NCBI GenBank assembly: GCA_963681505.1
Contig: OY811990.1
Coordinates: forward strand, 1,485,350-1,549,349
From: Eunapius fragilis
Lineage: Eukaryota; Porifera; Demospongiae; Spongillida; Spongillidae
DNA length: 64,000 nucleotides
Direction of reading: 5' to 3'
In this document: in pieces, positions 1-64,000 of the stretch
How the letters are laid out: every line of letters starts with the position of its first letter
Numbering within the stretch: the first letter of the stretch is position 1
Made by a program: the position numbers and the translations under genes
The notes under the pieces: generated by a model
What the model was told of the DNA's origin: nothing
Databases searched by the model: none
Seen by the model: the letters and a program-made list of their open reading frames with translations, nothing else

Positions 1-1933
1 TACGATGAGGCACGCGATCTAGCGTTTCGTCATATATGCGTAAAAGATGAGGTCTAACACTAGAGCTGATCCTGCATTTGTAAGTTCTGCCGTTGAAATT
101 TTATTGCCTAATTTCTAGGTTGTAAATATGTAGGTTACTAAAGGAGTTTCCAATTGGAAGGATGCATGGCACTTTGTCCTTTAGTAGCCATGAAGTCAGT
201 GCCTGCCATCGAGAAGCAGTGGAGGTTTGTGTTACTCTACCAGCCACCTCGGTACATATTGGTGAGCAATTATCAACCCTGTTTGCGGAAGAAAATAAAA
301 GTAATCGTACGATGATGATTAAAATACTGTCTTGCCTTCAGTTATTGTCCCGTCAAGGTTTAGCAATTAGGGGAGGGTGATGAGTGTGATTCAAATTTTA
401 TCCAATTGTTCAAGGATTTGGGACAGGATGATGTCTGTATTATGGAATGGTTGAAAAAAGATGGACAAGTACACATCTCATGATATCCAAAATGAGCTCC
501 TCAAAATTATGTCACATTATGTTTTGAGAGGCATTGCTGAACAAATTCAAAATTCTTCTTTTTTAACTGTGATGATTGATTAAACAACTGATGTCACTAA
601 CCAGGAACAGGTAACAATTACTTTTAGAACGGTAGACAATGACTTGAGTGTTAAGGAAGAGTTTGTTGGGTTGTACAATGTGGATTCCATTACATCAGTC
701 ACTATAACTGAAGTTATAAAGGATGCCATGTTAAGGTTAAATATTTCAATGTGCAAACTTCGTGGACAATGTTATGATGGCTGCAGCACAATGAGTGGAA
801 CAAGGTCAGCAGGTGCTAAACGAATAATAGATGATGAACCAAGAGCAGTATATACACACACTGTTACGGTCACTCATTAAATTTAGCTGCAAGGGATGCC
901 ATTAGGAACTCAAAGTTTATGAAGGATGCTTTAGATACAACTCACGAGATCGCAAAACTCATCAAGTTTCTCCAAGGTGTGAGGCAGTATTCAGAGCTAA
1001 CAGGCAGGGAAATGACAAGCTCACAGACAGTAGTTCCTGTGTAGGCATTAGGGTTCTTTGTCCAACAAATAGACAGTCAGAGCTGATTCTTTGTTCAGTG
1101 TGATAGAAAACTATACAATCCTCATGAACACTTGGGATGAAGCCACAAGAATAGCAAGAGACACGGAAACCAAAGCAAGGATCCTAGGAGTGCAAAGTCA
1201 AATGCAAAAGTTTAGTTTTGGTGTATACCTTGGTGAGATGATACTTAGGCACTCAGATAATCTCAGCAAAACATTGCAATCCAATACTATTTGTGCAGCT
1301 GAAGGAAAAAATGTAGCTGGCATGGTAGTACTTGAAAAGCTTAGAAGTAGTGAAGCATTTGATTTGTTTTGGCAAAAGTCACTGATAGTTCAGAAACTCA
1401 TGGTGTTGGAGAACCAGATCTGCCTCGTCCACATAAGATGCCTAAAAGGTATGAGGATGGCAATGCATTGTGTGAAATTCACAATAAACTTAAAGCATAT
1501 TATGAGGGAATTGATCTTGCCATTAATTGCATAAAGGATAGGTTTCAGCAGCCTGGGTATGCTGTTTATTGTCAGCTTGAGAACCTCCTATTGAAAGAAA
1601 ATGAAACAAATAGAGCAGTGCACCAACAATAATTGATTTAATTGAGTACTTTCTACCCTCACAAATGCTCAAAAAAGTCTACTCTCTCAAGTGGTCCTTG
1701 AAATGAAATTGCTATTAATAATGCCTGCTAAAAATGCTTCTTCAGAAAGATCTTATAGTGTTCTCAGAAGAGACAAGAACTACTGGAGAAATACGATGTG
1801 TCAACAGAGGTTGAACAATCTCATGGTCCTTCATGTTCATAAAGAGCTCACTAATAGTATCAAATTAGAAGACATTGCTAATGAATTTGTGGGTGATTCA
1901 CATCATAGAGTAAATTTATTTGGACAGGTTTAA
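1..1933 (+). pseudogene. hAT-superfamily transposase gene, decayed (DNA transposon copy 1)
   Basis: This is a broken DNA-transposon transposase of the hAT type with TTF/ZMYM-like ancestry. Pieces in order: an N-terminal segment around 160-380 (HREAVEVCVTLPATSVHIGEQ); a catalytic-core segment at 644-880 (LRGQCYDGCSTMSG followed by EPRAVYTHT); a middle segment at 1091-1632; and the C-terminal hAT dimerisation segment at 1691-1933 (ASSERSYSVLRR, then RLNNLMVLHVHKELT and NEFVGDSHHRVNLFG). The pieces lie in different frames with stops between them, for example a TAA at the position where the catalytic-core motif MIDETTDV is expected, so no transposase can be made. The left end runs off the window. 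A second, shorter and more decayed copy lies at about 24994-25871. Family assignment rests on recalled motif similarity. Confidence 0.85.
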
Positions 1934-2880
1934 TTAATAACTTGACTGGATGCATAACATCATTTGATTGGAATGTGGCGTAATGATTACAGTGGTTATT
2001 GATGATTACAATAGCCTGGAATGAACTCTGCAGAATAGGTATATATGGATAAATGTAAGTGTGTAGTGAGGTGTGCACCAAACAAATTTGCGACGTGCCC
2101 CTCCTCTTCAACTGGCCGAACCAACTTTTCTTGGAGTGCGCCGGGCCTGTTGGCTTGGTCAAACCATAGATAGCATGGTCAAACTGCTTGAGGTCCAATT
2201 CATTTATGCGTGCACAACGCTACAGAGCATGAAAGTGCACGGTGTCTAGGGCTAGCTTAATCTGAATTGCAACCCTTCCTTTTTGACTTCTGCAAACGCA
2301 TATTTATCAAACATGCACCCCCTTGTAGCTACATGTATTTACCAACCTGCAGTACTCTCATTGGCCTACTAAAACCTCTTCCTCTGTGTGACTTATGGAT
2401 TTTATTTTGTTTTGTAGAACCACATATAATTGGTTCACCAATGAAGCTAAATTAAATAAGACACACACATACACATACATGCACACACTCACATTCATAC
2501 ACAACCTCAGATCAGAGCAATCGGTGTCGTTCAATTCTGTCAGAATGCTCCCTCATCCTTAGCTTGCAATTGGTGTGTGCTTGGCATAGTTGATTGTTTG
2601 CCCAAAAGGGGTCAGGTGACAGTGGGTGTGCTGTCCCCCTACCCTGAGTGTGACTGGAACCAAGGTTACCATTTGGTCAGCCCACACGTTGACACTGATC
2701 AAGGTAAGGTGGTTAGGTCAGGTAAATGCCCAAAGGGTGCTGCCTGCCATTGATGTATAATGAATAACAATACCTGTATAAGTACAGCCAATGCACAGGT
2801 GATAAGCAATGCAGCTGTCATTTAGCTGTAAACTGAGTGATTGCAGCCCACCCCTACCATCCTTTATATATACATGTATG
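1934..2880. other. Intergenic, no gene seen
   Basis: No convincing coding signal. There is a CA-rich stretch at about 2461-2512 (ACACACACATACACATACATGC type). The sequence immediately after this interval, about 2880-3375, reappears inverted at 49880-50395, so it is part of a repeat or was copied in a rearrangement. Confidence 0.6.
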
Positions 2881-3375
2881 ACCAGGTGTCAATATTTTAG
2901 GGACAGCGGGTATGACCGAAAGTGAGGGAATTAGTTAAATGGAGGCGAGGCTTTCCCAGACTTTTAGGCTCAGGGTTGAATGGAAGTGAGGTTTTCCCAG
3001 GGGATACTCCAGGCTAAAACTTAGCTGGGAATTTAGTGTTGTCATATGCGCTTACACATATACATGCACACACACACACATACACACATGCACCCACACC
3101 CACTCCATGGGCAGTCAATCATTCACACATCAACATCAATGCTTTGTTATTTCCTAATGGTCAACCCACATACAAACATAAAACTGCCTTTAGCTGTCAT
3201 CTTATTCATCGCATGCTTCTCTTTGTATCTAAATTTGTATTTCTATTTGAGCCTTTGCTTTTTCTAAATTGTCGTGTTTCAATGTGCACGGTTATGCATG
3301 CACACACATACACACCACACACAAGCACTAGCATACACTTGCAACTGCAGTCACATGTTGTTTGTATAAATTTGT
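2880..3375 (+). repeat. Dispersed repeat, direct copy of the block inverted at 49.9-50.4 kb
   Basis: The segment starting near CCAGGTGTCAATATTTTAGG and running through a CA-rich tract to TTTGTATAAATTTGTGTTTC is found in reverse complement at about 49880-50395 with most bases conserved. It contains a (CA)n microsatellite at 3065-3110. Histidine- and threonine-rich open frames here are products of the CA repeat, not genes. Confidence 0.75.
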
Positions 3376-3419
3376 GTTTCTTTGCTCTGGCCAATTACTA
3401 ACAGGTCTCTTGTTACCTT

Positions 3420-3640
3420 TTGCACTTTTAGACATATGCATGCACATGCACACACACCCACACATGCACACACACCCACACATGCACATGCACACAATTC
3501 ATGTACACACACAGGAGTCATGCATTAATCCCAAACATGTACATATGCACACATTAAAATGGCTTTGGCAGTCATCCATCAAACACACACACAAATGCAC
3601 ACACACACACACACACACATACACATACACAGAACTGGCC
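3420..3640 (+). repeat. CA/TGCACA microsatellite
   Basis: The stretch is dominated by ACACACAC and TGCACACACCCACACA units, with a purer (CA)n run at about 3583-3630. Confidence 0.85.
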
Positions 3641-3679
3641 TCTGCTTTGTAAAATTATTATCTAATTTCCCTGTTTTAC

Positions 3680-4640
3680 CTCCCGAGCTCCGTAGCTGAG
3701 AGTACCAGTAAAATAACCACAAACCAGCAATTGCTGTTGGGCCGTTCAGAATCCATTTGGTTTTCTGTAGCACCACATTCTTAGGTTTGGCTAATGTTTG
3801 CTTCGACACTATAGTGACATCCGCTCTTGAATTGTACTGGCAAGCTGTTAAGAATGATGCTTACATCCCATGGATTTCTGCCCACCTTGACAATCAGCAC
3901 TGCCATCTCTACTCCTCCACTGGATTCTTCTTCTTCACAACCTCATCTGGTTTGTCCTCTCTATCAATTCTCTGACCAATGCATTGATGTGCTTGAAAAT
4001 GTCCCTTCTTCTGGCACTTAAAGCACACAACATCTTTTGCTGGACACACTGTAGTAGAGAATGTGTAGGGCATCTGCCACACCTGTTGCAGGTCTTGAGA
4101 AACCTTTTTGCATCACTCTTCATTTATTTTCTGGTGCATATTGATGGTTGCCTTGAGGGTTTCAAACCAACAGCATCCAAATCTTTCCCTCTCTCAACAA
4201 ACAACAGCTTGCTGCTGTTTAACAGCTTCATTTCGGCGGGCTGCAGTAACGACTTTGTTTTAGGTGAGGTCCGAGTCAAGTTGGAGTTTCTTTGATAGCA
4301 CTCCATCTTGTACCCACACAACAATTCTATCACGAATCATTTCGTTTAGCGTACCATAGCCACAATGGTCTGCCAAACAATATAACGCTGTAATGAAACT
4401 GTCCACTGCCTCCACTTTCTGTATTATTTGATCAAACTTGGCCTGATTTCAAGTTTGCCATATGATTTTAATATCATTTTTACCTTCTAGCAGCGGGCCC
4501 TTCTCACATACCACACCTGGCTAATTGGTGTACTTTGTTATTATTGGCATCTTGCTTGGAGACATAATCCTCCCGTACTTTTTCTTTTCAGCGTCACTTT
4601 GGCCAAACAACAACCAGGTTTGCAAAACCTTTTTTTACAG
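3680..4640 (-). mobile_element. LTR-retrotransposon (Ty3/Gypsy-like) gag/nucleocapsid remnant, broken
   Basis: On the minus strand the segment reads as the C-terminal part of a Gypsy-type gag: a capsid-end region with KDLDAVGLKPSRQPS near 4130-4190, then a zinc-knuckle-like region with CNRCGRCPTHS near 4050-4100. No LTRs, integrase or reverse transcriptase are recognisable beside it. It is an old, broken and partial copy. Family assignment is from recalled motifs and the ends are approximate. Confidence 0.6.
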
Positions 4641-4874
4641 TATGCTGAGTGCATTTGTATGGCACACTTGAAATCATCCTCATCTGAGCCAGGGGGAGGG
4701 GTAAATGTTTTCATTAAAATTTAAAATTGTTAAGATGAAAGCATGCGTTAATATTAATATTGTTGCCATGTGCAAAGTGATCAGACAACCTTAAGATGAT
4801 AGTCAATTGAACATTACTTGTATAAAAGTAGACAATCAACATAAAAGCACAGTACAAAAAATAAGACATTTCAA
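4640..4874. other. Probable 3' flank/UTR of the adenylyl cyclase gene
   Basis: AT-rich, non-coding in appearance, directly downstream of the cyclase stop on the minus strand. No clear AATAAA signal was identified. Confidence 0.4.
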
Positions 4875-7800
4875 TCATCTTGTGATAAACACAGTTCTCA
4901 TGTCTCCCTTACCCTTAACTTGAACAGTTTGATTTCCTAACTGTACAACAAAAGGACTCAGCAAAGTCAAGCAATTTTCAGGCATCTGTATCCTGTCCTT
5001 CTGTCCGGTGGATTCCATTCGGCTGGCCACATTCACAGCATCACCCCATATATCATACAGCATTTTTCGACGACCAACTACACCTGAAGTGACAGATCCA
5101 TAATTGAATCCAACCCTTAGGCTAAAAGGAAACCCAATGGAATGGCTATTAATTGTCTCCAGTACCTCTTCCAGCTGTATGGCAAAGTCAATGAGGGTCA
5201 CCAAATGGTCCACACCACATTGTGTGTCCTCAGGGAGGTTCAGACCAGAGGCAGCCATGTAAGTACTCCCGATAGTTTTTATCTTCTCAACATTTTTGAA
5301 ACGGGGAAGGTCAAGAAGAGAGTCAAACATGCAAACAATTTTGTTGAGGACACGGTAAGTCTCTTCACTCTCTCCGCTCTGTTGGTAGTACTCGTTGAAG
5401 TTGACAATGGATGCGAACAACACACCAATACACTCATGGTTTTGGGAGAAGTGTCCAACTTCCCTAAGTCTCTGTGTTACGTGAGGGGGTATAATGTTGT
5501 GGAGGAGCCATTCTGCCTTGCTTTTCAGCAGTCGTGTGCGACTTCTCTGGGCTGCCATCTCCACGCAGCCAAGAAAGCCAATACGAACTGACACCTCCAA
5601 CAGCCTGTTGACAACAGTGAGTATGATCAGTAGGATCAGTGTCTGGGACAGGAGGATGATGGATGCCGAGGTCAAATTACTGCAGTTATTGATATTAACA
5701 GCTGAGCTATTATATGCATCGTTGCACACTTGAAGTTGCACAGTTGAAGTCATCGCCACAGTGACAATGCAACTGATGGCTCCAAAAATCATCTTGGGAA
5801 TGTAACTGATGTCCATAAATAGAATGCTGCTGACAAGAACAGTGATGGTGATGTGGAGTGAATTCTGCACAGAGGTGATGACTGAAGTATAATCCAAGTT
5901 CTGCATGCCGCTATGGTACATACTGATGAAGGCTGCAGACATAGGATAATAGATGAAAAAGATGGCAATGGCGGTGCGCATATACCAGTTCATGATGACG
6001 TGATCCGCATACTTGACTAAACGAGGTGGGAACCAGTTCGGCGTGAACACAACAATCACATGACATATAACAGTCAACTCCACCACCAGCCCAAACATGA
6101 GCAAGCCAAGCCAGACACCAGAATGTGGCAACCTAAATGATCCATCACTGAAAATAGTAATGGCTGTCCCAGCCATGACCATCAAAAAGATGAACAACAG
6201 TGAGCAAGTGTTCATAAGGTAACTCAGCTTCGAAAGGCGCAGTCCTAGTTTTGCCATTTCACCACCAGAGCCATCATCTAAATCTCTCCCATGGTTGTGG
6301 TAAACCTTCTCCAAATCACTGTTGTGGAACTGGAGTGATAGTGGCTTGAGGTAACGATTGAAGAAGTTCTCAAAATCAAGCTTCCCCTCCTCCATAATCT
6401 GAATGATTCTCCTGTCAGTATCATTTGTAGCCTCTCCTATTGCTGTCCCAACTGATAGATCGGCATTTAACCTCCATTGCTGTATTTGAGACTGGTATGA
6501 GAAAATGCTGACTATGTAATCAACATGGCGAATGGGGCGAAGTTCTATTTCGACTGGCTCTTCCTGTTTCCTAGTGCAACACAGCCTTGCAAGTATGTCA
6601 GGTTGATGGGCTTCAGTAAAAGCTTGTTGTAAATCTATACCAGGAAAAGCATCTCCAGTTGTGAGTGTACCATATTCCTCAACGTTGAGCTCTGGCAGGA
6701 TGTTATTAAGCCCATCAACTGTGAATAGGCATAGCTGTTCGGATGATGTCACTAGATTTGAATGAGGTAATTCCTCAAAACGGAAGGACTCGTGCAGGGT
6801 TGCCTTAGTTGTCTCGGAGATGAGGGTATGCCCAGGTGAGCAGAGTGCCTCAATCTTGTTTGCGATGGACACATCTTTGGACCATACATCAAATTTGAAT
6901 CGTTTGTTGCCCATGACACCACACAAGACAGATCCTGTGTGGATACCAATCCTCATCTCAATAGGGATGGTCGTACGGAGCTTCTTCAATGCCTCCAAGA
7001 TGGCCAACCCCATATGCACACAGTTGTCTGCATGTGTGGTTTCAGGCTCTGGGCACCCTGACACACAGAAATAACAGTCACCCAAAGTATTGACCTTTTC
7101 GCAGTGGTGTTTGATAGCTAGTTCGTCAAACTTTGAGAACAATTCATCTAGAATGCCGACGAGCTCAATTGCCCTCATGTTGGAGGAAAGCCGAGTGAAT
7201 CCTACAATGTCTGCAAATAGAATGCTAACGTTTTCAACTGAGCGCACAGTGAAGGGTGTAGATATGGACTGGAGCCAAGGACTGCTGCATCGCTGTGAAG
7301 CCTGTTGTTTGAGTATGAATGCCAACTGTACCTCCAATTTGCTCAGCTCATCGGCAAATGGTCTGGGCATCATGGTTAAAATGGTTGTCTCAGCTAACTG
7401 CTTCTCCAGCTCCAGCACCTTCTCAGAGCTAGGACACACTGGACGATTTTTCCGAAAGTTGCCCGTAGTCTCGTCTGTGATAGAAACGCTGACGTCAGCC
7501 CTGCAACAATAAGGCACATGTAGAACATGCATCGACTTGCTGTCGTCATACGAGACAAGTCCGTGTATGCCTCGCCCACCCCCTCCGCCATATCCTTCCT
7601 CACCCCGAGTTTTGAGGTTAACACTTCCAGAACGATTACGTATACAAGGCCTAGAGCGGTGGACAGCGACAGAGGGAGTCGGGAGAATGCGTATATAACC
7701 AGGATCACCAGGGTTGTAATGGTGAACTGTATCATGAAAGTTGCGCCATAGGCTCTGCTGTAGTTGACGGCGACAGGCAGTGCCCAAGAGCACACCATGA

Positions 7801-8428
7801 GGAACACCACCAGCACGAGTGAGAGGACGAAGGCGCATTTAGGGTATTGGGCGGTTAGTGTTAATAGAAAGAACATACTGACGAAAAATATAGCCGCACC
7901 AAGAATATACCATTTGGGGTTATTAACGCTGTAATACAGCGCTAGTTTTTCGTTCTGGTTGTTCATAAGGTCAGGATCCGGAGTAGACGAAATTGAAAAG
8001 AAAACGACCCATACCATCCCGAACAGGCAGATAAGCGACATGGCGATTCTGTAGCGGCGGTGTAAGAATTCGAAGACTTTCTTTTTCCAGTAACGCTCAA
8101 TAATGGGCGAACCGAAAGCTGGATTAATATCCCACCAACGGTTGCTTCGGAAACAGCTGGTGTTAGGAGTGACATCATCGGGGCCATCACAAACTCCATG
8201 GCAATGACTTTCATTGTTACTGTCAGAGTTAGGAGCCTCGAAATCTCTGTAGATCTGTTCGACGTAGCTGACCGGCATACCGCTGAAATCCAAACGGTCA
8301 GTAGGATCTCCCTGGTGGAGAAATACCTCCCGTGAAGGGATCATCTCAGCGATAGACTGCCTTTGTCCTTCTCGGGGGACAGTCTGCACACGCGAGTCCT
8401 GACTACTTCCATTTACTGTATTGGACAT
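4875..8428 (-). CDS. Transmembrane adenylyl cyclase, ADCY9-like
   Basis: Membrane enzyme converting ATP to cyclic AMP. The first ATG after an upstream in-frame stop is at 8428 (MSNTVNGS); an in-frame GTG slightly upstream is not a credible animal start. Layout on about 1184 residues: cytoplasmic N-terminus; six membrane segments at roughly 129-335; first catalytic domain C1 at about 398-560 with metal-binding aspartates in FADIVGFT and GDCY; C1b; six more membrane segments; second catalytic domain C2 at about 975-1184 with KIKTIG, DIWGDAVNVASR and VKGKG, so the ATP-binding Lys, Asp, Asn and Arg positions are kept. KFDVWSKDVSIAN in C1 resembles vertebrate ADCY9 (KFDVWSNDVNLAN). No intron is needed. 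Oddity: the N-terminal membrane half and the rest lie in frames one base apart, joining near 7440-7455 (see findings). Confidence 0.92.
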
Positions 8429-9207
8429 AACATTATTCTCTGCAGATCGAGGCCTTTCTAACACTACAACTAAAGTTACTAACAGATATCACATTGGAAT
8501 GGTTGTCGTTGTCCTTCGGCTGGGCGGGTCGCAACTTGTTGCTTGCGTACTAAAAATGTATTGCAGAATAAGTCAGACTATGCATGTATACTATATTTGA
8601 GGGCATCGCGTGGGCGGGATTTCCTTTGAATCTACGGGCTGCGCGGTTGGGTCGGTATACACTTATATGTCATCGCCCCAGCGCGGGCTTTGCGTGGGCA
8701 TATTGTTATGAGCTTGTAACCTGAGAAGGAAATGTGAGAATGCAATGCATACATACAAATGCACATGCACCTGCAACTTTTGGGCCTATCTTCTGTTTCT
8801 CCACCCCTCTCTGGCTCCACATCAGCCAGCTCTTCAAGTGCATGTGCATGTGTCAGACTGTCAGGCCTGCACCTTGCATGCGGCATGGTGAGCGCAAACG
8901 AATGAAGAGCTATAGTGTCATGTATACGGTACACGACGTGCATGGCCTACTAAAACAAATGACTTATATGTTCTAATTCACTGCACTATTTTCTTTTCAA
9001 AACCGCTAAGCTGGTGCAGTATGCATATGAGGAACTCTATATGGAAATTGACACGTACAGCTAGTCATTGTGTATGTTATTATAGAAACACACTAATCGT
9101 GTGCTTATATAATTATATAACTGCACTGATCAATCAATCGCCGAGGGAAAAAATCTGTACTATTTGAGTCCTAGAGTACTATCAATGTTCTATATTTCTC
9201 TAAATCT
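8429..9207. other. Upstream region of the cyclase gene; GC-box-like sites
   Basis: No gene is seen. Two GC-box-like sequences, TGGGCGGG near 8521 and GTGGGCGGG near 8607, lie within 200 bp upstream of the cyclase start and may belong to its promoter. The rest is unremarkable. Confidence 0.4.
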
Positions 9208-9578
9208 TTAGTTCATTGTCTTCAGCTTATCCTTAGCCTCGTCTCGGCCAAGAGAAGAATACCTATCCACCAGACGGACTAAGAGGATCAATTGATTGCG
9301 ATGGTTGGTAACCAGGGTAACCTGTGGAACCGGCGGGGCAGGTTTGAATATCGTGGCAATGATGTCATCGATGCATTTATGGTGATAGCATTCCTGGATC
9401 TTGGCTTATAATTTAAATACTGTCCTGCTCAGCTGATATTGCCACTTAGTGGCATGCTTATGCGGCCTTCGTCCGTTGGTCTCTCCAGTCGTTGGACATT
9501 CTTGTAAAAAAATATCTCAGGCATTAGTTCCTTTTCCAACCTAGCTCTAGAAAATGCTGATTGGCCACCTTCCCTGCT
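9208..9578 (-). other. Coding-like stretch, unrecognised, possible exons
   Basis: On the minus strand 9404-9208 reads as an open segment (KIQECYHHKCIDDIIATIF, then PQVTLVTNHRNQLILLV, ending KLKTMN and a TAA) with amino-acid composition like a real protein. It can be entered from an AG at 9405-9406. The preceding segment (RLEKELMPEIFFYKNVQRLE) joins it if a 41-nt GT-AG intron is removed. A stop interrupts the reading further upstream near 9579. I do not recognise the protein. It may be a small gene, a relic, or chance. Confidence 0.3.
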
Positions 9579-9639
9579 CTAAGCTGCTGATAGATATTGC
9601 TCTTCTGCAAGGCTGGGAGGTTGTGACTGATCAATCCAG

Positions 9640-9879
9640 CCTGTTATTTCGATCATCGATGACATTGCCTACCTCTCCTGTAAACATAATGTTCAAACTA
9701 TGAAATCATTATTGCTCAATTACAGAAGCCAATTGCATCCTGACATCTTGTTGACCTTGCCAAAAGAATGGGGAGTGTCTTCCTGGTTCTCAGTGCTCTC
9801 AGATAATGATTTCTATCTGCACACAAGAGAATTCAGGGATGGATGCACTACGTGGATGGACACTACTTATTTGCTATAA
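9640..9879 (+). other. Coding-like stretch, unrecognised, possible terminal exon
   Basis: A plausible acceptor (AATCCAG) at 9639 opens a 79-codon frame ending in TAA: PVISIIDDIAYLSCKHN, then LLLNYRSQLHPDILLTLPKEW and YLHTREFRDGCTTWMD. The composition looks protein-like, but no family is recognised and no matching upstream exon was found. Confidence 0.3.
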
Positions 9880-11760
9880 GTCTGATTGGACACCAGACTC
9901 TGTACCTATGCGGGCAAATTGTTTTCTGTCGATCATGCTATATGATATGTCGCTATGTTTTACAAGCGTCTAGTTTATTCGCTTTCTAACATGAAAAAAC
10001 ATCCATATAGCATAATCATGGCCGGATATAATGTAGGTTTCATTTGCCATCTTAGATCATTATTTGAATTAGAGGACAGAGATCATCGTTAATTAATTCC
10101 ACCATCCGGCTAGAAACACCACCAACATAGCCCTCGCTACTTCAGAGGGCTGCGTGTGTATACCAATTGATCTTTTTTTATGACTAATCCAGACTGTTTG
10201 TATGTTTAATAAATATATGGTTGGTGATGTGGTGAACTGCTATACCAAGAATTCATATGAGGAAATAGGGCGTAATTTTATACTCATTTGGTATGCTATA
10301 TAACAGCCTTTGTAAATTTAGTTCGATTGGCAGAATTTTGTCCGAAACTATTTTGTCCCCTTTTCATGAGTGGGCGTAAGACCAATGTCGTGTGACAAGT
10401 GTTCTCGTGCCTATAATCCGCTTGTAGGTTTTTACATTATATCATCTCCTTATTTCCGTTTTAAGGTGGGAGGGGGGGGGGGGGTTCTTGCAGAAGGTTA
10501 AGGTTGATGATGATGCATTTTCCCGACTCGTCCGGTATTGAAGGGAACTACTAGTTGGACAGCGTGCTCATAGATGCCAAGGTGCATGCTTCCATAGGCG
10601 GGAGGTAATGTCTAACTGGGAGTAAGATAGCCCAATTTGGGCTTGAGATTCAAAAAAAAATAGTGTTTATCGAGCCTGCATGTGTTAAGATGCTTGATAA
10701 AGTACCCTTAAGACCCAAGTTGGGTTTAAACGAGGTCTTGTTTTTCCTGAGCTCGAAGAAAAAGGTTTCAGCTCTGTGCATTGGATCGGAATGAGGAACT
10801 GAGAACTAGAACTGGTTTGACAATCTTGAGAAGTCGACTGGCGGTCTATGGTCCTGCATGAGTTGTTCTCATCCGCGGTAAGCAATTCGATACCAGCACC
10901 AAACTACATGTATTTGCTAGACAGCTCAACCTGAACAGGTATCGTAACTTACGCGTATTGTAAGATTAGACCAGGGGAAATACCCGGCGTAGCTAAATAT
11001 CCCTAGCTGATACTGATCGATGCTCCAGTGACAGTCTACCCGTGTCATGTCATTCGTAGCAGGAATAAATTTCCCCCCTATTTTGTGCTTAAGCTTGAGA
11101 AAACGTTCGTTGAGCTAGTGCGCGTGACGTTTGAGCCGGGGGTGCGAAATCCCGCAGAGGGTCACGGTGTGAGACTTGGTAGGCCTATGTCTGAAACAAT
11201 TATTATAATAAACCGTTAGTACGTGGCCACTGGCTTTTAACTTACAGTTTGGAAGTAAGGAAACCGATGAAACTCAAATTTTCCGCTCTTTTGAAGTCCG
11301 TTTGCACATCTTTATACTTGTTGGCATAGCGCATAGACCATACAGATAACGTATCACGTGATTTGCGCCCACTTGTTACATTCCGTACTCCCACTCAGTC
11401 CACGCGTAGGCCCAGAAAGGAAACAGGCACTAGCTCTAATTGCTGCTTCCAGAAAACTGACTCAATACCTGCACCCTGTAGGTGCTTACTATACAATCTC
11501 TTGCACATGAAGGAGTTCCCATGGCTCTGTCTGAAGCATGAAGGAGCGCAGATGGACCTCATCATTGGTATGACGTGGTAATGACAACATTATGGGCATA
11601 TTGTGAAATATTGTAACAAATAAAAATAAAAATAACAATTACCCCATCGAGTAACAATTTCTTTCACTGTTGTTAGTAAATGTATAATAGGCTGCATAAC
11701 TAGTACAAGTTTTGCAACGACAAAACAGTTTTAGTTTGCTACTAGATAGATTTACTGTTA
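9880..11760. other. Intergenic, no gene seen
   Basis: AT-rich with short chance frames. There is a G-run near 10471-10484. Nothing else is supportable. Confidence 0.5.
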
Positions 11761-14700
11761 ATGTATAGCACCAACTCATTCAGTTCTTATTTTAGGAATT
11801 GCAATATTCAAAACTATTATTCTTCTCAAATATTCGAACTGATTTTTCATTCTAAATTCCATCATGTTAATTCACAACCCGGACACTAACTTTATTGTCT
11901 TGATAAATATGCTGTGTGGGCACCAACACATAGAAATGGTAGAGCTGTTAATGAAAGACCATACTATATAAGGTTTCTCAAACTAACCCATGCCTTGAAG
12001 AAAGAAGTTAGTATTCAATAGAGTAGTTTAATAACATTAAGGCAGTTGTTGTCAAATAGTGTCTGGATCTCACGTTTCATCGCATCAATCCAGGTGCTTC
12101 GTAATTGTGTCCCACAGAACACCACAGGGCATGTCACATCTACTACATCTGTTCAGCATGATGCCACAGAGCTTTCGTCTCGTGAGGACATTTTTTGCCA
12201 TAAAGTACAAACACTTCATCACATTCCCTCTTATGCTTAGCCTGCATTCACTTCTGCCTTACCAGCATCACTTTGCTGTGTTTTTTTCATGAGAACACCC
12301 TGGAAGCGTGGATGAAGTTATTATTCCTACCTAAATGTTGTCTACCATTAGCCAATCAGAGAGGCAGACATCATAAGCCTATCAACATTACCATGCTCAG
12401 TGACCCCTGGTCTCGGGGCTAATTCGGTGTATTATGGCATCTAATGCAATATGACTCCAAACTGGCCCCTTCCACCAAAACCATTGACCGGTCGCTTCAC
12501 CCGCGACTTGAGTATGCAATATCTCTTGCAAGGGAAAGCCTATATTCAAAAGCATGCCAGATTTTAACATCATCAGGGGTAGCACCTAACACTCCAGAGA
12601 CCTGGCAATTACTGGAACAGAAACATCCCAAGGGGACACCAACAATACAGCCCAACCCTTCTGTCACTCCTGTCAGCGTGCCTCCTGACTTTGACATCAT
12701 ATCAATGCTTAGGATCATTTCCTAAACTGACTGCTGCTGGTCTCTCTGGTATGCGGGTTCACACCTTTTAGATGCAGCTTCTGTCCCTCTACCTACACCT
12801 ATCTCTACTTCCTTGCGGCATGTCGTAAATGTTCTAGCAGCTGTTAAAGCTCCTTCGGGGTTGGCTATCTTTCTCTCTGGAGCAAGCTTGACTGCTCTTT
12901 CAAAGAACAAACAATTTTATATTCACCCCATTGCAGTCATTGGGGTGCTTAGAAGGATCACCAGCAAATGTCTATGATATCTCATCAGAGTTAAAGCAGC
13001 CGATTTCTTTCAACCTTTGCAATTGGGAGTAGCCTGCCCACAGGGTGTGGAAAAAATTTTCCAGCATCTCCAGAGCTGCATTGAAGACCATTGTTCTGAT
13101 AAGCACTTTGTAGTACTCAAGGTTGACATGACTAATGCCTTTAATCTGGTGTCACGACAAGCGTTTCTTGATGACTGTGCCCAGCACTTCCCGGAATTAC
13201 TTGCATGGACTTCGTGGTGTTACAACCAGCACCCACTCCTATGGCACCAACTGGGGATACTCACCTCACAGGTGGAAGTACAGCAGGGGGATCCACTGGA
13301 CCCCTTTCTGTTTGTTCTTGTTCTCCAATGAGTAGTAAATGGATGAAGAATGTGCTGATTTGTCACACAATGCTTGGTATTTGGATGATGGGTCACTGGC
13401 AGGCAAATCAGTTTTTGTGCTAAGAGCTTTGAGTATAGTTAGCTCACAAGGCCCAGCACTTGGGTTTAACATTAACCTCAAAAAAAGTGTGTGAATTGTA
13501 TGGAGCAGGAGCCCTCTCTTCATTTCACAGTGCAATTCAGACCTCCAACTCATATTACCTAGAATTACCTGGAGCTCCAATTGGTGATCTGAATATTACA
13601 CCAGTTCATTTCTAGAAAGCATCAGGCTGCCTTAGCTCTTCTGTCCACCCTTGAGAAATTGGCAGTTTACACCCACAAGTTGCATTGGCCCTGTTGAGTC
13701 TCTGCTCTGGTTTTTGCAACCTGATCACATTGCGAGAGTCACTCCACCACACCTTATCTTGAATGCCATGCAGCGCAATGACGCAGAGATTCGCCGCCGC
13801 TCCTTTGCAAACTGCACTGGCGTTGATACTTCTGACACAGCTTGGAAGCAAGCTAAAATGAGTCTAGGATTGGGGCTTCACTCACTAGTTGATCACTCTT
13901 CAGCAGCTTATATAGCATCCTTTTGCACATCTCTGAGTGTATAAACTACACCACGTTTGGATAAAGTCATATCGCTGCATAATAGTTGTGTTGCAGATTG
14001 TGACACCTAATCAATCAGCTCACTGAAGGATAACAGTCCAAACCAAAAGAAACTATCAGATTCTATTGAAGCATTCACTCCTCAGCACAAGTTCCACAGC
14101 AGACAGGGCAAGATTTTTATCCATCTCCTACCCTCATGCTTTAGCATGGATCTCTGTAGTTCCATCAGCCTCAGTTTGTACTTTGAACCATGCACAAGAC
14201 CACAAAATGGTGGCTTGGGGTTAATCCCTCAGTGGGTTTAGACGATAATTTGATGGCTTGCCCTCTTTGTCAAGATAATTCACTTGACTCTTTGGGGTAG
14301 AGGACCCTTCCAGTAGATATTCTTGTCATCAATTGGGACAACGGCATCTCAGCAGCCTTCGATGTCACTGTTGCATCTCTGCTCAATTCTAGTACCAGTA
14401 CAGACATGTACTCAGGTGCTGCAGCAAGAGCAGAAGAGCTCAGAAAGCACACTCAAAATGTGCTGAACTAAGTTGGAAATGTATTCCACTGGCAGTAGAG
14501 TGTTATGGTGCATGGGGTCCAGATACTTTAAAGGCTTTCTCACAAGTAGTCTCTCATTTAGCTATTTGTGGGAATACCTCTAAATCTGTAGCATTGACTG
14601 ACCTCTTTGGTCACGTCAGTCATTCACTAATTAGAGCTAATGCATATGCTCGTACCATTCTGAGTCGTTCTACTCCCACGATGTGCAGCAGGTGGATGAA

Positions 14701-14786
14701 CTTTGTGTGTAATTATTTGTATTGTGTGTGTGCATGGTTGGTTATGAATGTATTGTGTGTATATGCATTGGAACCTACGCAAGTAG
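11761..14786 (+). mobile_element. Reverse-transcriptase (LINE-like) element, broken, copy 1
   Basis: The segment carries a reverse-transcriptase domain in pieces, including VVLKVDMTNAFNLVSRQAFL and VQQGDPL near 13110-13300, preceded by a region (EYAISLARESLYSKACQIL) and followed by a C-terminal region near 14330-14460 that is characteristic of a retroelement protein widespread in marine invertebrates. No LTR or endonuclease was recognised, so a LINE-like affiliation is tentative. The copy is broken many times and old. The same segment, with the same palindromic elements at its 3' end, recurs at 43718-46020, and an inverted fragment lies at 49330-49880. Confidence 0.7.
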
Positions 14787-15106
14787 GTTCCATATAGGAA
14801 CAAGTGAATAAAAGCATTCTCTAACGAGAGAGTTGTTGGGATATAGGATTGACCATGGTGGTGTAAAAAGCACGGAAACAAGAGTGAAAGAAATGTTACT
14901 GAAAATTGAAATAGGTCTATATTTAGCCCATTACTCAGGCATGCGCTGTTATATTGTGAGTGTGCTAAATATAGGCCTATTTCAATTTTCCAGTAAAATT
15001 TCTATCACTCTTGTTTCCGTGCTTTTTACACCACCATTGGTCAATCCTATATCCCAACAACTTTCTCGTTAGAGAATGTTTTTATTTACTTGTTCCTATA
15101 TGGAAC
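14787..15106. mobile_element. Foldback/palindromic MITE (FB family) with hairpin tips
   Basis: A near-perfect palindrome of about 320 bp. Its outer ends are short hairpins GTTCCATATAGGAAC. Inside these, the arms begin AACAAGTGAATAAAAGCATT and CTCTAACGAGAGAGTTG, and the right half mirrors them (TTTTTATTTACTTGTTCC). The core contains TATATTTAGCCC and its inverse. The same element sits at the same place in the duplicate at 46021-46332, so it predates that duplication. Confidence 0.85.
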
Positions 15107-15287
15107 AAGGCTTCTGATTGAAAAGGAAAAATGAAATGACCAATTATAGCACACACATTTCAATATGACAACATGTTGCTTATATAGTCTATTTGATTTT
15201 TTCCTTTTCAAACAGAAGCCTTGTTCCATTGCTTGTTACACTACCATCGCCTTTGATTCCTATATACCACCAACCTTCTCGTTTAGA
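15107..15287. mobile_element. FB-related palindromic element, second unit
   Basis: An adjoining diverged member: arms AAGGCTTCTGATTGAAAA and TTTTCAAACAGAAGCCTT, ending in CTATATACCACCAACCTTCT. Its counterpart is at 46333-46535. Confidence 0.7.
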
Positions 15288-16996
15288 CATGCAGCACAAA
15301 TAGAATAAACATGATGCAAACTGCACCAAGAAAATACAATGCATGCATATGTGCTTAAATTGATTTCATCCTAAAGGATTTTAAAGACTTGTAAGTGAAT
15401 AAGTCCATGATGCTGGTGCATGAAATTATGTTTAGTAACCTAGTTATATTGCCCTTAATCCAGTTGTTCACCAAGTAGTGACATGTCAGCATGGTTGTTG
15501 TACTGCTGTGTGATGTACTTGAATATATTTTTCGTTGGGCCCAACGATCAGTGGCAGGATCATTACGTTGTCTCAAGCATCCAGTTGATTTGCATTTTGC
15601 TCATCAGTGGCTGGGACCGGTGCAGACCTGTCTTAATGGACATTAAAGTGACTTTGCCACTCACATTTCAGGTTGTATTAACCATTACATTCACATGTGC
15701 TAGCGCAAGGCTCAGGTAAGCAACAATGATGATTGTAATTTCGATTGCTTATTTTCCATACATTTAGAGATAACTGTTCAAAACTCAACCTATTCATTGA
15801 GATTCAACGGAGAGTAAAAGGCACTATCTGAAAAATACTTATTGATGCATTCATGGACCTACTGATACAGTTGTATGTAGCTAGCACATGGTGATGCATC
15901 CAACCTTGCAACAAAGCAAATTGTATTAACGTTGATACTACAACCTCCATTAGCCCATTAGCCCTACCATTTTCAACTCCTCTCGCACTGTGGGTTTTCT
16001 CAGAAATTAGGGGGTAGAGGATGAGGCTTACTACAGTTTTGGGATTTCTTTTCAATCCCCCATGCCTCAAACCCCTCCCCCCCCCCCCCCCCCTCACCCC
16101 TGACATATGCCTCCACCCCCTTCCCTATGTCCTTATGCCTCAATCCCCCTTATGCTTCCATCCTCCCTCAATTATTCTTCCACCCCCCTCTACCCTATGC
16201 CTACCCCTATGCACTTCCTAAATGTCTCAATCTCCCCCCCTCCCCTATGTCACTATCCTTTCCTCTGTCCTCTCTGCCTTCATCCCCTCCCCCATTTTTT
16301 CTTGTAAATGAATCAAGGTAAATTGTAGTCCCCTATCATTTTGTTTATGCCCTTACTTACTCTTCTCCACCTGTCATGCACTTGGATCATACATACAACT
16401 TCATGAACACGTTCTGTGGTGGGATATCACTGCTGTGCATTGTTATTTATGGTCCTTTTAAATTCACTCCTTTATTGCATTATATTCATGTCAACTCGCT
16501 ATTCATGCGTGTATGCAGTACCAAAACAAGGTAGTGTGTACAGCTGTTCGAGTTGCAATTGTACTAAACTATGATCGACGCAAGCGCAAAACGATAATCC
16601 TAGGCGCCAAACTGTTATAACTGCTTGGAAAGTTGGGTATATAGTAGCTAATGGATATGTTTTGAAACTTCAAAATGAATTGTTTTTATTTTATTTTTTT
16701 CATATAAAAGAAAATGCTAAACAAAACAGATCGTGCGTTTGCATAAATAACAAATGAGGTGTGTCATTTTCTCCGGCAAATCGTTTTTAAGCAGGCGAAC
16801 ATTAACTATATGTATGTTACTATCATTTACTATCTTTCCATGCTGCACTTCTAGCCACTTGCATGCTGCATATTGTACATATGCATCAGCACAAGCATCA
16901 CGTGAGATCAAGAACTTGTAAGCAATTCTACATGTATATAGGCGCATCCTGTTGCTGCTTGCAACTGTACAAGGGCAATAAATTGTGTCTTTATAG
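15288..16996 (+). repeat. Receptor promoter module, copy A
   Basis: This block begins GCAGCACAAATAGAATAAAC and ends at the receptor start codon. It recurs upstream of every receptor first exon (partly for B). It contains the GTACTGCTGTGTGATGTACT stretch near 15500, the AGCACATGGTGATGCATCC stretch near 15882, a C-rich tract at about 16071-16290 with CCCCTATGTCC-like units, then TGGTGGGATATCACTGCTG near 16420. The proline-rich frames read from it are artefacts of the C-tracts. Confidence 0.85.
16935..16940 (+). promoter_or_regulatory. TATA box of receptor A
   Basis: TATATA within CATGTATATAGGCGCATCC, 62 bp before the ATG at 16997. The same box and spacing occur in copies B, E and C, and with 51 bp spacing in D. 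Confidence 0.65.
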
Positions 16997-19900
16997 ATGG
17001 TGTCTCATATCATCTTTGCTGCGGCCCTCCTACTGACGGCTGATAGTAAGTCAAATCGGGCGCTGCATATAGTTTGGCCACATGCAACGTATATACACGA
17101 ATATACATGTGTTCCATGTGTTCTTCCCCTCTCGATCCCTAAACTGTTCGCTCTTTTTGTACGTTGTTTTGCGTTCAAACCATACATGCTAGGGATGATT
17201 TACACACACATTCAAATTTACCCGGTATGGTAGTAGCAATGTTTTGTATTGCGCTTTTTTTTTGCCTTATTGACCTGTTGCGGCCGAAACCATTATCGTA
17301 TAAATATTATTACCTTGCCCCAAGTTTATTATGAAATCATTACTTTTTGTTGATGGGAGTTGTTAGACTAAGTGCGCTCTGCTGGAAAACGTGCAAGTTT
17401 GAACCATGCCACATACATGTGCTGTAATAGATTGCAAGAATCGCTATAGCGTGGAGGGGGGAGAATAAGAACTTATACCGTTTTCCGGCAGACAAGAACA
17501 GAAAACAGATATGGGTTACGGTAGACAACTTGAATCTTGATAGGCGAAGGAGTACAAGACATGTATTTGGCTGCATAGTATGATGCTAACGTTGGAGGAA
17601 GCTCTGATTTTGTAGCACAAGCAGACTTGGAAGGTGTACAAGTAGGCACATGAACCCAGGAACAACAGTAAATGTAGGATTTGCATGTGTCGTAAAGTGC
17701 ATGCATGTCATGCGACATTTAGGAATGGTCTAGAATGACATGTGGAGGAGCAAAGGGTTGGAGTGTGAAGAATTCATCTGGGCTCAAACTGATGTCAGAA
17801 ACAGGACATGCTCCAAAAGCTAGCTAGAGAATGTATTGTAAGCTAATGCTACTCACTGCACAACTCTATTACCTTCTTAGAATATGGCTGGTTCCACAAG
17901 CATGGCTGTGATGTATAAGTATATACAAACCTCACCAAGTCTGTAATGCAAACCTTGTGCTGCAGCTCTACACATAACATAGCACCTCTGCGCCACAGCA
18001 AAAAAAAAAAATTGACAAATCATCATTTTGATTCCACAAGTGATCTATTTTTTCATATCTGTGTTATCAAAAAACTTTTTTTTTGCTGTGTGTGCAATGC
18101 AGGTACAATTTCCAGTAATATGGTTTGTGGTTTATCTGCTGTGATGGTGTTACTTTTGCCATGAGGATAAAATTTCCATTACCATTGTCACGATAATAGA
18201 CTGCTCGAACCCAACCACTGAAATGGAAGTAGTGAAAACGTGACATATCTTTAGTTATACACATCGCCTTATGTAATAATTGTATGGCTGTAAGGCTTTA
18301 AAAGCCTTCTACATCTCTCTGATGAAGTGACAAATACGTATAATCGTGAGGGAACTCTATAGACCCCTTGCCGTGTCATCCCGGGAAGGATCAAAACATT
18401 AGCGGTCGTATTGTTTTGGACCAAAACGTGTTCGTATTTCGAATTTATGTTTTCAAAATAACGCACATGTTTTGGTCCAAAACAATATGTCCGCTAACGT
18501 TTTGATTCTTCCTGGGATGACGCGGCAAGGGGTCTATTGGAGGCTCGATTGAGTCATCCTCGATCCATAATTCAGCATTTAAATTACACACCAACAAGTG
18601 ATCTGTTTTTCATATCTGCACCGAAATGATAACAGTTTAGAAACAGATATGAAAAAACAGATCACTTGTGGTATCAAAATATGATTTACGTTATTTTTTT
18701 TTGCTGTGATTGTTAAGATCTTCTCCTTGATGCTCACCATATATAGACACTGTGTTTTTCGCTCATACTTTTCCAGGTCCCTTCAGCGAATCACTGTAAC
18801 TCATTTCAACACCACAATGTTATTAGGGAAGCTAGCGCACTCGGCTTCTCAAACATTTGCCCACCAAAATGGCCAGCAAAGAGTAATAATCGGAAGCCTC
18901 GCTAGAGACTTCCATATAGGTTTTGACCCCGACTATGAATTTACATAAAATCCAGCGACCCAACCGTAGCTTCGCTCCCGACGATCGGATCGTCTAATCT
19001 GTTGCGGCAATCGATCTAGTCAAAACTGAGTAGTTTCGTTTTTGTTTCACGTCATAGAACCACGTGGTTGTCGAGAACGAAAAATACTGCGTCTTCGTTC
19101 CCCTTCCAAAATAATGGGCGGGTCGTCTTCTGCTTCTTCTTGCTTTCTTAGGAAGTCATAACTCGGACCGGAACACTTTTAAGCAATGAAAATTGCACCA
19201 ATAGATTTAGAATTTGCTGGAGGACTCGCCTTAGTCGATGTTAGGCTTTGATACACAAAAGCCTAAAAGCCTATATACGGTCTTATCAAGTCTAATTAAG
19301 CAAAAGTTGAATTAAATCAGTTAAATGAAAGGGGGGAAACCGATGATGCAACAGTGATTTGGGTGTTAAAAAAAAATTAAAGAAACAAGTAAATAAAAAC
19401 ATTCTCTCTGAGAAAGTTGGTTGGATATAGGTTTTGCAGGCAAATAGTATACTGGATGGTGTAAAAAGCAAGGAAACAAGTTTATCAGAAGGGAAAATGT
19501 AATAGTCCTATATTTAGCACAGAAACAGCATATGCCTTAGTCGAAGTGTGCTAAATATAGGACTATTTCCCTTCTGATAAAACTTGTTTCCTTGCTTTTT
19601 ACACCATGCAGTATACTATTTGCCTGCACTGAAAACCTATATCCCACCAATTTTCTCAGGGAGAATGTTTTTATTTACTTGTTTCATAACAAACTTGGGT
19701 CAAAGGTAACAATTTTATACGATAATGGTTTCGTGCCGCAACTGATCTATTCCTGCATGGCAATTGGCACCTCGGTTCTGTTAATATATGTGCATATGGA
19801 TGTCAGCGTAATTAAAGTAAAACAAATTCAATGTGTGTGCATGTACATGTAACTATTCAACGGACATTTTTGTGACCGCTGGCTCTATTCCATACACTTT

Positions 19901-21788
19901 AGTTCAGTACTCATTTGGTGCCACTATTCTAAATAGTCCTCAGGACCTTGATGGTCTTTATGATAACACCAGTGTGATAGTAGCGGGATCAGTCATCCAG
20001 CTCTTCTGTTCAGCCAGTGGACAGTTCACTGCTCCCTACATACAGTGGACCAGGAATAATATCACCATTCCAGAAACTGCACAGTTGCCTCATCTGATGG
20101 TCAAGAGTAGGACAGAGAACAACACCATCACTTCTTCAGTCCTCACTATCTATGGTTTCTCTTCAAGTGATAATGGAAGCTATCAGTGCAGTGCTTCGGA
20201 AATCAACAGCAGTAGTTTGAGTTATCCATTACTGCTAATAGGTTAGTATCATGCAGATCTGTGGCTTCAATCAAATTGCTCACCCTTTACTCTACAGCTG
20301 TCAATGGCTCCAACATATTGAAGATAACACGAGAACTTAGTAACTCCACATCAGACAGAACATATGTTCCTCTTGGAAGTTCAAATATTTCAACCAATGG
20401 AACCTTTCTGAGATGCTCAGCTGAACAGCCTTCTTCATCCTTTCATGCTGCACCCAGTGTGATATGGTTGAAGGATGGGAGACAGCTATATGGTGATGGG
20501 GTTAGGGTTGTTGTGACAACTACCAATACTACTGCTGGGGCATCAAACAGGACTGTAAGCTTTGTCCGTATCTTCAACTTCAGTCAGTCTGATGCTGGAG
20601 TGTACCAATGTGTGTTTCATGACACACCATCCCATGGAGGAGAGGTCATCACCACTAGACTGTTCAAAGTGGACACAGGTACAAACAGCCTAATTTACAT
20701 GTGGAATATGGTATTGGAAGTGTTCTTTTTAAAAATTCTATAGGTCCAGTCTGCTTAACTGCCCTGGTCCCCTCATCAGCTACCTTATGTCCCCCTGAGC
20801 CTCTGGTCCTCCAAGTGGAGGCAAGAGGAGGGTATGCTGGTATTAAATGGACCAGGACACCAATAGCTCTGAGTGTCAGCAATGGTGAACTGGTAGACTT
20901 CCAGCAGATATTAGTGAGGACTGTGACATCAGAGGAGGATTGGGGACTATATTCAATTGTCTTGTCAACTCAAGGAATAAATACTTCACTGCACTTTACA
21001 AGTGTGAACATTTCTATAGCTAATTGCAGTGGAGCAAACGGTAAGATGCCATGGGTGTCAGTAGTATGCCTCTTCTATAAATTCCAACCTCCCATGATCA
21101 TTTCAACAACACTTTTATTTCCCCTACTTGTGTAGCTATGGCCATCCCAAGTAGCCATACGTCCTATGCTGTGGGTCACATATTGCCACCAATGTTGCCT
21201 GTATACGTGTCTGTGCCAGGAACCGTTCTCATCATGGCCGTGGGTATCGCATCTGTGATGATTATAATTATATTCAGATGGCGCAAGAAGCATAAAAGGT
21301 ACGGGTGACCCATAATTTATTCATGTACCGTGCTGACCAGCGCACATTCCGTGCATAGGATAGAAATAGCTGCGTCCAAGAAGTGTGCGCAAAGATCAGA
21401 TAGGGCTGATTCCAATGTTCTGCGCGGTGCCAATGATTGGACCCTCCCACAATCTTCCCATGGGGATCTCAAGGCGGAGGACCTTGAGGACACTTTGGTA
21501 TACGACTACGCGCGCATTGCCTTTCAGCCTGACCACTCCAAGCAGTATGCGTTTGGTAATGGTACCAACGGAGGCGATAAAAGGTCACGTGTCCCAGCCT
21601 GGGCCCACTTGAGTGCCACAGTAGGGTCTCTACCCCCTGACCACGCCTTACCAGCTGGCCGGGACATGGAATACAGTGTCCCAAGCCATCCAATGGCACT
21701 TTATGCGAGTTCTGGCGTGCAAGATGATGCAGCGGGCGTCTATTCATTCCTGAACTCGAATGATAGCTTAGACTACATAAATTTTTGA
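16997..21788 (+). CDS. Three-Ig-domain type I transmembrane receptor A, YxNF tail
   Basis: Predicted cell-surface receptor of 552 residues; function unknown. Exons: 16997-17045 signal peptide (MVSHIIFAAALLLTAD), 19903-20241 Ig1, 20298-20678 Ig2, 20744-21040 Ig3, 21136-21298 stalk plus membrane segment, 21359-21788 tail. All junctions are GT-AG; the first four are phase 1, the last phase 2, and the total is in frame. Ig1 (LFCSAS, IQWTRNN, DNGSYQC) and Ig2 (LRCSAE, VIWLKDG, DAGVYQC) have canonical Cys-Trp-Cys cores. Ig3 keeps the Trp but lacks both core cysteines (GLYSIV in the second place). There are many N-glycosylation sites. The membrane segment VLIMAVGIASVMIIIIF is followed by RWRKKHKR. 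The tail has LVYDYARI, MEYSV, VYSFL and a C-terminal DYINF, a Grb2-type YxN site. The first intron, 2.9 kb, holds several mobile elements. Confidence 0.85.
17406..17580 (+). pseudogene. THAP-like zinc-finger fragment in intron 1 of receptor A
   Basis: A start codon followed by MPHTCAVIDCKNRY and, in another frame, LYRFPADKN and IWV resembles the N-terminal half of a THAP DNA-binding domain (C-x4-C, FP motif, Trp). The frame is interrupted. Homologous fragments occupy the same place in B, C and D. Whether it came from a host THAP gene or a P-like transposon cannot be told. Confidence 0.6.
17995..18091. mobile_element. Small MITE with CACAGCAAAA ends
   Basis: Ends CACAGCAAAAAA and TTTTTTTTGCTGTG enclose about 97 bp. 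The corresponding positions in B, C and D (CCCCTGCAATGCAGG) lack it, so it inserted after duplication of the receptor gene. Confidence 0.65.
18361..18535. mobile_element. Palindromic MITE with AGACCCCTTGCC ends
   Basis: Inverted arms AGACCCCTTGCCGTGTCATC and GATGACGCGGCAAGGGGTCT enclose 175 bp. Flanks CTCTAT and ATTGG match the uninterrupted CTCTATTGGAGG in copies B and D, which gives an AT or TAT target duplication. It is a young insertion specific to copy A. Confidence 0.75.
18583..18707. mobile_element. Second CACAGC-family MITE in receptor A intron 1
   Basis: It contains ACAAGTGATCTGTTTTTCAT and its inverse and ends TTTTTTTTTGCTGTG. Flanking ATT may be the target duplication. Copies B, C and D read AAATTGTTAAGAACTTC or similar without it. 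It shares its end with the MITE at 17995-18091. Confidence 0.6.
18891..19682. mobile_element. Hairpin-tipped palindromic element (HT family), copy in receptor A intron 1
   Basis: One end is a hairpin (GGAAGCCTCGCTAGAGACTTCC-like). A long arm follows with TTGACCCCGACTATGAATT, a TCTTCTGCTTCTTCTTGC tract and ATAACTCGGACCGG, then an FB palindrome at about 19381-19682 ending ACTTGT. Copy D reads GAGTAATAATTTCACAAC across the site, so the insertion lies exactly between AATAAT and TTCATA with no target duplication visible. Relatives are at 36510, 37945, 39714, 52198, 53974 and 60516. Confidence 0.8.
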
Positions 21789-21876
21789 TACCCACGCATG
21801 TATTTTTGAAAACTGCACGTGATTGACTTCATAGAGCAACATCTTATAGTGTATGTTATTTTGAACAGCGTGTTAA

Positions 21877-22415
21877 TACCGCGTCCGCGAGTAAAGTGGG
21901 TAAATTTAGGCCGTTTTTAATTTGGGGGAAGTAAAAAAAAGTAAAAGGTCCGCTGATGAGTATTTTTGTTTTCAATAACAGGAATGTGAAAGTACTACTC
22001 TTGAGACGACATTGGATGCATTTTGTGAGAGATCATTCAGCTCGCTGGATGCTACAAATGCGGCGATATAAAACGGGTCTGTTTCCGATAAAATCTTAAT
22101 TCATCATCGGCAATGATCACATTGTATAAGCCAAGTTGCACTTTTACACATTTCAATCGATTTTCAGTCGTACGCAATGTATTTTTTAAAACTGCAAAAT
22201 GATAAAATGATAATTGTAGTACCGCGATATGCCTTTAAAAGTGTGTACATAAAAACTGTGATAGTTGCAGCTCTTGTAAATTATAATGCAAACATAGTGT
22301 AAAAGGTTTTACTCTATTTATTTTACAACCAGTACCAGTGATTTCATTGCTAGCGGATCTTTTAGGTTTTTAGTTTCCCCCTAAATATTGACCCGCATTA
22401 CTCGCGGGTGCGGTA
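21877..22415. mobile_element. TTAA-flanked non-autonomous DNA element
   Basis: 539 bp with inverted ends TACCGCGTCCGCGAGTAAAG and, reversed, TACCGCACCCGCGAGTAATG, flanked on both sides by TTAA (21873-21876 and 22416-22419). The 3' flank of receptor C reads GTGTTAATTGTAAAA without it, giving an empty site. A TTAA duplication is typical of piggyBac-type transposition, though the ends are not the usual piggyBac motif. No coding sequence. Confidence 0.75.
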
Positions 22416-22419
22416 TTAA

Positions 22420-23973
22420 TTTTAAAAAACTCATATATATTAATGATGCATATGAGGCATCAATGAACATGCATGATTACATTACACTGTAAATTCACAA
22501 ATAACCTTGTTACTACATGTCGAGTAGGGTAGCACGAGCGGCAATATCATTGGTGGAGCCCGAGCGGAGATGTCTCGGCACGGCATGCAGAAAGATTCTT
22601 GTTCGTGAAAAATATTTACTAAACAATTATCCTGTTTACCTGCCTTACTCAGTGATGAGATTGTGATTGCCCTCTGGTTTTTGGGAGATGCCACTGGAAT
22701 AATACTGCAGGCTGCGAATACACCGATGTATTAATATTGTAATACTAATATAAGATTCATTCATTTATAATTAGTGGTAAGAGATTTATTAATTCCACCA
22801 AGTGCCACTGCAGGCACCCGTTATACGTGTTTTAGGCCCAGTGTATTTCAGCTTATTTTTGCCAGCCTTGTATGTGTCTGACATTGGATAGTGCAGCTAG
22901 AGTGCTCTGTGTCTGTCATTGAATAGGGCAGACTGCTCTGAATGTGGCTTGGTATGTACACGCTTGCCAGTCCAGCCATACCGTTGCTGTAGTTAAGAGA
23001 GCACCATTTCCAGGCTTGTATCTATAGTAGCCATCCAATCCTTGTGCCGCACCAAATTAAGGTAATCTACAAGAGACTTAACATAAAATGTAATTTGCGC
23101 TAGTGCCAGAGCAATGTTCAGGCCCTTGGCGGCCGGTGGATGGTGGTTGAGTCTGAGTATTGCCACGTGTGTGAGAAAATGCCCGTGCAATCATGTCAGA
23201 AACTAACTGGCCACATGTTATATCAACATACAGTCGTAAATGAATATATTTGCACTGCGCTTGTAATGATTGGGACAGTTCACATGAAAATGGCTCCTCG
23301 CGTATATATATAATTATAGTTATTACAATGATTCACTTTGAAATTGCTACAACTCCCGAACTGTATTTTCTATTTTCAATACTTCATACTACATCATTTC
23401 TCTAAGGTAAAATTGATCTTGGGCTCTTTGATTAGCTTCGTGCCAGTGTTACAAGGTCCGATACCCCTTCGGGTTCAACCCCGCCATATCTTTCGGCAGG
23501 AAAATTCAATTCACTCCTAATTTGGTTTGTACGTAGAGGGATCCTGTACCTATTGATTTTTCTGTTCGTTACTTTTATCTTTATCCGTTACGGGGATACA
23601 ACTGTGCAAAGTAATAGCATATTTCTCGTCGTTTCGCGCCATTTACCTATTACGAGGACATGAAATGCAATTACTTCCTGTTAAATAACTATGTCTCCGC
23701 CCATCTATACAAGTACGGCGTTTTCGCTTCTTGCAAATGTCTGGTTCTGTTCCCCTTCTTGGCTTCTTCAACATAGCGAGCGGAAGCTAAAGATTTGTTA
23801 TACGTGGATTCAGCTGCCATCAGCCTGCGCAACACGGTATACGTACCGTAGGCCTACTAGTACGCGCATGCACGTAGAAATCGAGCGTGTTGGCGAAGGC
23901 GCGTCTGACCACGCCCATAAATAAAAAATAATGTGACAATAATTAATTTTTGATTGCTCAATGAAACTTATCA
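22420..23973. other. 3' flank of receptor A and intergenic DNA, no gene seen
   Basis: 22430-22985 is shared with the 3' flank of receptor C (57930-58460), for example GTCGAGTAGGGTAGCACGAG, and so belongs to the duplicated block. 22990-23973 has no convincing coding signal. Confidence 0.6.
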
Positions 23974-23980
23974 GCTGCAC

Positions 23981-24830
23981 CATAGATATAATACGGAAGG
24001 GATTGGAAACGGATCACGTGATGCAATACATTGCATAGGCTGGCTTACGGCCTGTCCCTGTAGGATCAATTAACACGTTTGCCACTGCGTTTCAGATACT
24101 TTTTCGAAGAAAACCGGTCGTTGTGTATAGTTTGAGGCTTTTTCCTTTATTCTGTCACTTGCTTAAGAGGTATGGATATTAGTAGATATGTTTTTATGAC
24201 TGTAAATGATTTTAGACCCGAGTTTTTTTAAAGACCCGCGTTCCGTGTCTTTGCAAAGCCTTTGTGGGCGTGTAGGAGACGTTAGCGTTGTCATATTGGC
24301 TACTTTATTGTAGAATCGAGTGGAGCTTCGTGAGACAAATCGAACTGGCTAGGTATTATCTCAAAAGCTCTTGGCGCACTTTAGATGCCCACAACCAGTC
24401 TCATGTCAAAATCTTTATTGCCAACTTTTGTACGAGTGTACAACACGCATTTGAGATAATACCTAGCCAGTTCGATTTGTCTCACGAAGCTCCACTCGAT
24501 TCTACAATAAAGTTGCCAATATGACAACGCTAACGTTTCCTACACGCCCACAAAGGCTTCGCAAAGACACAGAACGCGGGTCTTTAAAAAAACTTGGGTC
24601 TAAAATCATTTACAGTCATAAAAACATATCTAAAAATATCCATACCTTTTAAGCAAGTGACAGAATAAAGGAAAAAGCCTCAAACTATACACAACGACCG
24701 GTTTTCTTCGAAAAAGTATCTGAAACCATAGATATTATCCGCCATTTTATTTTATTTTTCCTGCATGGATGGAACCTGTTGATTGGTGTTAAAGACTCCC
24801 GTTTCCAATCCCTTCCGTATAATATCTATG
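23981..24830. mobile_element. 850-bp foldback element with long inverted arms
   Basis: Ends CATAGATATAATACGGAAGG and CCTTCCGTATAATATCTATG are inverted. Long internal arms also pair, for example GAATCGAGTGGAGCTTCGTG near 24310 with its reverse near 24485. GCTGCAC flanks both sides (23974-23980 and 24831-24837), a likely 7-bp target duplication. No coding sequence. Confidence 0.8.
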
Positions 24831-24993
24831 GCTGCACATGGCGAATCTCATCTCTTATCCAATAACATCCGAATTTCCAGATACTCCGCATCAGCCTCAA
24901 CATTTTTCGTTCCCTAAGCGCTCTTTTAAGAAAAAAGAATATAGTTATGATATCTTTCCAGGCATTGTGGTTTAAATCATGGCTTTTTCTTCA

Positions 24994-25871
24994 CTACGAT
25001 TAGGCACGCAATCTAGCGCTTCGTCATATATGCGTAAAAGGATTCAAAGATGAGGTCTAGCACTAGAGCTGATCCTGCATTTGTAAGTTCTGCCGTTGAA
25101 ATTTTATTGCCTAACTTCTAGGTTGTAAATTTCAATGTAGGTCGCTAAAGGATTTTCCAATAGGAAGGATGCATGGCACTTTGTCCTTTAAAAGCCATGA
25201 AGTCAGTGCCTGCCATCGAGAAACAGTGGAGGTTTGTGTTACTCTACCAGCCACCTCGATACATATTGGGCAACCCTGTTTGCGGAAGAAAATAAGAGTA
25301 ATCGTAAGATGCTGATTAAAATTCTGTCTTGCCTTCAGCTATAGTCCGTCAAGGTTTAGCAATTAGGGGAGGGTGATGAGTGTAATTCAAATTTTATCCA
25401 ATTGTTCAAGTTTTTGGGACAGGATGATGTCTGTATTAAGGAATGATTGAAAAAAGATTGACAAGTACACATCTCATGATATCCTAAATGAGCTCCTCAA
25501 AATTATGTCACATTATGTTTTGAGAGGTATTGCTGAACAAATTCAAAATTCTTTTTTATTTTTATCTGTGATGATTGATGAAACAACTGATGTCTCTAAC
25601 CAGGAATGAGGTAACAATTATTTTTAGAATTGTAGAGAATGACTTGAGTGTTAAGGAAGAGTTTGTTGGGTTGTGGATTCCGTTACATCAGTCACTCTAA
25701 CTGAAGTTATAAAGGATGTCATATTAAGGTTAAATCTGTCAACTGATGTGCAAACTTCGTGGACAATGTTATGATGGTTGCAGCACAATGAGTGGAACAA
25801 GGTTAGGTGTTGCTAAAGGAATAATGGATGAAGAACCAAGAGCAGTATGAACACACACAGTTACAGTCACT
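24994..25871 (+). pseudogene. hAT transposase gene fragment, copy 2
   Basis: Nucleotide-level copy of 1-870 (AGGCACGCAATCTAGCGCTT onward, through GACAATGTTATGATGGTTGC), with more stops and indels than copy 1. It ends abruptly where the receptor promoter module begins (GTAGCTAGCACATGGTGATG). Confidence 0.85.
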
Positions 25872-26917
25872 GTAGCTAGCACATGGTGATGCATCCAACC
25901 TTGCAACAAAGCAAATTGTATTAACATAGTATGTTGATACTACAAGCTCCATTAGCCATAGCATTGGCTGCTTTTGACTCCTCCTCCTGTGGGTTTTCTT
26001 AGAAGTGAGGGAGTGGAGGATGAGGCTTTCTATAGTTTTGGGATTCTTTTTTCAATCCCCCATGACTCAACCCCCCCCCCCCCCCCTCACATATGCCTCC
26101 ACCCCCTCCCCTATGTCCCTTTGCCTCAATTCCCCTTATGCTTCCATCCCCCTTCCATTATTCTTCCATCCCCCTCTACCCTACGCCTCCCACTATATGT
26201 GTCAATCCCCCCCCCCCTCCACTATGGCACTGTCCTTTTTTCATTGTAAATGAATTGATTGTATCAAGGTAAATTGTAGTCCCCTATCGCCTTGTTTATG
26301 CCACCCTCCTTACTCTTCTCCACCTCTCAAGCACTTGAATCATGCATATACAAGTCTTGTGGTGGGATATCACTGCTGCGCATTGTTATTTATGGTCCTT
26401 TTAAATTCACTCCTTTATTACATCATATTCATGTCAACTCGTTATTCATATGTGTATGCAGTTAGTGTATACAGTACTATTCCACTCTACAACAAGGTAG
26501 TGTGTACAGCTGTTCATTATACTGAACTATAATCCAAGGCGCCATAACTGCTTGGAGAGTTGGGTATATAGTGGCTAATGGATACTTCAAATGAATTGTT
26601 TGTATTTTTTTAGTCATTTTAAAGCCAAACAAAACAGATCGTGCGTTTGCTACAATAAATAACAAATGAGGTGTGTCATTTTCTCTGGCGAATCGTTTTT
26701 AAGCAAGCGAACACTAATAATACACTAACTATACGTACGTTACTATCATTATTATCTTACTATGCTGCACTTATAGACACTTGCATGCTTTATGCCGTTT
26801 CATGCATACGACAAGCATCACGTGAGACCAAGAACTGGTATAGCAATTATACATGTATATAGGCGCATCCTGTTGCTGTTTGCAACTGTACAAGAACAAG
26901 AAATTGTGTCCTTATTG
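25872..26917 (+). repeat. Receptor promoter module, copy B (shorter)
   Basis: It starts at the AGCACATGGTGATGCATCC point and so lacks the first part present in A, E and C. It holds the C-rich tract at about 26068-26220 and the TGGTGGGATATCACTGCTG stretch near 26362, and continues to the start codon at 26918. Confidence 0.8.
26856..26861 (+). promoter_or_regulatory. TATA box of receptor B
   Basis: TATATA in ACATGTATATAGGCGCATCC, 62 bp before the ATG, as in copies A, C and E. Confidence 0.65.
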
Positions 26918-29900
26918 ATGGAGTCTCATATAATCTTTGCTGCTGCACTCCTACTGACGGTTGAAAGTAAGTCAAATCGGCCGCTGCGTTGTAGTTCGGC
27001 CACATACAACGTATATACGTGCATACAAATGTGTTCTTCCCCTCTCGATCCCTAAACTGTTCGCTCTTTCTGTGCGTTGTTTTGTGTTCAAATAATACAT
27101 TGCCAGTGGAATGCGCCTAGGGAGCAATTACGCGTACATCCGGCGTACGTTGTAGTAGCAAATTTTGTATTGCGCTTCTTTGCCTTATTGACCAGTTGCG
27201 GCGCGAAACCATCATTGTATAAATATTGTAACCTTTGCCCTAGGTTTATTATGAAATCATTGCTTTTTGTTCGTCGCCAATTAGATGAGAGTTGTTAGAC
27301 CAAGTGCGCTCTGCTGGAAAAAATGCGCAGGTTTGAACCATGCCACATACGTGTGCTGTAGTAGATTGCAAGAATGGCTGTAGCAAGGGGGAAAATAAGA
27401 AATTATACCATTTTCCGACAGACAGGGATATGGTTTGTGGTAGACAACGAGAATCTTGATAGGAGAAGGAGTACAAGACATGTATTTGGCTGCATAGTAA
27501 GATGTTAACGTTGGAGGAAGCGTTCTGTAGCAAAAGCAGACTTGGAAGGTGCACAAGTAGGCACAGGAACCCAGAACAGCAGGAACAACAGTAAGTATTG
27601 CTGCCTTTGAGTAGGATTTGTGTCATAAAGTGCATGCATGTCATACGACATTTTAGAGTTTAGGAAAGGTCTAGAATGACATGTGGAGGAGCACGGGGTT
27701 GGAGGGTGAAGAATTCATCTGGGCTTCTCTGAGCCAAGGGCAGCTCAAACTGATGTCAGAAACAGGATATGCTCCAACCTACAAAAAGCTATAGCTAGAG
27801 AATGTATATCGTAAACTAATGCTACTTACTGCACAACTCTATTACCTTCTTAGAATATGCCTGGTTCCACAAGCATGGTTGTGATGTGTATCTGTAATGT
27901 AAACTATATGCACATGCATAGCACCCCTGCAATGCAGGTACAATTTCCAGTAATGACGGCGCCTGTTTTCTTGCTCACTCCAATCCAGCCATCTTGTGGT
28001 TTGTCGTTTATCCGCTGTGCTGGTGTTATACTTTTGCCACGAGGATACAATTTCCATTACCAATGTCACGATAATAGACTGCTCGAATAGACTGCTCGGA
28101 CTGTTCGTACCCCATCACTGAAATGGAAGTAGTGAAAACCGCATCCCCTTATGTAATAATTGTATGGCTGTAGGGCTTTAAAAGCCTTCAGCTTCTCTCT
28201 GGTGAATTCTCCAGAAGTGTCTACCAAATACGTATAAACGTGAGGGAACTCTATTGGAGGCCCGCGCGAGACATCATCGATCCTTTATTCAACATTTAAA
28301 TTGTTAAGAACTTCTACGCTCTTCTCCTTGCTGCTTACCATATGTAGACACTGTAGTTTTCGCTCATAATTTTTCAGGTCCCTTCAGCGAATCACAGTAC
28401 GTAGCTCATTTCGACACCACGATGTTATTTATTAGCGAAGCTAGCGCACTCGGCTACAGAAATTTGCCCACCAAAATGTAATGATTTTATAACAAACATG
28501 GGTCAAAGGTAACAATTTTATACGATAATGGTTTCGCTCCGCAACTGATCTATTCCCTGCATGGCACCTCGGTTCTGTTAATAACTGTGCATGTGGATGT
28601 CAACATATGCATGCCATTTAATAGACAACAAATTCACTGTGTGTATTCATGTACATGCATGTGACTATTCAGAGGACATGAATTTTGTGACCGTTGGCTC
28701 TATTCCATACACTCCAGTTCAGTGCTCGTTTGGTGCCACTATTCTAAATAGCCCTCAGGACCTTGATGGTCTCAATGATAACTCCAGTGTGATAGTAGCG
28801 GGATCAGTCATCCAGCTCTTCTGTTCAGCCAGTGGACAGTTCACTGCTCCCCACATACAGTGGACCATGCAGGAACAATATCACCATTCCAGAGACTACA
28901 CAGTTGCCTCATCTGATGGTCAAGAGTAGGACAGAGAACAACACCATCATTTCTTCGGTCCTCACTATCTATGGTTTCTATTCAAGTGATAATGGAAGTT
29001 ACCAGTGTTGTGCTTCTGACATCAGTAACAGTACTTTGAGTAAACCATTACTGTTTACAGGTTAGTATCATGCAGATCTGTATTATTTCAATCATCAGCT
29101 CATCCTTTACTCTGCAGCTATCAATGGCTCCAACATGTTGAAGTTAATACGAGAACTTAATATCACCACATCAGACAGAACATATGTTCCTCTTGGAAGT
29201 TCAAATATTTCAACCAATGGATCCTTTCTGAGATGTTCAGCTGAACAATCTGGGACATCCGCTCTTGCTGCACCCAGTGTGGTATGGTTGAAGGATGGGA
29301 CACAGCTATCTGGTGATGGGGTTAGGGTTGTTGTGACAACTACCACTATCATGGGATCAAACAGGACTGTAAGCTTTGTCAAAATCTTCAACTTCAGTCA
29401 GTCTGATGCAGGAGTGTACCAGTGTGTGTTCTATGACACACCATCCCAGGGAGGAGAGGTCATCACCACTAGACCATACAAAGTGGACACAGGTATTGTA
29501 TTTGATATCACATCACATCATAATGAATAACTTACCTTTAGGTCCTATCAATTTAAATCCAGTATCCAACTGTTCAATTATCCTCCACCCCCCTGAGCCT
29601 CTGGTCCTCCACGTGGAGGCAGGAGGAGAGTATGTTGGTATTCAATGGACCAGGACACCAATAGCTCTGAATGTCAGCAGTATTGAATTGGTGGACTTCC
29701 AGCAGACTTTGTTCCGAGCTGATACTACAGTGAATGACATTGGTTTGTACAAAGCTAAGCTGGTGTCAAGTAACTCCAACATGGCTATGCCTTCGATCAT
29801 ACTTAATGTTACTCTGCTGGCAGATCAACTGGGTAAGTATGTGCTTATCTTGAAAAGTATGATGCCTAAGTTAATGGGATTTCACTTCATACCTCAGGCC

Positions 29901-31241
29901 TTTCATACAAAGGGAAATATTCCTATAATATCACCAGTGATCCAGGAATATTCCATGACATCCTCCACCCATCTGGTGAATTCTTACCAAATGTGTCACA
30001 TTTTTCAGTGTATCATCAAAACTTGACTACAGCTTCTGGTGTGGGTGAAGAGCATCGATGTAGTTCGGACCTACAATCCCACGTTGACACTTCAGGCAAA
30101 ATGTTGTTGGAAATATTTGCTATCGCGGGCACCTTTGTTACAATCTGTGTTACATCATCGTTTTTGTTCTTCACTGCTCTTATAGTATATTCATGGAGGA
30201 TAAGACACACTGGTAATAAAGTGTAAGTGCAACTAACTATATGTTTATTTTTGTGCTTGCATGCACATGTGGTCCTGGTGAGATACTAAACATGTATGGA
30301 TTGAGTGAATCTAGTGATTCTACTATCCTCAAAGTTTTATATAACTGCTACATGCAGATAACCCAAACTTCAAATTAACGTTTTAAAATTCTGAAAAAAT
30401 CGATGCACTTTGGCAATTGTTGGTGTGCTTCCTTACTTCTGCTGAGAGAGCAGCTGACACAGCTGTGGTACCTGCTTCAGCAAAAAATCAAGATGATATG
30501 CTTTCCAAGATTGAGTTTGAATTTAACATAGTTGACTTTATTATAGCTATAAATACTGAAACATAATTTTATCAAGCACACAGAGAATATTTTTGGGGTG
30601 GCTACCTCTCAAAAATACTCTGGTTGCATGGAGTACCAAATTTCTTTGCATAAACAGGTACAAATAGGCAGCTGGCTGGGATCTCTAGTGACCACTGAGC
30701 CATACCAGCTAGTAGGCAGATGAATAATGTATGCGACACATGTAACGTGATGAAATTGTCAGTGGTTTTTCAATCTTCTTTGTTGTCAGCTCTCAATATG
30801 TAGCAGCTATATAATTTAGTTGATGAAATTAATCAGTGTGCTGGTTGTTACCCCTGTATCTCTCCCAACACATTACTCGGACTCGGGGGTTTGAAACATT
30901 TTTAATATTGAACTGTTCATGATAAAATGATACATTGTGGCATGTAATTATAATTAGCATTTTTAAATTTCCGCATATTACGTTCATGGTAAGAAACCAA
31001 TTAGGCAATAAAGGAGTGCTCCATCTTATAATATACAGGCATTCACACATTCATTAATGATGCTCGTTTCCATTTTAGTATTACAACTAGAACTATTGAA
31101 CAGCCAAATGGATCAATAACTCCAGTTGTTGGAAGTAATTATTCTATTTTAACCCGTCCAAACAAGGCATATACTGAGTTCGAAGAAGCTCGAGAGAACA
31201 TGATGAATGTTGACAGTTGTCATCCAGTTACATCTATGTAG
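26918..31241 (+). CDS. Three-Ig-domain receptor B with ITIM tail (paired partner)
   Basis: Exons: 26918-26966 signal peptide (MESHIIFAAALLLTVE), 28718-29060 Ig1, 29118-29492 Ig2, 29542-29832 Ig3, 29898-30222 stalk and membrane segment, 31079-31241 tail ending in TAG; AATAAA follows at 31276. Junctions are GT-AG with the same phases as receptor A. Signal peptide, Ig1, Ig2 and the first half of Ig3 match A, C and D closely; from about 29707 on the sequence is different. The stalk is longer, the membrane segment is IFAIAGTFVTICVTSSFLFF with ALIVYSW after it, and the roughly 53-residue tail contains SNYSIL, a canonical ITIM ([SIVL]xYxx[IVL]). Ig1 carries a 4-nt insertion (28867-28870) that shifts its frame. 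Skipping this symmetric phase-1 exon would restore a two-Ig protein; otherwise B is a pseudogene. Confidence 0.75.
27345..27520 (+). pseudogene. THAP-like fragment in intron 1 of receptor B
   Basis: Reads MPHTCAVVDCKNGCSKGENK and LYHFPTD from 27345, the best preserved start of the four copies, then loses the frame. It has the same position and orientation as in A, C and D. Confidence 0.6.
27935..28345 (-). pseudogene. Antisense SWIM-type zinc-finger gene fragment in intron 1 of receptor B
   Basis: On the minus strand, from an ATG near 28343: SSKEKSVEVLNNLNVE, then VSRGPPIEFPHVYTYLVDTS, EFTREKLKAFKALQPYNYYI, and further on the NCTCIAG start of a SWIM zinc site. YLV-S-G-FTRE-LK-YK and the CxC-AG motif are recalled features of invertebrate SWIM-domain proteins. 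It is broken and ends before the second half of the zinc site. Confidence 0.6.
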
Positions 31242-32040
31242 ATTTGCATCTCAGCATGTTTTGACTGCTTTTGCCAATAAATACTTCGCGTGTGCACTGA
31301 CAAATATAACTATTTGCTTTTGTTCTTATTACACTACATTGTCTGAAACAGAATACAGGTGTAGGAAGCTGCGAACGATGGGGTGGGGTGTGGTCATAAA
31401 CTGAACAAGCTATATTGAAATTTTTGAAACAATTATATCCTGCAGAAAAATATGAACTAATGAATAAGACATTCAGAATTTAGCCAAAAGAAAAGGGTTT
31501 CCTATCTATAGAAGTAATGAAATCATTCTCTATGAGAAAGTTGGTGACATATATGATTGATAGGCAATAGTAGTAAAAAGGAAGGAAATAAGGGTTAGAA
31601 AATGTCATAGTCCTGTCTCACAACACAAACAACATCACAGGTCTATTATATTATTTGACTCCTTTTTACACCACTAATGCTTTCACTCCTATATGCCACC
31701 AATTTTCTCTTAAAGAATATTTTTACAACTTGTTTCATTAAAAAAAAATTTCATGAGATGAAAGATAGTAACTAGGCTAATTTACCATCAGTGGTGTTAT
31801 TCATCATTCACACACACACACACACACACCCTACCCTCCTGCAAGCTAACTAGCCACACAGTTTTGACACATTTGGATCTACATGTAAGCAATTTGCACG
31901 TAGTATTTGTGATAATGCTTACGTACATTTGGGTCTGGGTACAAAACTACACGAAACTGTCTGACATAGCGAGCTCCAAACGCCTCTATCACCTCTGAGT
32001 TGAATACACTCCTCCTCCCAGCTCCTTAACTTCCTCACCT
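31242..32040. other. 3' flank of receptor B; degenerate FB element and CA repeat
   Basis: A decayed FB palindrome at about 31515-31737 (CTCTATGAGAAAGTTGGTG mirrored by CACCAATTTTCTC). (AC)n microsatellite at about 31808-31830. No gene is seen. Confidence 0.6.
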
Positions 32041-32044
32041 CATT

Positions 32045-32145
32045 GTCCATGCCTACCTGATGTGAACTCCCATCACGGGACATCTCTACCTGACATGAAC
32101 TCCCATCACGTGACCATCCCTACCTGACATGAACTCCAATTTTTC
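32045..32145 (+). repeat. Minisatellite, about three 33-bp units
   Basis: Three tandem copies of a unit like CCTACCTGACATGAACTCCC followed by ATCACGTGACCAT. Confidence 0.75.
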
Positions 32146-32149
32146 ATGT

Positions 32150-32960
32150 TGAGACTTGGCTCAAACATACTGTATGCATGTATGGTTGCACATAGCACAA
32201 AATTACCCGTGCATAATCAGATTCTCAACACCAAACGAAGTTCACACATACACACTAATTAGAAGACGCTCGCTGTTATAAGTCACTTATATATATGGTT
32301 ACTACTAGTCAATCATCACTTATGAACATTACATGAGGTTGTCAAAAAGCTTGAATTATTCATGCATGTTTATGGCAATACAGTAAATATGGCTGGGTTA
32401 ATAGTCAAGTACTAATGCAAATGTACTCACGAGACGTTACGTGGGTACGGCGAGGTTGTGCTTGAATTCGGATGTAGAATTTTCAAGATCATCGTGCAAT
32501 TTTATTTTGTGTATTTTATTACGTGCCCAATACAATTCCTCCAAGCTAAGGTACAATTTCCACATGCAGTTCAATCTCCAACTTTCTATTTTTATACATT
32601 TTCATTCAAAGAAAGAATTCCAACTTTATAATTTTCAAGGCTAAATACGTTTTTCTATTGTCAAATTAATTGAAATGAAAGAAATCCAAGCTTGAAATTT
32701 CAAAAATATCTAGATATTATAAGTTTAAGTTTACACGTTTGTTATTATTGTCTATAGTGATCATTTAGCTTTTAATTCAAATCCTCCTAGCTTGAATATC
32801 TTGAATACAATTGCATTATTATCCCAGATAGACATTTAAACCAAAACACCTTTTCTGAAAATTCATCCCACCTAGAAATTTCAAAAGCATGTTATAATGA
32901 TAATGTGATCTAATTTGTAGTGATCATTTGCATCTAATTGAACCCTCATAGTTTTAGAAA
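32150..32960. other. AT-rich intergenic, no gene seen
   Basis: AT-rich sequence with recurring TTGAAATTTCAA-like motifs. No coding signal. Confidence 0.5.
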
Positions 32961-32969
32961 TTTGCTTGA

Positions 32970-33680
32970 ATACCAGTGAGACAACTTACAATTTGTAATA
33001 CCTATTTATTTTTCTCAACTTGAAATATCAAGAATATTTCTAATGATTGTCTTTTGGAAGTAGTGGCAAATTGTTAGTGTTCCTTAATACTTGTCTAATT
33101 GCAGTAGTGCCACAGGTTTTTCAACGTGGATATTAGGTTTTACATGAGCATGTCCTCATTCATCATTGCTTAAAGACAAGAATTAACTAGTCACTGCAAA
33201 GCATTAGAATGTGGCTAATCCTTCCTTAGCTATACAATGTAGCTCACTGATAATGGATATTTACTATTATTCTAGACATGCTAAGGTATTGAAAAAGGAA
33301 TTTTGTATGCTGTAAACATACACTTGTTGAACGATTGATAATGAAATGATTACTTATGAGACGTTTTTTCAACAAGTGTTTGTTTGCAACAACAGCCAAA
33401 ATACACTACACATAAATGATAAGTGCAATTGATACTAATCCTATACCTTTCAATTCTGTAATCAAGTATTGTGACTGATAGTTTATCAAGAGACTCTATA
33501 TGGTGTTTCGTTCCATTGAAAGATTGACACCTGTGGCTCTACTGCACTGAGACAAGTTTCGGTTAAGAATTAACAATTTGCCACTACTTCCATTAAAAGA
33601 AACAATCATTAGAATAATGTGGTTATTCTTGAAATTTCAAGTTGGTTTTGTCTCTATTCACAGCTTTGAGACAAGAATTA
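32970..33680. repeat. Long AT-rich inverted repeat
   Basis: Arms at about 32970-33125 and 33520-33680 pair (for example GGAAGTAGTGGCAAATTGTT against AACAATTTGCCACTACTTCC). A smaller stem lies inside at about 33318-33400 (ACACTTGTTGAA and TTCAACAAGTGT). This suggests a decayed foldback element. Confidence 0.65.
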
Positions 33681-34430
33681 AACTGGACCTTAGTTTGCAT
33701 GGCATTATATTGGAATGTGGCTTATCTTACCTCATCTGTAGAGTGGATATTGGTTAGGTATCTTTCAAAGACTAAAACTGAGGGTTCACAAATGTGGGTG
33801 CTGGGTTGATTGAAATTTCAAATTGGGATTTGTTTACGTTGAATGGAAAGATATTACAAATGTTGCAAGTCTGAATTTAAAGCTAGAATTAATTCTAATC
33901 TAAAATTTCGGATTAGAACAAAATAGCCGATAATAAGATAAGATCATGCTGGGTTATTTTAATGCAATGTAATTGTATTTATGACAAGTTATGAAAACTG
34001 CCTCTAAAAGTTGGTGGCATATGGAATGGAATGCTATGATGGTATAAAAAGCAATGAAACAAGGTTTGCTGAAAAGCAATAGATTTAGATATATATATTT
34101 TATAACTATCTGTGCTAATTTCATTTTTCCTCCGCTCCTATCCCCAATCAACCCAACAGTACAGTTATCTGTGCATGCAGTTGTTTGTGTGCATTTTGTG
34201 TGTTTCGAATTGAACCTGTCATGATATATTGTATTATAAAAAATTATTGGATAGATATTGTTAGAGAATTTAATTTCATGGACAGAGCACTAACTCAAGC
34301 CCACTTAGACACAGATTACAGAATAGCAGTATGTAAGTTCGAGTCACTAGAATTGACCTGGAATTTCTAAAATATATTTCGAAGGACCCAAATCGACACA
34401 TTTAAGGCCATACTGTTATGAACGTTAGCA
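33681..34430. other. AT-rich intergenic with a half FB remnant
   Basis: About 33995-34075 (AAAAGTTGGTGGCATATGG ... AAAAAGCAATGAAACAAGG) matches one half of the FB palindrome. No gene is seen. Confidence 0.5.
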
Positions 34431-34437
34431 ATTACAC

Positions 34438-34700
34438 ACCATATCGTATGCAGATCTGCATATTCCGCGCATATTCTTCGATACGTATCACCATGAACCA
34501 TATGCAGTTTTCTATATGATTCATATGCAGTCAGCGATTCGGACTGATCACTGATACGAATGGTATCATGGTCTGCATACTATCTCTGCATATTAATTGT
34601 TATGCATCTGCATATGTCGTGCAGACTCGCTATATGGCACTTTATACGAAGCATTGTATATGCATCCTTTACAGGTCTGCATATAGAATCGTATAACTAG
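34438..34700. repeat. Cluster of CTGCATAT / ATATGCAG words
   Basis: The words CTGCATA and TATGCAG recur about ten times in both orientations within 260 bp, including ATGCAGATCTGCAT. The start (CATATCGTATGC) and end (GAATCGTATAACTAG) are weakly inverted. Either a decayed palindromic element or a site cluster. Confidence 0.45.
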
Positions 34701-35102
34701 TATCCAAAACCATCCAATAATAATAATATAAATAACTGTTTTTAATAACAAGTTTCAGCTTGTACATTATAGCAACGGCAAAGTTCTTATATGCACTCTA
34801 TGGCACACACTGGTAATGGCATTACGATTGGGGCATCATCAGGGGGTTCAACCGATTATCTTTCCTCCGTCAATCCAGCACGAACGCTGAGCTGCTCTCG
34901 TGCTGCTTATTCAAAGTGTCTGCACTGTAAAAACGGAAGATAAAAGTCAAAACTTTCTAAACTGACTTACCCTGCACGTGAAACTCTTTGGCGAGATTCA
35001 GTCTGCTATTTCAAACACCTGTACATTAAGCAGAGACATCTCAAATGCACTGTCATGTGTACACAGAGAACGTACTGCGGTGTATGGCATTTCCTTTCTG
35101 AG

Positions 35103-35385
35103 CAGGGCCGGCGCAGCCTATAGGGCAGGTAGGACATTTGCCCTACCCACTTTTTCCCGCTAGATAATTATATTCATTCTTGCGTTGATTTTAAAAAGTA
35201 ATTAATTAATTAAACCATAACCATAGCTCAGACCATAAACCATAAACGTAGCCCAGAGTACATGTACGGATTATCTATTTTTGGAAAGTTTAATTCACAG
35301 TGGCATGTCGTGTCTAATTGACTTTTGTGGTTAATCATTATTCATAGCCTGCCCTACCACTTAATATAAGCTTCCGCCGGCCCTG
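35103..35385. mobile_element. hAT-like MITE with 5-bp flanking repeats
   Basis: Inverted ends CAGGGCCGGCG and CGCCGGCCCTG, 283 bp, flanked on both sides by CTGAG. CAGNG ends are typical of hAT elements. No coding sequence. Confidence 0.7.
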
Positions 35386-35390
35386 CTGAG

Positions 35391-36509
35391 CTAGTGAGTT
35401 CTTTCTTTATAGCCAGCGTCGAACCGTTTTTCTGACTGCGACGTAACTCTGCAAATAATAATTAACGATACGATTAGGTTACTTACCTTCCAGTTCAGTG
35501 ATCCTATAGAATTGTCTCTATGAGAATGCACATTGGAGCGTATATATGAACAGCCTCTAGTCTTCTGGTCCTTTCGGCTGACCGTAGATCTTCGATTACC
35601 TTACTAGCTTATCAGTAAGTGACATTCTGGTTCTCCATTATAGTCGACAAGGCTTGAACCTACTTTTCGTGTGCACGAATGAGGCGTAATACTTCCTGAA
35701 GTGAACCGCTTTGGTCAGCTTCGTGGATTCGGCGCTTCGACTGGAACAGTTTGCATTTGGTGTAACATTGATAGTGGTACCCAAATGCTCCCTCTTATCG
35801 AAGCATGCAGCTACCATCAGCATAATACCGCCTTCATGAACGCCAAAAGCAGAGGTCTTATAACCAACGTGTACGGGAGGTAAAACTTCACTCCACTAGT
35901 ATATTTAGCACATCAGGAGGAATGGGGAAGAATGCTTCCGTAACATACAAGAGACTTGCCTCACTTCTATCAACCAAACAAGAGCAAAGCTATGGCTCAG
36001 CTATTGCTTGGGTAAGATGCTGCATTAGTTTCTCTCTCTTGCGCTCTTCCATCATGTGCCTAAGAGGTGCTAGATCATCACTGGGGCGAGCATTCAGGTC
36101 CAGCGTGATTGATCTCGCTGTTGCATATTGTAAAATTTAAGCACGGTAATAAAAATAAAAATAAAAACATGATTGTTAGTGGTAGAGTACTTACAAGATT
36201 TCGGCATTCCTTATACTGATGTATATTGCCGCGAGTCTTTCTGTATTAGTTTCACATGTCCGTACCGGTCCAGCACTTCTTTGCAGCAGCTGCTAATAAC
36301 AGCTGCTGCTTGCTTTAATATGACACGCGCATGCGTGATGGTGCTTTTTATTATTATTTTTAAAATATTTATTCTCGGAAGGAATTACACTTACATGTAT
36401 TCAGCCATTTAGTTGATGGGTTTCAACTAAAATGAAGCTAAAGGTCCTGTTTTGGTCTGAATGTACAGTCTCTTGATAGGCGTACGAGTAATACTGCAAT
36501 TATAGTTTC
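35391..36509. other. Intergenic, no gene seen
   Basis: Short chance frames only. Nothing I can support. Confidence 0.5.
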
Positions 36510-37315
36510 ACAAGTAAATAAAAACATTCTCTACGAGAAAGTTGGTGGGATATAGGATTTGATTATGACATTGGTGGTGTAAAAAGCAAGGAAACAAGGT
36601 CTTATCAGAAGGGAAAATGTCATAGTCCTATATTTAGCACATTTCTAGGGCATGTGTTGTTTGTGTGCTAAATATAGGACTATGACATTTTCCCTTCTGA
36701 TAAGACCTTGTTTCCTTGCTTTTTACACCACCAATGTCATAATCAAATCCTATATCCCACCAACTTTCTCGTAGAGAATGTTTTTATTTACTTGTTTTCT
36801 TAATTTTTTTCATACCCAAGTAACCCAATGACTGTTGTATGGCTGCTTCTCCCTTTTCATTTCTTTCAATCCAGATATACTTTTATCTTTAGATACCGTA
36901 ATTAAATTTACAAGACATAGGAGGCTGATAGTCGATTGTTTATCAAAGTATTATATTATATAAAAGCGAGTCCTCCAGCCGATTCTGAAGCTATTGGTGA
37001 AATTTTCATCGCTTAGAAATGTTCCTGTCCTGAGTTATGCGTTGCCAAGAAGAAGGAGGAGAAGAAGAAGAAGACGACCCGCCCCTTGTTCCGAGACTGG
37101 GTACGAGGACGGGCAGTACACTCTTGTTCTCAACAACCACGCGGTTCAGCGACATGAAACAAAAACGAAACTACTCATTTTTGACTTCTAGATCGATTGC
37201 TAAAACAAGCTACACGATCCGATCGTCGGGAGTGTTGTTACAGACGGGTCGCGTTTTTTAAATGACATTCATAGTCGGGGTCAAATCCTATAAGGAAGTT
37301 TCTAACGAAACTTCC
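36510..37315. mobile_element. Hairpin-tipped element (HT family), copy
   Basis: Begins ACAAGTAAATAAAAACATTC with a nearly perfect FB palindrome (36510-36797, core CTATATTTAGCAC and its inverse). An arm follows with a GAA-rich tract (37050-37075), GACCCGCCCC and ACGATCCGATCGTC, and it ends in the hairpin GGAAGTTTCTAACGAAACTT plus CC. Nearly identical to 52198-53059. At 36910-36918 it carries the single ACAAGACAT that is duplicated around a MITE in that other copy. Confidence 0.8.
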
Positions 37316-37944
37316 GATTTGTACTACTAAACACATCGACCATGTCTATCGTTATAAGCCAGGTCCTAGGGTAGGATTATTTAATTATTATTATTATATC
37401 TCACGTCTAACAAAAATTAAAAGCTAGTGTGATCACAGTAAAGGCAGCAGAGCCATCAGACATCAGTCCAGTTGCACGATCTGGACCTGCTTTATGTTTG
37501 CATCCACATGTGCTTCTAATAGTCTAAGCAGCCCTGATCATGAGAAACATACAATTTACGTGCCCAGCCCCTCTGCACATCATGATTAACTATCCTACGC
37601 ATTATAGCTTATGTATGTATGGGCTTACACTGCCTTTAGATCGGCCGGAAATATTAAGTCAATTATGTCATGTAAAGTGTGAAGGTGTAATTCTTTTCCC
37701 GCTAACAGATGTCACCTAGGCCTGGTACTACATGGATCTGCACATTACATGGGTTGAATATTGGTTGATCTAGCTCAAGATCTCATCAAAGAACTCCTGA
37801 ATAAGATTCCTTTAGAACACCCGAGCTTGAGAACGCCCTAGATTTTGTTGTCACTAATATTGCTCACTTTACACATGGTTGGTTTGGATTATGAACCGAT
37901 GGCCATATACAAATCGCTCCGATATAATATTAATATAGTCCATC
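37316..37944. other. Intergenic, no gene seen
   Basis: No coding signal or recognised repeat. Confidence 0.45.
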
Positions 37945-38816
37945 AGGAACTACTATCGTAGTTCCTATATAGAAATTGACCCGGGTCGGGAATATCATTT
38001 TTTTTTAATGCGCGTATAACTCGCGTACCGAGAAACGGATAGTGTTGCTCTTTGTTGACCGTCTTGCCAGAAGACAAAGACGGTCATTTTAATGTTTTAT
38101 TCCAGTCTTCAAACTGTTTGCTTTAAGAGAACAAAAACGTTCGTGTTTTACACGTCTTCTTCTAATTCTCGGGTGAGTATAACTCGGGATAGGAATGGTT
38201 TTAAAGAGCGCCAATTATACCAATCGCTTTAGAATCTCTTGGAAGGACATCTTCAGGTATAAAATGTATGAATAAAGCATAAAACAGAATACGTAATCAT
38301 TACGTAATGCGTAGTGTTAAATAGAAGTGTTCCCATGGCGACATTTACGTGTGCAAACAAAAGAGGAGAGCTAAACAACGAGACGAGTTAGAATTCTCCC
38401 GCGTTCCTTACAGTGATCCCAAACAAAAGCGGGCGTCTGCTCGTGAAGGTGATTGAAGCGGGGAGGGAGGGGGGGGGGGGGGGGGGGGGGGGGCACGTGC
38501 CAGTATAAAATATGATTTAAAAAATAAAGAAACAAGCAAAGAAAAACATTCTCTAACGAGAAAGTTGGTGGGATATAGGAATTGGAGGCAAAGGTGGTGT
38601 AAAAAGGAAGGGAACAAGGTTTTTGGAAAAGAAAAATGAGACAAAAATCCTACATTTAGCACATGTACATGTAACAACCAAAAGAAGTGCTAAATAGGAT
38701 TTTATGTCTCATTTTTCTTTTTCAAAAATCTTGTTCCCTTCCTTTTTACACCACCTTTGCCTCCAATTCCTATATCCCACCAACTTTCTCGTTAGAAAAT
38801 GTTTTTCTTTTCTTGT
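37945..38816. mobile_element. Hairpin-tipped element (HT family), left member of inverted pair
   Basis: Starts with the hairpin AGGAACTACTATCGTAGTTC plus CT, then the arm (TTGACCCGGGTCGGG, GTACCGAGAAACGGATAG, CCAATTATACCAATCGC), a G-run of over 30 bases at about 38461-38493, and an FB palindrome at 38527-38816 ending CTTGT. Its mirror image lies at 39714-40636. Confidence 0.8.
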
Positions 38817-39713
38817 ATAGTTAGGTTCGCCCAGATCCTACGACTTGAAGATGCTTTGCATATCAATGTGTTTGAAGTTCGATATTATGTATTGTGCCCC
38901 GCCCCTTATGCCTCAGTTTTACATGATTGATATACATGCAGCCTAAATGCAACAGGACGATATGCACTGTAATATAAGCTAGTGTACTTTAGGACGAGCT
39001 AGCTTATGATGTAACATTGGATTTTGTGTCATTGCTTACATGTTGCATAGAGGCAAACTCGTCGCAACTGCGCCAGCATATACATGTACATACACAACGT
39101 AACAGCGCTTGTCTAATAAAGATCACTCTGCATAAGTTAATTAATGTTATGCTTCGAACGTATAAGTTAATGCATACTATACAAGTACATGTACATGTGT
39201 ATCATGATCAACTATAGTTTTGTGGAGGAGGCGTAACTCTGTCCTGGCCTGATAAGCTGCATGTACTTGCTCTGATGGAATTCATTTCGATAATGTTTGC
39301 CGCGCCGATCGCGATCATATGCATGCATATTGACATGACATTGTCATGGACATATAGGCAGTCTATGTGATCTACATGTACAATCACTACATGTACCTAT
39401 ATGCTATACTACTAGTATTGATTTTACTTCATGAATGATATAAATAGGAAGAGAAAATGTCCTCGCATGCATGTATTGAATCCAGAAGCTCACATCGAGT
39501 TCAGGAATAGTTCCATGCAGAATTGATGAGTCCTACATGCTCAATGAATCTGTTTTAGTGTGTACAACTATTGCCTTAAATGGCTTGTTTGTACCCAATA
39601 TCGCAGCTGCAGAAAAACCTCAAGCTTGTGGATATTATCTTATCATGAGATCACGTGTGTATGTGTGTGCCTACATATCAATATTGACTAAGCCAGTTAC
39701 TGTGATAATTAAA
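38817..39713. other. Spacer between the two inverted HT elements, no gene seen
   Basis: 897 bp rich in TACATGTA-like words. No coding signal. Confidence 0.5.
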
Positions 39714-40367
39714 ACAAGTAAAGAAAAACATTCTCTAACGAGAAAGTTGGTGGGATATAGGAATTGGAGGCAAAGGTGATGTTAAAAGGAGGGGAACAAG
39801 GTTTTGAGAAAAGGGTAATGAGACAAAAATCCTATACTTAGCACGTGTAAATGTAACAGAAAAGAAGTGCTAAATATAGGACATTTGTCTCATTTATCCT
39901 TTTCTCAAAACCTTGTGCAACTCCTTTTTACACCACTTTTGCCTCCAATTCCTATATCCCACCAACTTTCTCGTTAGAGAATGTTTTTCTTAACTTGCTT
40001 CCTCTATTTTTTCATGATCATTTTTTATGGATTATTAATACTGGCAAGTGCCCCCCCCCCCCCCCCCCCCGCTTCAATTACCGTCACGAGCAGAGCTTTT
40101 GTTTGGGATCACTTTAAGGAACACGGGAGAATTCTAACTCGTCGTCTGCTCTCCTCTTTTGTTTGCACAATTCTAAATATAGGTTAATGTCGCCATGGGA
40201 ACGCTTCTATCTAACACTAGGCATTACGTAATTATTATGTATGTCGTTTCATGCTTTATTGATACCTGAAGATATCCTTCCAATAGACTCTAAAGCGATT
40301 GATATAATTTGCGCTCTTTAAAACCATTCCTATCCCGAGTTATACTCACCCGAGAAGACGACGACGA

Positions 40368-40403
<36 letters not shown>

Positions 40404-40636
40404 GAGAAGATTTGGCCTGGGGACGAAGTAAAACACGAACTTTTTTTGTTCTCTTAAAGCAAACAGTTTGAAGACTGGAATAAAGAATTTAAATGACCGT
40501 CTTTGCCTTCTGGTTCGATAGCAACAAAGGGCAACACTATCCGTTTCTCGGTACGCGAGTTATACGCCGGTCGCGATTTTTTAATGATATTCACGACCGG
40601 GTCAATTCCTATATAGGAACTACTATCGTAGTTCCT
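39714..40636. mobile_element. Hairpin-tipped element (HT family), right member of inverted pair
   Basis: Begins ACAAGTAAAGAAAAACATTC (FB palindrome to about 40000), then a C-run at about 40050-40070, the arm with a (GAC)n tract at about 40356-40401, and the end hairpin AGGAACTACTATCGTAGTTC. It runs in the opposite direction to 37945-38816. Confidence 0.8.
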
Positions 40637-40974
40637 GATAAATTTCAAACGACAGTATTGATCACAATATGCATAAAACATGTCAAACAAGTTCTAAGTA
40701 CCATGTTGGAGATATGTGCATGTGTGGGTGAGGGTGGGGAGGGGGATAGGGAAGGTTCATGTTATGCATGTCCAAATGCAGTGATATCAGAAATTAATTT
40801 TACCAGGCCCATATTGAAGATGGCATTTCTGGCCACCATGGACCCACGACAGACAGCAAGTTTCAGTTGCTGCTGTTGGGTGAAAGTGACAGTAGAATAC
40901 ACAAAATCACATTTTGAGCAGACAGCAAATAATGTCTGCTGGCCTATGTGGAAAGAGAAGTGGAAGGAATATTA

Positions 40975-41255
40975 GAAATAGTGAGAAGGGGAGGTTGGAG
41001 GAAGGAGACGCAAGGAGAGGAGATGGCTAGGAGGGGACCAGGAGGATGGGTGGAGGGAAGGAAAGCAGGAGGAAAGAAGGAAAGAAGGGAGGGAACAAGT
41101 GAGGAGAGGGAACAAGGGAGGAGGGAGGAGGTTGGAGGAAAATAAGGGAAAAGGGGAGAAGGGCAAGCAGGAGGGAAGTAGGGAAAGTGGGGAGGGGTAG
41201 TAAGGACTGGGCGAGAAAGAGGACTGGGGAGAGGGAGAGAGGGAGGGGTAGGGTG
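40975..41255 (+). repeat. Polypurine tract, about 280 bp
   Basis: The plus strand is almost entirely A and G (GAAGGGGAGGTTGGAGGAAG and similar), with scattered pyrimidines. The Ser/Pro-rich minus-strand frames are by-products. Confidence 0.8.
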
Positions 41256-41264
41256 AGGTATACA

Positions 41265-41890
41265 CAGCAGACTGGGGACCCCTCAGACATAATGGTAGCC
41301 ATCTTGTCTAGCGATTCAACACAAGTGACAAATGCATTACCCAAGTCAGTCCTGAAGTTCTGACCAATTTCGGGGTGGGGTATAAGTGTTACTGTACGCT
41401 CACCCAGAAATCTGTGGACTGACTGCCTACAGGGTGCAGGGGTGGAGGGGTGGAGCCTAGTTGGTTAACCTGAAGGGATTACCTTCTTGAATGCTTCAGG
41501 TTTCTCCCAGAACTAACTTGTGACAACAGAAGTGTTGCTGCCACGACAACAGGACCCAAAGGATGTGTTCTCCACACAGCAGGCTGGGGACCCCTCAGAC
41601 ATAATGGTAGCCATCTTGTCCGGTGATTCAACACAAGGGTTTTCCAAGTCAGTCCCCAATTTTTGGGGGGTGGCGACAGTTTTAAAATACACTCACCCAG
41701 AAATCTGTGGACTGACTGATGTACATTTTGAAAGGGGTGGAGCCTAGTTGGTTAACATGAAAAGAATTACCTTCTAGAATGCTTCAGGTGTGTCCCAGGA
41801 CTAGCTTGTGACAGCAGAAGCGTTGCTGCCATGACAGCAGGGCCCAAAGAGTGTGTTCTACCTATAATGGTTGCCATCTTGTATTGCGAT
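41265..41890 (+). repeat. Tandem duplication, two ~300-bp units and a stub
   Basis: CACAGCAGACTGGGGACCCC at 41265 and CACAGCAGGCTGGGGACCCC at about 41573 begin units that both contain AATGGTAGCCATCTTGTC, CTCACCCAGAAATCTGTGGA and GGTGGAGCCTAGTTGGTTAA. A third, truncated unit (ATAATGGTTGCCATCTTG) ends near 41885. Confidence 0.8.
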
Positions 41891-42132
41891 TGATCATGAA
41901 CGACTGTCGGGCATACCTTGAAAGGCAATGGAAGGCCATAATTACATCGTAATACAATCGAATCAGGAATGTTATATCTTATATATTATCTCTGGTTATA
42001 TTTTAATTTGTGATCATCAGGCTGTAGTGGTACTATGAATGCGGTGTACTTATTGGAGATACCACAATTCAATGAAGAAATAAATCGATGGGCATAAGTC
42101 ATGTTTAGCTTCTCCATGATCCTTTGGTAGGG

Positions 42133-42413
42133 CAGCGGCGGATCCGGCGGACTCGGGGCACGTCCCCCCCCCCCCCCCCCCCCCGCCTCTCATTTATAAA
42201 TTCATAACTTTTCGGGCCTTATATATAGCTGCACGCTTGCGCTGCCTATTGATAGCCACACGCATGAACTCTACTACATCCCGGGCTCCCCGATACGCGA
42301 TCATACCCTCCCCCCTTCCCCACTTCTCGTAGCGGGCCAGAAGCCGATAGCACCCCACACCCACCATCCGCCCCCTTCCCCCCCCCCCCCCCTAAAACCT
42401 GGATCCGCCGCTG
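42133..42413. mobile_element. hAT-like MITE with CAGCGGCGGATCC ends
   Basis: Perfect 13-bp inverted ends CAGCGGCGGATCC and GGATCCGCCGCTG, C-runs just inside both ends, 281 bp, flanked by TAGGG on both sides (42128-42132 and 42414-42418). Confidence 0.8.
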
Positions 42414-42590
42414 TAGGGTGGATAGAAATTTGAGTTAATGCCCATAGCATCCCTAAAGGCTGAACCTATGATCGAACTAGCTAGGTGCATGCGCTAGTAC
42501 TAGTACGCCTTTTATAGCTGGTTCGAGGCTGTACAGTACGCCTGGTTCGAGGCTGTACTTCTAGGGGCCCAGTTTGTTCAGCCTATAGGA

Positions 42591-42650
42591 TAGTCTGGGG
42601 ACCCGACTGATGGCTGTACTAGTACAGCCATCAGTCGGGTCCCCAGACTA
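42591..42650. mobile_element. 60-bp perfectly palindromic MITE with 9-bp target duplication
   Basis: The element reads TAGTCTGGGGACCCGACTGA inward and is its own reverse complement over all 60 bases. CCTATAGGA flanks it on both sides (42582-42590 and 42651-42659). A 9-bp duplication is typical of Mutator-like elements. Confidence 0.85.
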
Positions 42651-42794
42651 CCTATAGGAATGGTAGGGTCGACAGCTGGAGTGGCGTTAATCCTTGCAGT
42701 GCCTATGAATACCGGTGAGGAAGCTGAGCGTTATATATACTTATGGATTGCTGATCTACGTACGGCCATAGACTATCTATGGTACGGCAGTATA

Positions 42795-42966
42795 ATAGAC
42801 CTTATTCGATGAACAATGATTCTCATTGTAATGCGTTCAATTGCATTGGGTTAACGGTATTCCTCCAATACTTCAATGTGCCATTCCTTCAATACACAAG
42901 TACCGTTAATCCTATTCCAATTAAAAGTAAATAAATGCAATTCATCGTTCATCGAATAAGGTCTAT
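42795..42966. repeat. 172-bp inverted-repeat element
   Basis: Ends ATAGACCTTATTCGATGAAC and GTTCATCGAATAAGGTCTAT are exact inverses, and inner parts pair imperfectly (TTGGGTTAACGGTA with TACCGTTAATCC). A likely MITE with a short TA-rich target site. Confidence 0.75.
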
Positions 42967-43717
42967 ATAGTCATGGCACACACGCCAAGGCGTGGACGCG
43001 GGACCCGCCAAACAGAAACATCGAGCTTTAAAATCCAAAATCCATGTAGTTACTTTGGCCTCACCTTGAGTTTCAATAGAACAGCACAATATAAATTTTA
43101 AATTCAAAGTCGTTCCCGCTTCATGAGGCGTGATCTCGATCATATACAGTATCATGCAGTAATAATAATTACTAATTAGCTCCGTCCCGTTCAATGCTAG
43201 GTTGGCTACAACAATGGACTTGACTGAAGGCTAGTTTTGTGCAACTTTGTGTGTAGTATCATGTATATGTGTGCATTATTTACCTGTTAATGTATGAATA
43301 TTGTACTTATGAAATAAAAAAATTAGCTATGCATTACGATTTTACCTTACGATCCAAATAATTAGGTTATAATATTGCCATGGAAAGTGTAAAGTGGTAG
43401 CCATGACAATCTAGAATGCACTAACGAGGCAACGATTAATCGTCAGAATCGCCAGATATCACTTCTATCTACTGAATGTAACGTTGGAAACCGCCCCTTA
43501 ATACATACCTGTTTATTAGACATAATATACATCAGTACTAGTAAGCTAGATAGCAGGTCTTGTTTTGGCTGTCTAGTTGGATAATAGTATAGGCCATGAC
43601 CAGGTGCACAGTCGCGAGTGTAATTAGGAGACAAAATATGACAGCTTAATCTCCCCAATCGCGACCGCTCTATCAATACTTTGCAGAAGGTAATTCCCTT
43701 CATGTTAACCAACTAAT
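42967..43717. other. Intergenic, no gene seen
   Basis: No recognisable coding or repeat signal. Confidence 0.45.
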
Positions 43718-46020
43718 GTATAGCATCAGTCCTTATTGTAGGAATTGCAATGTTCTAAACTGTTATTCTTTTCAAATATTCGAACTGATTTTTCATTCTA
43801 AATTCCATCATGTTAATTCACAACCCGGACACTAACTTTATTGTCTTGATAAATATGCTGTGTGGAAACCTTGTATAGTATGAAAGACCATACTATACAA
43901 GGTTTCTCAAACTAACCCGTGCCTTGAAGAAAGAAGTTAGTATTCAATAGAGTAATTTTATAACATTGTGGCAGCTGTTGTCAAATAGTGTCTGAATCTC
44001 ATGTTTCATCGCATCAATCCTGGTGCTCCGGTAATTGTGTCCCACAGAACACCATAGGGCATGTCACATCTTCTACATCTGTTCAGCATGATGCTACAGG
44101 GCTTCTGTCTCTTGAAGACATTTTTTGCCATAAAGTACAAACACATCGTCACATTCCCTCTTATGCTTTGCCTGCATTCACTTGTGCCTTATCAGCAGCA
44201 CTTTGCTGTGTTTTACATGAGACCACCCTGGAGGCATGGATCAAGTTTTTATTGCTACCTAAATGTTGTCTACCATCAGCCAAGCAGAGAGGCAGACATC
44301 ATAAGCCTATCAACATTACCATGCTCAGTGACCTCTGGTCTCGGGGCCAATTTGGTGTATTGTGGCGTCTAACGCAATGTCACCCCAAACTGGCCCCTTC
44401 CACCAAAACCATTGACAGGTCGCTTCACCCACGACTTGAGTATGCAATATCTCTTGCAAGGGAAGGCCTGTATTCGAAAGCATGCCAGATTTTAACATCA
44501 TCAGGGGTAGCACCTAACACTCCAGAGACCTGGTAATTACTGGAACAGAAACATCCCAAGGGGACACCACCAATACAGCCCAACTCTTCTGTCACTCCTA
44601 TCAGCGTGCCTCCTGACTTTGACATCATATCGATGCTTAGGTCCTTTCATAAACTGACTCCTGCTGGTCCCTCTGGTATGCGGGTTCAACACCTTTTAGA
44701 TGCAGCTTCTGTCCCTCTACCTACACCTATCTCTACTTCCTTGCGACATGTCGTAAATGTTCTAGCAGCTGGTAAAGCTCCACAGGGGTTGGCCATCTTT
44801 CTCTGACTGCTCTTTCAAAGAACAAACCAAACAGTCAATTTTATATTCACCCCATTGCAGTCACTGAGGTGCTGAGAAGGATCACCAGCAAATGTCTATG
44901 CCATCTCATCAGAGTTAAAGCAACCGATTTCTTTCAACCTTTGCAATTGGGGGTAGTTAGCCCACAGGGTGTGGAAAAAATTGTCCACCACCTCTGGAGC
45001 TGCATTGAAGACCATTGTTCTGATCAGCACTTTGTAGTACTCAAGGTTGACATGACTAATGCCTTTAATCTGGTATCACGACAAGCGTTTCTTGATGACT
45101 GTGCCCAGCACTTCCAGGAATTACTTGCATGGACTTCGTGGTGTTACAATCAGCACCCACTCCTATGGCACCATTACAATTCAACTCACTCCTCAGCACA
45201 AGTTCCACAGCAGACAGGGCAAGATTGTTATCCATCTCCTACCCTCATGCTTCAGCATGGATCTCTGTAGTTCCATCAGCCTCGGTTTGCACTTTGAACC
45301 ATGCACAAGACCACAAAAATGGTGGCTTGGGGTTAATACCTCAGTGGGTTTAGACAGTAATTTGATGGCTTGCCCTCTTTGTCAAGTTAATTCACTTGAC
45401 CCTTTGGGGCATCATTGTGTAACCTGCATGAGAGGCGGTGATGTCACTTTGAGGCATAATGCGTTACATAATGTGCTATTCAAAACCTTCCGTAGAGCTG
45501 GCTTGTCATCACATCTTGAGGTTGGTAGTGGCTGGGGTCAGGAGAGTTCAAGGAGCTAGGACCCGTCCAGCAGACAATCTAGTCACCAATTGGGAGAACG
45601 GCATCTCAGCAGCCTTCGATGTCACTGTTGCATCTCCGCTCAATTCTAGTACTATTACGGGCATTTACTCAGGTGCTGCAGCAAGAGCAGCTGCGCTCAG
45701 ATAGCACACTCAAAATGTGCTAAACTAAGTTGGAAATGTATTCCACTGGCAGTAGAGTGTTATGGTGCATGGGGTCCAGAGGCTTTAAAGGCTTTCTCAC
45801 AAGTAGCCACTCATTTAGCCATTCGTGAGAATACCTCTAAATCTGTAGCATTGACTGACCACTTTGGTCGCCTCAGTCATTCACTAATTAGAGCCCATTC
45901 TGAGTCGTTCCTACTCCCACCTTGTGCAGCAGGTGGATGAACTTTGTGTGTAATTGTTTGTATTGTGTGTGGTTGGTTATTCATGCATTGTGTGTACATG
46001 CATTGGTACCTACGCGAGTA
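43718..46020 (+). mobile_element. Reverse-transcriptase (LINE-like) element, broken, copy 2
   Basis: The duplicate of 11761-14786 with the same flanking FB elements downstream. Parts seen: region upstream of the RT (EYAISLAREGLYSKACQIL), RT core (VVLKVDMTNAFNLVSRQAFL), and a C-terminal part with CPLCQVNSLDPLGHHCVTC and DVTVASPLNS. It lacks part of the RT region present in copy 1. Broken and old; affiliation with LINEs is tentative. Confidence 0.7.
43866..43905. repeat. Perfect 17-bp-arm hairpin in RT copy 2
   Basis: AAACCTTGTATAGTATG, a 6-nt loop, then its exact reverse complement. The matching place in copy 1 (11930-11980) has an unrelated left half, so the hairpin arose after duplication. 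Confidence 0.85.
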
Positions 46021-46332
46021 GGTTCCATATAGGAACAAGTAAATAAAAACATTCTCTAACGAGAGAGTTGTTGGGATATATGATTGACCAATGGTGATGT
46101 AAAAAGCACTGAAACAAGAGTGACAGAAATTTTACTGGAAATTGAAATAGGCCTATATTTAGCCCATAACTCAGACATGCGCTGTTATATTGTGAGTGTG
46201 CTAAATATTCAATTTTCCAGTAAAATTTCTGTCGCTCTTGTTTCCGTGCTTTTTAAACCACCAGTGGTCAATCCTATATCCCAACAACTCTCTTGTTAGA
46301 GATGTTTTTATTTACTTGTTCCTATATGGAAC
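46021..46332. mobile_element. FB palindromic MITE, duplicate of 14787-15106
   Basis: Same hairpin tips (GTTCCATATAGGAAC) and arms (AACAAGTAAATAAAAACATT). Slightly shortened in the centre. Confidence 0.85.
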
Positions 46333-46535
46333 AAGGCTTCTGATTGAAAATGAAAAATGAAATAGACCTATAATAGCACGCACATTTAAATATGACAACA
46401 TGTTGCTAATATAGGTCTATGTTATTTTTTCCTTTTCAATCAGAAGTCTTGTTCTATTGCTTTTTACACCACCATCGCCTTTGATTCCTATACACCACCA
46501 ACCTTCTCGTATAGAGAATGTTTATATTACTTGTA
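46333..46535. mobile_element. FB-related element, duplicate of 15107-15287
   Basis: AAGGCTTCTGATTGAAAA and TTTTCAATCAGAAGTCTT arms, ending CACCACCAACCTTCTCGT. Confidence 0.7.
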
Positions 46536-47170
46536 CATAATGACATCTTATTTTTTTAAATCATAAAAAGAACTAAAAAACATTAAACAATACAACAATT
46601 GCATCCAGTCATATTCAAACTATAGGACATGAACAAAATAGATTGTCCACAAAATAAAAATATGATTATTTGATTACCTCAAAATGATTCTATCCGTAAA
46701 AACAACCATGCAGATTTTTAAAATTATATGTCGAGCTCTAAGCATATAGTGAAGCGATCCATTCTTCAAAGTGAATAGAATGATGAACTGTGTGTACCTT
46801 TACTACATCAGAGAAACTAGTGGCTGCAGATACCCCAGCTGCTCTGGTTTCCCCCCCCCCCCCCCCCCCCCCCCCCTTCCCCCCCTGGGAAAAGTACCAT
46901 CCCACCCCCAGCCAGCTGCCAGCTCTATGGTTAATCATTGTTATCTCTCATCTGGCTTTGTGGCAGCCTCTCCAACAGTCAAATGATTGAAATGTCCTTT
47001 TCGATGCTTGATTGATCTCATGTACTTCAGACATTTTTTCTAATTAATCTTTGTGAACAGGTTTGTGTTTTGTCGCATTGATATCACTGCTATGCTATAT
47101 TTTTTCCATTTGTCAATCAATCCTCAATTATTATGCTCATGGGATATTCTATTTGGACTAATTTAAATTT
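46536..47170 (+). repeat. Dispersed block with C-run, copy 1 of 3
   Basis: Contains AACAACCATGCAGATTTTT, GAACTGTGTGTACCTTTACT, a C-run of about 25 bases at 46850-46876, and CATTGATATCACTGC. It recurs at 50636-51110 (direct) and 48655-49232 (inverted). No gene is seen. Confidence 0.8.
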
Positions 47171-48441
47171 CAGCATGCAGCACAAATAGAATAAACATGA
47201 TACAAATCTGCACCAAGAAATACAATGCATGCATATGTGCTTAAATTGATTTCATCCAGAAGGATTTTAAAGACATATAAGTGAATAAGTCCATGATGCT
47301 TGGTGCTTAAAATTATGTTTAACGACTTAGTTATATATTGCCCTCAATCCACTTGTTCACCAAGCAGTGACATGTCAGCATGGAGGGGGGTGTTATTGTA
47401 CTGCTGTGTGATGTACTTGAATATATTTTTCGCTGGGCCCAACAATCAGTGGCAGGGTCGTTACGTTGTCTCAAGCATCCAGTTGATTTGCATTTTGCTC
47501 ATCAGTGGCTGTGCCCAGTGTAGACCTGTCTTAATGGACATCACAGTGACTTCGCCACTCACATTTCAGGTTGTAGTTACCATTACATTTAAATGTACTT
47601 ACGCAAGGCTCAGGTAAGCGACAATGATGGCTGTAATTTCGACTGCTTATTTTCCATAATGGTTATGAAAGATTTAATCATCAAGGCATACATAGATAAC
47701 TGTTTAAAAACTCAACCTATTCATTCATATTCAACTGAGAGTAAAAGGCACTATCTGAAAATTACTTATTGATGCATTCATGGGCCTACTGATACAGTTG
47801 TATGTAGTTAGCACATGGTGATGCATCTAACCTTGCAACAAAGCAAATTGTATTAACATAGTATGTTGATGCTACAACCTCCATTAGCCATAGCATTGGC
47901 TGCTTTCAACTCCTCCTCCCCTGTAGAAGTGAGGGGGTGGTGGATGAGGCTTCTACAGTTTTGGGATTTTTTTTCAATCCCCCATGTTCATTGTACTCAA
48001 CTGTAACGCAAGCGCAAAACTATTATCCAAGGCGCCATAACTGCTTGGAGAGTTGGGCATATAGTGGATAATGGATATGTTTTGAAACTTCAAATGAATT
48101 GTTTTTATTTTTTTTTAGTCATTTAAAAGAAAATGCTAAACAAAACAGATTGTGCGTTTGCAACAACAAATAACAAATAATATGTGTCATTTTCTCTGGC
48201 GAATCATTTTTAAGCAGGCGAACACTATAACTGTACACTAACTATACGTACGTTAATATCATTATTATCTTTCTATGCTGCACTTCTAACCACTTGTATT
48301 CTGTATATTGTCCGTTTCCTACATATGCATCAGCACAAGCATCACGTGAGATCAAGAACTGGTATAGCAATTATGCATGTATATAGGCGCATCCTGTTGC
48401 TGTTTGCAACTGTACAAGAACAAGAAATTGCGTCTTTATTG
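47171..48441 (+). repeat. Receptor promoter module, copy E
   Basis: Same order as copy A from GCAGCACAAATAGAATAAAC to the first exon, but the C-rich tract and following part (CCCCTATGTCC to ACAGCTGTTC) are deleted, joining at about 47988. Confidence 0.8.
48380..48385 (+). promoter_or_regulatory. TATA box of orphan exon E
   Basis: TATATA in CATGTATATAGGCGCATCC, 62 bp before the ATG at 48442. Confidence 0.6.
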
Positions 48442-48490
48442 ATGGAGTCTCGTATAATCTTTGCTGCTGCACTCCTACTGACGACTGAAA
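48442..48490 (+). pseudogene. Orphan receptor signal-peptide exon E
   Basis: 49-nt exon (MESRIIFAAALLLTTE) followed directly by the same GTAAGT donor as in A-D. The first intron is cut off about 150 bp later at 48640-48655, where a rearranged inverted block starts, and no Ig exon lies behind it before copy C. It could still be transcribed, and could in principle splice to the exons of C, about 7.4 kb away, since the phases match. Confidence 0.8.
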
Positions 48491-48654
48491 GTAAGTCAAA
48501 TCGGGCGCTGCGTGTAGTTCGGTCCCATACAACGTACATATACGCACATATAAATATGTTCTTCCCCTCTCGATCGGTAAACTGTTCACTCTTTCTGTGC
48601 GTCATTTTGTGTTCAAACTATACATTGCAAATACGATGCGCCTAGGGCAAAAGA

Positions 48655-49232
48655 ATAGGTGTATTGATTGACAATGGGATAAATATCGCATAGCAGTGAT
48701 ACCAATGCGACAAAACACAAACCTGTTCACAAAGATTAATTAGAAAAAATGTCTGAAGTACATGAGATCAATCAAGCATCGAAAAGGACATTTTGATCAA
48801 TTGACTGTTGGAGAGACTGCCACAAAGCCAGATGAGAGATAACAACGATTGACCATAGAGCTGGCAGCCAGCTGGGGATGGGGTGGTACTTTTCCGGGGG
48901 GGGGGGGGGGGGAAGCTAGAGCAACTGGGGTATCTGCAGCCACTACTTTCTCTGATGTAGTAAAGGTACACACAGTTCATCATTCTAGTCACTTTGAAGA
49001 ATGGAGCGCTTCATAGTCTAACTATATGCTTAGAGCTCGATATATAATTTTAAAAATCTGCATGGTTGTTTTTACGGCTACAATCACTTTGAGGTAACCA
49101 AAAAATCATATTTTCAATGTGTAGGCAATCTATTTTGTTCATGTCCTAGTTTGAATATGACTGGACACAATTGTTGTATTGTTTAATGCTTTTTAGTTCT
49201 CTTTATGGTTTAAAAAAATAAGATATCATTAT
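48655..49232 (-). repeat. Dispersed block with C-run, inverted copy
   Basis: Reverse complement of 46536-47110 and 50636-51070; the C-run appears as a G-run at 48896-48912. Confidence 0.8.
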
Positions 49233-49325
49233 GTACAAGTAATCAAAACATTCTCTATACGAGAAGGTTGCTATAGGAATCAAAGGCGATGGTGGTGTAA
49301 CAAGCAATGGAACAAGGCTTCTGAA
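49233..49325 (-). mobile_element. Half FB element, inverted
   Basis: ACAAGTAATCAAAACATTCT to AGCAATGGAACAAGGCTTCT, one arm only. It corresponds to the right part of the FB pair seen at 46333-46535. Confidence 0.65.
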
Positions 49326-49329
49326 TTGC

Positions 49330-49880
49330 ACTGGGAAATGAAGAGGGGTCTCCTGCTCCATACAGTTCACACACTTTTTAATGTTAAACCCAAGTGCTGG
49401 GCCTTGTGAGCTAACTATACTCAAAGCTCTTAGCACAAAACTGATTTGCCTGCCAGTGAGCCATCATCCAAATACCAAGCATTGTGTGACAAATCCATCA
49501 GTGTCGATCATGTTTAATATTCGTTGGAGAACAAGAGCAAACAGAAAGGACCCAGTGGATCCCCCTGCTGTACTCCCACCTGTGAGGTGAGTATCCCCAG
49601 TTGGTGCCATAGAAGTGGGTGCTGGTTGTAACACCACGAAGTCAATGCAAATAATTCTGGGAAGTGCTGGGCACAGTCATCAAGAAACGCTTGTTGTGAC
49701 ATCAGATTAAAGGCATTAGTCATGTCAACCTTGAGTACTACAAAGTGCTTATCAGAACAATGGTCTTCGATGCAGCTCCGGAGGTGGTGACAATTTTTTC
49801 CACACCCTGTGGGCAGGCTACTCCCAATTGCAAAGGTTGAAAGAAATCGGCTGCTTTAACTCTGACGAGATGGCAGAAGC
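49330..49880 (-). mobile_element. Reverse-transcriptase element fragment, inverted, broken
   Basis: On the minus strand the RT core (MTNAFNLMSQQAFL, VQQGDPLGPF) of the same family as 11761-14786 is recognisable. Broken partial copy. Confidence 0.75.
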
Positions 49881-50156
49881 ACAAATTTACACAAAAAATA
49901 AACATGTGACTGCAGTTGCAAGTTTATGCTAGTGCTTGTGTGTGGTGTTTATGTGTGTGCATTCATAAATGTGCACATTGAAACACGACGATTAAGAAAA
50001 AGCAAAGGCTCAAATAGAAATACAAATTTAGATACAAAGAGAAGCATGTGATGAATAAGATGACAGCTAAAGGCAGTTTTATGTTTGTATGTGGGTTGAT
50101 AATTAGGAAATAACAAAGCATTGATGTTGATGTGTGAATGACTGACTGCCCATGGA

Positions 50157-50188
<32 letters not shown>

Positions 50189-50395
50189 GCGTGTGCATGT
50201 GTATGTGTGTAAGTGCACATGAAAACACTAAATTCCCAGCTAAGTTTTAGCCTGGAGTATCCCCTGGGAAACCTCACTTCCATTCAACCCTGAGCCTAAA
50301 TGTCTGGGAAAGCCTCGCCTCCAATTAACTAATTCCCTCACTTTTGGTCATACCCACTGTCCCTAAAATATTGACACCTGGTCACACATGTATAT
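49880..50395 (-). repeat. Inverted copy of the 2880-3375 repeat
   Basis: Reverse complement of 2880-3375, including the GT-rich microsatellite at about 50158-50215 and CCAGCTAAGTTTTAGCCTGG. Confidence 0.8.
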
Positions 50396-50574
50396 AGCAA
50401 TAGGGCAAAAGATGGATTTCGCCTAGGGCAAAAGTTGGAATCTTTGCGCGCATAGGACGAAGTTGGAAATTTGCCTAGCAATAGACGCGTTTCGACGGTT
50501 ATCTTTATACTGGCCCATCTCATCAGTATTGCACCAGTGTTTTAGTCATCAAGGAGTACCCTCTCCTATAGTAT

Positions 50575-50635
50575 GTAGGGTTAGGGTTAGGGTTAGGGTT
50601 AGGGTTAAGGTTAGGGTTAGGGTTAGGGTTAGGGT
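50575..50635 (+). repeat. Interstitial telomeric repeat (TTAGGG)n
   Basis: About ten TTAGGG units with one TTAAGG variant. It lies directly before the direct copy of the dispersed block and behind about 180 bp of otherwise unmatched sequence. Confidence 0.9.
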
Positions 50636-50796
50636 AAAAACAACCATGCAGATTTTTAAAATTATATGTCGAGCTCTAAGCATATAGTTAGACTATGAAG
50701 CACTCCATTCTTCAAAGTGACTAGAATGATGAACTGTGTGTACCTTTACTACATCAGAGAAAGTAGTGCCTGCAGATACCCCAGTTGCTCTAGCTT

Positions 50797-50827
<31 letters not shown>

Positions 50828-51110
50828 AAAAGGACCACCCCATCCCCAGCCGGCTGCCACCTCTATGGTCAATCGTTGTTATCTCTCATCTGGCTTTGTG
50901 GCAGTCTCTCCAACAGTCAATTGATCAAGATGTCCTTTTCGATGCTTGATTGATTTCATGTACTTCAGACATTTTTTCTAATTAATCTTTGTGAACAGGT
51001 TTGTGTTTTGTCGCATTGGTATCACTGCTATGCGATATTTATCCCATTGTCAATCAATCCTCAATTATTATGCTCATGGGATATTCTATTTGGACTAATT
51101 TAAATTTCAG
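50636..51110 (+). repeat. Dispersed block with C-run, copy 3 of 3
   Basis: Direct copy of 46630-47170, C-run at about 50797-50825. It passes straight into the promoter module of receptor C. Confidence 0.8.
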
Positions 51111-52197
51111 CATGCAGCACAAATAGAATAAACATGATACAAATCTGCACCAAGAAAATACAATGCATGCATATGTGCTTAAATTGATTTCATCCAGAAG
51201 GATTTTAAAGACATGAAAGTGAATAAGTCCATGATGCTTGGTGCTTAAAATTATGTTTAGCGACCTAGTTATATATTGCCCTCAATCCACTTGTTCACCA
51301 AGCAGTGACATGTCAGTTTGAAGGGGGGTGTTATTGTACTGCTGTGTGATGTACTTGAATATATTTTTCGCTGGGCCCAACTATCAATGGCAGGGTCGTT
51401 ACGTTGTCCCAAGCATCCAGTTGATTTGCATGTTGCTCATCAGTGGCTGGGCCCAGTGTAGACCTGTCTTCAGTGTAATGGACATCACAGTGACTTCGCC
51501 ACTCACATTTCAGGTTGTAGTAACCATTACATTCAAATGTGCTTACGCAAGGCTCAGGTTAACGACAATGATGGCTGTAATTTCGACTGCTTATTTTCCA
51601 TAATGGTTATGAAAGATTTAATCATCAAGAGCATACATAGAGAACTGTTTAAAAACTCAACCTATTCATTGAGATTCAACTGAGAGTAAAATGCACTATC
51701 TGAAAATTACTTATTGATGCATTCATGGGCCTACTTATACAGTTGCATCTAGCTAGCACATGGTGATGCATCCAACCTTACAACAAAGCATATTGTATTA
51801 ACATAGTATGCTGATGCTATAACCCCCATTAGCCATAGCATTGGCTGCTTTTGACTCCTCCTCTCCTGTGGGTTTTCTTAGAAGTGAGGGGGTGGAGGAT
51901 GAGGCTTTGTACAGTTTTGGGATTATTTTTCAATCCCCCATGCCTCAACTCCTCCTCACATATGCCTCCACCCCCTCCCCTATGCCTCAATCCCCTTATG
52001 CTTCCATCCCCCCTCCATTATTCTTTCACCCCCGCCCCCCTCTACCCTACGCTTCCCACTATATGTCTCAATCTCCCCCCTCCACTATGTCACTATCCTT
52101 TTTTCCTTGTAAATGAATTGATTGTATCAAGGTAAATTGTAGTCCCCTATCGTCTTGTTTATGCCACCCTCCATACTCTTCTCCACCTGTCATGCAT

Positions 52198-53059
52198 ACA
52201 AGTAAATAAAAACATTCTCTACGAGAAAGTTGGTGGGATATAGGATTTGATTATGACATTGGTGGTGTAAAAAGCAAGGAAACAAGGTCTTATCAGAAGG
52301 GAAAATGTCATAGTCCTATATTTAGCACATTTCTAGGGCATGTGTTGTTTGTGTGCTAAATATAGGACTATGACATTTTCCCTTCTGATAAGACCTTGTT
52401 TCCTTGCTTTTTACACCACCAATGTCATAGTCAAATCCTATATCCCACCAACTTTCTCGTAGAGAATGTTTTTATTTACTTGTTTTCTTTATTTTTTTTC
52501 ATACCCATTTAATTATACAAGACATTAGTCTCGTACCCAGACCGTCTATGACGTAAGCGATTATCGCTGTAAACAGTATAATCACTACGTCCATACGTAT
52601 GGACGTAGTGTTTACAGCGATAATCGCTTACGTCATAGACGGTCTGGGTACGAGACTAACAAGACATAGGAGGCTGATAGTCGATTGTTTATCAAACTAT
52701 TATATTATATAAAAGCGAGTCCTCCAGCCGATTCTGAAGCTATTGGTGAAATTTTCATCGCTTAGAAATGTTCCTGTCCTGAGTTATGCGTTGCCAAGAA
52801 GGAGAAGAATGAGAAGACGACCCGCCCCTTGTTCCGAGACTGGGTACGAGGACGGGCAGTACACTCTTGTTCTCAACAACCACGCGGTTCAGCGACATGA
52901 AACAAAAACGAAACTACTCACTTTTGACTTCTCGATCTATTGCTAAAACAAGCTACACGATCCGATCGTCGGGAGTGTTGTTACAGACGGGTCGCGTTTT
53001 TTTAATGACATTCATAGTCGGGGTCAAATCCTATATGGAAGTTTCTAACGAAACTTCCG
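52198..53059. mobile_element. Hairpin-tipped element (HT family) in promoter module C
   Basis: Nearly identical to 36510-37315: FB palindrome first (ACAAGTAAATAAAAACATTC), then the arm, ending in the GGAAGTTTCTAACGAAACTT hairpin. It contains a nested MITE at 52526-52658. It sits about 600 bp upstream of the receptor C start. Confidence 0.85.
52526..52658. mobile_element. Palindromic Mutator-like MITE with 9-bp duplication
   Basis: 133 bp, ends TAGTCTCGTACCCAGACC and GGTCTGGGTACGAGACTA, almost wholly palindromic. ACAAGACAT occurs on both sides (52517-52525 and 52659-52667) but only once at the matching place 36910-36918, a clean empty site. Confidence 0.9.
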
Positions 53060-53608
53060 ATACAACTTCATGAACATGTTTTGTGGTGGGATATCACTGC
53101 TGTGCATTGTTATTTATGGTCCTTTTAAATTCACTCCTTTATTACATTATATTCATGTCAACTCGTTATTCATACGTGTATGCAGTCAGTGTATGCAGTA
53201 CTATTCCACTCCACAACAAGGTAGTGTGTACAGCTGTTCATTGTACTCAACTATAACGCAAGCGCATAACTATAATCCAAGGCGCCATAACTGCGCATGC
53301 TTGGAGAGTTGGGTATATAGTGGCTAATGGATATGTTTTGAAACTTCAAATGAACTGTTTTTATTTTTTTAGTCATTTAAAAGAAAATGCTAAACAAAAC
53401 AGATCGTGCGTTTGCAACAATAAATGAGGTGTGTCATTTTCTCCGGCGAATCGTTTTTAAGCAGGCGAACACTAACTATACGTACGTTACTATCATTATT
53501 ATCTTCCTATGCTGCACTTATAGGCACTTGCATGCTATATATTGTCCGTTTCATGCGTATGACAAGCATCACGTGAGACCAAGAACTGGTATATAGCAAT
53601 TATACATG

Positions 53609-53614
53609 TATATA
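53609..53614 (+). promoter_or_regulatory. TATA box of receptor C
   Basis: TATATA in CATGTATATAGGCGCATCC, 62 bp before the ATG at 53671. Confidence 0.65.
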
Positions 53615-53670
53615 GGCGCATCCTGTTGCTGTTTGCAACTGTACAAAAACAAGAAATTGTGTCCTTATTG

Positions 53671-56600
53671 ATGGAGTCTCATATAATCTTTGCTGCTGCA
53701 CTCCTACTGACGACTGAAAGTAAGTCAAATCGGGCGCTGCGTGTAGTTCGGTCCCATACAACGTACATACGCACATATAAATATGTTCTTCCCCTCTCGA
53801 TCGCTAAACTGTTCACTCTTTCTGTGCGTCATTTTGTGTTCAAACTATACATTGCAAATACGATGCGCCTAGGGAGCAATTACACTCACATCCGGCGTAC
53901 ATTGTAGTAGCAATATTTTGTATTGCGCTTCTTTGCCTTATTGACCAGTTGCGGCGTGAAACCATCATTGTATTAGGAACTATATAGGAATTGACCCGGG
54001 TCGTGAAATCATTAAAAAAACGCGCCCCTCGTATAACTCGCATACCGAGAAAAGGATAGTGTTGCTATTTGTTGCTATCGAACCAGAAGGCAAAGACAGT
54101 CATTTAAATGTTTTATTCCAGTCTTCGAACTGTTTGCTTTAAGAGAACAAAAAAGTTCGTGTTTCACCCTTCCCCAGGCCAAATCTTCTCCGTCGTCAAC
54201 GTCGTCGTCGTCGTCTTCTTCTTCCCGGGTAAGTATAACTTCGGATAGGAATGGTTTTTAAGAGCGCCAATTATACCAATCGCTTTAGAATCTCCTGGAA
54301 GGGCATCTTCAAGTATCAGATGTATGAATAAAACTGACATACGTAATCATTACGTAATGCGTAGTGTTAAATAATGTTTTTCTTTACTTGTAAATATTGT
54401 TACCTTAGGTTTATTATGAAATCATTACTTTTTGTTGGTCGCCAATTAGATGGGAGTTGTTAGACTAAGTGCGCTCTGCTGGAAAACATGCGGCAGGTTT
54501 GAACATGCCACATACGTGTGCTGTAGTAGATTGCAAGAATGGCTATAGCAAGGGGGAAAATAAGAAATTATACCATTTTCCGATAGACAAGGATATGGGT
54601 TGCGGTAGACAACTTGAATCTTGATAGGCGAAGGACTACAATACATGTATTTGGCTGCATAGTATGATGTTAATGTTGGAGGAAGCTCAGGTTCTGAGCA
54701 CAAGCAGACTTGGAAGGTGTTCAAGTAGGCACAGGAACCCAGGAACAACAGGAACAACAGTAAATGTTGCTGCCTTTGGGTAGGATTTGTGTCATAAAGT
54801 GCATGCATGTCATACGACATTTTAGAGATAAGGAAAGGTCTATAGAATGGCATGTGGAGCAGCAAGGGGTTGGAGGGTGAAGAATTCATCTGGGCTTCTC
54901 TGAGCCAAGGGCAGCTCAAACTGATGTCAGAAACAGGATATGCTCAAACCTACAAAAAGCTATAGCTAGAGAATGTATATCGTAAGCTAATGCTACTTAC
55001 TGCACAACTCTATTACCTTCTTAGGATATGCCTGGTTCCACAAGCATGGTTGTGATGTGTATGTATATACAAACCTCTGCAAGTCTGTAATGTAAACTAT
55101 ATGCGTCCATGCGACTACACATAACATAGCACCCCTGCAATGCAGGTACAATTTCCAGTAATGACGGCGCCTGTTTTCTTGCTCACTCCAATCCAGCCCT
55201 CTTGTGGTTTGTCGTTTATCCGCTGTGCTGGTGTTATTTTTGACACGAGGATACAATTTTCATTACCAATGTCACGATAATAGACTGCTCGAATAGACTG
55301 TTCGAACCCAACCACTGAAATGGAAGTAGTGAAAACGTAACATATCTTTAGTTATACGTATCCCCTCATGTAATTATTGTATGGCTGTAGGGCTTTAAAA
55401 GCCTTCAGCTTCTCTCTGGTAAATTCTCCAGAAGTGTCTACCAAATACGCATAAACGTGAGGGAACTCTAATTGGAGTCACCCGCGCGAGACATCATCGA
55501 TCCTTTATTCAACGTTTAAATTGTTAAGAACTTCTACGCTCTTCTCCTTGCTGCTCGCCATATGTAGACACTGTATAGTTTTCGCTAATACTTTTTCAGG
55601 TCCCTTCAGCGAATCACTGTACGTAGCTCATTTCGAGACACCACGATGTTATTTATTAGCGAAGCTAGCGCACTCGGCTATTCAGAAATTTGCCCACCAA
55701 AATGGCGACCAGCAAAGAGTACTAGAGTAATAATTTCATAACAAACTTTTGGGTCAAAGGTAACAATTTTATACGATAATGGTTTCGCGCCGCAACCGGT
55801 CTATTCCCTGCATGGCACCTCGGTTCTGTTAATAACTGTGCATATGCATGTCAACGTATGCATGCCATTTAAAGTACAACATATTTACATGTAACTATTC
55901 AGAGGACATGAATTTTTGTGACCGCTGGCTGTATTCCATACTTCAGTTCAGTGCTCGTTTGGTGCCACTATTCTAAATAGTCCTCAGGACCTTGATGGTC
56001 TTTATGATAACTCCAGTGTGATAGTAGCGGGATCAGTCATCCAGCTCTTCTGTTCAGCCAGAGGACAATTCACTGCTCCCCACATTCAGTGGACCAGGAA
56101 CAATATCACCATTCCAGAGACTGCACAGTTGCCTCATCTGATGGTCAAGAGTAGGACAGAGAACACCACCATCATTTCTTCGGTCCTTACTATCTATGGT
56201 TTCTATTCAAGTGATAATGGAAGTTACCAGTGTTGTGCTTCTGACATCAGTAACAGTACTTTGAGTAAACCATTACTGTTAACAGGTTAGTATCATGCAG
56301 ATCTGTATTATTTCAATCATCAGCTCATCCTTTACTCTGCAGCTATCAATGGCTCCAACATGTTGAAGTTAATACGAGAACTTAATATCACCACATCAGA
56401 CAGAACATATGTTCCTCTTGGAAGTTCAAATATTTCAACCAATGGATCCTTTCTGAGATGTTCAGCTGAACAACCTGGGACATCCTCTCTTGCTGCACCC
56501 AGTGTGGTATGGTTGAAGGATGGGGCACAGCTATCTGGTGATGGGGTTAGGGTTAATGTGACAACTACCACTATCATGGGATCAAACAGGACTGTAAGCT

Positions 56601-57832
56601 TTGTCAAAATCTTCAACTTCAGTCAGTCTGATGCAGGAATGTACCAGTGTGTGTTCTATGACACACCATCCCAGGGAGGAGAGGTCATCACCACTAGACC
56701 ATACAAAGTGGACACAGGTTTCAAAAAAGCCTAATTTACATGCATGTAGAATATGGTAATGGAAGTGTTCTTTTTTATTCCACTAGGTCCAGTCTGCTTA
56801 ACTGCCCTGGTCCCCTCATCAGTTACCCTCTGTCCCCCTGAGCCTCTGGTCCTCCAAGTGGAGGCAGGAGGAGAGTATGCTGGTATTCAATGGACCAGGA
56901 CACCAATAGCTCTGAATTTCAGCAATGATGAACTGGTAGACTTCCAGCAGACATTTGTGAGGACTGTGACATCAGAGGAGGACTGGGGACAATATTCAAT
57001 TGTCTTGTCAACTCAAGGAATAAATACTTCACTGCACTTTACAAGTGTGAACATTTCTAATTGCAGTGGAACAAACGGTAAGATGCCAAGGGTATCAGTA
57101 GTATGCTTCTTCTATAAATTCCAACCTCCCTTGATCATTTCAACAACACTTTTATTTCCCCTACTTGTGTAGCTATGGCAATCCCAAGTAGCCATACGTC
57201 TCATGCGACCGTCACCATGGGTCACATATTGCCACCAATGTTGCCTGTATACGCTTCTGTGGCAGGAGCCATCTTCATCATGGCCGTGGGTATCGCATCT
57301 GCGATGATTATAATTATATTCAGATGGCGCAAGAAGCATAAAAGGTACTGGTGACCCATAAATGTATTTATTCATCCATGTACTGTGCTGACCAGCGCAC
57401 ATCCCGTGTAGGATAGCGTCCAAGAAGTGTGCGCAAAGACCAGATAGGGCTGACTCCAATGTGCTGCGCGGTGCCAACGATTGGCCGCTCCCGCAACGTT
57501 CCCATGGGGATCTCAAGGAGGTGGACCTTGAGGACACTTTGGTATACGACTACGCGCGCATTGCCCCTCAACCCGACCACTCCAAGCAGTATGCGTTTGG
57601 TAATGGTACCAACGGAGGCAATGAAAGGTCACGTGTCCCAGCCTGGGCCCACTTGAGTGCCGCAGTAGGATCTCTCCCCTCTGACCACGACTTACCAGCT
57701 GACCGGGACATGGAATATAGTGTCCCAAGCCATCCAATGGCACTAAATGCGAGTCCTAGCGTGCAAGATGGTGCGGCGGGCGACTATTCATTCCTGAACT
57801 CGAATGATAACTTCGACTACACGAATTTTTGA
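53671..57832 (+). CDS. Three-Ig-domain type I transmembrane receptor C, YxNF tail
   Basis: Predicted 548-residue paralogue of receptor A, apparently intact. Exons: 53671-53719 signal peptide (MESHIIFAAALLLTTE), 55947-56285 Ig1, 56343-56717 Ig2, 56787-57077 Ig3, 57173-57344 stalk and membrane segment, 57412-57832 tail. Junctions GT-AG, phases 1,1,1,1,2; total in frame. Ig1 (LFCSAR, IQWTRNN, DNGSYQC) and Ig2 (LRCSAE, VVWLKDG, DAGMYQC) are canonical. Ig3 has IQWTRT and DWGQYSIV without core cysteines. The membrane segment is IFIMAVGIASAMIIIIF followed by RWRKKHKR. The tail keeps LVYDYARI, MEYSV, DYSFL and the C-terminal DYTNF (YxN). The first intron of 2.2 kb has a shortened HT element and the THAP-like and SWIM fragments. 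Confidence 0.87.
53974..54391. mobile_element. Hairpin-tipped element (HT family), shortened, in receptor C intron 1
   Basis: Arm of the GACCCGGGTCG subtype (AGGAACTATATAGGAATTGA start, TCGTCGTCGTCGTCTTC tract near 54205) ending TTTTTCTTTACTTGT, with the FB core deleted. The same site in copy B reads TTGTATAAATATTG, so no target duplication is visible. Confidence 0.75.
54512..54665 (+). pseudogene. THAP-like fragment in intron 1 of receptor C
   Basis: Homologue of the fragments at 17406, 27345 and 61362. The start codon context is altered here. The FP motif and the Trp (IWVAVDNLN) are readable in separate frames. Confidence 0.55.
55135..55561 (-). pseudogene. Antisense SWIM-type zinc-finger gene fragment in intron 1 of receptor C
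   Basis: Minus strand from an ATG at 55561 (MASSKEKSVEVLNNLNVE) to the NCTCIAG start of a SWIM zinc site near 55135, with KITPAQRINDKPQEGWIGVS in between. It is the longest open stretch of the four copies but still broken. The plus-strand CCAAAATGGCGACC at about 55697 lies about 130 bp upstream of this start and resembles a YY1-type initiator motif. Confidence 0.6.
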
Positions 57833-58458
57833 TACCCACGCATGTATTTTGGAAAACTGCACGTGATTAACTTTATAGATCAACATCTTATAGTGTATGT
57901 TATTATGAACAGCGTGTTAATTGTAAAATACTCTTATTATTTATTAATGATGCATATGAGGCATCAATGAACATGATTATATTACACTGTAATTTCATAA
58001 ATACACTTGTTACTGCATGTCGAGTAGGGTAGCACGAGCGGAAATATCTTTGGTGGGGCCCGAGCGGAGATGTCTCGGCATGGCAGAAAGATTCTTGTTC
58101 GTGAAAAAAAGTTAGTAAACAATTATCCTGTTTACCTGCCTTACTGATGAGATTTGATTGCCCTCTGGTTTTGGGGTAAATGCCACTGGAATAATTCTGT
58201 AGACTGCGAATACACCCATGTATTATTATTTTAATACTAATATAATACTATTACATTCATTCATTTAGTGGTAAGAGTTTTGTTAATTCCTCCAAGTGCC
58301 ACTGGATGCTCCCAATATGTATAGGCTGTGTTTTAGGCTCAGTGAATTTTTGCCAGCCTTGTATGTGTCTGACATTGAATAGTGCAGAGTGCTCTGTGTC
58401 TGTCATTGAATACTGCTCTGAATGTGGCTTGGTATGTACACGCCTGCCAGTCCAGCCA
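57833..58458. other. 3' flank of receptor C
   Basis: Matches the 3' flank of receptor A (21789-21876 and 22420-22985) except for the TTAA element present only in A. No gene is seen. Confidence 0.65.
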
Positions 58459-59205
58459 TACTATCTGTGGCAGGGTCGTTGTCTCAAGCATCCAGTTGAT
58501 TTTCATTTTGCTCATCGGTGGCTGGGACCTGTGTAGACCTGTCTTAATGGACATCACAGTGACTTCGCCACTCACATTTCATGTAGCTCGAGAATCAAAT
58601 GCTATAGTCCATTAGCCCCAAATAGTACACCCTTGGCAGTAGAGTCATGTGGCTCTAAGAACACATTCTTTAGGCTTGCATCCCATATTGTCCAGCAGTG
58701 ATGGCAGAAATACTTGGCAGGCCTAACCTCAATTTGGATTGCCAGGCTCACTGTTGGCAAGGCCATTATAACTATGTAGCTTGTACTTTGTTTTTATTTA
58801 TGTTGTTAAGTTCATTATATTATTCATTTTTTTAGCTGACATGTTTGCTACTAATAATGATCTGAAGGGTTGTAGTAACCATTTCATTTGTATGTGCTTA
58901 CGCAAGACTCAGGTTAGCGACAATGATGGCTGTAATTTCGACTGCTTATTTTCCGTAATGGTTATGAAAGATTTAATCATCAAGAGCATACATAGAGAAC
59001 TGTTTAAAAACTCAACCTATTCATTGAGATTCAACTGAGAGTAAAAGGCACTATCTGAAAATAACTTATTGATGTATTCATGGGCCTACTGATACAGTTG
59101 TATGTAGTTAGCACATGGTGATGCATCCAACCTTGCAACAAAGCAAATTGTATTAACATAGTATGTTGATGCTATAACCTCCATCAGCCTTAGCATTGGC
59201 TGCAG

Positions 59206-59237
<32 letters not shown>

Positions 59238-60197
59238 CGTGGGTTTTTAGAAGTGAGGGGGTGGAGGGTGAGGCTTTCTACAGTTTTGGGATTTTTTTTT
59301 CAATCCCCCATGCCTCAATCCCCCCCCCCCCCCCCCCCCTCACATATGCCTCCACCCCCTCCCCTATGTCCCTATGCCTCAATCCCCCTTATGCTTCCAT
59401 CCCCCCCCCCTCCTTTATTCTTCCACCCCCCCCCCCCCCCCCCTCTACCCTACACCTCCCGCTATTATGTCTCAATCTCCCCCCTCCCCTATGTCACTAT
59501 CCTTTTTTCCTTGTAAATGAATTGATTGTATCAAGGTAAATTGTAGTCCCCTATCATCTTTTTTATGCCACCCTCCTTACTCTTCTCCACCTGTCATGCA
59601 CTTGAATCATATATACAACTTCATGAACACGTTTTGTGGTGGGATGTCACTGCTGTGCATTGTTATTTATGGTCCTTTTAAATCCTCAATTACATTATAT
59701 TCATGTCAAGTCGTTATTCACGCGTGTATGCAGTATTACTCCGCTCCAAAACAAGGTAGTGTGTACAGCTGTTCATTGTACTCAACTATAATGCAAGCGC
59801 ATAACTATAATCCAAGGCGCCATAACTGCGCATGCTTGGAGAGTTGGGTATATAGTGGCTAATGGATATGTTTTGAAACTTCAAATGAATTGCTTTTATT
59901 TTATTTTTTTAGTAAAATGCCAAACAAAACAGATTGTGCGTTTGCAACAATAAATAACAAATGAGGTGTATCATTTTCTCCGGCGAATCGTTTTTAAGCA
60001 GGCAAACACTAACTATACGTATTTTACAATCATTTATTATCTTCCTATGCTGCACTTCTAGCCACATGCATGCTGCATGTATATTGTCCGTTTCATGCCG
60101 CACAAGCATCACGTGAGACCATGAACTGGTATAACAATTATACATGTATATAGGCGCATCCTGTTGCTGTCTGCAACTGTACAAAAGCAAGAAATTG
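58459..60197 (+). repeat. Receptor promoter module, copy D
   Basis: Starts within the module (TGTGGCAGGGTCGTTGTCTC) directly fused to the 3' flank of receptor C. A segment at about 58590-58870 is not seen in the other copies. C-runs at about 59215-59238, 59322-59339 and 59426-59443. Continues to the start codon at 60198. Confidence 0.8.
60147..60152 (+). promoter_or_regulatory. TATA box of receptor D
   Basis: TATATA in CATGTATATAGGCGCATCC, 51 bp before the ATG. The spacing is shorter than in the other copies because about 11 bp of leader are missing. Confidence 0.6.
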
Positions 60198-63100
60198 ATG
60201 GAGTCTCATATCATCTTTGCTGCTGTACTCCTACTGACGGCTGGAAGTAAGTCAAATCGGGCGCTGCATGTAGTTCGGCCCCATACAACATATACGCGCA
60301 TATAGATATGTTCTTCCCCTCTCGATCCCTAAACTGCTCTTTCTGTGCGTTGTTTTGTGGTCAAACTATACATTGCTAATAGAATGCGCCTAGGGAGCAA
60401 TTACACTCACACTCAATCTACCCGGCGTACGTTGTAGCAGCAATATTTTGTATTGCGCTTCTTTGCCTCAGTTATAGAGTCGGCGATAGACCAGTTGCGG
60501 CGCGAAACCATTATCAGGAACTACGATAGTAGTTCCTATATAGGAATTGACCCGGGTCGTGAAATCATTAAAAAAACGCGACCGGCGTATAACTCGCGTA
60601 CCGAGAAACGGACAGTGCTGCTCATTGTTGCTATCGATCCAGAAGGCAAAGGCGGTCATTTTAATGTTTTGTTCCAGTCGTCAAACTGTTTGCTTTAAGA
60701 GAAAAAAAATGTTCGTATTTTACCCCGTCCCCAGGCCAAATCTTCTCCGTCGTCGTCGTCGTCGTCGTCGTCTTCTTCTCGGGTGAATATAACTCCGGAT
60801 AGGAATGGTTTTAAAGAGCGCCAATTATACCAATCGCTTTAGAATATCCTGGAAGGACATCTTCAAGTATCAGATATATGAATAAAGCTTAAAACTAACA
60901 TACGTAATCATTACGTAATGCGGATTGTTAAATTGAAGCGTTCCCATGGCAAAATTACGTATACAAGTAAAGAAAAACATTCTCTAACGAGAAAGTTGGT
61001 GGGATATAGGAATTGGAGGCAATGGTGGTGTTAAAAGGAAGGGAACAAGGTTTTGAGAAAAGGGTAATGAGACAAAAATCCTATATTTGGCACTTCTTTT
61101 GGTTCTGTTACATTTACACGTGCTCAATATGGGATTTTTGTCTCATTACCCTTTTCTCAAAACCTTGTTCCCTTCCTTTTAACACCACCATTGCCTCCAA
61201 TTCCTATATCCCACCAACTTTCTCGTTAGAGAATGTTTTTCTTTACTTGTCGTATAAATATTGTTACCTTATTACGAAATCATTACTTTTTGTTTGTCGT
61301 CATTTTGGTGGGAGTTGTTAGACTAAGTGCGCTCAGCTGGAAAACGTGCAAATTTGAACCATGCCACATACATGTGCTGTTACAGTAGTAGATTGCAAGA
61401 AAATCGCTATAGCCAGGGGGGAAATAAGAAACTATACCGTTTTCCGGCAGACAAGGACATGCAGAAAATATAGATATGGGTTGCGGTGGACAACTTGAAT
61501 CCTGATAGGCGAAGGAGTACAAGACATGTATTTGGCTGCATAGTATGATGTTAACGTTGAAGGAAGCTCCGGTTTTGTAGCAGACTTGGAAGGTGTACAA
61601 GTAGGCACAGGAACCCAGGAACAACAGTAAATATTGCTGCCTTTGGGTAGGATTTGTGTAAAGTGCATGCATTTCACACGACATTTTATAGTGAAAGAAA
61701 GATCTAGAATGAGATGTGGAGGAGCAAGTAGTTGGAGGGTGAAGAATTCATCTGGGTTTCTCTGAGCCAAGGGCAGCTCAAACGGATGTCAGAAACAGGA
61801 CATGCTAGCTCCAGCCTACAAAAACCTAGCTAGAGATCTAGAATGTATTGTAAGCTTAGCCTAATGCTACTTATTGTATATCTCTATTACAATATGCCTG
61901 CATGGTTCCACAAGCATGGTTGTGATGTGTATATACAAACCTCAGCAAGTCTGTAATGTAAACCTTGTGCGTCCAGCTCTACACATAACATAGCACCCCT
62001 GCAATGCAGGTACAATGTCCAGTAATGATGGCGCCTGTTTTCTTGCTCACCCCAATCCAGGCCTCATGTGGTTTGTCATTTATCCGCTGTGATGGTGTTA
62101 CTTTTGCCATGAGGATACTATTTCATTACCAGTGTCACGACTAGACTGTTCGAACCCAACCACTGAAATGGAAGTAGTGAAAACGTAACATATCTTTAGT
62201 TATATGCATCACCTTATGTAATAATTGTATGGCTGTAGGACTTTAAAAGCCTTCAGCATCTCTTTGGTAAATTCTATCAAACACGTATAAACGTGAGGGA
62301 TCTCTATTGGAGGCCCGCGCGAGACATCCTCGATCCATAATTCAACATTTAAATTGTTAACGCTCTTCTCACCATACATAGACACTTTAGTTTTCGCTCA
62401 TACTTTTTCAGGTCTCTTCAGCGAATCACTGTATGTAGTTCATTTCGACACCACGATGTTATTTATTAGCGAAGCTAGCGCACTCGGCTACTCAAAAATT
62501 TGCCCACCAAAATGGCGACCAGTAAAGAGTAATAATTTCACAACAATCTTGGGTCAAAGATAACAATTTTATACGATAATGGCTTCGCGCCGCAACTGAT
62601 CTATTCCCTGCGTGCAATTGGCACCTCAGTTCTGTTAATAACTGTGCATATGCATGTCAACGTATGCATGCCATTTAAAGTACAACATATTTACATGTAA
62701 CTATTCAGAGGACATGAATTTTTGTGACCGCTGGCTCTATTCCATACTTCAGTTCAGTACTCGTTTGGTGCCACTATTCTAAATAGTCCTCAGGACCTTG
62801 ATGGTCTTAATGATAACTCCAGTGTGATAGTAGCGGGATCAGTCATCCAGCTCTTCTGTTCAGCCAGTGGACAGTTCACTGCTCCCTACATACAGTGGAC
62901 CAGGAACAATATCACCATTCCAGAAACTGCACAGTTGCCTCATCTGATGGTCAAGAGTAGGACAGAGAACAACACCATCACTTCTTCAGTCCTCACTATC
63001 TATGGTTTCTCTTCAAGTGATAATGGAAGCTATCATTGTTGCGCTTCTGACATCAGTAACAGTACTTTGAGTAAACCATTACTGTTAACAGGTTAGTATC

Positions 63101-64000
63101 ACAGATCTGTATTATTTCAATCATCAGCTCATCCTTTACTCTGCAGCTATCAATGGCTCCAACATGTTGAAGTTAATACGAGAACTTAATATCACCACAT
63201 CAGACAGAACATATGTTCCTCTTGGAAGTTCAAATATTTCAACCAATGGATCCTTTCTGAGATGTTCAGCTGAACAGCCTTCTTCATCCTCTCTTGCTGC
63301 ACCCAGTGTGATATGGTTGAAGGATGGGACACAGCTATCTGGTGATGGGGTTAGGGTTAATGTGACAACTACCAATACCACTATGATGGGATCAAACAGG
63401 ACTCTAAGCTTTGTCCGTATCTTCAACTTCAGTCAGTCTGATGCTGGAGTGTACCAGTGTGTGTTCTATGACACACCATCCCAGGGAGGAGAGGTCATCA
63501 CCACTAGACCATACAAAGTGGACACAGGTTACAAACAGCCTAATTTACATGTAGAATATGGTAATCAATGGAAGTGTTCTTTTTTTTTTAATTCTATTAG
63601 GTCCACTCTGCTTAACTGCCCTGGTCCCCTCATCAGTTACCCTCTGTCCCCCTGAGCCCCTGGTCCTTCAAGTGGAGGCAGGGGGAGAGTATGCTGGTAT
63701 TCAATGGACCAGGACACCAATAGCTCTAAATGTCAGCAGTGATGAACTGGTAGACTTCCAGCAAATATTTGTGAGGACTGTGACATCAGAGGAGGACTGG
63801 GGACTATATTCAATAGTCTTTTCAATAAATACTTCACTGCACTTTACAAGTGTGAACATTTCTAATTGCAGTGGAGCAAACGGTAAGATGCCATGGGTGT
63901 CAGTAGTATGCCTCTTCTATAAATTCCAACCTCTCTCGATTTGACAGACCATTTCAACAACACTTTTATTTTCCCTACTTGTGTTGTAGCTATGGCAATC
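60198..64000 (+). CDS. Three-Ig-domain receptor D, cut by the window edge
   Basis: Exons seen: 60198-60246 signal peptide (MESHIIFAAVLLLTAG), 62753-63091 Ig1, 63147-63527 Ig2, 63601-63882 Ig3, and the first 11 bases of the stalk/membrane exon from 63990. Frames and splice phases match A and C. Ig1 (LFCSAS, IQWTRNN, DNGSYHC) and Ig2 (LRCSAE, VIWLKDG, DAGVYQC) have canonical cores. Ig3 again lacks core cysteines (DWGLYSIV). Ig3 continues like A and C beyond the point where B diverges, and the exon after it starts with the same CTATGGCAATC as C, so a YxNF-type tail is expected but not visible. Confidence 0.85.
60516..61250. mobile_element. Hairpin-tipped element (HT family) in receptor D intron 1
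   Basis: Hairpin AGGAACTACGATAGTAGTTC plus CT, arm with TTGACCCGGGTCGTG and a TCGTCGTCGTC tract (60747-60775), FB palindrome 60963-61250 ending ACTTGT. The matching site in copy A reads CCATTATCGTATAAATATT, so at most 1 bp is duplicated. Confidence 0.85.
61362..61555 (+). pseudogene. THAP-like fragment in intron 1 of receptor D
   Basis: MPHTCAV start at 61362, then frame breaks. Same location and orientation as in A-C. Confidence 0.55.
61997..62375 (-). pseudogene. Antisense SWIM-type zinc-finger gene fragment in intron 1 of receptor D
   Basis: Minus strand: NVELWIEDVSRGPPIE near 62340-62290, then the HYFHFSG region near 62180-62160. The SWIM CxC region is also degraded. Broken. Confidence 0.55.

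Follow-up and report, generated by a model that had tools for sequence, protein, structure and literature searches.

A tandem array of candidate immunoglobulin-type receptors with signs of recombination and ITAM-like tail motifs

Results

Organization of the locus

The DNA analysed here, called the window, is a stretch of 64,000 nt containing four tandem genes for type-I membrane immunoglobulin (Ig) receptors, named A to D and all on the + strand. They share an exon plan of a signal peptide, three Ig exons, a transmembrane exon and a tail exon, the last of which is seen in A-C; receptor D runs off the window end, with its tail outside. In addition, a fifth unit consists of a promoter and a signal-peptide remnant. 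The genes span 16997-21788 (A), 26918-31241 (B), 53671-57832 (C) and 60198-64000 (D), with the following features:

16997..17045, +, receptor A exon 1, signal peptide with donor GTAAGT; each of the five units has a homologous exon
19903..20241, +, receptor A exon 2, Ig1; the exon matches Pfam Ig_3 at 2.6e-11
20298..20678, +, receptor A exon 3, Ig2; exon alone gives Pfam ig 22.2 bits, barely over the cut-off of 21.8, and Ig_3 2.2e-5, under its cut-off
20744..21040, +, receptor A exon 4, Ig3 without either canonical cysteine; weak FGFR1 Ig match
21136..21298, +, receptor A exon 5, transmembrane segment; hydropathy peak 2.7
21359..21788, +, receptor A exon 6, tail, C-terminal end YSFLNSNDSLDYINF
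26918..26966, +, receptor B exon 1, signal peptide
28718..29060, +, receptor B exon 2, Ig1 with a 4-bp insertion and frameshift
29118..29492, +, receptor B exon 3, Ig2, open frame; zero synonymous differences from C
29542..29832, +, receptor B exon 4, an Ig3 that is divergent outside a C-like patch
29898..30222, +, receptor B exon 5, stalk and transmembrane segment; DNA not similar to that of A or C
31079..31241, +, receptor B exon 6, tail of 53 residues that includes SNYSIL and YSILTRPNKAYTEF; AATAAA at 31276
47286..48647, +, fifth unit, promoter-proximal repeat plus an orphan signal-peptide exon at 48442-48490, no Ig exons
53671..57832, +, receptor C, exons 1-3 (53671-53719, 55947-56285, 56343-56717) and exons 4-6 (56787-57077, 57173-57344, 57412-57832)
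60198..64000, +, receptor D, exons 60198-60246, 62753-63091, 63147-63527, 63601-63882 and 63990-64000 (window end)

GT-AG borders occur at 19/19 modelled introns, intron phases 1-1-1-1 are common to A, C and D, and phase 2 follows the transmembrane exon in A and C; the splice sites were picked by hand from homology and open frame, and this agreement is a matter of consistency, not proof. The modelled proteins are 552 (A) and 548 (C) residues long. The window has 317 open frames of at least 60 aa, and the Pfam searches covered three spliced models with seven window frames, seven receptor pieces, and ten further window frames, which include the Ig1 exon of A and 45056-45556 (the latter already among the first seven). 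Neither RNA families at gathering score nor tRNAs were found in the window.

Ig domains and their relatives

Receptors A and C each contain two Ig domains well over the Pfam cut-off (Ig_3 E about 6e-18), and their Ig_3 scores of 65.7 bits (A) and 65.6 bits (C), against a cut-off of 30, place them in the immunoglobulin superfamily. With four homologous + strand genes on one exon plan, the tandem Ig-receptor family proposed in a preliminary description of this DNA is borne out, as is its statement that Ig1 and Ig2 keep canonical cysteines: the Cys/Trp/DxGxYxC pattern is retained in both domains of A and C. Ig3 lacks both canonical cysteines and, in a Pfam search as loose as E 10, matches no family; an alignment of the four Ig3 exons weakly resembles an FGFR1 Ig domain (E 0.052). 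In a Pfam search reaching E 1, neither A nor C matched a sushi family.

The solved structures nearest to Ig1 include Ig domains of adhesion molecules and receptor tyrosine kinases (RTKs), namely FGFR4 (1e-6), DCC (2e-6) and neurofascin. Ig1 also matches PDB 8ovq and 8qpx (E 1e-3 and 6e-4), which we take to be Ig domains of the Geodia sponge adhesion molecule and RTK. These matches are weaker than those of FGFR4 and DCC, and therefore no special kinship with the Geodia proteins is indicated. Among the titles and abstract starts listed from open-access literature, no non-vertebrate Ig family matching the array was found. A pattern search for relatives hit viral contigs at 74 stretches and prokaryote genome contigs at 19, and tblastn confirmed none of these.

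Tyrosine motifs in the tails

The C-terminal ends of A and C are DYINF and DYTNF, both of the YxNF form, and the last exon of B carries SNYSIL, the only match to the ITIM consensus [SIVL]xYxx[IVL] among the three tails (B 1, A 0, C 0). Both motifs had been named in the preliminary description and both are present, yet neither is beyond chance when the tails are shuffled with their composition preserved. For the B tail, which has 2 Tyr, 7.7% of shuffles give one ITIM match (p 0.077); for YxN the share is 29% with the A tail and 35% with the C tail. The lone ITIM and YxN (p 0.29, 0.35) were accordingly dropped as stand-alone evidence.

A tandem module, YSxL-x6/7-YxxF, is common to all three tails seen, A and C not being independent. 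It has ITAM spacing but F as its last position in 3/3 tails, and the strict ITAM Yxx[LI]-x6-8-Yxx[LI] occurs in 0/3. Y..[LI]x6-8Y..[LIF], a pattern picked after the tails had been inspected, turns up in 0.08% of shuffles for B, 1.0% for A and 0.5% for C. With an ITIM match in B that is not beyond chance and an ITAM-like module in each tail seen, the motifs do not support a clean activating/inhibitory split. YxxPhi motifs number 3 in A, 3 in C and 2 in B, where shuffles average 1.3, 1.0 and 0.5 (p 0.12, 0.06 and 0.05).

The NFDYTNF end also called to mind a cadherin-type catenin-binding tail. This candidate was rejected: searches of the two tails (A and C) against Pfam and against PDB sequences, each taken to E 10, gave no cadherin match, at a level where weak similarities could escape.

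Sequence exchange among copies

Receptors B and C are 98.4% identical in Ig2 and 100% identical in intron 2. Similarity drops to 55% in intron 3, and beyond exon 3 no DNA alignment is found except a patch in Ig3. Counted over intron 2 and the synonymous sites of Ig2, silent differences are fewer than those in intron 1 for B-C (0/~146 vs 120/1716, p 7e-5), C-D (~3/144 vs 191/2117, p 0.002) and B-D (~3/145 vs 311/1638, p 2e-9). A-D has a deficit as well (p 0.006), and A-C has no clear one in the Ig2 block (p 0.07). The Ig3 patch of B (29574-29712) is 90% identical to C 56819-56958 over 140 bp, with 18/20 fourfold sites identical, and the flanking DNA is 40-47% identical. A and C also form a mosaic, with 96% identity in intron 4 and 78% in intron 1. 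The Ig1 of B and C, with 10 differences of which 7 are at third positions, is not freshly homogenised.

A run-length conversion test gave p < 0.01 in 11/12 cases, the exception being B-D in a three-gene set (p 0.22). In the four-gene alignment the longest agreement runs of C-D and B-D fall in the block of the Ig1 end, intron 2 and Ig2, and that of A-D in Ig1; those of B-C, A-B and A-C sit in intron 1, outside the Ig exons. Since exon and intron rates differ and several longest runs lie in intron 1, the weight is placed on silent sites, breakpoint and patch. On these grounds a paired-receptor-like history does appear in the DNA, comprising the silent-site deficit, the break of B at intron 3 and the embedded Ig3 patch.

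Variation in Ig2

Among A, C and D, dN/dS is 1.0-1.4 for Ig2 and 0.27-0.44 for Ig1 (Fisher p 0.039 for A-C). Nine of 13 Ig2 columns that vary among B, C and D lie in loops, which make up 36/126 columns (p 0.0016); the BC and C'-D loops are where the changes concentrate, and the FG loop is almost constant. Loop borders were set from Cys/Trp positions because AlphaFold predictions of Ig2 and Ig3 (4 rows each) gave a mean pLDDT of 33 and 44. Ig2 is the likeliest candidate for the contact domain; a dN/dS ratio near 1 also fits relaxed constraint.

Receptor B: frameshift and a different 3' half

Near 28866-28870 the Ig1 exon of B carries a 4-bp insertion, outside any homopolymer and missing from A, C and D, which shifts the frame to a TAG stop at 28927-28929, after 86 residues. 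Therefore B lacks an intact Ig1, and the two members of a pair are not both intact in this one assembly; in the model, skipping the whole Ig1 exon would preserve the reading frame. Except for the 140-bp patch, Ig3 and the transmembrane segment of B are unlike those of the other copies. If unspliced, exon 5 meets a stop at 30224-30226, about ten cytoplasmic residues in. The acceptor of the SNYSIL exon ranks 1/33 YAG sites by pyrimidine content, and AATAAA lies 35 bp past its stop.

B is best explained as a putative recombinant, in which the 5' half of the family was fused to a different 3' half, and as a probable null or exon-skipped allele in this assembly. The preliminary description, sound on the tandem Ig genes and tail motifs, therefore erred on the Ig1 of B: it had given B the same Ig1 and made it an inhibitory partner. 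An intact partner of that kind is not supported, given the frameshift, an ITIM match that is not beyond chance and a tail module shared with A and C. As for the early-branching animal of that description, a neighbouring gene marks the DNA as animal and by itself establishes nothing narrower.

Discussion

A tentative reading and its rivals

Observed gene order, exon layout, sequence exchange, frameshift and common tail pattern lead us to favour, tentatively, a recombining array of recognition or adhesion Ig receptors with ITAM-like tails, one member being disabled in this assembly. That the genes are expressed, the receptors recognise a ligand and the tails are phosphorylated is inferred, and so is the sign of any signal. 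The receptors would bind a ligand, on other cells or microbes, through Ig1-Ig2, and recombination between copies, by gene conversion or unequal crossing-over, would keep the Ig2 block alike in B, C and D, leaving the 3' half free to differ. The tails would most likely signal through the tandem-tyrosine module, which Src-type kinases may phosphorylate and a tandem-SH2 protein of Syk or Shark type may read; YxN in A and C could be an added Grb2-type site. Vertebrate-like Syk/Zap70 occurs only in invertebrates with CARD-CC/Bcl10 according to the passages of PMC5978004 cited here, which name Shark as another candidate, so a Syk reader may be missing in some early animals.

It is somewhat unlikely that the locus is an ordinary tandem Ig cell-adhesion family in which YxxPhi sorting signals (YARI, YSFL, YSIL) set the surface level and B is a dying pseudogene. 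YxxPhi counts above the shuffle means, Ig1 relatives such as FGFR4, DCC and neurofascin, the degenerate Ig3 and the frameshift of B all agree with it, but adhesion alone leaves unexplained the silent-site deficit around Ig2, the clustering of changes in its loops and the common spacing of two tyrosines. The preliminary description proposed the layout of paired receptors, in which A and C would activate (or couple to Grb2) and B would inhibit by means of its ITIM; we consider it improbable. The alike Ig1-Ig2, the different 3' halves and the exchange over the Ig1 end, intron 2 and Ig2 in B, C and D stand, and SNYSIL fits the consensus on an exon with a good splice acceptor and polyA signal; opposite tails, however, are not established, as the ITIM match is not beyond chance and the B tail also fits the ITAM-like spacing of A and C. 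In addition, the Ig1 of B is frameshifted. Assembly effects, whereby C and D or other array parts are alternative haplotypes placed in tandem, or the B insertion is an error or private allele, are very unlikely. In an alignment of 2898 columns C and D are 87% alike, with an intron-1 insertion at the same place, and the window is one assembly; yet intron 1 of the four genes shows differences at 7-24% of aligned bases, besides large insertions, more than simple haplotig copies would be expected to show, and the B insertion is not in a homopolymer run.

Beyond the tentatively favoured recombining array, we regard as unlikely a stronger proposal, that a non-vertebrate animal has evolved its own paired-receptor-like system, in which recombination homogenises the recognition domains while the 3' halves differ, the tails are all ITAM-like with a final YxxF, and one partner segregates as a null allele in the manner of human SIGLEC16P. 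If the receptors are expressed and signal through tyrosines, they would add a further animal lineage to those, such as Hydractinia and Botryllus, for which ITAM/ITIM-type signalling by clustered, recombining Ig receptors is discussed, and would supply sequences for testing the age of this logic. A null allele of one partner would also make a genetic test of pairing possible.

Comparison with known systems

The Ig domains of Hydractinia Alr proteins have lost the canonical cysteines, as Ig3 has here, unlike Ig1 and Ig2 of the array. Alr proteins are also clustered Ig receptors with reported ITAM and ITIM motifs (passages of PMC12065747 and PMC11999971), and the likeness in clustering and ITAM/ITIM-type motifs is an analogy. 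From sponges, the GSAM of Geodia is mentioned in a passage of PMC7916673. The Botryllus fester co-receptors (FcoR) are clustered type-I Ig receptors of 520-610 residues whose long tails can bear ITIM, hemITAM and core YxxI/L/V motifs (as excerpted from PMC12065747), and they resemble A and C as clustered invertebrate receptors of similar size with tyrosine-motif tails. In the same excerpts, FcoR are built of a V-Ig, a sushi and two C2 domains and are accompanied by fester partners; A and C differ in lacking a sushi match, and among the window frames examined no partner was recognised.

Paired receptors of vertebrates offer parallels in gene history. In Xenopus CEACAM pairs, which oppose ITIM to ITAM or ITAM-like motifs, ligand-domain exons have virtually no synonymous differences and nonsynonymous changes lie in the C-C'-C''-F-G strand regions (parts of PMC5112662). 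The near absence of synonymous differences in an ectodomain exon, Ig2 in our case, is similar; in contrast, the converted exon there encodes the N domain, and here the silent deficit surrounds Ig2 and the FG loop hardly varies. SIGLEC11 and SIGLEC16 are close tandem genes with ectodomains kept alike by gene conversion and different signalling halves (parts of PMC5701461). The SIGLEC genes are vertebrate, have glycans as ligands and signal in opposite directions, whereas in the array opposite tails are not established; alike ectodomains, differing signalling halves and close tandem placement are common to both. The parallel extends to human SIGLEC16P, described in the same source as a null allele whose exon 2 carries a 4-bp deletion; in B, too, it is exon 2 that carries the 4-bp insertion.

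The tandem receptor array

The tandem array of Ig receptors proposed in the preliminary description is borne out by spliced models of four genes in the window, A, B, C and D. Receptors A and C comprise 552 and 548 residues, the model of D ends at 64000, cut by the window end, and a fifth unit is truncated, stopping after its signal-peptide exon. GT-AG borders were found in all 19 modelled introns, an agreement that amounts to consistency and not proof, the splice sites having been picked from homology and an open frame. Introns measure 49-107 bp, except intron 1 in the array as a whole and, in B alone, intron 5; a compact genome is compatible with short introns, though these prove nothing. Judged from the reading frames, retention of the last intron in A, B and C would yield nearly tail-less receptors, with a stop a few residues past the transmembrane (TM) exon (A 21306-21308, B 30224-30226, C 57352-57354).

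In A and C, Ig1 and Ig2 are clear Ig domains. Against PDB sequences, whole C gave five weak matches (best neurofascin, E 0.0047), and the Ig1 exon of A alone matched FGFR4 (E 1e-6). For Ig3, a Pfam search up to E 10 returned no match, and comparison with solved structures gave a weak match to an FGFR1 Ig (E 0.052); the canonical cysteine pair is absent from Ig3, since Val and Ile occupy both disulphide positions in this alignment. A single strong hydrophobic segment follows Ig3, with 15 (A) and 16 (C) N-glycosylation sequons ahead of it.

Neighbouring genes and repeats

The window is animal DNA, because the minus-strand frame 4878-7838, which holds two cyclase domains, has adenylate cyclase 9 as its best PDB match (E 1e-126).

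Other features of the window
4878-8488, minus strand: adenylate cyclase 9-like gene, long frame (cyclase domains and PDB match in 4878-7838)
1646-1930, plus strand: hAT transposase dimerisation domain (Pfam E 7e-7)
12978-13328 and 44776-45267, plus strand, and 49517-49855, minus strand: three related retroelement fragments, one inverted (reverse-transcriptase matches, all under the Pfam cut-off)
24089-24726: fold-back element whose arms, each of 280 bases, are 97% complementary and separated by 78 bases
36510-36809 and 52198-52497: second fold-back element in two places, 99% identical

The overlapping minus-strand frame 7397-8488 had no Pfam match; by eye, it resembles the hydrophobic N-terminal part of the adenylate cyclase 9-like gene. 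The first 900 bases of the window are largely repeated at 25.0-26.0 kb, and the fold-back copy at 52198-52497 lies upstream of receptor C. A repeated stretch in intron 1 of A (17.4-17.8 kb), with counterparts in B, C and D, looks by eye like a putative THAP-type zinc finger in decay, in plus-strand orientation. For the minus-strand intron 1 frames 54449-54943 and 61286-61747, a Pfam search to E 0.1 returned nothing.

Receptor B is disabled in this assembly

The earlier reading gave B the same Ig1 as the other receptors and, by implication, made it an intact inhibitory partner. In this assembly neither part holds: aligning the four Ig1 exons reveals four extra bases in B only, and the spliced translation ends after 86 residues. 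The frame breaks between 28866 and 28871, the same break being found by tblastn, and the exons past Ig1 are open. In the unbroken genes a phase-1 intron follows each of exons 1-4, and therefore B without exon 2 regains frame; the predicted product has 400 residues (signal peptide-Ig2-Ig3-TM-tail).

Exchange between copies

Intron 2 and synonymous Ig2 sites served as a silent yardstick, set against intron 1. Silent differences numbered 0 of about 146 versus 120 of 1716 for B-C (p 7e-5), about 3 of 144 versus 191 of 2117 for C-D (p 0.002), and about 3 of 145 versus 311 of 1638 for B-D (p 2e-9); A-D and A-C gave p 0.006 and p 0.07. These deficits argue that B, C and D have been homogenised over a block that begins at the end of Ig1, spans intron 2 and extends into Ig2. 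The run common to A and D sits inside Ig1. B-C Ig1 is constrained and not freshly copied, since 7 of its 10 differences fall at third positions.

Past exon 3, B-C similarity is only 55% in intron 3, and the otherwise dissimilar Ig3 of B contains a 140-bp patch with 90% identity to C, in which 18 of 20 fourfold sites agree and beside which identity is 40-47%. A and C are 96% identical in intron 4, 95% in Ig3 and 78% in intron 1. Such mosaic similarity reads as the trace left by recombination between tandem copies. Of 12 run-length tests, 11 gave p below 0.01; they are given little weight, because intron 1 holds several of the longest runs and rates vary along the gene.

An additional stretch in intron 1, missing from A and B, occurs in C (53974-54390) and D (60515-61268) at corresponding positions; an inverted similar sequence lies at 40260-40641. 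The common stretch suggests a sister relationship between C and D.

In comparisons of A, C and D, dN/dS came to 0.27-0.44 for Ig1, 1.0-1.4 for Ig2 and 0.36-2.0 for Ig3, where changes are few; the A-C pair gave 0.44 for the TM exon and 0.5 for the tail. The Ig2 versus Ig1 contrast gave p 0.039 for A-C and p 0.002 for summed pairs, which are not independent. In Ig2, B and C differ at 6 nonsynonymous sites and at no synonymous ones (p 0.099). With loop borders hand-set and not taken from a predicted structure, 9 of 13 Ig2 columns variable among B, C and D belong to the BC and C'-D stretches, which account for 36 of 126 columns (p 0.0016); with A added, 13 of 29 do so (p 0.026). The FG loop is nearly invariant.

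Signalling tails

The lone motifs first noted, scored as YxN in A and C and as the ITIM of B, have a chance expectation of 8-35%. A stronger pattern is common to all three tails, A YSFLNSNDSLDYINF, C YSFLNSNDNFDYTNF and B YSILTRPNKAYTEF, with tyrosines spaced 10-11 residues as in an ITAM, L at +3 of the first and F at +3 of the second; a strict ITAM occurs in none of the three (0/3). In shuffles, Y..[LI]x6-8Y..[LIF] arose in 1.0% (A), 0.5% (C) and 0.08% (B), for a pattern picked after inspection of the tails and with A and C near copies. A phase-2 intron after the TM exon precedes the tail exons, counting B without its broken exon, and this likeness is why the two kinds of tail may be homologous.

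The activating/inhibitory reading of the tails is not established, and YxxPhi sorting is a live rival explanation of their tyrosine motifs. Syk as the tail reader is counted against by PMC5978004, according to which, among invertebrates, vertebrate-like Syk/Zap70 occurs only in those with CARD-CC/Bcl10.

Comparison with known receptor systems

We conclude that this is a real recombining receptor array, for which we infer the function. Xenopus CEACAM paired receptors were called from near-zero synonymous change in a converted exon together with nonsynonymous change on the binding face (PMC5112662), criteria similar in kind to the signs used here. In SIGLEC11/16, moreover, one partner is null and has a 4-bp deletion within its exon 2 (PMC5701461). 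For Botryllus, a review describes clusters of Ig receptors that bear ITIM, hemITAM and core motifs, and it reports motifs of this sort in Hydractinia Alr (PMC12065747). The array is thus of a kind already known, with a mechanism analogous to that of the cited receptor systems, and is not an established member of any one of these families (CEACAM, SIGLEC, Botryllus, Alr).
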